Both the position numbers and the translations under genes were made by a program. A stretch of DNA of 64,000 nt from contig JAFCMP010000521.1 in NCBI GenBank assembly GCA_017506865.1, positions 1-64,000 of the forward strand. The letters are read 5' to 3'. This stretch comes from Tribonema minus (taxonomy: Eukaryota > Sar > Xanthophyceae > Tribonematales > Tribonemataceae). Below, piece after piece: positions 1-64,000 of this stretch. How positions within the stretch are numbered: the first letter of the stretch is position 1; every line of letters begins with the position of its first letter. A model generated the notes under the pieces. That model searched no databases, had not been told where the DNA came from, and saw nothing but the letters and a program-made list of their open reading frames with translations.

Positions 1-3000
1 GCTCGCCGCACGGTTGTGCCGATGCCACAACTAAAACGCATACTTCACAGTAGTTCATACACTTTCAAGTACAAACAGCAGGTTGACTTTGAGGCGCACA
101 CTTCTGGTATGGATCGCTCTCCAGGGTTAGTTGAGCGCTCAAGAATGCCTTCAGCCATTAAGTGCAGCCCAAAGTGCAATGTGTGACGCACCTGTACTGG
201 GTGTCCATGTCGTGCAGCTGCGCAGCAGAGGCAGACAGCATGACAACGCACAGCGAGATAACGCTCGTTATCAACGGCGGCAGTGCGGACGGGGATGCAG
301 CGCGCAGCGGCACGCGGATGCGCAGTGTGGCGGCATGCATCATCACCTGCGCGCACGTGTGCGGTACGCATAGGCCATAGGGGCAGGCAGGTTTGCACAG
401 GTGCGGTGGCACGCGGACGCGCAGCATGCTGCGGCATCCGCGCTACGCGCGTGCGGTATGCATGGGCCATGGGCAAGTAGGCATATATGGCGGTCCACGT
501 GGGCGCGCAGAACAGGTGTGACGCGGACAGCGCGCCGGCTGCAAATCATTTCAGTTCCCAGCGGGTACATACTTGCAGGCCAGCCCCTCGTACCAACCCT
601 GGGGCTGCCTTGACCTGCCTCGAGGACCCGACAAGGCAAGAGGCAGAACAATCAGGACCTATGCGCGGCAGTGCGGCAGTGCCTTCTCGCGGCATGCACG
701 TGCATTCTGGGGCACAGAAAGGGTCGTGGAGACTCCAGACACAGCAGATGTCCATCACTAACGCCTGCCCTCGCCTCCACTACACGCTCAGAGATACGCA
801 CAGACACCCAAGCCACGGCTAGACGACTGCCGCCTCATGTTGAGGTTTACACACAGAGCGACCGCAGCGGCGGCGGTGGTGGACAAGTGTGCCCCGCGCA
901 GTGGCGCGAGGATGCACAGCGCGGCGGCATGCGGCGGCGTCCGCGCCGTACGGAATGCATGGGCCATGTGGTACGAGGTATGTATGGCGGGCCACGTGAG
1001 CGCGCAGAATGCCGGCGACACTGACAGCGTGCCGGTCGCAATCGTTTCAGTTCCACTCCGCACTTGCAGGCCGAACCCCAGCCCTGGCTCTAGGTCTGAC
1101 CCAACGCTGGCGCTGGCCTGACAACACACAATGCAGGACAAAAACGATAGCGCCGCAGCTGTGGCCTCTTGCAACATTTGCGTGCGTTCTGAGGCACATA
1201 CAAGGTCCATGGAAAACTCTGGACACTGCAGAACTCCATCACCAGCGCCTGCCCCCGCCTCAACTAGCACGCTCAGAGACGCGCACAGACGGCCAAGCCA
1301 CGGCTAGCCAACCGACCGCCGACTAGCCCCCCATTTCTGAAGTTCAAGTTGAGGTACACACAGGGAGGCAAGTCTAAAGGTGACGCGCTCCCTCACCATG
1401 CGCCGCGTCTTCACCAGGAACGGCACGCCCAGCGTGTACCTCGACGAGCACGGCAGGCACGAACTACAAGTTGAGGTACACATAGAGCGGCGACTTCAAA
1501 GGCGACGCTGCCTCACCATGCGCCGCGTCTTGACCAGGAACGGCACGCCCAGCGCGTACCACGATGAGCACGGCAGGCAGGCGCCGATGATGGACGAGCG
1601 CACGCCTGCAAACAGCCCCGCCCAGTGTCCGTCCTGCGCAAGGGAAACAAGGGGGTTAGAACTGATTTATTCATTTACTTACATGCGTACAAATTGAATC
1701 TCCTTGTTGATGGAGAAAGGTAGGGTTCGAGGCGCGGTGGACGAGCGCATGGGGGCGAAATGTTCAACCCAGTGTTCTGTTTGTGAAGGGAAATCCAAGG
1801 CAATATTTCTGTCATCTCACTTCTCAATACTTCGCTCTGAAGTATTGAAGGGATGACAAAGGTAGGATCCGGAGCGCAGCGCAGACTGCTCCACCCGAAC
1901 GCTGCTGCTCGGCGCAAATGCTTCGGGTCGCTCAGACGCGCTTGGCACCGCTCAGACGAAGCATACGTGTGAAGCGCATAGGAACAGTACACAGGAACAG
2001 CGGCGCGACTGCGAACCTGCGCAATCGATAACAGAGAGGCAAGCACCACACTGAGAGTGGTAGGCAGGTACGCACATTGCCACACCCCCGTCGCGTGCGG
2101 CATCTTGACCCACGGCGCAGGGCAACATGGGTGCGCAGGGGCAGAAAAAAAAAACTTCTGCCGCCATGTCTACTGTTCACGCTTTCGAAAGCACTTGACA
2201 CAACATGCCCAGAGCGCCAGCACGCGCTGCTGAACCCTGTTGCCGAGCGCGCGCCACGAAGCACGCTCTCTCTCCGTGTAGGTAGCCCAAAGTAGGCAGG
2301 CGGGATCATTTCACGCGCGCGCTGCTCCACTCTGTCCCTGCGTGCAGCGCCCTACGAACCGTTGCAGCGCGCATCCCTGCCTTTGAGTACAAGGTATGTC
2401 AATGTCACAGAGTAGTTAGACATGTATGCCACAATACACCCTTGAGAGACGTACGCGTCACTCACCCCCGCCGCGCGTACCGTCGCGTAGCGCGCGCACG
2501 CCTCCGACTTAGATACATGATAGCATGTGACAGTCTGTAGGTACATCATAACCCTGAGAGACCGTGCGCGCCACTCACCCCCGCCGCCGTGCGCAGCGCC
2601 GCGCGCACCGTCGCGTAGCGCGCGCCCGCCTCCGTGATCATGCGCGTCGCCAGCAGGTCAAACGGGTGCAGCGCGACCGCCCACACGGCGCGGCTCAGCA
2701 CGCCCTCGTACGCGTGCACCGCCATCTCGGGGTCGAGCGCGCGCGCGCTGCGGTCCTGCGTCAAGCGCAACAGCAAACGGCGACGCTCCACGCGGTTAAA
2801 CTTCAAGGCACACGTTGTACTACTGCACACAAGAAGGAGTATATACGGAGCACACGGCGCGGCCCAGCACGCCCTCGTATGCGTGCACCGCCATCTCCGG
2901 GTCCAGCGCGAGCGCGCTACGGTCGTGCGTGCGCGCGAGCGCAACAGCAAACGGCGACACTCCACCAGTTGAACTTCTAGTCACGTGTTGTACTACTACA

Positions 3001-3883
3001 TAAGCACAAGAAGGACAAGAAGGACTATACATGCGGCGGCGCGGCTCAGCACGCCCTCGTACGCGTGCACGGCCATCTCCGCGCGCGCGCTGCGGTCCTG
3101 CGCAGGCGATCATGAACAACGGCGCTCTCCTGTGTTATACATGTGCTTCGAAGTGTACACATAGTGATTGCGCATGTATGCACATCAAGCCGGGGCATGT
3201 ATACAGCCCACGTGGTGCAGCTCAGCACGCCCTAGTACGCAGCACCGCTGCAGCAGTGAATGCCGGCAGCGGCGGCACCGGCGGCGCTGGGTCGCCAGAG
3301 CAACAGCGTGTGCGGGTCAGCTGCGCAGGAGCAGTACTGTATGGCGAGCGATACGATGCACAGAGCGGTATGTACAGGTATCAGCAGTAGGGATGCCTAC
3401 ATGCCTGTATGACGAGGCGCGCGGTCAAGCGGTACGTATAGGTGCTAAGAAGGCAGTAGGCATACCTACGTACCTTTATGACGAGGCGCGCGGTCAGCCG
3501 CTGCGTGGTCTTCCAGTAGTAGTCGCTGTACAGCCGCCGATTGCGCCGCAGGTACCGCAGGATGCCGCCTGCAGGCGCGGCGGCGATGCACTTCAACTCA
3601 TGCACTTCGACACAAAAGCAGGTGCAGCGGGGCAACAACGAACTGTTGCCTCAAACGAGCACCCCATCTCACCATTCAATCACTCATTACTAATTCAGTC
3701 GCTTATTTGATCATTGCTTCGTACAATAACCGCTGCGCATACGCATGGGCCGCGCACACGGCTGGTGTTGAGCACTGACGTCCTGACCGACAATCACTTC
3801 ACGTGGACGTCTTCACGACCCCCCATCACTTTTGACCTGGCGCTCGCAAGCACCGTCCCTCTGGAGCGATGCGTCTACCCCAG

Positions 3884-3914
<31 letters not shown>

Positions 3915-6900
3915 TGGGGGGGTGCGGCCGCGTGACCCTTGTGCCCGCCAGCGCATACATAAATGCAGTGACATGCATATAGTCAACGCCCCGCTGATGC
4001 GCATCTCGACGGCTCTCTGCATCCACAATCTGCCGCAAGCCCCGCCCTCGCGCGTTGCGCTGGCGTGCACGGCATGCATTCAGTCAGCTACATCTGCCCG
4101 ACGACCAGGTCCCCTCATGCGGCGACTCTGGGCGTCAACCTGTGCAGGGGGGCACTGCCTTGTCAGATTACCACGTCCTGCAGTCCTTCCTCATGCTGGC
4201 AGCGACGCGCGCTGCTGCAGACTGTTTATCTGCCCCATAGTTCAACTGCAGCCGATCGTAAGCGCAGACCGGCACTGTCGATGGCCGGCGCGTCCGAGCG
4301 CTTACGGTTATGGTCAGGGTTAGGCCCCTGCCCGCATTTACGCACCTGACCGAATCCACACATTATCACGCCTGACTGGATGCATTCGTCAGGTTCCGCA
4401 TTCATTCACGGTCCGCTCACCTGCGCAGAGGGGCACCGCCCCCTCACCCCCCCCCCCCCCCCCCCCCCCCCGTCCCGCATGACAACGGCGTAAACACGCC
4501 TGAACCATATTCATTCATGACGTGCAGCGTTCAATTCTCGACCCGCTCACTGGGTGCCGCCCCCCCTGAACACGCGCCCCCCGTCCCGCACGCCGGCAGG
4601 CGTGAACGCGCCTGAACCGAATTCATTCATGATATGCCGCGTTTAAATTACAAATCCGCTCACCTGCGCAGATCGGCGCCGCCCCGCGGAACAGCCCCGC
4701 CCACCCCTCCTCGCGCGCGATCGCGGCGCGAACACGCCTGAACCGAATTCATTCACGATCTGCCATTCATTCACAGTCGGCGTTCATTCATGATTCGCTC
4801 ACCCGCGCAGATCGGCGCCGCCCCGCGGAACAGCCCCGCCCACCCCTCCTCGCGCGCGATCGCGGCAAACGCGACGCGGTACCCCTGGAACGGCCACAGT
4901 TCCGGCAGCCGCCCGCGCGCCGCCACGGCCGACACCTTCACCGTCCAGAACGGCAGGACCTGCGCCACGCGCAGTCGACAACAACAAGCGGCAGCGCTCA
5001 GCTCTCGGTTGGCGGCGCGGGGCAGCAGCAGCAGCCCCCGGCGCGCCGTGGCGCGCACTCTGGGCAGGCGTGTGCACGGTTCTGAGGCGGCTACGGCAGC
5101 GCATGCCGTGTGGGGAAAAGGGGGGGGGGGGGCAACGGCCCTGCCGTCGGAGCGGTGCTGTGCTGGCGGCGCTGCAGTGCTCAGCACTGGTGTCGGAGTG
5201 CTGCTGCACAGGCGCTGCAGCAACGCCCAGCCAGGCGTCGGAGCCACGCACCGCAGCCACCGCTGCAGCGCTGCGCACTGGCATCGATGCTGCGCAGGCG
5301 CCACTGCAGCGCTCAGCGCGAGCGCACATCGCAGCAGCCCCCACGCAGAGGCGCGCTGCGACCACAAGGCAGACGCGGTCTGCGCACACCGCCACGCGGT
5401 CAACGGCGCATGTGTCCAGGGCACGCGGCTAGAAGGAAGCGCGTGAGCGGCCATGCAGGCGAGCTGCTGGACGCAAGCAGTTAGCCGCGCGGTGGTGCGT
5501 TGCGACGCAGCAGCAGAGCTCGGCAGGCAGCGACGCGTCAGCGATGTGTCGCTGCTGCAGGCCCGCTAAGGAAGCAGTCGCGGCGGGCATCACATACATG
5601 TGCGCGCCGCAGCAGGTACCGCATGTATGCACGCAGCCGCACCAGGTGCCGCACGCAGCGCTGCAGAGGCCACTCTCCGAGGTGCTCGGTGCGGAGAGTA
5701 ATGCAAGAAACGGCAGCCAGTCTCCTACGTGCACTGCGCGAAGAGCAGCGCGGCGCACCGCTACTTAGATCGCTGAGGTACCGCACATGTACGCATGCAG
5801 CCGCTGCAGGTGCCACTTGCGGCGCTGCTGCACTAGCTACCCTCCTGAAATGTGCATGATGCGGACAGCAGCGTAACGTACCGCAAGGTCGCTGAGCACG
5901 CTGGTCAGCACCACGCGCACCACCTCCCGCAGCCCCGACTCCGTGGACTCCAGCACCTCCGCATCCGTCTGGCGCGCCGCGCATGGGGAGGGGGGGGAGG
6001 GGAAGGGAGGGGGGTTGACGTATACGCCAGCTGCAAGAAGGTGCTGGGTCGCGCAGGAACCAGACTTTGTGAGCCTTGTTTTGGGCTGTTGCAGATTGTG
6101 ACAAGTGAGCTCCAGCACCTCCGCGTCCGTCTGGCGCGCAGCGCATGGGGGCAGGGGGGGAGGGGGGGGGGGGGGACAGGACGCAGCAGTTGATGAGCTG
6201 AGTGGTCGCGCAGGGACCAGATTTTGTGCGCAAAGTAATGGGTCGTTGACATTGTGACGTAGGTATGTGCGTCTGGCGAGCCGCATGCAGGGGGGGAAGG
6301 GGGGGGCTATACGCCAGCCTCAACAAGGTGAACTGGGCCGGTGAGCGTCGCAGCTTCAAGTAATATTTGTCACCAGTGAGGAAGGGTGGGCGGGTGGGCA
6401 TGCGGTTGCGACACACCGAACTGCTTGTGTAGAGAACGTGTAGAGAGCTTGTGCACAGAGCGACATGCCGCACCCTGGGGTACTGTTCGCCGGATCTGCT
6501 TCATGACAAACTGCACTCCGAGGAACTGTGATGACGACGCACGCGGGCGGCTGCGTGCGCACAGTCCGGTCAATGATGTCCGGCAGCGCAGATGTATGTA
6601 CGTGTCGGGGCGGGCGGTCTGCGATGGGTGCTCACAGACAAGTGATGACAAAAGCCGAGGTCCCGTCGGTGCAAACAGTGGAGAGGCACGCATCTGATGG
6701 CGCTACGGACATTGGCTGCAGCGTCAATGGCAATCGGCTTCGACTGCGCAACAAATGAAACCCAGCGGCGATGCAGCGCACGCCCGCGCTGTTGCAGGAC
6801 AAAGAGTGGCTGGTACATGGGCTCCACAAAGCGTCGCTTCGGCAGTGCTCAGATCATGGGTACTGCGGCAGCGCTCAGCAAGTGCGTGACGGCACGCGCG

Positions 6901-8871
6901 CCAGCGCATACGTACGTACCTTACCTGCCCCGTCTCCGCTGCGGCAGTGCGCGAGTCATGGTTACTGCGGCAACGCTCAGCAAGTGCGTGACGGCACGCG
7001 CACCAGTGCATACCTACTTGCATACCTTATCTGGCCCGTCTCCGTCTACGTCCGCCGTGTCCGCGGCGCCCGCCGCGACCTGCCAGGCGCGGAAAAGCAG
7101 CAGAAGAGCGCATTACGTGCTGCATTCAGGCGGTGGTCTGATCATTGCTACACAGAGAGATGGCCATTGGCAAAGCGCGGCACCCACCGCGACCTGTGCC
7201 AGGTGCGATAATGCGGTGAAAGAGTGCGTGACGCTCTGCTGCATTCAGGCAGCGGTGGACTGATCGCTGCTACACACACAGAGATAGAGGTTGGCAAAGC
7301 CGGCTGTGAGCAGCTGTAGCCCTTGGCAGCACAGGCGCTTGCGTAGCCGCGGCGCTCTCTGCGCCCGTAGCAGAACCTGCAGCTCGTAGCTACCCGTGGT
7401 GATGCGCTGTGAGGCTAGTGATGCATGCGTGTGCCCGTGAGCTCGATGCTGTAACATCACATGAATCACACCGCTCGAAGCGGATAAGCATGCCCACTTC
7501 ATGGCTTGATTGTGGCCAGATTGAAATGTGGTCACGCATGGGCATCGTGTCTGTGACCTCATACCTTGATGGTCAGTACGTCTTTTCACGGCTGCGTGCT
7601 AGTGAGCGAGCACCGTCGTGGCGGTCGCGCAGTGTTGGGGCATATGGCAGTCATATGCACATTGCCGTTTGTACGCTCGACGGTTACGGCAGTTGCATGC
7701 GCCGGTGGACAGACTGCAACACATTCATGTCTGGCAGCACACGACTGGCGTCGGTCTTCTGTCACTGGTGACCTTGATGTCTGCCTCGAGCGGTGTGGAG
7801 CAACACGCTTAGTGACAACAGCTCACGACGTTGCATCAAAAAGGAAGGGGGGGGCTCCCGCATCAGCATCAGGGGGCTAGACGCTGTGTTGCCGTGGCTG
7901 CTGCATGCTTATGCGTCATGCACCACAGCATCATGCATTTATGCCGCCAACAACGCATGCGTCATTGCTGCCATGATTTTGATTGTCATTAACAGCACAA
8001 CCCTGCAGTGCACGAAACAGTTTCTACACTGACCCCTCGTGCCTGCTCGCAGTCAGAGATAAAATGTGCCAGAGGTGAACTGTTATTCAGAGTCAGAGGC
8101 ATCACTCACCCCCATTCGCGCCCCCCCCAGCGCCCTCAAGTCCTCCCTGCTGATAGAGCTCCATACGCTCCATGCTTTCCTGCGCCAGTCGGGAGAGCAT
8201 TGTGCACAGGAAAAGAGAGACATTAATTTACGCAGGTGCACACTGTGAGTCAGGCACTGCCGCAGCACTGCCAACGTACAGCCATGGTCATGCAAAAGTG
8301 AAGAAGACAGGCTTGCCAGCAACCGCCAGTTCCGATCATCGATCAAAATTGATGTTGCAAGGGCATACTTGAAGTTGCTTCCCACACAGCAAAGAAGCCA
8401 AGCAGAGCACAACCTTGTCCATCTTAATATGACAAGTGCTCAGCGCAACAGAAGTCCTAGCCATGAGTTTGCCTGCCAACACCTTACCTGCCCTTGTCCT
8501 CCTCTTTGAGAACTTGTCGTATAGCTTCCAGCAGAGCACTCAACGGAGGCCTGGGGCTAGCCTGCGAGTTCCACACGCATAGTCAAGAAGAGCACATTTG
8601 GGGTCAAAATTTGGATCATCGCAAGAGGCCTGCTGCAGCAGCATGGGCAAACGTCATGAGATGGTTGGCGTCAAAGGCAACTTGATGTTGATCGCTTGGC
8701 AGCTGTTTTTGACGAGCACACGTCCACTTGACAAGCGACCGAGCAGCCTGTGTGCCTGATGATCTATGGTCATCAATTCACACTCACCTCTTCGTAGGCC
8801 TGGAAGGCGTCGTACAGCAAAATAATGTCCTCACTGATTCTGTCGTACGCGGAGTTGACCAAAGCTTCCAT
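1..8871 (-). CDS. SLC25-type mitochondrial carrier protein with long N-terminal extension (partial, runs off left edge)
   Basis: Twelve exons were read: 8871-8788, 8561-8488, 8179-8110, 7406-7278, 7079-7026, 6836-6636, 5968-5882, 4959-4803, 3568-3474, 2755-2579, 1633-1517, 346-192. They keep phase throughout (466 codons plus 2 nt); the C-terminus lies left of 192 or outside the window. The start is an ATG in ACACCATGG context. Residues 1-204 match nothing I recognise and include acidic and helical stretches. From about residue 205 a mitochondrial-carrier fold appears: helices ending in carrier-like prolines at LPFWTVK (~235), HPFDLLATRM (~347, closest to the P-x-[DE]-x-x-[KR] signature) and VPFLVKTRRM (~406). 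Two matrix-helix motifs follow, AREEGWAGLFRG and DGHWAGLFAG. Two of three signatures lack the acidic residue, as in divergent carriers such as MTCH or SLC25A46, so the substrate cannot be named. Probable site is a mitochondrial (or plastid) membrane. Weakest calls: exon 6836-6636 (acceptor GAAG) and the 7278 donor. Confidence 0.72.
192..1330. repeat. Echoes of the last visible carrier exon and a diverged ~490 bp direct duplication
   Basis: The acceptor edge of exon 346-192 recurs at about 401-480 and 890-975, recognisable by the shared block ending in ATGCATGGGCCATG. A longer block is also duplicated in tandem: roughly 490-830 matches 985-1320, including the shared end CAAGCCACGGCTAG and an internal match around 540-560 versus 1040-1056. 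The copies are clearly diverged, so the duplication is not recent. Confidence 0.65.
1385..1470 (-). repeat. Echo of carrier exon 1633-1517 (3' edge plus donor)
   Basis: A second copy of the exon end lies just downstream in the intron. In the coding frame it still reads LGVPFLVKTRRM followed by a GTGAGG donor, like the exon itself. The substitutions do not destroy the reading frame or the donor. Confidence 0.8.
2461..3440 (-). repeat. Echo set around carrier exons 2755-2579 and 3568-3474
   Basis: The 5' edge of exon 2755-2579 recurs at about 2846-2960 and 3030-3105, keeping LDPEMAVHAYEGVL in one copy. Its 3' edge and donor recur at about 2461-2510. The 3' edge of exon 3568-3474 recurs at about 3395-3440 (RLTARLVI). 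All copies lie in introns and point the same way as the gene. Confidence 0.75.
3888..3921. repeat. Poly-G run upstream of a carrier acceptor
   Basis: More than 30 G with one interruption on plus, a C-run in the sense of the minus-strand carrier gene. It lies in the intron before exon 3568-3474. Confidence 0.9.
4449..4735 (-). repeat. Echo of carrier exon 4959-4803 end with downstream G-tract
   Basis: About 4663-4735 repeats the last ~60 nt of the exon and its donor. A run of more than 20 C on the plus strand (4449-4471) is a G-run on the coding strand, downstream of the donor. Confidence 0.7.
6110..7230 (-). repeat. Echoes of carrier exons 5968-5882, 6836-6636 and 7079-7026
   Basis: The acceptor edge of exon 5968-5882 recurs at about 6117-6150 and 6264-6290, each beside a plus-strand G-run (C-run in the sense). 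The edges of exon 7079-7026 recur at about 6940-6960 (end plus GTAAGG donor) and 7186-7210 (start). A ~70 bp block holding GCGCTCAGCAAGTGCGTGAC is repeated at about 6868-6905 and 6970-7010. Confidence 0.65.
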
Positions 8872-9250
8872 GGTGTCTGCTGTATATCAGCAGGTGTGGC
8901 GGCTGTGGCCCAGTACCGTGGTCCTGCCGCCTAGACTATCATGGCTGCATCCTCAGCGGCTCGCTTCCTCGAGATCGACCTGCTTCCACTTCTCGTGGGG
9001 CAGTGAGCAATTTCTGATCCCCGTCTGGCTGCAACTTCGTCACGCCCACGTCCGCACGATTTACAGCAGCGAGGGGAGCAGCAAGGCGAGCTGGTGCAGA
9101 GATGCTGTCTGCACTGCACTGCTGTTCCCTCCTTCGCACCTTCCTTTTTTCAGTCATTACTGTGGCGAGTCACGCCGCGCGCCCCCATCACCGTTCCTGT
9201 GTGGGCGCTGGTTGCTGCAGAGGCCTTGCGCAGCTCTCGCCAACAGCTTG
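8872..9250. promoter_or_regulatory. Divergent intergenic region between carrier (-) and predicted membrane protein (+)
   Basis: This 379 bp separates two ATG starts in opposite directions and must hold the start regions of both genes. I see no TATA box or other named element. The role as a bidirectional promoter is inferred from layout only. Confidence 0.4.
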
Positions 9251-12121
9251 ATGCGGAGTGCGCGGCTAGCCGCGTTCGCCGCAGCTGCGGCAGCAGGGGC
9301 GTTGTTGGCGGCGATTCCTCGTGCATCGGCGCAGGACCTGCCGCCTGTGCAGCTGCCTACAGCCTGCGCTTCAGGAGGTGATGGCACCAGGTACACGTCG
9401 CTGACCAGTTCGCAGCTGGTGATGACTGTGACTTTTCTTCAGCTGCCTCCTGCTTCCCACTGAGGCTTGCAGTGGGGACGGCCCTTGGCGGCTTGTGCAC
9501 GGTGCGGAAGTGGGGTTCAAGTGTTTGAAGGCCAACAGACTGAGATTTGTGCATTGAAAAGTCATGGTGTTGGAAGCAGCATGCAGTACGGCACAGGGCA
9601 TGATGCGTATGTACGCCAGATGATCGACCAGCGCGCTCTGGCCGCAGACACCTATACTCAGCTGTGCCCCCGATACTTTGAAGTTCAACTGCCAGTGATG
9701 GCTGCAGCCATGGCTTTTTGCTGTAGATGCAGGACAAAGTCCCATGAACACATCAAACACTTTCCCTGTGACCATCTGCTCCTGCTGGCTGTCGACCTGA
9801 CGTGTGAATGGAAGCGGTAATGCAGCAGGCCTCAATGACAACAATCGGCTGCAGAACAGAGTTCAACTTGACTCTGCACAGACGGTGCCTCACACAATCA
9901 GCGTGCAGCAGAGCTAGCGGCTCTGGCGCTCCTCTCACTTCTCTTTTCATCACATTAATATCCGAGATTCCGACTCTGAATCTGATTGTAATGCCAACAT
10001 TGCACCCTCGCCACAGCTACATTGGCCCGTACGCGCCGTGCAACAACAGCGTCGCCTTCGCCGCGGTACTCGACCGCAGCGCCATGACGCTCAGCTTCTC
10101 GGCAACCGTGACGCAGGCGGGGGCGTACGCCATGCTCGCGGCTGTGTTTGACGACCCCAGTGAGTGTGCATGCTCATATATCACGCTTGAAGTGCAGCAG
10201 CCTTTGATGGCATGCAGTGCTGCGAAGTATACATGTACACCTAATTCAAGATGCATGTGCGTGCTTGTGGCGTGCAATTGTGTGGTGCCGAACCCGCCAG
10301 CAATGCCCTCAGCCGCAAGAAATGCAGCTATGTCGTGACCAGCCGCTTGTTGCATTGGTGGCAATAGGTTTCACGCACACGCGCAGCGGCGGCGCGCGCC
10401 ACGCTCGCCAGCCGTGTTTCGTTGATGCCTGCGAGCAAATGTCAGATGCCTACCTCGTTCAGCGAGGCCCTCGCATAACATTCATGTACAAGCATGTTTG
10501 CCCAGGATTGCAATGTTACTCACTTGCGGCTGCACATGTTCACAGGTTTTCGAGGTCACGCGCACTCGTGTCTCTTGTGAATGTGACCGCCGCGCCACCC
10601 CTAGGCAGCTGCACGTGGAGCGAGGCAGTATAGTATCGTAACATCACAACTGTTGACCTATCATCTGCAGTACCAGAATGCTGCTTCATCTTGCTCGAGC
10701 CCACACCGTCGCATTTGCCATTGACAGCATACACATCACCTACACGAACGCCGCCGTCATCTGCAGGACGGCCTTGCACACCAGCTTCATGAGCAGCATG
10801 GTAAAGTACCGTGCATTTCTGTTGAGTTTACGGGCTCGATTGGTTACTCATGCGCCAAAGGAATGAACACGCGTGGTTGACTGCCAAGCGGCACCCTCAT
10901 CCTCTAACTAACCAAACCCCGACCCCAGCTCAGGCCTTGTCAGATAATCACGTCGAATTCTCGCGCCGCCGCAGGCCAGTGCTCAAACGCCAACGGCACA
11001 ACGTACCCCGAGTGCGCCATGGTCGACCTCAGCAATAACAGCACGCGCGGCGCGTTCCTCAGCCTCGGGGGGCTCTTTGCGGGGGCGGGGACGGAGGTGG
11101 TGGGGGCGGTGGGCATCCCCGTGGCCCCCCCGCCCGCGGGCGCGAACCCCTGCAGCAACCCCGTCAACGACGTGAACGACACGGAGTTCTCGCGGCGCCG
11201 CTCCGAGGTGCACGTGCTGTGGCAGTACAACGGCGCCATCGACGTGGATGCCGGCATACAGCAGGTAGGGGGGGGGGGGTAGGTAGGTAGGGGTGGTGCT
11301 TTGCGGCACGGCTCAGCGCGTTCGCCGTCCAGGCACGTGCTGTGGCAGTACAGCGGCGCCATTGACGTGGACGCCGGGATACAGCAGGTGTGGAGGGGGG
11401 GAGGTAAGTACTGGTTTGCAGCATGGCTCAGCGCGTTCACCGTGCAGGCATCCTACCTCTAATACGCTCTGCACAACGAGGTAGAGATTGAAGGGGTGCA
11501 GACGGCAACGTACATCGTGTGGGTATGTAGGTAGAGTGCTGCTTACACCACACATGGCTCAGCGTCGTTAACGTTCGTGCGCAGCGCATGCACCGTGCAT
11601 GCGCCGTGCGTGCGCCATGCGTAAGACTGTCGGCAGCAAGATGTCGATGACGTGATGATGGATGATATGGCATTTACAGTTCAACTTGTCGCTGCGGATA
11701 CATGCTACCCGTCAGATAAGTACGATTGCAAAAATTGGCTACACGTGTTCAGACATGTGCTGAGCATTGTGAGCAGTCTGAGCGGCGATGCACGCAGAGG
11801 CAGGCAGTCCTGCCCCCGTGCCTTTCTGTACGTGACTCAGGTAACGCCTCCTTGAGTCCTGCACAGTCATGTTGCTGACCGCCCAGGCGTGCTGTAGCGC
11901 CTTAGGGCATCTAACCCTAACCCTAAAGACTGCGCATGGCTACTCACCATCGCGCTCCGCAGCCTGAACCCGGTGCGTACTCGTTGCGACAGGTGGCAAC
12001 GGTCCATGGCGGCAGCGCCTGCTCCGCCGCCTTTAACGCGGTGCTGGACAGCCAGCTGGGTGGCGCCCTGGAGAGGAATGGCTGCACATCCACTGCTAAT
12101 GAGACCTGCGGCGTGCTGCAG
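9251..12121 (+). CDS. Predicted secreted/membrane protein, N-terminal exons
   Basis: The ATG at 9251 opens a clean signal peptide: an Arg-containing start, an Ala/Leu-rich core of about 18 residues, then a likely cleavage site at RASAQ-DLPP. Exons I can join in phase are 9251-9390 and 10017-10159 (GTSYIGPYAPCNNSV). After a gap where I could not fix the splice pattern come 10975-11264 (CSNANGTTYPECAM through VDAGIQQ), 11481-11522 and 11963-12121. The last ends at a possible GC donor (GCAAGC). The product is Cys- and Asn-rich with several N-x-S/T sites, as expected for an ectodomain. I do not recognise the family. The G-tract after the 11264 donor and the CCCTAA tract before the 11963 acceptor both fit plus-strand transcription. 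Confidence 0.5.
11335..11393 (+). repeat. Echo of exon 10975-11264 end plus donor
   Basis: A near-identical copy of the exon's last ~55 nt (VLWQYSGAIDVDAGIQQ in frame) is followed by GTGTGG and another G-run. It lies 72 nt after the true exon end. Confidence 0.85.
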
Positions 12122-13055
12122 GCAAGCAACCTCTTGTTTTCTGTTTCGTCGTTTGTGGGGTTGAATTCAGTTCACAGTTTGCCTGGCCTCATATGAAATT
12201 GTATCGTGGTTATTGGCGTTCCTGGATCTGTGTTGTTTAGCGTACTCTTAGATGAAGTCTGGTGATATCATTGCTGGCGTACCCGCACCAGTCCTCTGTC
12301 AAGCTTGCGCAATTGCCATCTGGCCTATGTGTCCCTCACATATCAGAAGCGATGATGAGCAGCACAAATTACGCTGATGAGCTGATCCTTCAAATCTTAT
12401 TGAGGTGCAAGGTTTTGGTTGTGAAGTAAGGTTGGCTGCATCGTGCCCTCTCTTCCGCTTAAGATCGCAGCCTGGAAGTGTGTTGCACTATTTGCACCCG
12501 TTTTGCGCGTTATGTTGCCCATGCACGGCGCGCTCATCAGATTCGCAAGTGAACTTACTGACATTTGCTGCATGACGTGTCTAGCCTTCATAATGTAACT
12601 CGTTAAGTATGTTGCATGCATACACACACCCAGCCACAATGTGATAGTACGCGAACAATGCATGATACGCTTAACCTCCTGGCTGGGCTTGGCATGAGCA
12701 CACTTGTCCACTCTTGGCCACTACTCTCACATGGCGCTCCATCCTAATCTTTGGTTACAACATAGAACGGGGAATGGGACAAGCTTCATTAGCACTGCTT
12801 GTGATGGTGTTTTGCCAGCCATGCCGAAAGCAGCACTATCGCCGCCTTGCATCGTGTACGCCGCTCAACGGCAGTGCCGGTCATCTGCCGCGGTGCAACA
12901 GCACATTGAGCAAGCGTCTCCGTGAACTTTGCGCACGGATTCAGAGACACCTGTGCTTCACCGCGTGCTCCTTCACCCCTGACAGCTCGACGCTGAACCT
13001 CCTCTGCTAACCTAACCCTAACCCTAATTTTAGCCCCTAACCCTACCCCTGAACC
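11911..13055 (+). repeat. CCCTAA tracts in the plus-strand membrane-protein gene
   Basis: CTAACCCTAACCCTAAAG at 11911-11928 lies 35 nt before the acceptor at 11963. A second block at 13008-13055 lies just before a pyrimidine-rich CTCTGCTGTGCAG at about 13083, which may mark an acceptor I could not extend into an exon. Confidence 0.7.
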
Positions 13056-14215
13056 TCTACTCCTCGACATCCTCTGCTGTGCAGGCGCAGGTCTTTCCAG
13101 CCCTGGCATAAGCCGTGGGACACCAGCCTGGACGGCACCTCTGCAGCAGCAGGCTGTTGTTTGCGCAGCAACTGGCTGAGCGTTGCTGCAAGGGGGCGGC
13201 CACGGGATGACCCAGGCTGAGAGCACACTTGCGACCAGTTCTAGTGTACCGCTGCACGCAGCATCACGTGTGGAGCAATGACATTCGCGCGCCGTGACCG
13301 CTCTGCGCAGTGATGCACGGTCGGCCACTCGGTGTTTGCCGCGGCTGAGGCGAGCAGGGACCCTCCTGTGTGAGGCTGTATGGCAGAACTGCGTATTCTT
13401 CGTGTGACTGTACAGGTCTAGCTTAAGCTAGCGCGTAGGGGTGGTCAATCGGCGCAGGTAGCTGTGGTCCTGTGCACCCCCCTCCCTCTCTCCCACCCCC
13501 AGCCCTTCCGCCCGTACACTCCCACGGGGCCCAATTGCGCGTTCCGGGGCAGGATGGGCGCCCCTGGGGGGGGGGGGGGGACACCCGCGAGCCCCCTTCG
13601 GGGGGTCTGATTTATCTGACAGCAGCCCCCCAGGTTTCAGCCTACCTTCTCTCCCCCCGGCCCCCGCCCCTGCGCGGCACGCATGTGGGCAGCGCAGAAA
13701 GTGCTGCTGCTGCCACCCCCCTAAGCTGACATCAACAACAAATACAGTCAGTGTATGTATGTGCCCCACAGCCACGCCAACTGCTGTTGCGGCCCCACCA
13801 GCACCAGTCAGCAAGAGTCGGTGTGCCTGCTGCTCTGCTGTTGACCTGCAACGCCTGACCACTTCACAGTCCCGACGGCCAGGAATTGGCCGATACACTG
13901 GATCAGATTAGCCGTTGCCAGTGCCAAAGATTGACTTGCCTTTGTTGCATTTGCCATATGGGATGATCATCAGTACTCATATATACACTGCATCTCAGTG
14001 ACTCATCGGCTTAACACTGAAGCAGCATCACTCTGCATGACATTCCATCAATCAACGCTGTTGCACGTGCGTACAATTGTTGTTATAACACCCCTGGGTG
14101 GCAAGTTCATCTCATGAATGCTTGTTTGCTTTCTCCATCTGCTGCGTGTCTTATGTCAGCGGTTAGGGCATATTCTCATGAAGCGTGCACACATGATTCT
14201 ACAGCATTGCTCACA

Positions 14216-14530
14216 GTGCGAGTATGCAACTCAGGAGCATTGAATGCAGGTTGTGTACCATCATGTTATCGATTCAACTCATGTCAGTACAGTGTCATAC
14301 AAGTATGCAACTCAGGAGCATTGAATGCAGGTTGTGTACCGGAATGTTGTCGATTCAACTTATGTCAGTACAGTGTCATACACTAGTCCCTGACATGAGG
14401 TAAGTCGACCATTGATGTCATATATTATTTGATGTCATACACAGTTGATGTCATAGACTAGTCGTGACACAAGTTGATGTCATACACAGTTGATGTCACA
14501 CACTGTACTGACATGAGTTGAACCGACAAC
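14216..14530. repeat. 80 bp tandem duplication with inverted copies
   Basis: The blocks at about 14220-14299 and 14300-14383 are near-identical, sharing GTATGCAACTCAGGAGCATT. Downstream, 14496-14530 carries the inverted complement of the repeat's end (ACTGTACTGACATGAGTTGA). Between them TTGATGTCATACACA-type units recur. The whole can fold back on itself and looks like an AT-richer insertion. Confidence 0.8.
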
Positions 14531-14996
14531 ACCTAAAGTCTAGGCAAAAGGAGAATCATGTTCAAAGCATGCATTTTGTTCATCAAGTTACATGACTGAG
14601 CGCCTCATGTCAGAATCACTGGCAATGCAGTCGCGCCGGCAACAGAATGCCAGCAGTTTGCGGCAGGGCTTCATACAGGCACAAGTGAGTGATGCGCGCC
14701 GGGAACACCGGAAAACACAGCAGCATCGATGAGCCCCCCCCCATGCACACAGAGCATCTGCAAAACTCACAGAGGAACGTGCGACTGCAGATGGGCCGGT
14801 GCCATAGAGTCCGCAACAACGGCGCTTGCAATGCTTGTCGTTGCAATTTCTGGCATCACCACCATTTTACTGAAGCGCGGTGTGGCGAAGCACGTGACCA
14901 GCATGTAACAACGCGGACGACTGATCTGCCACAAGGGCAGCGGCCGAGCTGCTGTGCATACTCAGACCACAATGACCACTGCGCTGCACAAAGCCA

Positions 14997-15893
14997 CCAC
15001 GCTCTCGCGTACGGGAAGCGCTCACGGCACTGTTGCTCGATCGTGTGGTCTTGGTGCAGACGCAGGCACGTGGGCCGTTGACGCCAGCGTCATGGCTCGC
15101 GCGTCTCATTGCTGCCCCTGTCCTAGCAACACTGACTGCCGCAGTGGTGCTCTACGGCTCACTCGCGTGGCTCGTCGCGTGGCTTTTCGTCGGGTCAGTC
15201 CTGAGAGCATGGGGCGTGTTCAAGGGCCAAATGTATACAGGCAGTCGCAGCGGCTCGCCGCCTGCAGATTGTGCCGCGTAATGGTCTGGTGTACAGGGGG
15301 TGTTGTGGCTGGGGGCAGCCCAGCATTTCCTTTTCGAGCGGGTCACCCTTCATGGTTTATGCTCGCGCGAGTTTGTGATAGAGCCCTTCACAATTTTCCC
15401 ACGGGTGCGAGGCACCGCATAAGCGGTTGTTGCGGTTGTTGTGTGGTTGTTGCCAACAACCGCATGGTGCTGTGCCTCGCACCTGTGGGAAATTTTAAAA
15501 GGGCTCTATCACAAACTCGCACGAGCATGAACCACGAAGGGTTACCCGCTCGAAAAGCAAACGCTGTGCCGCCCAGCCAAAACACCCCTGTACACCAGAC
15601 CACTAAGCGGCACAATCTGCAGGCTGCGAGCCGCTGTGACTGCTTCATACGATTCGAACTCTACGAAGCCCCGTCACGCTGCCAGGGCTGCAGTGATGAA
15701 CACCATGAGCCCCGAGAGTGTACCGTAAAGCACCAGCATGGCAGTCAGTGCTGCTAGCACAAGGACAGCGATGAGACGTGCGAGCCACGCCCTGATTCCA
15801 GCATCTACTTACCGCCTGCCATCCTTCTTCCGCTAAGGTCACACAAACGAGCAACAGAGCCGTGAGCGCTTCCTGTACGCGAGAGCGCGCAAT
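14997..15893. repeat. ~0.9 kb imperfect palindrome (foldback) duplicating a membrane-helix segment
   Basis: Two arms of about 430 bp, roughly 14997-15430 and 15462-15893, are inverted complements around a centre near 15445, where even the loop (GGTTGTTG / CAACAACC) is symmetric. Landmarks: GCGCTCACGGC at 15018 against its complement near 15875, and GTACAGGGGGTGTT at 15291 against AACACCCCTGTAC at 15583. In one frame both arms encode a strongly hydrophobic helix: LARLIAAPVLATLTAAVVLY on plus in the left arm, and ARLIAVLVLAALTAMLVLYG on minus in the right arm. The arms differ by many substitutions and small indels. Confidence 0.85.
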
Positions 15894-17509
15894 TCACTTG
15901 CCTCGCAGCCTCTGCAGGTAGCACCTGCTGCCACCAAGAAGCTTGGGTTCTGGTCCATGCAAACGCCGTGAAAGGTATCGAACAGAATTGACCACTGCAG
16001 CTGATTCTGTTCTAGATGCATGCTTGATCGAAAAACAGCGCCAGCTTTGGTCATGTGGCGACGGACCAATAAATCTGCGACTTCGCTACCCAAAATGTTC
16101 TTGCATGATGTCTTGACGGCGTCAGACGAGAGGCCAAAAAAAGTTGTGAACCATCTGTCACAGGTGTGCTCCGCGCGGGAGCATCCCACGCCCCGATGTC
16201 GGCCTCCAGCAAACAGCCTGGGTCAGCGCTAGGAGTTGCGTTAAGGCAATTTTCATACAGCCTCCTCGTGTCGCAGGCCCTCACCACCTCCAACAGGCGG
16301 CTTCGGAGGTCGTCCGAGTTCGGCATGCAGGGCGACATCGCTGCAGTTTGGCATCCACTCTGGGCACCCAATAAAGGCCTGCACCCGTGCCACCGAAGCC
16401 ATCACTCTACCAGTTGAAGAGCGGATTGTTTCCAATGCTCTGTGCCGTTCTTCGTTAGTCCCTCACGCTGTTCTCGTTGTTTTTTTGAAATTCTTTCCCG
16501 CGGTTCTTCAACTTGAAGTTCGCTCGCTTGAGAATAAACCTGAACACTACTTGCTTACACTTGGACGACCAGCAACGCCTGATGGGAGGGATGGTGCAAG
16601 GACACAGTGGCGAATCTCAAGCAGCAGTAGAAGCATCTGTCAACGAGCAACGTGGACCAGCACGCCTGCTGGGAGGGATGGAGCAAGGGCACAGTGACGC
16701 AACTCAAGCTGAAGTGGGGGCATGTGTCAACCAAACAGACGACACTGAGCGGGATATAATAGCGGGTGTGGCATTTCGTGTGTGGTGCCGAGACCTCCAT
16801 TCCTTTCAGGAAGAACCCTTGCAAAACCTTCAGCCGAGCCTGACCTACTACCAGGAGAAGGGACGCGAGGCGAGCACAACGCTGCAATGAGGAGATAGAA
16901 TGGCGTATGCAGCTTAAGGAAGCATTGGAGCAATACATCCCTCGGACCGAAGACGACGAATGGTTCAGGATCAATTGTGAGTGTGTCTGTCAACGCTAGT
17001 GACTGGACGCTCGTGTGCCCCTCTCTAACCCTCTGCCAGGCTCGGCGCTCTGCTGCGTTATTACCACCCTGCACTCGTTCATCGCGCTGCGCGTACCATA
17101 ATGCATTGCGAACACTAGTCCATTGTTCTTGGTTGGCGTGGTGTTGAAGCGTTTGGTGTTTATTCTGCTTTGCTCCATCTCTCTTTGATTGTTGACACAG
17201 GGCATTGTTGCAACTTTGCTGTAACCTCTCTTGACATATCTATTTTCTCCTTTGGGTTCTCCTGACTCATGGCAGGTAACAGTTTCATCCGTAGCAACAG
17301 CAACTGGGACGTGTTTGCTTCACTGCTGCTGCTACTGCTGCTGCTGCTGCTAACTTTGTCTATGTTTATTCTTGTATGCTGCTCATACATACCTGACCTT
17401 GCTACGCCGCGTCGCTGTTGCCGCCGCTGCTCGTGTCGCCCCAGGCAGTCACAAGTACATAGGCCGGCTATATCGCTACGACCTGGTTCCAGGGGTAGTG
17501 TCCTGAAAG

Positions 17510-19236
17510 CCTCAAAACCCCTTTGGCGTCGACATGAGCGATCTGGACAGGCACCTGCAGGAATTTTTCCTGCCTCTCATGGCTTTCCATGGCATCTCCA
17601 CTTGGCAGGAGGCGGCGCTGCTGGCGGTGGAATCGCCATGCTTCGACCGCGTGCCTCCAGCGCTGACCGTCCGCTTTCTCGCCACAATGCGGCCGCTGGC
17701 GCCAGAAGGTGATTCACAGTCCATCCATTGAAAGCAAGCGATAGCCAATCTCAAGGGCCTATTGCAGATGTTTTCGTGCTTCCGATAGCAGCTTGAGAGA
17801 GTGGTCGCGTGAGCATGACACAATCACGTGCCCGCAATGCTTGGTGTGCAGCGTCTAACGCCGCGCAAGTGCTTGTTTGCCAACCCTTCTCACTCTGGCT
17901 CTGGTACAAATGTTGCTGCTTCAGTGATATCTTGGCGGCCACAATGGCGTACACGGCGATCACATGGCTTGACAATAAAGAGCGCACTCGGGCTGCTTGC
18001 TTCGTCAGCATGAACAAGTCGGTCGGTGGACAGCAGGCACAGGCTGTGCATCCGCAGAATTCAACGCACCTCGTACTTCGTAGAGCTAATGGTGTGCACA
18101 CAATGTGGATGGATCTCGCATCCCCTGCGAGCCTCACTGCGTGTTACTGCTCGCCCTGCTCGCTGCCCGTGAACTTCAGAGCTGGCGCTCTTAGAGCTGT
18201 CCAAGGGCAACAGAAAGGGCCTCTGCCAGCAGGTGCCCTGGTCTACATGGCTGTGGCAGTCATGCACTGGCTTCAAAGCGCAACTGGCATGACAGCGGCT
18301 GCGGGCGCATGAGACCGAAGATGGCATGACGGCTCTTCTCTGTCAGCAGCAGCAGGTGGAGGTGGTACGTACGCATTTCATATCTGGTGAGCACGTCCAT
18401 GGCTGGTAGTCAGTGCGCAGCACGACGGTCATTGAGTGGCCTATGCTGCTGCATCAAATGTGCGTGTAGGAAGAAGTGATTTGGGTATTTCTGCCTTGAA
18501 GCTCTGCGACTCGCGCAAACATGACAGATGTTGATGCTTCACTCGTCTGCAGAAATGGACGCCGCGCTTTTATTATAGTTGAGTCGCTTGCAGCTACTGC
18601 GGTTTCAGTGGCAATGTGATGCAGAAATAAGGTTTTGGGCACCGGCTTGGCTTGAATGCAGTATCGAGCTTTTAAGAGCATTCAGCCTATATCTACGCAG
18701 AATGATGTCGTGAGTGCTGATTGTGCGAACGGCAGAGGTGTGGCAGTTGCACTGCAGTGATTCCAGCAGGAACGTGTGACGAGGGTAAGCCTGCGCAAGA
18801 ATACTCAAGACACTCTGCCCTCCCGCCCTCACTCCTCAGGGCCCTTCTGTGCGCTGGGGAAACGTACGGTATCAGGAGCTGCAGAGCTGCGCACGCCTCC
18901 GCATCTCAATGGACTATGTTGCAGTTGCGGACGACGCAGTGCGAGACAGCACGGACGAACGTGCGGCTCGGTGCCCATGATATTGCTCGTGCACACTGTG
19001 AGAACATTGCATGGATCGGTCAGTGCAGGAACTGATGTGTAGCACGGGCGATTCCAACGGCCGTGATTGGCCTGCGAGCGCTTTGGCTGGCCAGCCGCAA
19101 CCGCTGACGTCTACGAGGGTCCGGCAGGACAACAGTTACAGTTGGAGCACCTCGTGGCGGCACTGCGCAGGGGGGTTCAGCTGATGCTCTCCGCTCTGGT
19201 TTGGTGGACGCGTTCGTGAAGTACCTTAAGAGCTAG
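17510..19236 (+). CDS. C-terminal exons of the plus-strand predicted membrane protein
   Basis: Phase-consistent exons: 17510-17708 (DLDRHLQEFFLPLMAFHG), 18180-18232 (LALLELSKGNRKGLCQQ), a possible 18 nt microexon 18347-18364, 18840-18938 (VRWGNVRYQELQSCARL) and 19171-19236, ending DAFVKYLKS and TAG. Upstream, 17300-17430 could encode a leucine-rich membrane helix with a basic Cys/Arg tail, but that frame overlaps a CTG microsatellite and I do not count it. The family is not recognised. Joining this piece to the signal-peptide exons at 9251 rests only on strand, spacing and the alternating gene layout; it could be a separate gene. Confidence 0.4.
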
Positions 19237-20367
19237 CTGTCGCTGTGCTGATAAACTACTGAATTACCTAGTGCAGTGATGTATGGTGACGCTTGTCATT
19301 GCGCTGTCGTGTCATATGCCCTGTGTGTATTTTCTAAGTATGCATGGCGTCAGGCGTGGTGTATGCATACATGATTGCGCCTGACTTTGTGGAAAGCACA
19401 TGTCGGCAAGGGTAACCCCATCCTGGAGCCCTCCCCGGGGGGGGGGGGGGGGGGAGAACCTGACACTTTCTGCTCCGTTCGTACCCACTGTTGTGCTCAG
19501 CTAGGCTTCTTCGCACGTCACGGAGGCAGGTGCCACCCACACAATAATGGGGGTTTCGTGGTTAACGCACGCCAATCTGGCCATCAATGTGTTGGAGACA
19601 GGGGAGGGGCCCTTCCAACTGTACCACAACAGGTTGCGCACTATCTGGTCAGACTTTCTCAACCAGATAGCCAGTTGCCTCACATGCACCCCTACCCCAC
19701 AAATGAAAGCGATCCAAAGACACAGCGTGCGCGATGCCCACGCGCCGAGCCGGGCGACCTCACAGCGCGCGCGCCGTGCGTGCACCAAGTCCCTGGTATA
19801 CACGCACAGATGATGCGATACAACAGCTCAGGCGCACTGCCGCCATGCATGCCGCTCATTCACCAAATTTCGAGCACTGCTGCACACCCGCTGCATGTGC
19901 CTTGCTTGATTGGCGGTGCTTTGCAGCGCCGGCGCCATGGTCAAGAGGGCCAGGTCCGCGGCAACTCTGGCACGAAGCAGCTGCAAGTGCTGTCCTTTGC
20001 GTGTCGCATGGCACGGTGCATACGCATCGATATGTAGAGCGCGAGGTTTCACGGCTGCTTGTGATGTGTTTTGCCTCGTGTATGAGCGGCAGCGTGCTGT
20101 GGCGCCGCTCAAGACGAGCACCGGCAAATGGCACCGGCGCTGGGACGTCACTGTGGCCATTGAGCCGACTGTACAGTAGATCTTGCTCACGAGCGCGTGC
20201 TCACAAAGGATCCAAGCACGTGATGGCATGCAGACGTTGTTGTGCGGAAGACCATTCGCGGCAGTGCTCAGCTGGCAGTTGAAGTTGTCATCAAGTGCAA
20301 CTCTCTGATGCATTAAGGGGGGTAACAGCTGCCGGCGTACCGCAGCACCGCAACAGCAATTCCTACC
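19237..20367. other. Convergent intergenic region
   Basis: This 1.1 kb separates the two convergent genes. It holds a plus-strand G-run at about 19435-19454. Open frames on both strands here lack any recognisable domain. I see no RNA gene or mobile element. Confidence 0.5.
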
Positions 20368-23300
20368 CTACCTCCACCCTGTGCCTTCCAGCAGTGCCTC
20401 TCTGCGGCACCGCCACCACTCCGCCGCCTCCTCCTCATTGAAGCGCCCCCTGTCGAACATGACGGTTATCACTAGTTCACGCCCAGACATGGGAGCCGCC
20501 GCTGCTGAACCCCCGGCCTCGCACCCTACGAGCACCGTGATCCCCGCTTCCGCATCGCTGCCGCCGCTGCTGTGCACGGCGGCACGGCGCATGGTCGCGG
20601 CGTCAAACTTGCGCGCGTCCCGCACGCGGAAGCGGCCCTTGTCGGCGGTTGAAGTCGCGCGGTCAAAGAAGAACGGCGACGCTCCTGACTCCCAGCGCCG
20701 GTACGGGCACTCGTCGCGGTCCGCGTGTTGCGCAGCAGACGCAGCAGCGCTCGACACGTGTCCCCCTAATCCCGAGAATTTGTCATCAGCGGGCGCTTCC
20801 GTCTGCCGCGCGTAGGACGCAGCGTCGGACACGTGGTGAGCAGAGTAGCCGTTGCCGAACCGCGCGTCGCTTGCTGGCGGCGGCTGCTGCCACTGAACGG
20901 CGGCGGCGGCGACGGCAGCAGCGGCGGCGGCGGCGGCGGCGCGCGTGTGATGCAGCGTGGCGGAGGAGCTCGGGCGCGTCGCGAGGGGCGCCATGATGGC
21001 GGCAGCGGCGGCGGCGGCAGCGCCGCTCTGCACGTCCGGGAAGTCCGTCACGCTGCCGTACAGCACGTAGCTCTCGTCAGCCTCATCGTCGGCGCTGCCG
21101 CCGCCGCCGCCGCCGCTGGTGTGCCATCTGTCCAGCGGCGACAGCGCTCCGGCAGTGCCGTCTTCCCAGCTGTAGGTGTCGCCGTTGGCGTGAGGGGCGC
21201 CGGCTGCTGCTGCCGCTTCGCTCGCGCGCTGGCGTGCCTCGAACTGCTCCAGCAGCGACAGGCCCGTCAGCTGCAGCGGCGCGCCGCGGCTGCGCTCCTG
21301 CTGCCGCCGCTGGTGCTCGCGCTGCTGCTGGTGCTGGTGCTGGTGCTGGTGCTCGCGCTGCTGCTGCAGCTGCTGCTGGTGCTGCAGCTGCTGCTGGTGC
21401 TGGTGCTGCTGGTGCTGGTGCTGGTGCTGCTGGCGCTGCTGCTGCTGGTTGTGGTGGTGGTGGTGCTGATGCTGCTGCTGATGCTGCTCGTGGTCATGGC
21501 GGGTATGGTGCTGGTTGTGCACTTGCCGAGGCTGCTCTAGGGAGTGCTGCTGCGTCGCGTGGCCGCCATTCTGGTGCCGCTGCCGCTGTGCCCCGGGCGG
21601 CGCGGGCCGCGGCGGCAGCAGATCGGATCCATGCGGCGGCGCTGCTGCGGCGCTGTGGCGGCGCTGCTGCTGACGCACGCCGCTGCCGCCTTTGGCACTA
21701 TTGTCATTGCCCGCGCGCTTCTGTGCGCCATTTGCTGCGCCGCCGCCGCCGCTGCCGCCAGCCATCTGCTGCTCCAGTATGCGCTGCACGGCGCGCCTGT
21801 AGAACTCGTCCTCGTCTGCAGCGGGGTCCTCTTCGCGGCAATCGCTCCGTGCCTCCGCAGCGGCGCAGCCCTGCTGCCACGCTGCGCCCCTTCCGCCGCT
21901 ATTGCTGCCGCCCTCGTCGCCGCTGCCGCCGCCGCCGCTGCTGCCGCCGTCACCACACGCCTCCTGACCATCAGCCCTGCCGTCAGCATCACCGCCAGCG
22001 TCTCTGGCGCTGTCGCCGCCGCCGCCGCCGCCGCCGCCACTGCCGCCGCCGCCGCCGCCGCCGCTGCCACTGCTGTCGCGGCGGCGCAGCAGGGACGCGC
22101 GTCGCTGCTTGGCGGCGGCGGCGAGCGTGGCTTCGTGCACGGCGGCGCGCTTGGCCTCCTCTATCTCCGCCTTGGCCGCGCGGTGCGCCTCGCGCGCGGC
22201 CTCTTCGCGCTGCTCGCGCTTCCTGTTGGCCTCATTCATGGCCTGCGCCGCGGCGGCGGGTGCGCCGTTAGATGTGACGTTAGACGCGACGTTGGATGCG
22301 ACGTTAGATGCGACGTTAGACGTGACGTTAGATGCGACGTTAGACGTGACGTTAGATGCGACGTTAGACGTGACGTTAGATGCGACGTCGTCAGATGCGA
22401 TGTTAGGTGCGACGTTAGATACGTCGTGCTAGATGCGACGTTAGATGCGAGCCAAACGCTCAACAGTATGTAATGCGTAGACTGCGGTCATGATGCTGCT
22501 GCTGCCAGCAGTGCCGCTGCTTTCCGGTGTAGAGTAGGAGGGCACTGGTAGTGCTGCTTTGAAGAATGTTTTGCGCGCACATAGGTCATTGACGCACAGT
22601 ATTGGTCTGACATGGGTCTGGCTTTGCATAGGAGCAGGAGAGCAAGTATGCAGCAGGCGGTGTGACGTTCTATTTCTATTTGTGCAGATTGTTGTCTTCA
22701 CGAGCAGCATGCCATCTGAGGAATATGCGTTGTGACACATTGGCAGGATTTGAACTGCCACTGGCACAGCGCATTGCAGTATGACATCGCTGCCGCCGGT
22801 CGTTTGCAGCGTTGGTCGATGCACACAGCCAGAGAGTGCGCGCCCCGTACGAGGCGTGCTTGTGTGTTGGCAAAAGTGAGAAGCAAGACAGAGCCGACTT
22901 TTGGCCCCACAGGCGACATTGGCATTGCATGCTCAACTTGGCATGCTCAAAGGTCCCACACCCTATGCTCAAACAAGAACCAAGGCTGGAAGTGTTTATG
23001 TGATAATGACTAAGCGTCCACCTTGACATAGACTTTGGATACTGGTAAGACTTCGAGCAAAGTACTTCAAGTATGAACTTCACCTTGGCGCGTTCCCAGC
23101 TCTTCATGCTCTTTGCGGCATCCACTGGCGGCACCCCCGCCAATTTCTCCTCGAGCTCCTCCTGATGCGCAGCATGTGCGGAAATGGATCGTTGGCGAAT
23201 GTTACCAGGCAGCTCAATACACAGGTGTGACAAGTCGCTTCACGTGCTACCCAAAAGAAGACGCGGTCATGAACTTCGCCCATGTATCAGCACTTGCATT

Positions 23301-26300
23301 GTGAAATGGCACATCAGCACTTGCACCGTGAAATGGTGCAGAAGGATATGTCATGTAAGTCTGCAGCAGATGTGTCGAATGCGGCACTTTGACAATGCCC
23401 TACAGGGTACTTCTCATACTGCACTATGGTGCATCAGCACGTACGACCCATGACCCCCCCCCCCCCCCCCCTCCCCACCCCTCCAATATTCGAGACTACT
23501 CGCATGCTTTCGCAGACCCCCCAGCCGAAGCCACCTCAGTTCCCTCCCACCGACATGTCTTACTCCCACTATCCCTAACCCTACCCCTGACCCTAACCCT
23601 AACCCTACATAGCCCTAAGCCCAACCCTAACTCTAACCCTACAGATGCGTTCGCCTTGGCGCGTCTGCATTACTGTGAGCCCACCTGACAGGTGTTGAAA
23701 TGGGGTCGCACGCTTCGTGTCAAGCCTTGCACATTGGTTGCTCTTCACGTCATGAGTTCTTAAGCTGAATTTGGTCCTGCAGTGCTCTGCCACCTCCACA
23801 TCAGTACCTGCTAGAGTGCTCCTGATGCAAACCATGACTTGCTTTGTTGCGATTGACTGCTGAAGACAGTTTCGTTTTTCCTGTCCTGTCAAGGCGCCCG
23901 CCGCCATCATACTGCCGTCTCCGCTGCCAGCGCCCTTAGGGCTTGGGTTAGGGTTCGGGGGTTTGGGGGTCCGCATGCCTCACTCGCACAACGCCCCTTA
24001 GGGTTAGGTTAGAGTTAGGGTGAGCCTCCCTGCGACATTCACAGCCCCCGCCAACCTTCTCATACCAACCGCGGCGCCGCCTGCCCTGTACGATCGCCTC
24101 GGCCATTGCGCGTTCCGCTGGCTCTGAAACCAATGGTCACGTTGCACAACAAGCCCGATGCGCGCAGCAAGCACACTCACAGCACTGCCTAACAGCGCGC
24201 TGCCACTGCTGGAAGGTGTCAGCGCTCACCCGCTCGCAGTGTCGCATCGCCTCCGCCGCGGCGCGCGTGCAGCAAGCATACCTACAGCACTGCCTGACGG
24301 GTGCGCAGCAAGCACACATGACCCCACTACCTAACGGCGCGCTGCCACCACTGGAAGGGCATCAGCGCTCACCTGCTCGCGCCGCCGCGCCGCCTCCGCC
24401 ACGCCCCGCGTGCAGCAAGCACACACTCACAGCACTGCCTAACAGCGCGCTGCCGCTACTGAAAGGCATTACTCAGCGCTCACCTGCTCGCGCCGCCGCA
24501 CCGCCTCCGCCGCGGCCCGCACACAGCAAGCACACATACCTGCAGCACTGCATGATGGCGTGCAGCCACTGCTCGAAGGCGTCAGCGCTCACCTGCTCCC
24601 GCCGCCGCGCCGCCTCCGCCGCGGCGCGCGCGCGCCGCCGCGCCTCCCACGCCTCCTGCCGGTCCAGCAACCCCGCGCCCGACGCCAGCAGTGCGCCGAG
24701 CTCGCTCGTCACGCGCGGCGTGCCGGCGCTCGCCGTTTCCAGCAGCGACGGCCGCCGCAAGCCGCCGCTGCCGCCGCCCTCGCGCGCCGCCGCCGCCGCC
24801 GCCGCTGACGCCGACTGGCTGCGCGCGCTGCTGCGGTGGGTGAGCGCGCCGCCGCTGCTTCCAATGCCGCCGCTGCCGTTGTCGGAGGCCGCCCACGGCG
24901 GCTTCGGCCGTCCCAGAGCGCGCATGTGCGGCAGCGCGTTCGCTCCAGCCTGTCGCTCTGCGGCGCCTGCTGCGCCGCCATTCTCCGCGTCACGCCGCTC
25001 CCGCCGGTCAGACCGGTGCCGGAAGGCGGAGCGGTCCAAGTCGCCGCCGCTGCCGCTGCCGCCGCCGCCGCCGCCGCCGCTGCTGCCGCCAGAAGAGGAG
25101 GAGGAGGACCCCCTGTCGTCGCCATCATCAGCGAGGATGGCGTCAAAGTCAATGTCGCCGTGCTGCCGCAGCTGCGCGAGCAGCGCCGCGCCCTCGGGGT
25201 CCCGCGACAGCGCCTCCAGCAGCTCCGCAGGGACCCCCGCGGGGAGGCCGTGGGGGGGGGCGGCGGCAGCGGCGTCGCCCAGGGGGAGGCGCGCAAGGGG
25301 CGGGGGCAGGGACGGGGGCTGGTTGTGCGTGCGCGGCAGCGGGCGCGCGCGGAACTCGGCCTTGGCCTTCTGCACGCTGCAGGGGGGGCGGCGGCGACGC
25401 AGATGCAGCGATGCAGGGCGATGGTCAGAGAGCGTGTGTCCGCAAGTGGTGCCATTGCTGAGCATGCCTCGTCAACATGGTGACGTGGGTGCGGCGGCGG
25501 CAGCGGCGCAGGCGCGAAACCGCCAGGAGCTAGTCAGAAGGGGTGTGTTGTGCAATTGGCGCGTGTGGCCGCTACTGAGCAAATTTGCGCACGCATTTGC
25601 GGGCGTCCAGGGCGGTGACAACTGGCAGCGGTGCAGGGCGCTGGTCAGGAGGGGGGGCAGCGCAGACAACGCAGTCGCCGCTGCTGAGCTCATTATTGCA
25701 CACAGTCCAGGTTGGCGCAACTGGCTTTGCATTCTAAAAGCACGCACGCCTCGCACACGTGGCATCGTTGCCAAGACGCAGCCTCGAGGGGCGGCGCCTG
25801 CCGGTGCTGGAAGCGGCCAACGTATGCGCCGCACCTCTGCCTTGCACGATGCACTGTCTCTTCGTTGTGCGCCACATCACTGCCGTAATGCAATGCATGC
25901 CGCTGTCGACCCTACCGCAGCTCACTCATCCCGTCGTCACGCAGTGCACGCCGCTGCCGACCCTACCGCATCTCACTCTCATCCCCTTGACGACATGCCT
26001 CCACGTCAAACCTCAGGCAATCAACTGTTACACCACAGATCGACGAGCGCCACTGCGCACTCACACTTGCAGCCGCGCCACCGCCGCGGCGAGCTCCGCG
26101 CGGCTCGCGGCGTGCCGCTGCACGCTGCGCAGCGCGTCGGGGTCGAACGCCTTGGACGCGCGCCGCGGCGGTGCCTCCGCCGCCGGCCGCGGCAGCTCGC
26201 GGTCCACCAGGCTCACGCGCCGCGCGCCGCCGCCGCCGCCGCCACCGTCGCTGTTCCTGCGGCGCGGCGGCAGCGGCGGCGGCGGCGCGAAGCTGTCGCG

Positions 26301-27061
26301 CCGCTCCGCTGCGGGCGGCGGCCGCGCGGCAGGGGCGGAGCGTGGCTTCGTGCCGTGCTGAGCGCTGCTGCTGCCGCCGCCGCCGCTGCCGCCGCTGCGG
26401 TGAGTGGGCGTGCCGTTGCCTTTGGATGCGGGCCTGCGAGCGGAGGATTTGCGAGAATAGCAGCATGTGGCTGGGCACATGAGCTGCTGGCGACGAGCAC
26501 TGTGATGATCATGTCAAGTGAGCTGTACGCAAACAGCACTGTGATGATCACGCAATGACAAACGTGTGCTAGTGTGTTCGTGGTGGTGCCAGCAAGTGAC
26601 AAGACGGATGGGACGCGGCTGCTGCCAGCAGCAACTCGACTTGTACGTCATGGCAGCATCTGCACGTACACTGCTGCTGCCGATGATCCCTGCGTTAGCA
26701 CTCACACTTGATGGACCGTGATGCACCTACACGCGCGCCTCAGCCTCACCTGCTGCCGTTACCAGTCCCCCCCGTCTTGAGCGCGTAGCTCTGTGCGAGC
26801 AGCTCCAGAAAACCCTGTGAGAACCCCCCACCGCCACCTCCTGCGCCGCCAGTCTCTGTCAGAGCGCCTGCTCCGCCGTCGCCGCCGCCGCCGCCGCCGC
26901 CGCCGCTGCCGCCGCCGTAGGGCCGGCCGTGCGCCTTGTCCCTGTCGTAGGCGGCCAGCTTCTCTCGCAGCGACCCCTTGACAAGAAGGCAGCGCGCCAG
27001 CGCCTCATCCTCGTGCTCGCACGCCTCCGTCGCGTCCGCTGCTGCCGCACGTCCGCCGCGC

Positions 27062-27095
<34 letters not shown>

Positions 27096-29069
27096 TGCCG
27101 GCCGTGCTGCCGCCGTCATCAGCGTGCCCCGCGCGGATGCCGTTCGCCGCTCTGCTGCCGCCGGCAACGCGGCCCGCGCTGCACGGCGGCGGCGGCCGCG
27201 GCGCCGCGGCGGCTGGCGCCTTCGGCGGCGGCTGCGCCGCCTCCGCGCCGCCGCCGTCGGCCTGTGCGCGTCGCCGCATCGCCGTCGCCGCTGCGGCAGC
27301 GCCGCCGCCGCCGCCGCCAGTGCTGGCGCCGTCTTCGACGACGAGCTGAACGCGCGCTGATCGCTGCTGATGCTGCAATGTGTTGAGCGCTGCCTCCGAG
27401 AACACTTTGTGACGCTCCGGGCTCGCCAGCAGGGAGGAGTCGCTGCTGCGGCGGCCGAAGTGCGCCGTGGCCTGCGCTGCCGCCGCCGCCGCCGCCGCCG
27501 CGGGGGGCATGATGACGGCGTCGAAGAACTGGCAGCACGCAGGAAGAAGGAACACGCACGCGCGCTCAGACCCTGAGCGCGTTCTTGACCCCAGTAGGGC
27601 CTCTGAAACTGGCAATGCCAGCTTCGAGACTAGTTGCAAGTCACCAATGACGGAAGGTGCGAGCCGATGCGCAGCAGCAGCAGGCACCGAAATTGCTGCG
27701 TGCCGCTGCTAGCTGATCCACTTTACCACGAGAATGTCACTCTACCATACATGGCTAATCGCCCGCCAGCAGTGAGTGCAAGCCGATGACGAATGCCGCA
27801 CCGTCCTAGGTGCTCTACCGGCAGCGTCACCGCTGCTGCGGGCCGTCCCCGCCTGCCGCGTCCGCCGTCCGTCAGCCTTTGGAATACAACGTAATCCACC
27901 AAAAGTAGCAAGGTATACATATCTGTTGCAACGTAGAGAGCCGTTGCTCACTACCCTGTTGCACCACACCCGCAGAGCTAGACATCAAGGTGACAAATGC
28001 AACAGAAGACCGACGCCAGTCGTGTGCTGCTGGAAGTGACCGTACTGTAGTCTGTCTACCGGCAAGTGTAACTGCCGTAACAGTAGAGCGTACGGACGGC
28101 AGTGAGCATTTAACTGCCATATGCTCCAACAATACCGTACTGGCGCTGTACCTACCTTGAGGCCCGCCTCCACCGCTTCTACCTCCGTGCGCGCCGCGGC
28201 GATGCCGCGCTCCAGCGCGATCTCCCGCTGCACCGCCTGCGCGACCTTGAGTTCGTAGCCTGGCCGCTTCTCCCACCGCCAGTCGCCCCTCTGGTACTTT
28301 GTGATGCTGTGCATGCGCTGCGTCCGCGGCGACTGTGTGTCGCGGCCCGACGGCGCCTTCGTGGCGGTTGACGCTGATGACGGCAGCGACGTTGGGAGAT
28401 GAGGAGTATAGCAGTGGTGTGGTACTCATGATCGGCGGCATGCACAAAGCAGCACTGCGGTAGTGTCACAGAAGAACTCGGCTACTAGACGGCAGCAGAA
28501 ACTGCAGCTGCCGCCCGCTTCTGACGAGAATGCCATGTGCTGCCAATGTGCCGATCGGTCTAGAGCGACGTCTTCTACACTTGAAGAATGATAATTTGCT
28601 GGCGTCATGAGAAAAGTGTTGGAATAGCCTGGCACGCACTGCTGTCCTGTTTGGTTGAACTATCCTTGAAGCGCACTGTGATTTGCGTTCCTTAGTGTGC
28701 TGTGTTGCTGGGTACTCACGAATTGCCAATTATCCTGCACTGTGGGTTCAGCTCGTACTTGGAGGCACTGCACGAATGCACTGATTCCCTGCATGTATCT
28801 TGTGCATCCGGACATTAGGTCACCAGTGGTATCATAATCGTGATATGTTTCGACCAATGGATCCTCAAGGAAATGTCTTGCGTACAGGTGTAGGGGAGAA
28901 ATAGATTACCCGAGGATCCCGTGCTCCCTCGCCTCCTGCTGGCGATGCCGCGGTTGCTGCTCGCCGACATAAGCCGGACAGTGGTGTCCTTTCTAGCAGC
29001 AGCTGCAGCCGCCACCGTCGGCACCTCCTGTGGCCCTCTGCCGACGAAAACCTCTGTTCCCTGGGCCAT
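20368..29069 (-). CDS. Large low-complexity protein with C-terminal BRX-like domain
   Basis: Eight exons are phase-consistent: 29069-28910, 28373-28156, 27528-26750, 26433-26065, 25376-24593, 24121-24056, 23161-23084, 22242-20368. They give 1442 codons ending in TAG. Most of the protein is Gly/Ala/Ser/Pro-rich and probably disordered, with charged helical islands (KRPGYELKVAQAVQREIALE near the N-terminus; EELEEKLAGVPPVDAAKSMK; NEANRKREQREEAAREAHRA) and a His/Gln tract near 21300-21510. The last ~60 residues resemble the BRX (BREVIS RADIX) domain: ELVITVMFDRGRFNEEEAAE then WWRCRREALL, matching the family's basic-hydrophobic strand and WW-x-x-N/R-R-x-x-V/L helix. BRX domains mediate protein-protein interaction in plants. 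The final stop overlaps a possible donor (GGAG|GTAGGG), so a further exon is not excluded. The 24056 donor (GTTGGC) is weak. Confidence 0.65.
21300..21510 (-). repeat. CTG/GTG triplet repeat encoding a Gln/His tract
   Basis: Interrupted CTGCTGGTG-type triplets on the plus strand encode runs of Gln and His in the BRX-domain gene. Frame-shifted reading yields long low-complexity open frames on the plus strand, which I treat as artefacts. Confidence 0.85.
22263..22450. repeat. 12 bp minisatellite
   Basis: About fifteen copies of a 12 bp unit close to GACGTTAGATGC, with alternating GACGTTAGACGT variants, lie in the intron directly upstream (coding sense) of the last BRX-gene exon at 22242. The array ends about 20 nt before the acceptor. 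Confidence 0.9.
23571..24020. repeat. Interstitial telomere-like tracts in an intron
   Basis: CCCTAA-type units fill 23571-23642. The opposite orientation (GGGTTAGG) occurs at 23943-23970 and 23996-24020, so the intron holds two oppositely oriented blocks. A plus-strand C-run sits at about 23454-23472. Confidence 0.85.
24150..24600 (-). repeat. ~115 bp tandem echoes of the exon 25376-24593 end
   Basis: Four units each carry the exon end and donor (CGAGCAG|GTGAGCGCTGA in the coding sense) followed by a spacer ending near GTGTGCTTGC. Units lie at about 24165-24240, 24270-24380, 24400-24490 and 24520-24600. The frame through the donor (VSADAFEQWLHAIMQ) stays open in the first unit, so use of an alternative downstream donor is possible. 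Confidence 0.75.
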
Positions 29070-29288
29070 TTGCGTTTTGAGCTGTTGGCTGTTGCACGCT
29101 TCGTGCGATCTGTCCGTGGCCGGCTACGCTATACGTGCCGAATTTCATACCCTAGACTCCCTCTGGATGCCTGGTGGGTTGCCAACATGGCTCATAAATG
29201 GCCCGGCTCCGTATCCGCCCATTTCCGTTACCTTCACAGTTGAACTCCAGTAAACTTCAAAAGCTGGATCCTCAGAGCCCACATCACC
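29070..29288. promoter_or_regulatory. 219 bp divergent promoter region (BRX-like gene - / bromodomain gene +)
   Basis: Two start codons face away from each other across 219 bp. No core promoter motif is obvious. Shared control is inferred from the spacing. Confidence 0.45.
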
Positions 29289-32055
29289 ATGGAACCTCAG
29301 CAGCAGCAACGCAAGCGGCAGGCTCCTGCTGACGGCACTGCGTATGAGCCACCCCTGTCCCGGATCAAACTTTCAGATGCTGCGCAAGACTCTGCTGCTT
29401 CAGCTGCCCCCCCTCACATGCAAGGCGCCGCTGATGCTGCCATGCCTGGCAAAGAACCCAGCCAGGCAGCAAAGCAGGCCGCTGAGCAGCAGGAGTGTCA
29501 GCAGCAGCGGCTTCATCTCATAACGCCTGAGGCGGAGCTGGCAGCGGCGGAGGAGCCCACAGCCAATGCCGCTGACCTGCCGGCGCTGGCTTCGCTGGCC
29601 CACTTCGAAAAGCAGCTGAGGGCCATGCCTCTGCCCCACCCCATAGACATGGCGCACTTCCTTCCACCTGCACTGCTGCCGCTGCTGCGAGCGAAATGGC
29701 GTGTGGTGCAGGCGGAAAAGGCGAATTTCGCGGAGCTGCTGGCTTCGGAGCCTCCGGCGCCGCAGCCCCGGAAGAAAGTGCCCTTCACGGAGGCAGCCAT
29801 GCGGCGCTCGTTTTTCATACGCAGGAGGGAGGGCGGAGCGCCGTCGCCGGCCACGGTGGGGGGCAGCATGCCGTTTCCCACTACGGGCGGGCGGCCCATC
29901 ACGGCCCGCAGGTGAGCGCCCCTCACGTGCGTCACCTCCAGAAGTTGTTTCACGTCAGCACTTGACCGAGGGCATGCCGTCGATCCTGATTTGCTGCACA
30001 CTATCGGCGACAGCAGCAACGAGCACCGAAGCCCACCGTGTCTGGGACGACCGCACCTCCCTGAATCCCGGCATTGTTTGCTTGGTCGGGCCACACCGCT
30101 AGTCGTAGTGCCCATGCCAGCGGCAGTTGCGCATCCTGGGAAAAGCGCTACTTGCGCATATTGATTCCTGTGATATTTTTCATCGTAATAGAACGATGTG
30201 CGTGCGCGATGCAGTGCGCTCACACTGTTGCGCCAATGCAGTGCGCTCGAGCTGTTGCGCCAGCGCGACAGTCGCGCATCGCCGCTTGCGGCCGCCTCAA
30301 ACCTTGACGCGACCCGCTCTTGTTGCTGTCCACATGAACCTCGTCCAACATCGGGGCGGCGTCAGGCGTGCAGGATTGGCGAGATGACGCCCGAGCGCGT
30401 GAGCGGAGCACTGCTGCCTCTGCTTCTTGATCTGCGAATCAATGCTTTTGAATGCATGTCTGAAACTTTGACAAGATGGATTGCTGCCGCACCCCGTTTT
30501 ACTTGCGCTGACAGTGGGGCTAGGGTGCTGATGCCCAAGGACAAGGGCAGTGCACGTCCGCCGCTGCGCGGTCATGTGCGTCATGCGCTGCTGCATGCCT
30601 GGGTCTTGTGCACTGATGCGCAAGTGTTCACCGCCGCCCTCCGCGCGTGGCTGAGCAAGGCTGCGGCGGCTGGCACGCATCACAACGCCAGACGACCAGA
30701 GCGACGCGTTCACGCCGCTGCATTGCCTGTTCCCATGTCAAATAAGGGCACGTTGACGTTGCTGCACTGATGCGGAAGCGCACACTGCTGCGCTTACGTG
30801 CACTCCGCTGAGCAAGGCTGCGGCGGGCGGCGCGCATCACGGGGCGGGAGCGGCGCGGTCACGCCGCTGCATCGCCAACTCACATGCCCTACTTCATGCA
30901 AAATATGAACATGGTTGTGCTATACTAGTACGGCATCTTTTTTGTTATATATAGTTATCCTCCTCCTTCAAGGACTTCTGACTCGGTAGTGCCTCTCGCC
31001 GCCCTGTGCTCCGCTGCGCAAGGCTGCGGCGGCCGGCGCGCATCACGGGCGAGATGACGCCGGACGACGTGAGCGACGCGCGCACGCCGCTGTACAACCA
31101 ATTCACAAAAATAAGGTCACTTGTGCCCAATGTTGATGCTGTGCACTGACACGGAAGCGCCTCTCGCCGCCATGCGCCAGGCTGCGGCGGCCGGCGCGCA
31201 TCACGGGCGAAATGACGCCGGACGACGTGAGCGACGCGCTCACGCCGCTGCACCAGCGCCTCACGCGCATGTCCTTTGGCAAGGCATGGGGCAATCCCTT
31301 CACGCAGGTCATCACGCCCGAGACGGCCGCCGCGCTGCGCGTGCCCAACTACTTCAACTTTGTCAAGGTGAGGCATGCGTACTTAAAGTGCAGAATTGAA
31401 GTAGGCATCCACTTTTACGTGCGCCACGCTGCGCATGCCTGCCTGCCTGCCTCGCTTCTGTCAGGCTGAGTGTGGATGCTTGAAGTAGGGAGCAACCGCG
31501 GCCGCGTGGCGTGCGCCCACCTACTTCAACTTTTTCATGGCGGGTCGTACACGTGAACGAAGTTGCCCGCACCACGAGAACATCTGACTCTCGACTACGG
31601 CGCGAGGGAGACGGAGTTGAAGGCGCTCACTGCGTATGCTGGAGCAGCGCCAGGACGAGAGCGAGATCAACTGCCGCTTGCGCTATGAAACGCTCCGCAG
31701 AGCATTTCATCACATGCTCTTAGCGTTTCATCATATGCTCTGCAGAGCGGATCATAGCGCGAGCAGTGTCTGATCTCGCCCTAACATCGCTACTCCTCAC
31801 ACTGCCGCCGCCGCCGCCGCTCGCGCCCGCGCGCAGGAGCCCATGAACCTGACGTGGATGCGCGACAAGCTGCGCGGCGCCGAGTACGCGGCGATCGCGG
31901 ACTACGTCGCCGACATAGCGCTCGTGCGCGCCAACGCGCAGCGCTACAACCGCCCCGGCGACCCCGTGTACGGCTTTGCGGACACGCTGTACGACGTGTG
32001 CGCGCAGGAGCTCGCGCAGCTCGGCTACATTGCGCCGCCGCGCCCGCAGCAGTAG
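29289..32055 (+). CDS. Small single-bromodomain protein
   Basis: Three exons, 29289-29911, 31181-31367 and 31837-32055, keep phase and give 342 codons ending in TAG. Residues 1-205 are Ala/Gln/Pro-rich with a conserved-looking patch around PIDMAHFLPPALLPLLRAKW. The C-terminal third is a bromodomain that reads on two exons: MSFGKAWGNPFTQVI, then VPNYFNFVK joined to EPMNLTWMRDKL, then RANAQRYNRPGDPVYGFADT. The YN asparagine that binds acetyl-lysine (about residue 308), the PxYF-x-x-VK start of the ZA loop and the aromatic after the Asn segment are present. The protein should therefore read acetylated histones in the nucleus. No second domain (PHD, ET, HAT) is visible, and the domain ends about 15 residues before the stop. 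Confidence 0.8.
30318..31180 (+). repeat. Four echoes of the bromodomain exon 31181-31367 start
   Basis: Copies of the acceptor and first ~70 nt of the exon (AGGCTGCGGCGGCCGGCGCG, then the CATCACGGGCGA and GACGCC blocks) lie at about 30370-30405 (partial), 30655-30725, 30815-30875 and 31016-31100. The last is closest to the real exon and most complete. Spacing is about 160-220 bp. Confidence 0.85.
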
Positions 32056-34331
32056 CAGCGTTTTTTCGCGGCGCCAGCAGCAGGGCCTGCTCTCTTCGCA
32101 AGGGCTCCGCACCTTGTGGGCCAGGGGCTATTGCGCCGCCGCGCCTGCAGCAGTAGCGGCGGCGGTGGTTCGTGCAGCGCTGGCATCGGGGCCTGCGCTC
32201 TGCGGATAGGGCCGCGCGTCTGTCGCCACGCTGGGGGGGGCGGGGGGGGGGGGGGGGGGGGGCGACGCTGGCGTGTGGCGCCGCGAGTGGTGCGGAGCGC
32301 TGCCTAGTGCGGGGCAGCGCATGCGCCTTGCGCACTTGTGCGCAACAGCAGAGCTCAGCAGCAGCAGCAGTGCTCAAAACGGGGCCTGCACTCTCTGCAA
32401 GGGCCATGCGCCTCGTGCGCCAGGGGTTCAGCCCAGCTGGCGACGCGTTGTTTGGTGCCGTGGACGCGGGTAAACTCGCGCTAGCGCGCTCGATTCACGG
32501 CTTCGCACCAGAGCTCAGCTGTAGCGGCAGCAGCAGCGCTCGGGAGACCAGCTCTCTCACGCTGCAGGCACGACCGCGCCTGGCAGCAGCAGCAGTGCCC
32601 AACCAGCAGCAGTAGCAGCAGCAGCAGCAGTGCTCAGGGTAGTAACGCTCGGGCGACAACAGTGCTTCGCAGCAGTGCAATGCCAGCGCCGTTGCATGTC
32701 TGCAACGCGCTGCCTCTGCGGGCATTCCTGGTGGGGCGAGGGCGCCGCCACTGGGATTTCACACGACCCAACCGGCGTCGCAGTTGCGCAGCGGGGTGGG
32801 CCATGGCGCTACAGCGCGCGGGGAGTCTTGTACAGCCGCAGGTAGACTCTACCCGCCTCTGAGCACTGACCGTAGGTTTGCGGCCAATGCCAGGCGATGC
32901 GTAGGCGTGGCATCATGCGTCTCACGCAGCTCGGCGCTTCTATGCGCATGCGCGGCCGCTGCTGGACTGGCGTTTCGCGGGCTGGCACCGTGGCCCGGCC
33001 TGGCCTTCGCCACTGCTGCGCTGCGGCACTGTGCAGGTCACGAGTGCGCGCACAACACGTAGGCACTGAGTGGAGCCGGCACAACAGCAGGCACGTTGCC
33101 CCCCGCCGCACCGCGCTCTGGTCCGCCTTGCCACTGCACGAGGGTTCGTTGGCGATGGCTGTCATCCCCCCCCATCTCGCTGAAGGACGGTCCGTCTGTG
33201 CACAGCTGCACTGCCGGCGCTTCAACAATGAAGCAGCCCAGACAGGGGGGTGTAAGGGGGCGGGGGGGGGCAGTGCCTATGTTCACAGCGAAACGGCAAG
33301 CCACCGGCACGGGTGCCAGGCTGCTGCTGTGCCTTTGGCCGCAAGCCGCAGAGTGGTCCTACAGACATGCACGTCCTCCTATAATACCACTCTTTCTGGT
33401 ACATCACATGCTGTCGATGGCGTGTTGTGTCATCCCGCCATGGCCGTTGTCGGCACACAGATGCTGAAGATGCACAAGACGCCCGCGGCTGCGTGTGATG
33501 CTCGCCGTTTGCGCTTTGCAGAGTACACGACTGCAGCGGCGGCTTCGTCCATCAGCACAGCCGTTGATCCTGAGACCATTTTGCAACGGCGCGTCGTCAC
33601 TGTCTGCGTACGCCCTGCGATTTCCATGTACAGGTCTTGTTGTTCACCTCGAAAGGTAGTGCACATGCAATGACTTTGACTACAGGCAATTAGACCGGTC
33701 ATTGACTCGCACATTCGCGCGCGCACCTACCTCTGCGTGCCTGCCGCGCGTATTGGCACAGAAGCGGCGCGTCAATGCATCCAACATATAATGCCATTGC
33801 GAGCAGAGGCAGATTGGCAAGGCGAAGTTGCAGTGGCGATGGATCGCAAAGCATTGCAATAGCGCGACAGCACGCAGCACAAGACTCACACCACACTCAG
33901 CGCTTTGCCGTATTTCATTTGACAAAGGGGGACCCCACTTGCAACACCCGGGAGGTATAAACATTGATACCGGCCGGGGGTTGCTGCTGGTGGCATGTCT
34001 GCTGTCGCGACTGCCTCGATAGGCCAAAATTGGAGCTGACAGCAACAGCTGTTAGCGTATAGCATAGCCCATGGGACATGCCGGCACAATGTCTCGGCGG
34101 ACATATTATTGTTCCATGGCAACATCTCAGGATGCCGCCCATACTGTCCTCATCATGCCATGACATGGCCTGTTGTTGGTTGGCATCTGCGCGTTTGTCC
34201 GACGCCACAGCGCGCACACCTGCCGCTGATGTCAGATGCCGAGACCGTCAGCTGCTGATTAAGCGTTCACACCTCCTGAACTTCAAGTATGAATCGCATC
34301 ATCCCAAACTTCAAGTCTGAACCACTGCGCG
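32056..34331. other. Convergent intergenic region with echoes of the bromodomain gene's 3' end
   Basis: The stop-codon region of the bromodomain gene recurs at about 32128-32160 (GCGCCGCCGCGCC and CAGCAGTAG blocks). A GGGGCCTGC-CTCT block recurs at 32090, 32188 and 32378. A plus-strand G-run lies at 32228-32262. The rest, to 34331, has open frames on both strands (the longest at 32897-33673, plus) but no recognisable domain. Confidence 0.55.
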
Positions 34332-37300
34332 TCACAGGGGCGGCAGCTTCGGCAGCACCCACTCCATGGCTTTGTCTATACCCGCCAGCGTGACGGCGAC
34401 GTGGTTGTCGAAGCGAGTGTCGCCGGACGAGCCGGACGCAGCCCACCGCTCGCACTTGGCCGCGAAGTCCTCTGCGAGCGCAATGAAGACACAGAAGGGC
34501 AATGTGAGCATATGTGTAGTCAACCGTGTGCTTGTGAATGGCAGCAAACGTGTCTGTGTGCATGACGACGCAGCGTTTGATGGCTTCAGGAAGCCCTGGC
34601 CGGAGGGTTGTACATTATACCAGAGGGATCTTGCGCGACTGTCCTTGCATGAGAGGAGAGCATACTGTCTATACCCCACGAGCCATTAATTCAGGGCAGG
34701 GTCGCCCCAGTTCACATGTACCTGTACAGTACTTCAAAGGGTACACATCCTTCACCGTACCGCTACAAATAAGTTTTTACACGTACACGGCAGTACACTG
34801 AGATTGACGCTCATGCGTCCCATGCACAAGGCACTGCCATGAATGCAGGCAGAAAGGGGGCAGTTACCCTATGAGAGATGCTTCAACACGTTGGATTACA
34901 TGACATGTTTGACTCGTGGCCAATGACTGCAGCAGCGGCGCCCACGGTCATTGGTGGAAAGCACTTGCGGCTAACCACTCTTGTCACCTGAAGCTCTACG
35001 ATCTTTTGATTCGTGTTCATGACTTGTCAGCGATTACTCGACATCACGGTTGTACCACTTCACCTGATGATATGTCGCTCAGAGGCTTGTCCATCTCTGT
35101 CGCCAGGCCAATGTCCTTGGGGCCAAAGGCAAAGTCCATGCGCTCAAAGCGGCCATCGGAGCCCCTGACGCCGCAGGTAACCTCCGCTGGCTTGCCCAGA
35201 CCTGCATCAGATCAAGCGAATGCGGGAGGGGGGGGGGGGGGGGGGGAAATGGGGCTCAGGGCATGGGCCAGGTCATGACAGCGCTGGCTTACCCAGGCCT
35301 GCATCAAATAAATTACGACTGGGGGAAGGGAGGGGGGGGGGGGGGTCAGTCGTTTTGGTCCGACGCTGGTTTGCCCAGTTCTGCATTGCATGGATTAAGG
35401 GCAATGGAAGGATGCATGAACCAAGAGGTCGAGGAGTACGAACATTGCATAGTGAGAAGTGAAACATGGAAAGTACGCCTTCTCCTGGCAAGTGCACACC
35501 AGACAGACAGTGAGGGGTTGGCAATGATATGACACCACGGCCACTGGCGTTGAGCTGCCAGTGGTACATGTAAAGGAGAGACGCCGCATATGACGTCTGC
35601 CATCATGTAACTGCCAAAGTGTAACAGCTACATGAGACATGGACACTTTGCGGCAAGGGCAGTACTGATGATGTTGCCTCATTTGCGCCGTCAGCAAGAA
35701 TCAATACACACTGCATCTCGTCTTAGACTGCTGCTTGACACCCGCAGGCCCAGAGCCGCCACTCGTACACTGAAACGCGCACAAATATGTATTGATCGGC
35801 AGCGTTGTTGTTCAGAAGCGATCGTCAACGCGCGTTGAGGCACTTTCATCAGGTTATCACAGGAAACATGTAGGGTTCTGGTAGCAAGCTTAGCATCAAC
35901 CATCATGGCTGCTTCGCACCCTCAGCGAAAACCGATAAAAAGTACATGACCCCATGCAAAAATGACGCGGCTCACCAAAGCCGAGCGTCCCCTCTAGGCC
36001 GCGGCGCACGATGATGCACGCAGGGAATGCCGTCGCGTCCTCCGCCATGTTGAACATCTTGTCCGTGAACGAAGGGTGGAACGCGCTCGCTGCGTGAGCG
36101 CACGGCGCGATGAGCAAGGTTGAGTTGCACGCATACGTGTCCGCCCACGAGCGCAACAGATTGGTAGCAAATGAGGATGGTCGGAAGGAGCAGTCACGCA
36201 GTTGACACTGCTATCACGCGAGGGGACGCCGTTGCGGGCAGGGTAGGTGAGTATTGCTGACGCTAGCCCTACCTAGCCCTAATGCTAAGAGGTGCGGGCA
36301 TCACTGCATCCACCAGTGGAACGCGCTCACTGCGTGAGCATCGGCATGATGAGCAGTGGTGAGTTACGAGCATACGTACATAGGAGCCCCCTAAGGGTGC
36401 AACAGATTGCTGCTGGATGAGGTTGCTCCGCCAGAGCGTCCCTGCAGTCGGCTCGTGTGCTGTTGTGCCGGGGGGGGGGAGAAGTGAGAGACGCCCTTGC
36501 GGGCAGGGTAGACATGTACCATGCTGCTGCGGTGCGCGCGTCACTGCATTAACCACACGCGCATGCGCGCGCCGCTGGCATCTCCACGCCGCCGCGAGAT
36601 GGTCGTGTTCAGCGCAGCGGCCCGCCAACAACATGGCGCACACTTCAACGACGCGAGACATGCACACCACGCCCGTGCTGGCGGACCAAACGCTGGAGAG
36701 TCACCATTGTCTAAACATGTACTTCAGCGCATGAGACGCGCGCAACGCCCTCGCTGGCAGACCGACTTTCTGCGCTGACCAGCGGGCACAGTCGCGCTGC
36801 AGCCGTCCGCCAGCTTTTCTGCCAACGTCGCGGCAGCGGCCGCTTGATGTTGCGCCGAGCGTCACCCGCATGAGACATACTTGAACATGGGGAATGTACT
36901 ACATCAACAATATGACGCCCCACCACTGTACTTGCCGACGAGCGCGGATGCGCCGCAGCTGCCCACCAGCTTTGTGATGTCACGAGTTGAACTTCCACCG
37001 GAGCGTCACCACCCACATGGCGCATGCCTCAACATAAAAGAAGCACGTGACGCCCTCGCTGACCAACCCAGAGGAAGATCATTCACAAGAAAGTACAGAA
37101 GAACTTGATAAAATGGTACTTGTGCTCACCGATCATTCACAAGGAATTACAGAAGGAATAAATGAAATGGCACTTGCTGTGCTCACCGATGAGCACGGAG
37201 GCGCCGCAGCTGTCGACCAGCTTCTCCGAGGTGGCAAGGAACGGCCGCTTGATGATGTTGCGGCGGAGAGTCACCCATTCTGCGAGCGCCGGCGAGACGG

Positions 37301-40300
37301 CCTCCTGGTCAATGTACCTGTCAACGCGCGCGAGCCAGAGACACACCACGCCTAAAGCGTTAGTGCTGAACGCCGAAAAGCTGTGAGGCCGACGTCAGCG
37401 CCGGCAGCGCTTGCTGTTGCATGCATGCCGGCGAGACGGCCTCCTGCACAATGCACCTGTCACGCGCGCGCATGAAACCACCTACTTCGAAGTATGCCAA
37501 GAAATGTTAGTGCTGAATGCCGAGAGGCCGTAGGGCTGATGTGAGCGCAAGAAATGCATGTGTCGGCGCCTGCATGGCTTGGTTTGGCGCAGCTGCTGTG
37601 TGCGCTGAAAGCTACTTCCGTGTGGGCCGCTTGCAATCAGCGCGTGAGTGTCATCACGCAGTGGCACTTGAGCGGCACCCTTCCTCGCGTCTACAAAGGC
37701 AGCTCCATGTACTCGCAGCACCACGGTCCAGAGCAGCACGTGCATGCTTGAATTGTAGCCCTAACTCTAACCCTAACCCTCACTCAAGTACTTCGAAGTA
37801 CTCGCTTCACCTTGCAGCGCATTGATGCTGACTTAGATGACGCACAGCCATCATCAGAAACATGCAGCGTTGCAAACAGAGCCAGCTCTCTCAGGCCACG
37901 CCAGCTGAAGCGTACTTCACATGGTACAGCGCTACTGCAACAACGCTACTGCCACAACGCCCCCCCAACCAAAGAACTTCAACTTCAATCCCCGCTGTGG
38001 CTCTGGCCCTGCGCAGCAAACGCCCACAAAGACCACGTGCCGCAAACTACGATGACCCACGCACGCTGCGCAACTTCTGCCCATGCTGCAGTTCGCCGTT
38101 TCACTGCACACGCGGAGCGCCGCTGCGCCGCCTACGTATACGCCACCACACAAAAACTTCAACATCGACAACGGACGCTCCGCACTCACACAGCGTACTC
38201 GAGCAGGTCGCCGCTGCGCGCGACGCGCCAGGCGACTTGCGCGTTAGAGCGCCATATACGCCACCACACGAAAACTTCAACAACGACGATGACGGCGACG
38301 CTCCGCACTCACATGCCGTACTCGGGCAGGTAGCCGCTGCGCGCCACGCGCCAGGCGACCTCCGCGTTGGAGCGCATGAAGGGCGCCTCATCCGCGCCCA
38401 GCGCCAGCGCCAGGTCGCGCGCGTTGGGCCCGTACTTGGGCCCCGACGTCGGCCCCACCTGGTCAGGCAGAGAAAGAGAGATAGAAGCGGAGTGAGGGTG
38501 AAGTTGATTGTTCGCCCCGCTAAGATGGTTGGCGGATTCGGGTCTGCTGGTAAGGAGAAGGGGGAGAGCAGGCGAGGCAGAGTTTGGCGTGCGGTTGGGG
38601 TTTTGCCCGGTGAGGATGGTGGGCGGAATGGGGGCTGCAGAGAGATGCTAGCGACCGCGTTGCGGTGTCGGGCGGAAAACGCGCGTTCGCGGGCTGACGA
38701 TGAGAAAAGGAGCAGGATGAGAGTTCACAGAGAGTTCAGAGAGGGTTCACGCTGTGCTTGCAGTCCGCAGGAAGACCGCGCTCACCAGGCCACCGTCATC
38801 CATCACCGCGGTAATATCAAACCCTCTGATATGTATATGCGCCAGCCGGGGTTATCTCAACGCTTTTGATGCCTGCTCTCGAACCATCGGCGTCGTTTAA
38901 CATGTTGTTTGTAGCCAAACAAGCTGAGCCGTGCCACGCCCGCTGAGCCTTGTCTAATGCCGCCTGCTTTCAGCGGGCCCAGCGCTGCATTACCCAGTTG
39001 TCAACAAACACCCTGGCGATATCGCAACTGCGCGCTGCGTGCGCGTTTCGCCCCCCCCCCCCCCACCCCTCAGAGCATGCGCCACGAGCCAGCCCTGAGA
39101 AACCGTTGGGGCGCTTTGCTGGTAGTTTTTTTTTCCCCATCTATCTGTGTTGTTTTATTCTTGTCCTTGTCATGGCATGCTGAGCGCTGCGCACCTGCGT
39201 CACGGCGAGCGCGCGCCACCGCCGCTGCAGGTGGCGCGCAATCAGGGGGGTGAGCAGGGGGCTGCGGTCGATGCCGTCGAAAGGCTCCGCCAGCTGCACG
39301 ATGCGGCGCTGCGCGTAGACTAGGGCGAGATTGGCCAGGTTGAATGCTGCACGCAATCGGAATAGCAGTGGGCACGGTGAGGAGGAGATCAGCGCTAGAC
39401 ATCAACTGCACGTATGTCTATGCTGCAAACCTGTCTACGCTGCAAGCCTAGGGTAGGTGTTGTTGAGCCTCTATGCCTGCGGCGAAGACGCGTGAAGGTA
39501 AGCATGCGCCTTGTCATATGCACGTATAATGTATGCATGTGAACGCTTTCCAAGGGTGTACACGTGAGCCGCAGGGCCGCCGCGCAGCGCGGCGGAGCGC
39601 CGCGCATGGAGGCACGCGTCGCAGGCGTGGCCGCCTGCGCTCTGGTGGTTGTGGACGCGACGCGCATTGGCAGCGGGTAGGTATGTACGATTTGCTGCAG
39701 CGCACGCCCCCTGCGTCTCGCGCTCGGCTAGCACAGGCGGTGTGTGCGCCTTCCACGAAGTCCGGCACGCGTGCGCACGCCCCGGCGCCACCAGCTTCGG
39801 CGCCATGACCATGCCCACGAAGGTACGCCTTCCGACGGTGTCTGAGTACCTGACAGCCCCCCCCCCCCCCCCCCACCCCGCCCGCAGCTGACGCGCTGCG
39901 TGACACTCGGCGGCGCTGGCGCTGCGATCGACGCAACCTATGCATACCCCTTCAGTGACCGACTGCAGCGTGTCCCTGAAGGGGTATGCATAGAGTACGC
40001 CCGCATGGCCCCCCCGTTTCTTCAGGGGACCTACTGCACAACCCTGCCCCCCCCCCCCCCCTATAGTACACCTCGTGAGTCCGCAGCGGAGGGGGGGCGG
40101 GGAAGGGGGGGCAAGAATGCGTCTGCGCGCGCTCACCTTCCCTGTCGACCGTGGCGGCCTGCGCGCGCAGCAGCCCCGCAAACTCCTCGCGCGTCTCGTA
40201 GCGCACGCGCAGGACGTGCGCCGCCAGCGTCCGCGCCGCGGCTGCGCGGGGGAGGACGGGGGCGCGCGGGCGTATATTCTGAGTCAGACTTGATGTACAA

Positions 40301-42735
40301 TCTGAGTCAATGGACATGGGCTCAGCGTAAAGTGGTGCAGGGTTGCAACGCGCAGCACCGCACTGCATTCGCTGCGCCCGCGTTGGAATCTGGGTCTGCA
40401 GAACGGGGTTTGCAATGCGTGAACACAATATGCTCATGTGGTTGAGCGGGGGGGGGGGGGGTGGTTGCCCCAGCAGCGGTTCCCCAGTGCTCAGCAATTA
40501 GCCGTTGAACATCAACATGAGGAGGCAATTAATACCCCTCTCCTTCAGCGCACGCAGTGGGCAGTTACACTGTCGGCAGTTCATCTCAGGTCACCCGCCG
40601 ATTCCTCAACGCGCACCGTGCCGCCATGCGACAGCCTCCGGAGCCTACGTGCAGGCCAAACGACTTGTGGGCCCCGTGGGTGCCCTGAAAGACGCACCTG
40701 GGATCTCATCATGTGTGCTGATGCCTCTAATCGCTCCTTCAACACCCGCCACACACACCATATCTGTGCGCGACCACTCACACTGCGGTGCTCACCGGGT
40801 CCGCTGCTTACAACTGCCACTCACAGAAATCAATTAGCGACAACTTACATAAACAATTTACACAACCGCTACTCACACTGAATCTGTGCACGACTACTCA
40901 CACTGCGCTGCTCATGGGATCCGCTGCCTACTGCCACTCGCAAAAATCAGTTAGCGACAACTCACATATATATATATGTGAATAGTATGAAAACATGAGC
41001 ACCTGGTTCATTGCTGTCATATAATCTGCGGCCCAGCGCCTCCGCCTCCCCAGCGCTCAGCACTTCGCCATCCAGCAGCGCTCGACACAAGCGCAGCAGT
41101 TCCGCGCTGGCCGCGCCGTCGCCGCAGGCAACAGACAATAGCTGAGCGCTGCTACAGCCGCCGCGCGATCGCCCCTCGCCTGTCGCGCACAGCGATATCG
41201 CAGCATTCACATCTCCATGTCATCGGGCGTTCTTGGAGTGTGGGCCGCATGCAGGTGCTGGGCGGCACACCATCCGCATGTAAAAATGACGCAATACCAA
41301 TTGTCAACGCATTCAGCAATGTGCGGCGCTGCCTCGGTGAGCAGTGCTGATCACGGCGCCGCTGCGACGCGTCACATGACAATTGCACGCGGTGGCAGTG
41401 CACACGCGGGCGCTTGGACCAGCGCCTTTGAGGTAACACTGCCGCGCAGCCGTCACGAATGGCATGCTTCAACGCAGAAGTGCGTGATGCCAATGAGCGC
41501 TGTAAGACAATGACACTGTCGAGCAGCCAATCGTCAGGGCAGAATGACAGGAGCTGAGCACTGACCGCCCGCCCAACCCTCCGTAACCCAGACCTGCATG
41601 GCCTGCACCACGTTTCCACGACAGCAACAAGTAGAAAGATGGGGAGGAAAATGGCATGGTTTGGCGCAGATGCCACTGCTGAGCGACAGATATCAACTGA
41701 GTGGAAGTTGTTAAGGCCCAAATGACAGCATAGAGCACTGCAAAGTGCCCCCGTAATACAGATCTGCATGGCCTGCACACGTGTCGACGACAGCAACAGC
41801 GATGACAGAGAAGGGACATTGCGCACCTGCCAGCTGCAGACGCCGCTTCGCGACGGCCGTCAGCACAAACGCGTCCGACTCCGCAATGTTGTGCTTCACA
41901 AAGAGCGTGCCCAGGAAAGACGCCAGGCGCTGCCGCGCAGGCTCCAGCTCCGCGCCACTCGCGCCGTCCAGTGTTTCCAGCGCCGCCAGTATCTGAGGCA
42001 CTGCACGTTTCGAACAGAGAAGTGGCATTGGGAGACGCAACAACCTGGTTACTGACGTTGGTCAATCGGAGGGCGCAACTCATTACTTTAGGATACACTC
42101 AGAGCGGCGGAAGAATTTGGCGCTGCCCGGCACGGCAGCGGAACCTGCCCACCAGGGGATGCGAACACAAATTTGCACCAGTGACACGTCACAGGTTGCT
42201 GGCAAGCTGTTGCCAGTGTGTGCAACAGCGATGCTGTCAGACATGCGTAACGTGCAACAAAAAGGCACTGCTGCCAGAGCCGCCAGCGCTTGCAGTGCTT
42301 CATACTGTAGCACAGCAGCAACCGCACAAAATAAACCAAGCATCTCCATAAATATGGAAACGATTCAAAAGATCGTAGAGCTCTAACATACTATAATTTG
42401 CCTGATGTGGCCTTTTACCCATCATCTCTGCCAGGTTTGATGCTGGCATATGTGAAACGCTTAGCTCATAACTGATGGCTGCGCTGCATGAATGGCAGCT
42501 GCAGCGACGCGAGCCTAACTCTCAACATACGACAGCACCAAGGGTCTGGACATCTGTTGTCAAACACTGACTCAGGTTGCATCCAAGGGCTGCACAGCAG
42601 AGCATGTTCCTGCTTACCCAGCTCGTCTGGAATCGGCTTAGACCCTTTCACCCCCACAGCTACCGCCTTGATGCCCGCTCTCAAGCAGCCCATCAGATCC
42701 CCTTCACGAGCGGCACTTGCTGGCGCTGCGACCAT
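34332..42735 (-). CDS. Glycosyltransferase family 3 / TrpD-like (anthranilate phosphoribosyltransferase fold) protein
   Basis: Ten exons, all in phase: 42735-42618, 42000-41827, 41179-41003, 40241-40137, 39346-39195, 38458-38313, 37317-37187, 36089-35976, 35201-35064, 34471-34332. They give 464 codons ending in TGA. The N-terminus carries VGVKGSKPIPDEL and LLDGEVLSAGEAEALG, typical of the helical domain of nucleoside phosphorylase/TrpD proteins. The rest runs LAEPFDGIDRSPLLTPLIA, VGPTSGPKYGPNARDLALAL, WVTLRRNIIKRPFLATSEK, GASAFHPSFTDKM and VRRGLEGTLGF. From memory this string resembles cyanobacterial 'anthranilate phosphoribosyltransferase family' proteins rather than catalytic TrpD. The PRPP-binding GTGGD and KHGNR motifs of true TrpD are not seen, so the activity is unknown. 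No clear organelle transit peptide is visible. Confidence 0.75.
35285..38250 (-). repeat. Echo set in the TrpD-like gene (exons 6 to 9)
   Basis: Exon 35201-35064: the acceptor edge recurs at about 35288-35345 and 35361-35385, the first together with its C-tract. Exon 36089-35976: the edge recurs at about 36305-36370. Exon 37317-37187: the 3' part recurs at about 36925-36985, the donor end near 37116-37130. Exon 38458-38313: the donor-side edge recurs at about 38060-38130 and 38180-38250, each followed by an AAAACTTCAAC block. Confidence 0.7.
37758..37782. repeat. Interstitial telomere-like tract
   Basis: CCCTAACTCTAACCCTAACC on the plus strand is TTAGGG-sense for the minus-strand gene whose intron holds it. 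Confidence 0.85.
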
Positions 42736-43454
42736 GGTGCACCTGTGTGACCGCACAGCAGAAAACACGACTCAGTAATTGCAGCTGCAGAGCGCGCATT
42801 GGCATAACTGTACCTTGCTGCTGCTGTACATGGCAGCTGCAATCTGGTTTTGCTGCCAGCAACACACAGCGAGGTGTGCGTTGCAAGAGCACTGCGCTGC
42901 ACTCGCTGTGCAGCTCTCCCAAAGCTGCTTCTTGATGGTAACGGCTACTTTTCATTCAGTCAGCCTCCATGAGTGGGTCAGGATCCGTCATACATGGCTT
43001 TGCCAGCACACCAGAGAGTGCCACCAAAAGGTGCTCCCAGGCAGCAGGAATTCAGGGGGACTCGCCACGCACCTGTGAACCGACGCTGCCCGTCTTGAAG
43101 CAGCCAGTGTCCGTGCCGATCGTCCGTGTGCTGGTCTTGAAAGCGCAAGAGGCATGAAGGCGATTGGCGGCTGTCGCGTGGCGACAGGGCTGGTGAACGC
43201 AAAGGAGACCGTGGGCACCAGCAACAGCTGCGACTTAAGTACCACCATGGTTTGCCTGGCTTGTCGCAGGTAATGCTGGGTGGTTGGTGATCAGATGGGT
43301 CTGCGTACCAGCTGAGTATGTAGATGGTGCACAGAGGCTTTAAATCGGGAGATCTTTCACGGGTGGAAGTTCACAAGAAAGTTGAAGAACAAAAATAACG
43401 GAACAGGCGCCTGAACAACATCAGCAATAGCACACAGGCACCGACACCGTGACC
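42736..43454. promoter_or_regulatory. 719 bp divergent region between TrpD-like gene (-) and dynein gene (+)
   Basis: Two start codons diverge from here. Apart from short open frames I see no gene. No TATA box or named element was recognised. Confidence 0.4.
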
Positions 43455-46400
43455 ATGAGCAACAGCCCCTCGAAGAAGAAGAAGAGTGCCAAAGATGGAG
43501 GCGGGAGTGGCCCTAAGACGGTGCTGAAACGGCCGAGCATGCGGGGCAGCATTGGCGGGGGCAATCCGCTCAATGCCCTGGAAGATGAAGATCTGTACCA
43601 GGAGCCTGTCAGGCAGATCATCAAGCCGTTGAACCAGCTTGATCTTAGTGAAGCAGAACTCAGGGAGGAACATACGAGAGTACTTACAGCCACGGACCCA
43701 AATGGTAAGGCTGTCTGTTCTCTGTGAAAGTCGCTAGTTGATTGCCCGAACTAGCCACGGCAGAACCACGCCACGACATTGACATGCATGAATTGTCATA
43801 AGCATACAATGTGATTCGTGCAGTCACTATTCACTGGGAGGCTGCCAGAGTTGCAAAGCACGCAGCTGTGCCGTTGCAACTGTAATTACGAATCGGCAGT
43901 TGACAGTATGCAGACGCCGTGCATCCGAAGAAGCGTACAGGTCCCCCTCTTACATGGGTGGCAGCGCACGCTCACCTTGACTCACCATTCCACTCCCGTC
44001 TATCCACTGTTGCAGTCCCCAATAACGTCACAAAGTACAACTACAAGGACCGCATGTACAAAATTGACCCCCCGGGGCCTGGCGACCACCTGGCGGTTCA
44101 CTTCAGCATGGATGGGTGCCTGCTGTTCAGGGAGCTGGATGAGGCAAAGCAGCAGCTGGCGTACATGGAGAAAAAAAGGTACGACGAGTTCTGACACATG
44201 CCATGATTCACCATGCCAGCCTTCAGGGCAGAGGTCGCGCCCCGGTTATGTGGCTGCTGTAGCACAAAACACAGCAGTGCGCTGCGATGTGAAGCAGCGC
44301 CTGCCGCTGCAGGCACTGGCGCCGTGCGAACTGCCGTCTCTCTGCTTGGGGCAATAAGTTTGCGTGCATGCGTACGCAGATGCAACAGTGCAGCTTGCAG
44401 GGCCTGCCATTCAACTGCCGCACCATGACGTGAGGAGTTGCAAGAGGTCGTGTCGACTGCTGGGGTTCACGCTGGGTATGTAGCTGTGCAGGCCGACCTG
44501 GGGGCTACTGCAACACCGCCACCTGCACCCTCTTGTGAGTGGCCGGATTTGCTCACCCCGAGATGGGGAAAGCAAGAGGAAGTCAGACGAGCAGTGCTGG
44601 CGCCAATGCGGGGAGGGAGGGGCAAACAGGCTGCTCAGAGCGCTGTCAAATCCTTGCATCAGACACGCCGGGCCTCTAGCAGCGACGCCTTCAGCAGCAT
44701 GTACTTGGCACTTGGCCTGAGTACCGACACTTCTTGTATACCGGCGCAGGGAGGAGGAAGAGGAGGCCAAGCGCGCCGCTGCGGCGGCGGCGGCGGAGGC
44801 GGGAGAGGAGGAGCCGGAGGCAGACGGGGGGGCGGGGGGGAAGGGCGGCAAGAACCAGTTCAACTACTCGGAGCGTGCGGCGCAGACGTTCACCAATCCC
44901 ATGCGCGACAGGGGGGTGGCGACGGAGCCGCCGCCGATGGTCAACTTCAGGTGAGCAAACTTCACTGTGCACTTCAACTTCAATATCAACATAAGCTTGC
45001 AAGAACCAGTTCAGCTACTCGGAGCGCGCGGCGCAGACGTTTATGAACCGCATGCACGACAGGGCGGTGGTCAACTTCTGGTGAGCAAACTTCAACATGT
45101 ATGCTTCAACTTCAACATCAACAACACTAAGAACCACGTTCACTATTCGGAGCACGCGGCGCAGACGTTCACAAATCCCATGCGCGACAGGGGGGTGGCG
45201 ATGAAGCCGCCGCCGATGGTGAACTTCAGGTGAATCCGCGCGCACATGTCAACATGCGCACCCTTAACTTCAATATCAACATGAAATCGTTGCAGTTGTG
45301 GATTCCCGCTTGCCTCCTGCGACGGCTCCCCAGGCGTGCAACACAACGTGCGTGACTGCGAAATATGCAGTGTCTTGACGGAAGGACGCGCTGGGGGCCG
45401 CCGTGGGAGCAGTGCCGGTGCACGCGTTGAGCACTGCTGCGCACTGGTGCAACACTTTGCATTTCATGACACTCTGCCATTTACAGCAAAGAAAATACGT
45501 GTTCACGGCCCTGGAGCGAAACGTGCATGCTCTCTGTCCTGTTGGCCAGAGATACAAAAAGCACCCTGTTTGTGTTTACCGTCGTCACCCTACACACAGC
45601 GGTTCGCCGCATCAGTCCCACTAGGGTCTGCAGCTGCGCCAGACGTTCCGCATGCGCAACTACGCCGCCAGTGATTATACAGCAGCCCACACTCTAAAGA
45701 TGCACTCTAGCTAGCAGCACCGCCCATAGCGTCTGCACGTGCGTATACATCATAAGATGATCATATGCATGGACGTACGCGCAGAGCTGAGCGCTGTCTC
45801 CGCTGCCGCCGCCACCCGCAGCTCCACCATCGCGCAGTGGGAGATCTACGACCACTACATGCAGGAGTACACGGCAAAGCGCCTGTACTTGCGTATAATT
45901 GTATGCACTGTGCATCAACGCATGCGCAGAGCTGAGCGCTGTCCCCGCCGCCGCCGCCGCCGCCGCCGCAGCTCCACCATCGCGCAGTGGGAGATCTACG
46001 ACCACTACATGCAGGAGTACGCGGCGTCGCAGCAGGAGGCGGAGCACGAGGCGGCGCGCCGCGGCATACGCCGGCCGGATGGGGGTCTGGGGGACGAGGG
46101 GGGGGCGCTGGCGGTTACGGGGGGGGGAGGGGGGGGGGGGCGCGGGCGGGGGAGGGGGGGGGGGGACGACACCGTCCACTCTGCGAAGATGGGCGGCGTG
46201 TTGAAGATGCTGGAGCGCATGGCCAATCAGAACGCGGAGGATGAGATCTTCCAGGACTTCAAGTACTGGGAGGACGCGTCGGACCAGTTCCGCGAGGGCG
46301 AGGGGAGCCTGCTGCCGCTGTGGCGCTTTAGCACGGTGAGCTGCCAGGGGGGGGGGGGGGGGGCTTTCATTGTGTATATCCATGGCGCATGCTAGTCTAA

Positions 46401-49400
46401 AATTTATGTGTGATGATGTCACAAGCAGCGGGGAGCCTGCTGCCGCTGTGGCGGTGTGCCGCGGGGGGGGAGGGGGGCGATGAAATTCTGCATATGCGGG
46501 GGTGGCTGTGTGCAGTGATGTCACAAGCGGAAGGAGCCCGCTGCCGCTGTGGCGCTTCAGCACGGTGAGCTGCGGGGGGGGGGGGGGGGGGGATTGTGCT
46601 TATGCGGGGGTGGCTGTACGCTACGTCGCGATACCATGCGTAAATGATGTCACAAGCGGAGGGGGCGTGCTGCGGCTGTGGCGCTTCAGCACGGTGAGCC
46701 TCGGGGGGGGGCAGGGGGGTGCAATTGCTCATACGCGGGGGTGACTGTACGCTAGGTCGCGATCCCGTGTGTGATGATGTCACAAGCGAAGGGAGCATGC
46801 TGCCGCTGTGGCGCTTCAGCACGGTGAGCCGCGGGGGGGGGGGGGGGGGGGGGGGGGGCTGCACTTGCGCATTCGCGGGATATGCTAGTTTGCGTTCAAC
46901 ACTGCACCAGCCAGCGTGCGCGCATGCAGAAGCGCAGCACATTACCAGGACTGCAAGCTTGAGAGGCAGCATGCCGTGTTTTGTGCCCCCATCCTGATGC
47001 AGAAGCATCAGTCCAAGGATCCTGCCCACTTGGCAACACTTCCTGCTGGTCCAGTCTGTCATGATCTCGCCTAGTGGTGAACATCGTACTTCACATCCTT
47101 ACAAATAGCTGTTTAATCGGACCGCTAGTAACACCTCTGCACATGTCTGCCACGCTAATCGTATTTCGTTCGTTGCCGCTGGCGCGTACTCGTCCAGGAG
47201 CGCACCAAGAAGAAGCAGGTCACCGCGCTCTGCTGGAACCCGCGCTACCCCGACCTGTTTGCCGTCGGTTACGGCAGTTACGACTTCCTGCGCCAGGGCA
47301 GCGGCCTCGTGGCGTGCTTCTCGCTCAAAAACACGGGCAGGTGCGTGCGCGCGGGGGAGTCACGCGCGTGCAGCTTGCACCAGACGTGTTGAAGTGCGAG
47401 CGGGAAGTGTGTCCCCCAGGCGCACGCGACGCCGCGTTTCGCACGCCTCCATCAGCGAAGCATTGCGCTTGCAGCCTTGAGTCAGGGCTAGAATTAGTGT
47501 TAGGGTTAGAGTTAGGGTTAACGTGCGCACAGGTGCAGTGAGCATCCAGCGTCAGTGCTCAGTAGGCGTCCCCTGCATCAGCGCTCAGCTTGGCCCTAGC
47601 CCTGAGCACAGGTGTCCATATCAGAAAATGAAGGGTTGTTTTGAGTGGCGGCAAACTGTCCACGGAGCGCGCTTCCATGAGCCCCTGAGGGCAGCGCTCA
47701 GACGGAGATCTACGCCATCCGCTGCGCGCTCATGGCGTCCCCACATCAGCCCGCGCCACAGTGGCGGACAGGTGCCGAAGCGGGGCGAAGGTCGTCGACA
47801 CTGCCCAACATCAATGACACTCCCTCTTTGCAATTGCAACAGAGTGGGGGTTAGGTTAGCGACGCCCCCCGGCAAACCGCCGCCGTCGTCGTGTCACCGA
47901 GCAGATCACGCCCAGCGGCAATGCTTCGCATGTGGGCATATTGCTGTGCACTGCCGCTCCTCCCCCCCCTCCGATCCTCTACACGAGTACAGCCCCGAGT
48001 ACACGCATGACAGGACTTCACATGCTTTGTTAAGCGCTGCTGTGGCTGCCCCCCCCCCCACACACACCCGCCCCCCCCAGTCCTCTACACGCGCGTGTAG
48101 CCCCCAGTTCCTGCTCGCGACGGAACTTCACACACGTCCACACGCTTTGCTGAGCGCTGCTGCTGCTCCCCCCTCCCCCCCCCCCCCCCAATCCCCCACG
48201 CGCGCACAGCCCCGAGTACACGCTCGCGACGGAGTCCGGCGTCATGTGCCTGGACTTCCACACAAGTTCACATGCTTTGCTGAGCGCTGCTGTTGCCCCC
48301 TCTACCCGTCACGTGCGCGCAGCCCCGAGTACACGCTCGCGACGGTGTCCGGCGTCATGTGCCTGGACTTTCTCACACTTTGCTGAGCGCTGCTGTTGCC
48401 CTCCCCCCCCCCCCACCGTCTACGCGCGCGCAGCCCCGAGTACACGCTCGCTACGGAGTCCGGCGTCATGTGCCTGGACTTCCACCCGCTGCACCACTCG
48501 CTGCTGGCGGTGGGCTGCTACGACGGCACCGTGATGGTGTTCGACGTGCGCCAGCGCCGCGGCGCGCCCATCTACAGCTCCTCCATCAAGACGGGCAAGC
48601 ACACGGACCCGGTGTGGCAGGTGCGCGCAGTTAGGGTTAGGGTTAGGGGTTGGGGTAGGGTTTGGGGGTAGGATTAGGGTTAGGGTTAGGGTAAGGGATA
48701 GCCGGTGTGCGAGATCACGCGTGCGTGACTTTCTATCTACAGCTCATCAAGACGGGCAAGCACACGGACCCGGTGTGGCAGGTGCGCCGGGTTAGGGTTA
48801 GGGGTAGGGTTAGCCGGTGTACGTGGTCACACGTGCGTGGGTTTCGATCTACAGCACGTCCATCAAGACGGGCAAGCACACGGACCCGGTGTGGCAGGTG
48901 CTATCTCGTGGGCGTGATTGCGCGTGACCTTTGTCGTGCCCCTCGCGTCATGTGCATCTAGGCAGCGCATCATGGGCAAACAGGAAAACCTGGTGTGGCA
49001 GGTGCGCAGCGAGCGGTTAGGGTTGAGGGCTTGGGTTAGGTTAGGAATAGTTGCATAGTGAGGTCGTGCACAATTGTCTGTGCGCATCGCACCCCATGCC
49101 TTCCGCGCCAGGATGTGACCACCGAGTGCCCAAGCAGGTGCAGCATAGTGGATGGTGCATTGCGCGAGAATGCATTTTTCAGTGTCAGAGTGTGCCATGA
49201 CAGACCAGCGGACTCCTTCAACCGCCCTCAAGCTGCATTCGGGACCTCTCCCATGGATTGCGGTCTGATTCCGCGGCAGCAACGGTGGCGTACAATCTGA
49301 CTGAAATGCATTGTAGACACGTGCTGTTGCTGACGCCGTCACACTCGACCCCCCCCCCCCCCCTCCCGTGCCGCGGGCGCAGGTGCACTGGCAGTGCGAC

Positions 49401-52400
49401 GAGCAGCCGAAGGAGTTGAACTTCTACTCCGTCTCCTCCGACGGCCGCGTTGCCAACTGGATCATGAGCAAGAACGAGCTCAAGATGGAGCCGGTCATGC
49501 AGCTCAAGCTCGTCGGCGGGGCGCGGGAGGAGCCGGAGGTGCGTCACCCGTTGTCCTTTCTTGTCACCAATTGAGGACTGCAAGTTGAAGTAATGCAGGT
49601 CATTGGTGGTACGCTTTGTCCTGCCTTATCAACCGTTGGACTGCAAGTTGAAGTTGTGCAGGTCGTCGGCGGGGCGCGGGAGGAGCCGGGGCTGCGCCAC
49701 ACGCTTACCTTCTTATTTGTGGTGTGAAACTGCAAGTTGAAGTTGTGCACCTAATCGTGGCGGTGGGGCACGACAGGCACCGGAGGGACATCACCAGCTT
49801 AGGAACTGCAAGCTGACCTTGAACTTCAGCAGGCGCTGCGAGCACCTGTACATTATCGGCACAGGGGAGGGGCAGTCCTGCTCCCCCCCCCCCCTCCCCA
49901 ATCTCGAGAGTTCGAACCTCTACATACCCCGCATGCATGTGCTCTTGCAGACGAGCCTGGCTGCCTTCCCGTCTTCAGCTGCTGGTTCAAGTTGAACCAG
50001 CACTCCAATCTCATCAACGTGCCCCCAGACCGTCACCGCACGCCGCCTTTGCGCCTGCTGCTTTGGTGTCAACCTGCGCTTTCCAACGCAAACCACATGC
50101 CTTTGTAACCTTCGAACGTCACTGCCCCCCCCCCCCCGTCTCCTTTTTGAGGCAGCATGAAATTCCAAAAGCAATAGCATGCTCCACTCTTTACAGAACA
50201 GTCAATCATCGTCATTGCAAGGGCTGAAAATCAAATCCCCCTCCTTCCCCCCCCCCATTTGAGGCAGCACAAAATCAATAAAGAAGTAGAGTGCGCCACA
50301 ATTCACAGAACAGATAAAACCTGTCAATGCGAGGGCTGAACCCCCCCCCCCCCTCTCCCTCTCACACACACGCACAGACGAGCCTCAACGGCCTCGTGGG
50401 CGGCTGCTGCTTCGACTTCAACCCGCACTTTCCGATCGCAAACCTCGAGCCTTTATAACCTTGGAACATCACCGCGCTCCTTCCCCCCCCCACACACATA
50501 CGCGCGCGCGCAGACGAGCCTCAACGGCCTCGCGGGCGGCTGCTGCTTCGACTTCAACCGCCACGCGGAGCACCTGTTCATCGTCGGCACGGAGGAGGGG
50601 CGCGTGCACAAGTGCAGCAAGGCGTACTCCGGCCAGTACCTGCAGACGTACGAGGGGCACAACATGGCGGTCTACGCGCTGCGCTGGAACCCGTTCCACC
50701 CGCGCGTGTTCCTGTCGTGCAGCGCGGACTGGTGAGTGATTGACTCGTTGACTCATGACTTGTGAGTGCGTGGGTGAGTCCGCGACGCGCTGCGCTGGAA
50801 CCCGTTTCGCCCAAGCGCGTTCCTGTCGTGCAGCGCGGACTGGTGAGTGATTCACTTGAAGCATGACTCTTGAGTGTGCGGGCGAGTCATCTACGCGTTG
50901 CGCTGGAACCCGTGTTTCACACATGCGTTCTGTCGTGCAGCGCGGATTGGTGAGTTTTATGACTCGGGGGATGACTCTTTGACTCGCGAGGGCATATATG
51001 GCCGCCTGTGTGCTGCGGTAGAAGGTGCGCGCGTACTCGAACCCCGTGCGCTGCAGTGGCACTGAGAGTGGTGAGAGGGCATGCCCGCACCTTTGCTGGC
51101 CAGCATTCTCCCGGAGCCCACGGTTGAGTGTGAGCGGTGTTGCTGCTGTGCAGCGTGGAAGACTGGCTGGTGGGTACTCCTCTGAACGCGCTCGACCGTG
51201 CGCGATCGCCGACCGTTGTCGCTGCCCACCGCGTGCGTGCGCAGGACCGTCAAGCTCTGGGACTACGCGCTGCCGCAGCCCCATCTATCCTCTGGCAGCG
51301 CAGACAAACGCCGCTGTGTTTGCTTTTATGACAGCTGCTCTCAATCCATCTGAATCGCGACCGTGCACGCGCGCTGCCGCCGCCTCTTCTTTGTACCATG
51401 CGTACGCAGGACGGTCAAGCTCTGGGACCACGCGCTGCCGCAGCCCGTCATGTCCTTCGACCTCGGCAACGCGGTCGGCGACGTGTGCTGGTCGCCGTAC
51501 TCAGCGACCGTCTTTGCCGCCGTCACCAGCGACGGCAAGGTGCACGTCTTCGACCTCGCGCAGAACAAGCACGAGCCCATCTGCGAGCAGAAGGTGAGCG
51601 CTGCTGCTGCTGCTGCCGGTGCTGCTGCCGCTGCCACTGCTATGGCAGTGTCGCCGGTACTGCGCAGGCGCGGAGTGCACGTCTTCGACCTCGCGCAGAA
51701 CGAGTACGAGCCCAGCAGGAGTGTGCGCCGGGCACTGCTGCTGCCGCCGCCGCTGCTGCTGTGGCAGTGCTCGTCGGGTACTGCGCGGATGCGGAGCGCG
51801 CGTCCTCGATGTCGTCGCGTAAAACAAGTATGAGCCCTCTTGCGAGCAGGAGTGAGAGCCGGGCGCTGCTGGTGCTGCTGCTGCTGCGGTGCCAGAATGG
51901 CATGCGTGGGGACTGAGTCGACGAGCGCCAACGTGATCACCTTGCGAGCTGTCTGTCGGCATGCGACCGCGTAGCGCCGCGGTGGCGCGTGTTGCTGCTG
52001 CGAACACCGAAGAGTGCTGCGTGCTGAGCGTTGCTGCACGTAGCTCAGCGTCGCGAGCCGATGAGCACGAGCCAGCAGCGCTGGATTGCGCCCGCGCTGC
52101 AAGCCCCCTTCTTTTAAAATGCAGTGCGTTAAAGGCTTTTTTTTTACCGGAGGTGGCGCACCGCATACACCTGCGGCAGACAGATGCCCCGTATTCGTAT
52201 GGCATAAAGCCATGCGGCGGGCATCGTGTATGGGGTGATGGTACTGAGCGGACGAGCGGGGCGGCTGATGCGTCGTGGTCGCAATAATAGCAGAAGTTCA
52301 ACTTGAAGTTGAATATTGACTGTTGTGACCGGCAACGGCGAGTGGCAGCGCGTCCCCCCCATACGCTTTCAGGCTGGTGCTGTTCCACCATGCGTTTGCG

Positions 52401-53358
52401 CAAGCACAACTTTCATGGCAGGCGAACCCCGCTCATGCGATGCGCGTGCGACCGGCTGCTTGCGCGCGCGCGCGATCCACAGGTGGTGAAGCGTTCGCGC
52501 CTGACGCACGTGTGCTTCAACCTGAGGGACCCCATCATCATCGTGGGCGACGACCGTGGGGGCGTCAACTCCTTGAAGTTGTCGCCGAACTTGCGCAAGG
52601 TGCGTCACCGCCGCGCCTCGCCGCTTGCAGCGCGAAACTGCCGTCCGCCTCTCTGTGTTGAGAACCCTGCCTGCTAGCGACATGCGTTGCAGCGCCACAC
52701 CACTGAACTATTTGCATATATTGCAGGCATGTTGCCGAAAAACTGCGCACCAGAGGGGTGAGCTGCGCTGGCGCGTGTGCTTGTGTTGCGTTGGTTGTGC
52801 GACAGGAAAATCAGTCAAAACTCAAAGCCAGTTGTGAAACAGCAACCCCACTCCTGCTGGAGAACACGAGCACATGCGTTCCTGAAGGGGGTGGTGCAGT
52901 GATGGACGTCGGCGAGCGAGAGCAAGTCGGGCGCTCGACGCACGGCATGCGTGCCCTAGTGTTGCCCCACTGCTCTCCTCACACCTCTATGCACCCACCC
53001 GGTGCTCACTTGCACGCACTCAAAAGCACGTTGGCTAGTCACTGCAGCCATGCGCATGCACACGTCGATTGACTTGACCGCTGGGCTGTGCGCGCCGCCG
53101 GCAAGCCTTGCCTGGCCCAACTACCCCATATGTGCCCCCCCCGTGCTCCCACGCGGACGCGCATGAGTACGCCAGCTGTCGCACTGATGAGCCCACGTGG
53201 ACAGTCACAACAATCGACTGCGTTGCCGGGGCTGCGCGCAGGTGCACGAGCCCGCGGGCGAGGACGGCAAGCTGAGCGCGCGCGCCAGCGCTCAGGCGCA
53301 GGCCGACAACATGGAGAAGCTCCTGCAGGTCGCCGACACAAAACCCACGCCGGCGTGA
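43455..53358 (+). CDS. DNAI1: Axonemal outer-arm dynein intermediate chain 1 (IC78/ODA9 orthologue)
   Basis: Eleven exons in phase: 43455-43704, 44016-44178, 44750-44950, 45972-46335, 47198-47340, 48434-48620, 49383-49538, 50514-50731, 51410-51593, 52483-52599, 53242-53358. They give 699 codons plus TGA, matching the length I recall for human DNAI1. Diagnostic pieces in order: [17 protein letters not shown] (N-terminal region shared with animal DNAI1), [33 protein letters not shown], then a WD-repeat propeller from about residue 335: [109 protein letters not shown] and [11 protein letters not shown]. It assembles with IC2 in the outer dynein arm and is needed for ciliary beating. A Gly/acidic insert sits before [13 protein letters not shown]. 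Confidence 0.96.
44998..45240 (+). repeat. Two full-length echoes of DNAI1 exon 3's conserved end
   Basis: About 44998-45081 and 45128-45232 repeat the last ~100 nt of exon 44750-44950, including donors (GTGAGC, GTGAAT). Both copies stay open in the coding frame: the first reads [20 protein letters not shown], the second [41 protein letters not shown] spacer accompanies each. Confidence 0.9.
45780..45875 (+). repeat. Echo of DNAI1 exon 4 start (acceptor side)
   Basis: From 45822 the first ~48 nt of exon 45972-46335, with its CCGCAG acceptor, appears almost unchanged 150 bp upstream of the true exon. It then diverges after GGAGTACACGGC. Confidence 0.9.
46420..46860 (+). repeat. Four tandem echoes of DNAI1 exon 4 end with donor and poly-G
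   Basis: Units near 46436, 46525, 46655 and 46785 each carry the GCTGCCGCTGTGGCGCTTCA block of the exon end. Three keep GCACGGTGAGC, and each is followed by a poly-G run (the longest about 46830-46858). Each unit starts with an ATGTCACAAGCGG-like block. The period is about 90-130 bp. Confidence 0.92.
47496..47522 (+). repeat. Interstitial telomere-like tract
   Basis: TTAGGG-like units (TTAGTGTTAGGGTTAGAGTT) lie in DNAI1 intron 5, in the coding sense. Confidence 0.85.
47940..48433 (+). repeat. Four tandem echoes of DNAI1 exon 6 start with C-tract acceptors
   Basis: Copies at about 47990, 48095, 48207 and 48317 precede the true exon at 48434. Each has a C-rich tract, CAG, then CCCCGAGTACACGCTCGCGA and, in the two nearest copies, the rest of the first ~50 nt. 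The spacer between units is a TTTGCTGAGCGCTGCTG block. The period is about 105-115 bp and decay increases away from the true exon. Confidence 0.93.
48631..49047 (+). repeat. Exon 6 donor echoes coupled to TTAGGG tracts
   Basis: The exon end GCACACGGACCCGGTGTGGC-AG and donor recur at about 48750-48785, 48866-48900 and, decayed, 48971-49005. TTAGGG tracts follow the true donor (48631-48695), the first echo (48790-48814) and the last echo (49015-49047), always in the coding sense. Confidence 0.92.
49570..51850 (+). repeat. Echo set around DNAI1 exons 7 to 9
   Basis: Exon 49383-49538 end: copy at about 49656-49695 beside a GACTGCAAGTTGAAGT block that itself recurs near 49575, 49640 and 49728. 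Exon 50514-50731 start: copy at about 50379-50425. Its end (CTGCGCTGGAACCCGTT through the donor): copies at about 50788-50850 and 50890-50955. Exon 51410-51593 start: copy at 51242-51290. Its end: copies at about 51668-51725 and 51790-51855. Confidence 0.8.
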
Positions 53359-54195
53359 GCCGCAAGCGCTTGCGCGCGGCGCGACGTGCCGCGGAGACGC
53401 GCACTTCTGGTCTGCTGGTGGTAGTTGTTGAAGTTGACGTGCCAACTGTGTGAGCGGCGGTGAATGTGCACGCGCGGTCGTGCGGGTCGCGCGACGCCAC
53501 ACGCGAGGTGTTTGTGGGCGCCGCCTGCGTTGCCGCTCGCTGCCTTCTGTACTGCGTTTCGAGGCGCGCTGTCGTCGCGCGCATTCGTTATGGCGCTGCT
53601 GAGCGCTGCACCCGCCCTTCCATGGCGGCGCGCAAGCGTGTGATCAGCGGTGACTGCATCTTCTTGCAACATGCGCGCAATGTATGTATCGTTGTGGCCG
53701 GTTATTGGAGCCGATTGCGTCGCCAATGCCCCTGTCTTTGCGCTGCATGCTGCCTGTCTCGTGACTCTTTGTGTACGAGAGACATGCCATATCCAGGTGT
53801 GAACGGTTGCACCGCCTGCACGCTGTTCCTGTGAGAAAAGGGGGGCTCTGTAGAACTGTTCCAGGTTGCACTCTGTCACATGCGTGCACGCGATGCAAAT
53901 GCTCCCATGCATCTCATTGGCGTTTTGCAAGCCTCGGCGGACACGGACAAAAACCTCAAACAAAATGCACTTGGACATGCCAACACAGTCGCACGTACAT
54001 TCAGACGTTCACAAGAGGTGCACCTCCCAAGTAGTATCGTACACCGCCCGGCCACCCGCCTGCCACACGCTTGCAATCATCATAATCGCGCGGCGACGGC
54101 GGCAGCGGCCGCAGCGCCGTCGCCGCCGCCGCCCCTTCCACCTGCACAAGCCGCCATCGCTGCCGCGTGCTGCACAGTCCGCCATCAGGCAGTCA
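53359..54195. other. Convergent intergenic region (DNAI1 / histone deacetylase)
   Basis: This 837 bp lies between the two stop codons. Open frames exist on both strands but none shows a domain. I see no RNA gene. Confidence 0.5.
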
Positions 54196-57100
54196 CTAGC
54201 GCGCAGCACCGCCCTTGGCGCCGCCGCCGCCTTCCGAATCGAGCTTCTTTGCGAGCGCCACGTAGTCCACGGCGCCCCCCCTGCGCCGCTTCCGCGCCCC
54301 CCCCGTCTCCCCGCTGCCGCCCCCCTCCTCAGCATCGGCGGGGGCGGGCAGCACGCCGTCGCCGCCTTCCGCTGCCGCTGCTGCCGCCGCCGCATCGCGC
54401 TCCGCCGTGAGACGCGCTGCCGCGGCGAGGCGCGCGGCCTCGCGGTGCGCGCGCTCCTGCTCCATGGCGGCCATCTGCAGCGGCGGCAGCAGCAGCGCGC
54501 AGCGCATCAGCACAGAGTCTTGCGTGCCCAGGCGTTCTGAACGCGTCCCTGCACGAGTGGCCGTGCAACACTGCTCGGTGCCTGTGCGAGCTGCGTAAAG
54601 GGACGGGAAGCTTGACGCAGCGGCGCAGCGGCTCTAAGCTGCGCAACGCGATTACGCTCCGTCCTGCTCCACAACAGCCGCCACCTGAGGCGCAGCGCGG
54701 TACCGGCGGCGCGGCGCAGCAGCGGCGCGGAGCGCTGCCTTACAATGTGGCAGCGAGCCGCGCAGCTCTTGTCGTGGTAGCAGCGAACACACTCGTCACC
54801 ACACCGACAAAAACCCTCGCGTCACGGATGGCGTGTTCAAGCGCTGGTCGACCTAAGGCCAGACAAAAGCGGACACGGCAGAAGCACGCAGAAGCCGGGC
54901 GCAGACAAGCAGCAGCGCTCCGCAGCCGCGCGTGCAGCAGCGCTTGCCTGATTCAGCTGCCAGGCACGCCAGCGCCGATACATCCTCCCGTATCGCATCA
55001 ATCGACCACCCTGCCAGCATTTCCGCCCCCGCCACTGCGAGAGCCGTGTCGCTGCGAAACTCTCGCGCTGCGCACCAGAGACGCATCGATCACCCTGACA
55101 GCGCTGCCGCCCCCCCTGTTCTCGCGAGAGCCGTGTCGCTGCAAAGCTCTCACTACGCATCCATCACCCTGACAGCTCTTCCGCCCCCCCTACTGCGAGA
55201 GCCGTACCGCCGCGCAGCACTTGCGCTACGCGCCAGAGACCGCGCGTCCGCGGCGGGCGCCGCCGCGGCCGCGCGCGCGCCCCCCCCCGCGCTCACCCTC
55301 TCCGCCTGCTTGGCTCTCAGACCACCGTGACACCCTGACAACTCTTCCCCCCCCCCCCCACCACGAGAGCCGTGTCGCCGCGAAGCTCCCGCTGCGCTAA
55401 CTACGTACGCACCAGACTCCGCGCGTCCGCGGCAGCCGCCGTCGCGGCCGCGCGCGCCCCCCGGTCTCACCCTCTCGGCCTGCTTGGCTCTCGGACCACC
55501 GTGACGCCCTCACGCACTGCCCTGACAGCCTCTTCCACGCCCCCCCCCCTATCGCAAGCGCCGTGTCACTACACTCACTAAGCACCAGAGACCGCGCGTC
55601 CGCGGCGGCCGCCGCCGCGGCCGCGCGCGCGCCCCCCCCGGCGCTCACCCTCTCCGCCTGCTTGGCGCGCCGGCGCCGCTCCTTCTCCGCGAGCGCCGCC
55701 GCCTCAAAGTCCGCCTCCCAGGCGGCGTCGCGCCGCGACCACGGCGCGCGCGACGCGCAGCCCTCGCGCAGCGCGCGCACGTGGCCCGCGACGCTGCGTC
55801 CGAAGGCGCTCACGGGGCCGCCCTGTATGCGGTAGCCGCCCTCGAGGACGGACACGACGCGCCCGTCGCAGCAGCGGTTGGCGACCTGCGCGCGGCGCGG
55901 CGCGGCGCCGCGGCGGCGGCAGCGGCGGAGGAGGGCCGTGTGAGCAACCAATGTGTAAGCTCATAATAGGCAAAATTGCTCACGAGGCCGCCCTGGATGC
56001 GGTAGCCGCCCTCGAAGACGGAGACTACGCGCCCTTCGCAGCAGCGGTTGGCCACCTGCGCGCGGCGCCGCGGCGGCGGCGGCGGCAGCGGGAAGGGCGG
56101 GCGGTGTGAGCGACCGATGTGGCATTGTAGGATCGGCGAACCGCATGGAGCGGCGACGCGTGGTTGGTGCTGCTGCAGGATTTCGAGTTCAAAGTTGAAG
56201 TTCACTCCACACAAGCGCGCACGTGACAGGGATGCACAAGCCCAGCTTGCGCGCAGGCGTGTTGCGTGTGTGTCATACGTAACTGCACCAGCTGAGCCGT
56301 GACCCGCTCGTAGTCAACTTGATACCACAACCCCAGTTTGAGTCCTCAACTCTTGCTATCGATCGATGTCGTCGAGCGCACTCTCGAAGTGCCGTCAATA
56401 CATACCTGCACCAGCTGAGCCGCGACCCACTCGTAGTCAACTTGATGCACCACAACTTCAATTTCAATCCTCAACTCTTGCTGTCGATCGATGTCATTAA
56501 GCACACTCTTGAAGTACCAACATGCATGTACATACCTGCACCAGCTGAGCCGTGACCCACTCGTAGTCCTCGTCCAGCAGGCCGATGTAGCCAAAGTTGA
56601 TGACGTCCTTGCGGTGCGCGTCAAAGCCCGCGCTGATGAGGATGATGTCGGGGTTGAACTCCACCAGCGCAGGCAGCACCTCCTTCCTGCACAGCCCATC
56701 GCATCGCGCACGGTCCGCGCCAGAGTTAGTGTGCAGGGGCGATGGTTGGGGTGCGTGGGCAGGGTAGGTAAGGGTATGCGCGGGTATGGATAGCAGCACC
56801 TCCTTCCTGCGCAGCGCGCCGCACCGGCCACGGTCCACACGTCAGGACCGGTGCGCAGGGTTTCATGATCAGGGTGCGTGGGGGCAAAGAAAGCATGGGT
56901 ATACGGGGTAGGGTTAGCGCAAGGGTTTGTGGCGTTGCGCGCTCTGCGCTTAGCGCGGCGGGTCCCGGCCTGCCCGCAAGTGTCGCGATCTGCACGCGAC
57001 TGCATGCTTGCGGTTCCCATGTAGTTCCATTTCGTGCCATTGGCGGTTGGTTCCGCACATGCCGCCTTGGCCACAGAAAAAGGCGCCATACGCATCCTGC

Positions 57101-60100
57101 CGACTGCGGCAGCGGGCTGCGCGTCGGCGCGCCGCCCGCTCGACCGGGCGGCAGCAGATAGCCCTAGTCCTGACCCAGGCACGCATGCCTACCGTATGGC
57201 ATCGCATGCAGGGGCAGCACGCTCCAGCACCTCTGATTGTGACGACATAACGTCGCACCACACGCCGTGCCGCGCCGTGGCCACGCCTGTCGCCACTACG
57301 GGTATGTATGGATTTCACAGGATGCCAACTGTAGGTATTGCGCCGCTGCAGCCGGCTGCGCCCCGGTAGCACACCACAAGGGGCATGCATACATTCATAG
57401 CACTATACATACCTGTGCGCGTCGCGCCACTGCAGCCGGCTGCGCCCCACAGCGTGTCGTGGGGCTGCCGCAGCACAACACTGCATAGGGGTATGTATAC
57501 ATAACATAGCACTATACATACCTGTACGCATTGCGCCACTGCAGCCGGCTGCGCCCCGGCGTGTCGTGCGGCTGCGGCAACGGCAGGCCGACGTCCAGTA
57601 TCATCGGGCACGGGCGCTCGAGCGCTGCTGCCGCTGCCGCTGCTGCCGCCGGCGGCGGCTGCGCGCGCGGCGGTGATTTCGGCTCCACGTCCATCGCGGA
57701 GTCATCTGCGGCGGTGGCCGCGGCGTCCGCTTCTGCGCGGCGCAGCGGATGACACAGGGCGCAGCGTTCAACATCGTTCAACGTCACGAGCTGGTTGAGA
57801 ACAAAGCGGGCGCGCCATGGCGGCTGTGCTGCGTGTGCGCAGCAGCGAAGCGCAGAGCGCGCTGCAGCATTGCTCAGCAGCACTGCTGGCGATGTCTCGG
57901 TACTTGCAACCACGCTCCCGCGCCGACGGCAGCACTCTCGAGCTTCTGCGCTGACAAATGCGCAGCACTCACGAGCTCCTGCGCTGACAAACGCGCAGGT
58001 AGCTACTGTCCGATGGGATCGCCACCAGGTGGCAGACTCATCCCGACCAAAGTGCTACATTGGCGCCAGGCAAGGCGGCCGCCGGCGACGCTGCCGCCGG
58101 CGCCGCAGTTGGCACCCCCGATATTGAGCAGATCAGGGGTAGACTACATAGGGTTCATATCAAGTTCTAGGGTGAGGGGGCGCGCACCTGGCTCTGCGAC
58201 AGGGGGGGCGGCGGACGCGGCGGCCTCCGGCGACAGCGCTGTCGGCACCGCGGCCATTATCACGTAGGTTAGGGGTGCACTGAACTGAGACCAAGAATTG
58301 AGGTGTAAAAGAGCGCGTACCCGGCTGGCTCAGAGGCAGCAGCGGCGGCGGCAGACACAGCGGCGGCCACTGGTGCCGGCGCCGCCGGCACCGCCGCCGA
58401 TATCACTTGGAGTGAGCGGGGTGTATTGAAATAGATCGAAAAACCACATTGAGAACGCGCGCACCTGGCGCAGCAGCAGCAGCGGCGGCCACCGGCGACG
58501 GCGCCGCAGCACCGCGGCCGGCACCTCCAGTATCACCTCGAGCCGCGCCGTGGGGCCGCTGCCGGCGTAGAACCACCCCCCTGCGACCCCTCAAACAGCT
58601 ACATTTCGGTGAAGTGTTGAGCACCAGCGCGCGCGCACCTGGCTCCACGGCAGCAGCAGCAGCAGCGGCGGCCACCGGCGACGGCGCCGCCGGCACCGCG
58701 GCGGGCACCTCCGGGATCGCCTCGGGGCGCGCCGTCGGGCCGCTGCCGGGGTAGAACCACCCCCCCTGCAGGCGCTCGTACATCGGCTCCTTCTTGCCGT
58801 AGCCGTGCACGCTGACAAAGAGGCAGTGCGCGGCGTCGTCCTCCGCGAGCCACGGCGCGAAGCGCGTGCGGTGCAGCGTGCCCACGCAGAAGGGCGTTTC
58901 GACGGTGGCCGTCTCCTCGTGCGGCGCGAGGCCGCGCACGATCTCCTCCGTGCCGTTGCCGTGCTGCGCGCGCGCGGGGCGGCGTGGTGCTGCATCTGTC
59001 ACAGCTGCCTATCATGGATGTAGCAGCGACTGCAAGGTTTCGACACAGATGTGATATTGAAGTACGCCGGGGTGCAGGGGGGGGGTCAGCGCTGTCTCAG
59101 TGCTCAGCACGGGGGCGGGGGGCAGGGGAGGGGGGGGGTGCAGATGGCGCGGATGCAAGCAGTGTCCGTGGCCGCGAGCGGCGGGCAAAGCGTTGGCGCG
59201 TCGCAGACCAGATGCTTTCACTGCGTCATTTTTGCGCCCGCCTCCGCGGCAACTTGAAGTTGGGGTGAGAGTTCGTCCTCATCGCCCTCACCTAAACCCT
59301 AACCCCGCGTTGCCCTAGGAGGACGAGCGCTGCTGTCAGCCTGACGACGGCGTCTACTGATGATTAGCACACAGGTGCATCCATGTAGCGAGAGCAGCCC
59401 AGCACTGAGCACTGAACACGGCGACTCACGTGTACGTCGAAGTCCACAATGGCCACCTGCGCAGCGCGAGAGGGCAACAGCCGAGGGAGGCGCGTGCTGT
59501 GAGGCGAAGCCCGGCAACACTCAAAGCGCGCTTTCTTCAAGCAGCAATGCAGGCATGCGTCAGCGGGAATGCGGCGCAGTTGGCGACGACAGTTGCGGCT
59601 GTGATGTCACAGACCGCAGTCTGTGCAGCCTGGCACATGCAGCAAAGTTCATTAGTGAAATTGCACCAGCAACAGAGGGCTGCTGCAGTGCACTGGCAAC
59701 ATAATTGACCACGATTCGAACCTGCGTTCGTCAGACAGTGCCTCATTCAGATACACATGTGCTGTCTGCAGCACCATATGCGATAAAGTTCAACAGTATG
59801 GCTGCACCAGATTCCATAAATGCTGCATGGCTGCAGTGCATTGCCGAAACACAATTGACCACAATCCGTGCCCGCGTTCATCACAAGAGTGCTTCAAATG
59901 TGCGGCCTGGTAAGGTGCATCTTGCACTGCATGTGCCTGATGACGACTTTGTTTACCTTGCATGAAGTGCATTGCGAGCTGGATTGCCTTGTGAACCATA
60001 GAGAATGGATATGCAGTATCTCTCAAGTACACAAAATCTGTTCCATATACTCCATGGTGCAGATGATGCCAGGGAGCTGCAGCGCAAGCCAGCACGAAGT

Positions 60101-61584
60101 GAAGCTCATCGCAGCATGCGTCTTGGCTCCCTTGTGACTGCACTGTGTACTGCTTGTGTGCTGTCTGTACTGTAGGTTATTGATGTACTGTATGATGTAC
60201 TGTCAATATCTTGGAGATGCCGCCGGGGACCGCGGTGCTTGTGCCGCACATACAAAGTCCCACTTGAAACAGAGAGCATTATTCGCCCACAAGTCCACTT
60301 TTTTTGTGTACTGGGTTCGCACTGTACTGTGTACCGCACGTTGGAGATGCCGCCGGGGCCGCGGTGCATGTGTCGCACGTGCAAAGTCCGCCTTGAAGTT
60401 TAGCAGAGAGCATTATCTGCGCACAACTCCTCTTTTTGTGTACTGTGTTCTCGCAATGTATTTGTGTATTGCACCTTGGAGATGCCGCCGGGGCCGCGGT
60501 GCATGTGCCACGCGCACAAGTACCGTATTTTGTACTGTGTACTGTTTATGTACTGTATGGTGTACTGTTGATGAGCTGTTCAGTACCTTGGAGATGCCGT
60601 CGGGGCCGCGATGCATGTGCCGCGCGTACGCCGCGCCGATGGCCACGTTGTTGAGCAGGCAGAAGCCGTGGCTGCCCTCGCGGTCGTTGGGGCATGTCAC
60701 CAGCCCCCTGTTCAACATTGGTCAAATTTGAAGTTGAGGTTGGTGGGGGGTTTGAGATCACCAAGCGGGTGTGTTGAAAGCAGTGCGGGGCAGCAAATGA
60801 GAGACATGAAGAAGAAATGCAGGGATGCGAATGCACCCAGCTGCTTGCAGTCGCGGGGAACACCACCTCCACTCATGGTAGGTGTCAGTTACAATGTAGG
60901 TGAAGCTACAGGCAACACTGCCAGCCTTCACACCTGCAGCGCGGCACCGCCCTCGGCGGCGCACGCGCAGCAATTGGCGGCACGCATGGGCAACCATGCC
61001 GCACACCGCAAGGCTCAGCGACGGTATTCGAGGAACAGTACAAAGGTGCTGCAACTATGCGGACACTGCCGTCAGGAGAAGCGCGCTGGGCTCGCATTAG
61101 CCGCTGGCTCCTCGGCGGCATCCGCCGTGACAGACCTGTGAGCGTGGCTTGCGGATACGGTTAGGGTTACTCTAACCCTAACCCTAAGATCATTGACACG
61201 GACATGTACTTCAAGATCATTTCAGACGCGCTCCGCGTCCGTCGCGGCGCACCGCGCGCCGCCTGCAACTAGCCACGGACACACGACACTGGCACCAGCA
61301 CGACAATGGCACCGGCACGGCGGCGCAGGGCTGAACGTTTCACACTTGCCTGGGCCCCGCGTGGTGCCCGGGGGGCCGCACGGCGCAGAAGGCGTTGCGG
61401 TTCCGCCGCCGCGCACCGCTGCCGCCGCCGCCGCAGACCCTGTCTATCGCCGAGCACACGCTGCCGGCGGCGCGCAGCGCGGCCTCGTAGCTGGCGCGGC
61501 TGACCGCGGTGTCGCCGTCGAGGTGCTTGATGGCCGTGGGGGCGTCGGGGATGCTGGCGCACAGCTGCTGCAGCCTGGGGCAGT

Positions 61585-61619
<35 letters not shown>

Positions 61620-63679
61620 TCAGGCTTTGAGGAAATGTCAGCGCGCAGCGGGGAGGGGGGGGGGGTCAGGTGTTGCGGCACACAGCTGGGGGGGGAATTG
61701 GCAGTTGAGCAAGGGCACAATTGGCATGGAGCCCTGCAGCTATCGAGCGCTGCAGTGTGAGCGGGCATGGTTTTTTTCGCGGGCGTCGATCGTGGTGTGG
61801 TGCCGCCTGAGCGACTGACGACGGAAGGAGCACTGGCGTACATGCGCGCACACGCGCGCCAGCCCGCCAGCACTCGCGCGCATCCGTGCGGGCCGCCCCT
61901 TGCTGATAAAGACGCCGGCCGGCGCAATGGTGGAAAGGAGAACGCGAGGCGGGACCGTGCGAAGAACTGCGCGCCGCCGCTCGCATGTGGCGCGCCGTAC
62001 CCAGCCCTGAACCTAACCCTGCCCTAAACCCTATGTGCTGAGCGCTGACCTGCTGATGCAGCCGTACTCGTGCACGCGCAGGACGTCCGCGAGGGCCGCC
62101 CTTCGCTCACAACACGCCAGCCAGCCCTAACCCTATTTAACCCCCTTTCTTCAATGCGCTGAGAACCGACCTGACGTAGCCGTACTCGTGCGCCTAGCCC
62201 TAGCCCTATCCCTAAACCCAGTGCGCTGATCGCTGACCTGCTGACGTAGCCGTACTCGTGCACGCGCAGGACGTCCGCGAGGGCCGCGCGCGGCGGGTCC
62301 GCGTCCCACTCCACGCCCGCAAACTCCGCCGCGCTCAGCACGCCCGTGTCCTCGTCGTAGATCACCTGCGTGCGCATGCACAAGGAAAGCTTGAGTGTCA
62401 GCGCCGCGCCGCCGCAGGGTGGCGGGCCGGCGCACGCGTGACAAGGCTAGCTGTTGCAGCGCCGCTTTTGCTACTCCATGTTGAAGTTTGAAGTTGAAGT
62501 TTCCTCTCAGGGCAACATATGCTCATTGCGGAGAGGGCGCGCAGAGGCGGAGGTACGGGGCTGCAGATGTCGAAGAGGTGGCAAGTCACGAGGGCTGCAA
62601 CTGCAGCCTTTCAGTACAAGTAAGCAAAGGTTGTCTAGTGGCCAATGAGGTTGAATTCTGCACCTGCTGGCCTTCTTCGAACTTTGAATTCTGCCATAGT
62701 GCGGACACACCACCGCAAGCACTAACGACGGCCCATGTCGCCATCGCTCACAATGCAGTACACAGCAGTACATGTGTGTACTGTACACCGACTGTGCGCC
62801 AAAGCAGTGACGACGCGCAGGACACGGGCAGCAGCGCGCGCCGCTGCTGCCTTCGGGCATCGATTATCGCGCTGGCGGCACGCGGCCACGCAGCGAGCGG
62901 TTGCGCGTCGCCTCCGTCCGCCACGGGCCCTCAACACTCACGCCAAGCCCTCACGATCAGCGATCACTTCGCGCCGCACTGCGTCGCATCGCGCCGTGCC
63001 GGGCCAGCCACGCCGCGCAGCAGCAGCAGCAGCAGCGGCGCTCGCCGCGCCTCACCTCCAGGCGCCTCACGTTCTCCGGCGGCGGCTCCGGCCCGGAGCG
63101 GCGGATCGGCGGGCATGAGTAGTGCGCCTCGCACAGCGCGTGCTTCATCACAAGCGTCGGCAGCTCCTCCCCCCCCTCCCCCTCCCCTTCCGCCTCCGCC
63201 GCCGCCGCCCCCCCCAGCGCCTCCGCCAGGTCTGGCGGCACTGCGCGCGCGCCGCCGCCGCGCCGCCGCCGCGCCGCCGCCGCCGCCGCGGGCGTCGCGC
63301 CGCGCTTGTTGGCGGCGGCGGCGGCGTCCGGCGCCGCGGCCAGCAGCGCGCGCGCCGCGCCCCAGCGTGCGTGCGCGGCGGCGGCGTGCAGCGGCGTGTC
63401 GCCGAGCGCGCTGCGCAGTGCGGGCGACGCGCCCGCGGCGAGCAGCGCGGCGACGCACGCGGCGGCGTCGTCGACGGCGGCGGCGGCGGCGAGGTGCAGC
63501 GCGCGCAGGCCCTGGCGCTCGCGCGCGTCGAGGAAGTCGCGCAGCGGCGGCGGCGGCGCGGCTGCGGCGGCAGCGGTGGCAGCGCTCGGAGAGGCGGCGG
63601 CGCCGTCTGCGCCGCCGGACTTTGACACTGCGGCGGGTATGGTGGCAGCAGGTGCGCCGGGCGATGGATCAGCTTCCAC
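54196..63679 (-). CDS. Ankyrin-repeat class II-like histone deacetylase
   Basis: Ten exons in phase: 63679-63056, 62365-62238, 61574-61350, 60707-60587, 59456-59430, 58963-58639, 57732-57522, 56686-56536, 55885-55649, 54474-54196. They give 775 codons ending in TAG. Residues ~50-150 hold about two ankyrin repeats (GLRALHLAAAAAVDDAAACV; GDTPLHAAAAHARWGAARAL). The deacetylase domain follows from about 180, with every catalytic element: RPPGHH (317-322), GFCLLNNVAIGA, DFDVHHGNGTEE (zinc ligands D373 and H375), SAGFDAH (zinc ligand D576) and EGGYRIQGG (Y622). LFVSVHGYG and FYPGSG mark the class II-like group with an extended loop. The C-terminus is charged, with a KRRR segment that could be a nuclear signal. 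It should remove acetyl groups from histones or other proteins. Intron 3 uses a GC donor (GCAAGT). Exon 5 is only 27 nt. Confidence 0.92.
55250..56090 (-). repeat. Echoes of both edges of HDAC exon 55885-55649
   Basis: The donor-side edge (CTTGGC and CGGAGAGGGTGAGC blocks in the sense, with a G-run after it) recurs at about 55265-55320 and 55425-55500. The acceptor-side half of the exon recurs at about 55980-56065 and still reads GRVVSVFEGGYRIQGG in frame, including the catalytic Tyr motif. Confidence 0.85.
56283..57455 (-). repeat. Echoes of HDAC exons 7 and 8
   Basis: The end of exon 56686-56536 (EWVTAQLVQ plus donor) recurs at about 56403-56440 and 56283-56323. Its acceptor edge recurs at about 56788-56815. 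The end of exon 57732-57522 recurs at about 57412-57475 and 57330-57372, with the CACTGCAGCCGGCTGCGCCC block. Confidence 0.85.
58180..58600 (-). repeat. Three echoes of the HDAC exon 58963-58639 end
   Basis: Ala-rich coding ends with donors recur at about 58187-58258, 58318-58402 and 58464-58600. The nearest copy extends far enough to repeat the PGSGP-coding block (CGTGGGGCCGCTGCCGGCGT). Confidence 0.85.
59289..59308. repeat. Short telomere-like tract
   Basis: CCTAAACCCTAACCCC on plus, TTAGGG-sense for the HDAC gene, in intron 5. Confidence 0.75.
60205..60520 (-). repeat. Three tandem echoes of the HDAC exon 60707-60587 end
   Basis: The exon end (GGAGATGCCGCCGGGGCCGC on plus) recurs at about 60213, 60345 and 60477, each with a CTTG- or GTTG-type boundary. 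All are followed, in the coding sense, by a spacer with TGTACTGTGTAC-like sequence. The period is about 130 bp. Confidence 0.93.
61159..61188. repeat. Telomere-like inverted pair
   Basis: GGTTAGGGTTACTCTAACCCTAACC places TTAGGG and CCCTAA units head to head across a few bases. This lies in an HDAC intron, downstream (coding sense) of the GC donor at 61350. Confidence 0.85.
61587..61618 (-). repeat. Poly-C tract (sense) before the HDAC exon 3 acceptor
   Basis: A run of about 32 G on the plus strand is a C-run in the coding sense, ending 13 nt before the exon at 61574. A second run lies at 61658-61668. Confidence 0.9.
62005..62237 (-). repeat. HDAC exon 2 donor echoes with TTAGGG tracts
   Basis: The exon 62365-62238 end (GCCGTACTCGTGCACGCGCA on plus) recurs at about 62048-62100 and, shorter, 62166-62192. 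Each donor (true or copied) is followed in the coding sense by TTAGGG-like sequence at 62191-62220, 62123-62137 and 62005-62033. Confidence 0.9.
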
Positions 63680-64000
63680 GGGTTGTGTATAGTCAGCAGC
63701 ATGAGCGGTGAATGCACCAAGCCACTGCCTGCCGCTGCTGGCAGAGCGCTGTCACCGCCGGCGTGAGCATCGGTCACTGACGCCGCGAAGGGGCGGCAGC
63801 AGCCCCAGGCTTCAACTCCGGGTTGAAACAAAAGTAACGGCAAGGTGCCCCAGTACACACGTTGCGCACAGAATGTGATCCACCATGGCGCACGCAACAC
63901 GCCGGGAGCCGCACATCTGGAGCGTGATGACACCTTACGGCATGAACGGCACAGTACGCAGGGCGCGCACATGAAATGGCGGTTCACTCATGCGGCGAAG
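63680..64000. other. Upstream of HDAC; no gene seen
   Basis: The last 321 bp contain open frames but nothing recognisable. The HDAC promoter probably lies here. Confidence 0.5.

Follow-up and report, generated by a model that had tools for sequence, protein, structure and literature searches.

The introns in a stretch of the Tribonema minus genome hold partial copies of the exon ends that adjoin them, which raises the question of how such copies arise and what they do to the introns. The DNA analysed, called the window here, comprises 64,000 nucleotides (contig JAFCMP010000521.1, positions 1 to 64,000 of the forward strand). An earlier note had described the copies as exon echoes and had read them as the product of a process that builds introns by repeated duplication of exon-intron junctions. 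This interpretation was partly supported by the analysis presented below.

Echoes of exon edges in the adjoining introns

Four genes were modelled by hand (dynein IC and a bromodomain gene on the plus strand, HDAC and a carrier on the minus strand), with several exons placed by eye only, and 17 complete introns, all GT or GC...AG, were obtained. An exon edge of 50 bp (27 bp in H4, a short exon) was compared with its own intron, and 200 dinucleotide shuffles, 16 other introns, the reverse complement and exon middles served as controls. Nineteen of 34 edges matched their own intron better than any of the 200 shuffles or the 16 other introns, and at least one significant edge match was present in 14 of the 17 introns. 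The significant matches involved 13/17 donor and 6/17 acceptor edges. Under the same controls, no reverse complement of an edge matched its own intron significantly (0/34), and the only significant exon middle (1/22) was located in a poly-G stretch. The exon-edge copies inside the adjoining introns are therefore a genuine observation, confirmed here in functionally unrelated genes on both strands. The earlier note was right about their excess over shuffled introns, their gene orientation and their occurrence on either the donor or the acceptor side; it had drawn on six genes, and the pattern was recovered in the four modelled here.

A looser search, in which outer edges and intron context were included, extended the sample to 41 edges. 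One to five aligned copies, as previously claimed for most introns, were found at 27 of them, the stop-codon end of the bromodomain gene included. The total came to 55 copies, whose gene orientation was imposed by the search design and some of which may be one copy aligned twice (e.g., B1 acceptor, offsets 365 and 381). The exon parts of the copies were 14-127 bp long and 69-100% identical to the exon, a range indicating that the duplication process was spread over time. The nearest offsets ranged from 69 to 184 bp, apart from a single weak outlier at 448 bp, instead of the period of approximately 90-220 bp given earlier; the median copy offset of 139 bp was that of head-to-tail duplications. 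At E<=1e-6, comparison of the whole window with itself returned approximately 67 matching pairs. Apart from three, the pairs were on the same strand at offsets of 69-521 bp; the exceptions were an inverted repeat with dispersed copies and two widely separated same-strand matches within CG-rich repeats. No inverted pair was present within the four gene regions. The features are listed in Table 1.

Table 1. Arrays at exon edges and tandem pairs free of exon contact in the four modelled genes
Gene	Feature	Span	Strand	Copies and remarks
Dynein IC	E0 donor (exon ends 44950)	44848..45282	+	2 copies, offsets 151, 279
Dynein IC	E1 acceptor (exon starts 45972)	45725..46025	+	1 copy, exon part 54 bp, 98%
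Dynein IC	E1 donor (exon ends 46335)	46298..46851	+	4 copies, offsets 128, 229, 359, 488; poly-G
Dynein IC	E3 acceptor (exon starts 48434)	47941..48485	+	4 copies
Dynein IC	E3 donor (exon ends 48620)	48570..49040	+	3 copies; TTAGGG-like tracts in units
Dynein IC	E4 donor (exon ends 49538)	49507..49749	+	1 copy, lacking the donor dinucleotide
Dynein IC	E5 acceptor (exon starts 50514)	50051..50559	+	Copy at offset 136 and intron-only similarity
Dynein IC	E5 acceptor, extra copy	about 49.8 kb	+	Offset 728, outside 50051..50559
Dynein IC	E4-E5 intron	50125..50340	+	Tandem pair, no exon contact (counter-example); within E5 acceptor array span
Dynein IC	E5 donor (exon ends 50731)	50671..50979	+	2 copies
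Dynein IC	E6 acceptor (exon starts 51410)	51234..51446	+	1 copy
Dynein IC	E6 donor (exon ends 51593)	51540..51894	+	2 copies, intact donor dinucleotide in neither
Bromodomain	B1 acceptor (exon starts 31181)	30609..31253	+	5 aligned copies, two may be one
Bromodomain	B1 acceptor, one of the 5 copies		+	Offset 828, outside 30609..31253
Bromodomain	B1 donor (exon ends 31367)	31323..31540	+	1 diverged copy
Bromodomain	CDS end, stop codon and 3' flank (stop ends 32055)	32029..32212	+	Offset 101; no splice edge
HDAC	H1 donor (exon ends 62238)	62012..62287	-	2 copies
HDAC	H3 donor (exon ends 60587)	60155..60629	-	3 copies
HDAC	H3-H4 intron	59682..59896	-	Tandem pair, no exon contact (counter-example)
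HDAC	H5 donor (exon ends 58639)	58074..58765	-	4 aligned copies; predicted intron half unrecognisable
HDAC	H6 donor (exon ends 57522)	57329..57579	-	2 copies
HDAC	H7 acceptor (exon starts 56686)	56673..56918	-	1 copy, exon part just 14 bp
HDAC	H7 donor (exon ends 56536)	56275..56568	-	2 copies
HDAC	H8 acceptor (exon starts 55885)	55808..56121	-	1 copy
HDAC	H8 donor (exon ends 55649)	55001..55666	-	Offsets 178, 352 and further intron units
Carrier	C1 acceptor (exon starts 5968)	5948..6306	-	1 copy
Carrier	C1-C2 intron	5614..5828	-	Second tandem pair, no exon contact (counter-example)
Carrier	C1-C2 intron	5170..5317	-	Tandem pair, no exon contact (counter-example)
Carrier	C2 donor (exon ends 4803)	4395..4866	-	2 copies (edge search); self-match offsets 111, 243, 382
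Carrier	C3 donor (exon ends 3474)	3384..3496	-	1 copy, GT changed to GC
Carrier	C4 acceptor (exon starts 2755)	2676..3248	-	3 copies
Carrier	C4 donor (exon ends 2580)	2440..2634	-	1 copy, donor dinucleotide altered

The Rfam (gathering thresholds) and tRNA searches of the window gave no match. Pfam gave none on the minus strand at 24-34 kb and 34-44 kb or on the plus strand at 8-18 kb; the Pfam scans covered frames other than those at plus 1-8 kb and 18-29 kb and at minus 10-24 kb and 44-49 kb. Ten predicted coding segments compared with Pfam produced a single weak match (E 0.13). Related loci numbered 0 in viral contigs and 14 in contigs with bacterial or cyanobacterial titles, which were excluded from the analysis.

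Geometry and decay of the duplicated units

The copies were adjacent, in the same orientation and repeated a whole unit, as in short tandem duplication, and 26 of 30 arrays in the gene regions overlapped an exon end so that the unit spanned an existing boundary, one of these ends being the stop codon of the bromodomain gene. In 20 of 27 cases the intron half that tandem duplication predicts was recognised, scoring above every one of the 200 letter shuffles, and it was not clear in the remaining seven (E3 donor, E5 acceptor, H3 donor, H5 donor, H6 acceptor, B1 donor and C4 donor). Both copies were mostly exonic in none of 76 pairs (3379 bp of modelled exon). The intron parts had diverged 2.04 times as much as the exon parts (bootstrap 1.67-2.66), which indicates that the exon is constrained and that the echo decays neutrally; the changes in the exon parts were spread over the codon positions (0.078, 0.081 and 0.115). 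The decay described in the earlier note was thus recovered, but a reliable drop of identity with distance from the edge was not (Spearman -0.19, P 0.21, n=44). Copies generated by collapsed or chimeric long reads have hardly any probability. Homopolymers of up to 34 bases and a GC content of up to 72% would strain an assembly, but a copy divergence of 0-31% with a 2:1 intron-to-exon ratio is not expected from read errors or misjoins, and an assembly artefact was rejected on this divergence pattern.

The recognisable copies contributed approximately 40% of the 14.0 kb of intron length in the 17 introns, a computed sum of 6071 bp, and the introns reached beyond the arrays. These data point to recurrent short tandem duplications that straddle exon edges, are tolerated because they are spliced out, decay neutrally and lengthen the introns, and we consider this reading likely. 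Stretches of approximately 70-190 bp would be duplicated head to tail, repeatedly, in the Tribonema minus genome. Where a segment straddles an exon edge, one copy would stay joined to the exon and coding, and the other would become wholly intronic. Splicing is presumed to proceed at the site joined to the full exon, leaving the protein unchanged, so that the duplication would be nearly neutral and retained, whereas a duplication wholly within an exon would in most cases disrupt the protein and be eliminated. The intronic echo would then drift neutrally and reduplicate into arrays of up to approximately five copies, and the intron would grow. Of the earlier proposal, repeated edge-straddling duplication with a large contribution to intron length is supported within these 64 kb; a genome-wide process and the creation of new introns are its hypothetical parts. 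Intron lengthening is usually attributed to transposons. The echoes suggest that introns may also be lengthened piecewise, free of harm to the protein, by copies of their own exon edges and flanks that carry a built-in neutral clock. If present genome-wide, they would record intron growth in a form that can be dated directly, and would provide a natural setting in which to test how the spliceosome ignores intact duplicate splice sites approximately a hundred bases away.

The splice dinucleotide, which the copies had been said to include, was intact in 38 of the 45 copies whose alignment covers the site, a count in which gapped alignment can rescue sites, and absent in seven. The E1 donor copy at offset 128 looks damaged if read ungapped. 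Retention of echoes as decoy splice sites or splicing regulators could be read from this high count; however, it equals the neutral expectation (37.2/45), the 2:1 ratio gives no sign of constraint on echo sequence, and 36 of the 38 intact echo sites would cause a frameshift or stop if used, so that a selected function is very improbable. Selection for or against the echo sites was not seen in this comparison. As only 2/38 intact sites are usable with neither consequence, the exon-contiguous sites should, judging from the genomic sequence, be the productive ones.

Preference of the arrays for exon edges

In the 17 introns, 20 edge arrays were found versus 4 intron-only arrays, against an expected edge share of 0.24-0.53 (P 1e-9 to 0.002) that depends on the assumed unit length and intron length. 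Random placement combined with a protein filter predicts intron-only arrays to be approximately as common as edge arrays or commoner. The smaller intron pool used (8060 bp) rested on a hand sum of 5966 bp for the copies, and the computed sum given above barely shifts the expected share. With exons masked, 15 edge and 4 intron-only arrays remained when any array pair was accepted (P 5e-7 to 0.018), and 10 versus 4 when only the edge-touching diagonal was accepted (P 0.0009-0.13). The counts of 20, 4 and 15 were first taken by hand from tables, and a recount confirmed 20 and 15.

The preference would be only apparent if duplications were ubiquitous and slower exon decay kept those at edges recognisable. 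The exon parts were indeed preserved approximately twice as well as the intron parts, and the strictest count recovered just 14 of 26 edge arrays from non-coding sequence alone. With all modelled exons replaced by N, however, 20/26 edge arrays still matched, and even the 14 on the edge-touching diagonal exceeded the 4 intron-only arrays; in 6 of the 20 survivors the remaining pair lay on another diagonal. A pure detection effect is accordingly improbable, although the survival of just 14 arrays on the same diagonal indicates that detection bias may explain part of the edge excess.

Alternatively, the junctions may be targeted, with transcription or splicing (R-loops at donors, paused polymerase, G-rich tracts) causing breaks or template switches at the edges. 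Targeting is in line with an edge share that exceeds random placement even when the exons are masked. Donors were matched more than acceptors (13/17 versus 6/17, P 0.037; 16/20 versus 10/20, P 0.096), and the exon share of the unit was non-uniform (mean 0.38, below uniform; n=26, KS P 0.004), a deviation that simple random breakpoints would not lead one to expect. Arrays were also denser within genes (30 in 21.4 kb of modelled gene regions versus 17 in 43.5 kb outside), and duplication may therefore not be uniform. Against targeting, the excess falls to P 0.0026-0.018 if the introns were once shorter, and to P 0.04-0.13 when shorter introns are combined with the strictest masked count; four arrays are intron-only, and one array spans a stop codon that has no splice site. 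This copy shows that splicing is not required for duplication and that a splice junction, the element copied according to the earlier note, is not always part of the unit. Nor are G- or C-runs general. Runs of eight or more G were present in 2/17 introns and runs of eight or more C in 7/17, so that the flanking G- or C-rich tract reported earlier is not a general feature and a poly-G or poly-C tract was rejected as a general driver. Targeting of junctions is, on these data, rather unlikely. For the edge excess under neutral edge-straddling duplication, introns that were shorter at the time of duplication are probably responsible, and an added bias toward transcribed exon edges possibly contributes.

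Precedents and possible source of the duplications

The event type has a precedent in potato RdRp, where one tandem duplication crosses an intron-exon boundary (PMC4974935, in excerpt). As far as the excerpt describes it, the potato unit joins the 3' portion of an intron to the 5' portion of the exon that follows, and the acceptor echoes in the window have this same geometry. It is a single event in which RNA reads show a new spliced intron and an added exon; here, in contrast, 27/41 edges in four genes are involved, one of them a stop codon and the donor side included, and the copies were apparently absorbed into the existing intron. The supposed absence of any earlier description thus gave way to this single case, and the pervasive pattern appeared unreported: a limited literature search over the best-ranked titles, leaving out subscription papers and preprints, found no report of pervasive exon-edge duplication.

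The AGGT intron-gain model (Rogers 1989, Gao and Lynch 2009 and Hellsten 2011, as cited in the excerpt of PMC4974935) shares with the echoes a within-gene tandem duplication that interacts with splice sites. Intron birth from a purely exonic AGGT segment, with the intron between the two AGGTs, would account for exon sequence tandemly duplicated beside introns. However, the units include the existing intron flank and splice site in 20/27 cases, none of the 76 pairs has both copies mostly exonic, and the introns continue past the arrays. The echoes adjoin their own edge, not a downstream-exon start and an upstream-exon end around a new intron, and no new AGGT-bounded intron was seen. Existing junctions were copied and introns lengthened, as the earlier note had held in separating the two, and the Rogers model is highly improbable for these arrays. 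Introners (PMC9860276, in excerpt) are likewise lineage-specific and shape introns on a large scale, but they are families of similar elements across many introns, whereas the echoes are edge-specific. The 19 significant edges matched none of the 16 other modelled introns equally well, and an Introner-like shared element was rejected.

The duplications may, tentatively, stem from the repair of staggered breaks or paired nicks, in which overhangs would be filled in and the ends then joined. In mammalian cells, fill-in of complementary 3' overhangs followed by NHEJ yields small tandem duplications (PMC8355091, in excerpt). In that excerpt, fill-in of 3' overhangs at breaks by CST-Pol alpha produces head-to-tail duplications that require no flanking homology, a plausible source here, and is known from mouse and human cells with Cas9 nickases. 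TTAGGG-like tracts, held in mammals to originate in double-strand break repair, are distributed over human introns as chance predicts (PMC7215372, in excerpt). In the window, 10 of 16 such tracts lay in modelled introns, though these introns make up 22% of it (P 0.0005), and 7/12 did after copies or neighbours of one another were merged (P 0.007). A bolder scheme, in which junctions are duplication hotspots through transcription- or splicing-coupled breaks and telomerase-type repair, and most intron length was so built, growing outward from the exons while the spliceosome ignores the copies, is again doubtful.

The repair breakpoints were too decayed for microhomology to be read. The octamer AACTTCAA/TTGAAGTT occurred 29 times versus 2.3 expected on both strands and, judged by eye only, seemed close to array boundaries.

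Genes in the window and their models

The window consists of eukaryotic DNA with spliced genes and has a GC content of 54-72% (2-kb steps over 64 kb). Genes were sought by Pfam and PDB sequence searches of most, not all, translated frames, together with inspection of reading frames. Four genes were modelled by hand, with splice sites set by reading frame, phase and GT/GC...AG, and these comprise 17 complete introns of 466-1234 bp; the whole result rests on these four hand-made models in one window. Exons E1, E3, E4, E5 and E6 of the dynein gene lie within PDB alignments, and E0 and E2 are assumed by us on the basis of reading frame and the expected protein sequence. A PDB match was obtained for exon H2 of the histone deacetylase (HDAC) gene and, weakly, for H3; its exons other than H2, H7 and H3 were modelled by eye, as were bromodomain exon B1 and carrier exons C1, C3 and C4, the carrier being the weakest of the four models. 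The labels 'class II' and 'outer-arm' are our own reading. The presence of a flagellar dynein subunit suggests that the organism is flagellated. Exon H2 (61350) has an apparent GC donor (GCAAGT), and its intron lacks a significant copy of an exon edge at either side.

Features located in the window
Feature	Position	Strand	Evidence
Outer-arm dynein intermediate chain	about 44.8-51.6 kb modelled	plus	PDB matches to E 1.8e-71
Class II-type histone deacetylase	62.4-55.6 kb	minus	Pfam PF00850, 2e-13 and 8e-8 on exons H2 and H7
Mitochondrial carrier	6.0-2.6 kb	minus	PF00153, 0.0013 on exon C2, below its cut-off
Bromodomain gene	to 32055	plus	PF00439, 3e-7 on B2
Stop-codon array	32029-32212		
TTAGGG-like tracts, examples	48629-48697, 47494-47520, 61156-61188, 23569-23641		
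Inverted repeat pair	7633-7838 / 27924-28131		
12-bp unit array	22261-22450		

Copies of exon edges within introns

At each of 34 edges, the terminal 50 bases of the exon (27 in the case of the short H4) were aligned to the adjoining intron. At 19 edges the score was higher than with any of 200 dinucleotide shuffles or any of the 16 other introns, and at least one such edge was present in 14 of the 17 introns (exceptions: H2-H3, H4-H5 and C1-C2), which bears out the claim of the earlier note that introns carry copies of exon edges. Its further claim, that the copies keep gene orientation, also held, since none of the 34 edges scored against the reverse complement of its own intron. Of 22 control tests with exon middles, one scored, within a poly-G stretch. 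A second search, which added intron flank and outer edges, detected copies at 27 of 41 edges, one of them a stop codon, with 55 aligned copies in total. Donor edges (exon ends) were matched at 13/17 versus 6/17 for acceptor edges (exon starts) in the first test (P = 0.037) and at 16/20 versus 10/20, HDAC H6 weakly, in the second (P = 0.096).

The copies are tandem duplications of segments straddling the edge. A segment of exon end plus intron start that is copied in tandem must carry a second intron half as well, at a predictable place. Predicted intron halves scored above all 200 letter shuffles in global alignment in 20 of 27 cases and below that level in seven (E3 donor, E5 acceptor, H3 donor, H5 donor, H6 acceptor, B1 donor and C4 donor). 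The nearest copies were offset by 69-184 bp, with one outlier at 448 (median 139), and their exon parts measured 14-127 bp. Among 76 pairs, with 3379 bp of exon covered, none consisted of two mostly exonic copies. In the stop-codon array, the last codons of the bromodomain gene, its stop codon and the 3' flank are copied in tandem. Exon-touching arrays span 6415 of the 14026 bp of the 17 introns; 5670 bp, or 40% of that length, come from the additional copies. Exon-part identity ranged from 69 to 100%, and the duplications therefore arose across a long time.

Origin and placement of the duplications

The best supported explanation is recurrent short tandem duplication combined with a filter. 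Short tandem duplications would recur; those internal to an exon would break the protein and be lost, and those straddling an edge would be masked by splicing and kept. The stop-codon array fits this filter, because a duplication across the end of the coding sequence would also be harmless, with no need for splicing. The molecular source may be staggered breaks or paired nicks, followed by fill-in and end joining, as demonstrated in mammalian cells (PMC8355091). TTAGGG-like interstitial tracts, regarded in mammals as products of break repair (PMC7215372), occurred 16 times in the window: ten lay in modelled introns, which make up 22% of the window, and modelled exons contained none. With copies and neighbours merged, 7/12 were in modelled introns (P = 0.007).

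A direct bias of duplication toward junctions is also possible. The four gene regions (21.4 kb) contain 30 tandem arrays, of which 26 touch an exon end and four do not. After modelled exons were replaced by N, some match was left in 20 of the 26 edge arrays, and in 14 when the diagonal of the edge-touching pair was required. Within the 17 introns, edge arrays outnumbered intron-only arrays by 20 to 4, by 15 to 4 after masking and by 10 to 4 under the strict masked count. The null model, random placement minus protein-breaking events with varied unit length and introns at present or pre-duplication length, gave edge shares of 0.24-0.53. The edge excess had P values of 1e-9 to 0.002 unmasked, 5e-7 to 0.018 masked, and 0.0009, 0.043 and 0.13 under strict masking for shares of 0.28, 0.45 and 0.53. 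An edge excess exists, and slow exon decay and once-shorter introns could account for much of it. Beyond the modelled genes, 17 arrays were found in 43.5 kb. Seven lay at one end of a predicted coding segment (codon-usage model trained on the hand-modelled exons), against 2.96 under random placement (P = 0.018) and 2.88 under circular shift (P = 0.026).

Decay of the copies and other repeats

With gaps ignored, mismatches occurred at 227/2486 sites in exon parts and 545/3125 in intron parts, a Jukes-Cantor ratio of 2.04 (intron to exon parts; bootstrap over edges 1.67-2.66). The copies decay neutrally: this ratio is the one expected if the exon is under selection and the copy and both intron halves drift. 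Exon-part changes per codon position (0.078, 0.081 and 0.115) were spread across positions, so most arose in the copy, with a modest third-position excess. The splice dinucleotide was intact in 38 of 45 copies covering the site, with 37.2 expected, and has thus been neither preserved nor purged. Use of an intact copied site would cause a frameshift or stop in 36 of these 38 cases; therefore, productive splicing is expected at the site contiguous with the full exon.

The type of event is already known: in potato RdRp, one tandem duplication across an intron-exon boundary is reported to have created a new intron (PMC4974935). Introners (PMC9860276) were rejected because each copy is private to its own edge. 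In a limited search of the open literature, none of the titles listed described pervasive edge duplication; within that search, the new elements appear to be the prevalence, the inclusion of the donor side and the clean neutral-decay signature.

Other repeats were also observed. The octamer AACTTCAA/TTGAAGTT, with its shifts, was strongly over-represented, occurring 29 times in the whole window against 2.3 expected; on visual inspection it seems to lie near array boundaries. The dispersed inverted repeat pair (79% identity over 209 bp), possibly a mobile element, was the sole inverted match in the window at E<=1e-6; two inverted pairs were seen within 12700-19700 at E<=1e-3. The 12-bp unit array, which differs from the edge copies, translates as SNVT/SNVA repeats within a long reading frame of the minus strand and is perhaps a coding minisatellite.
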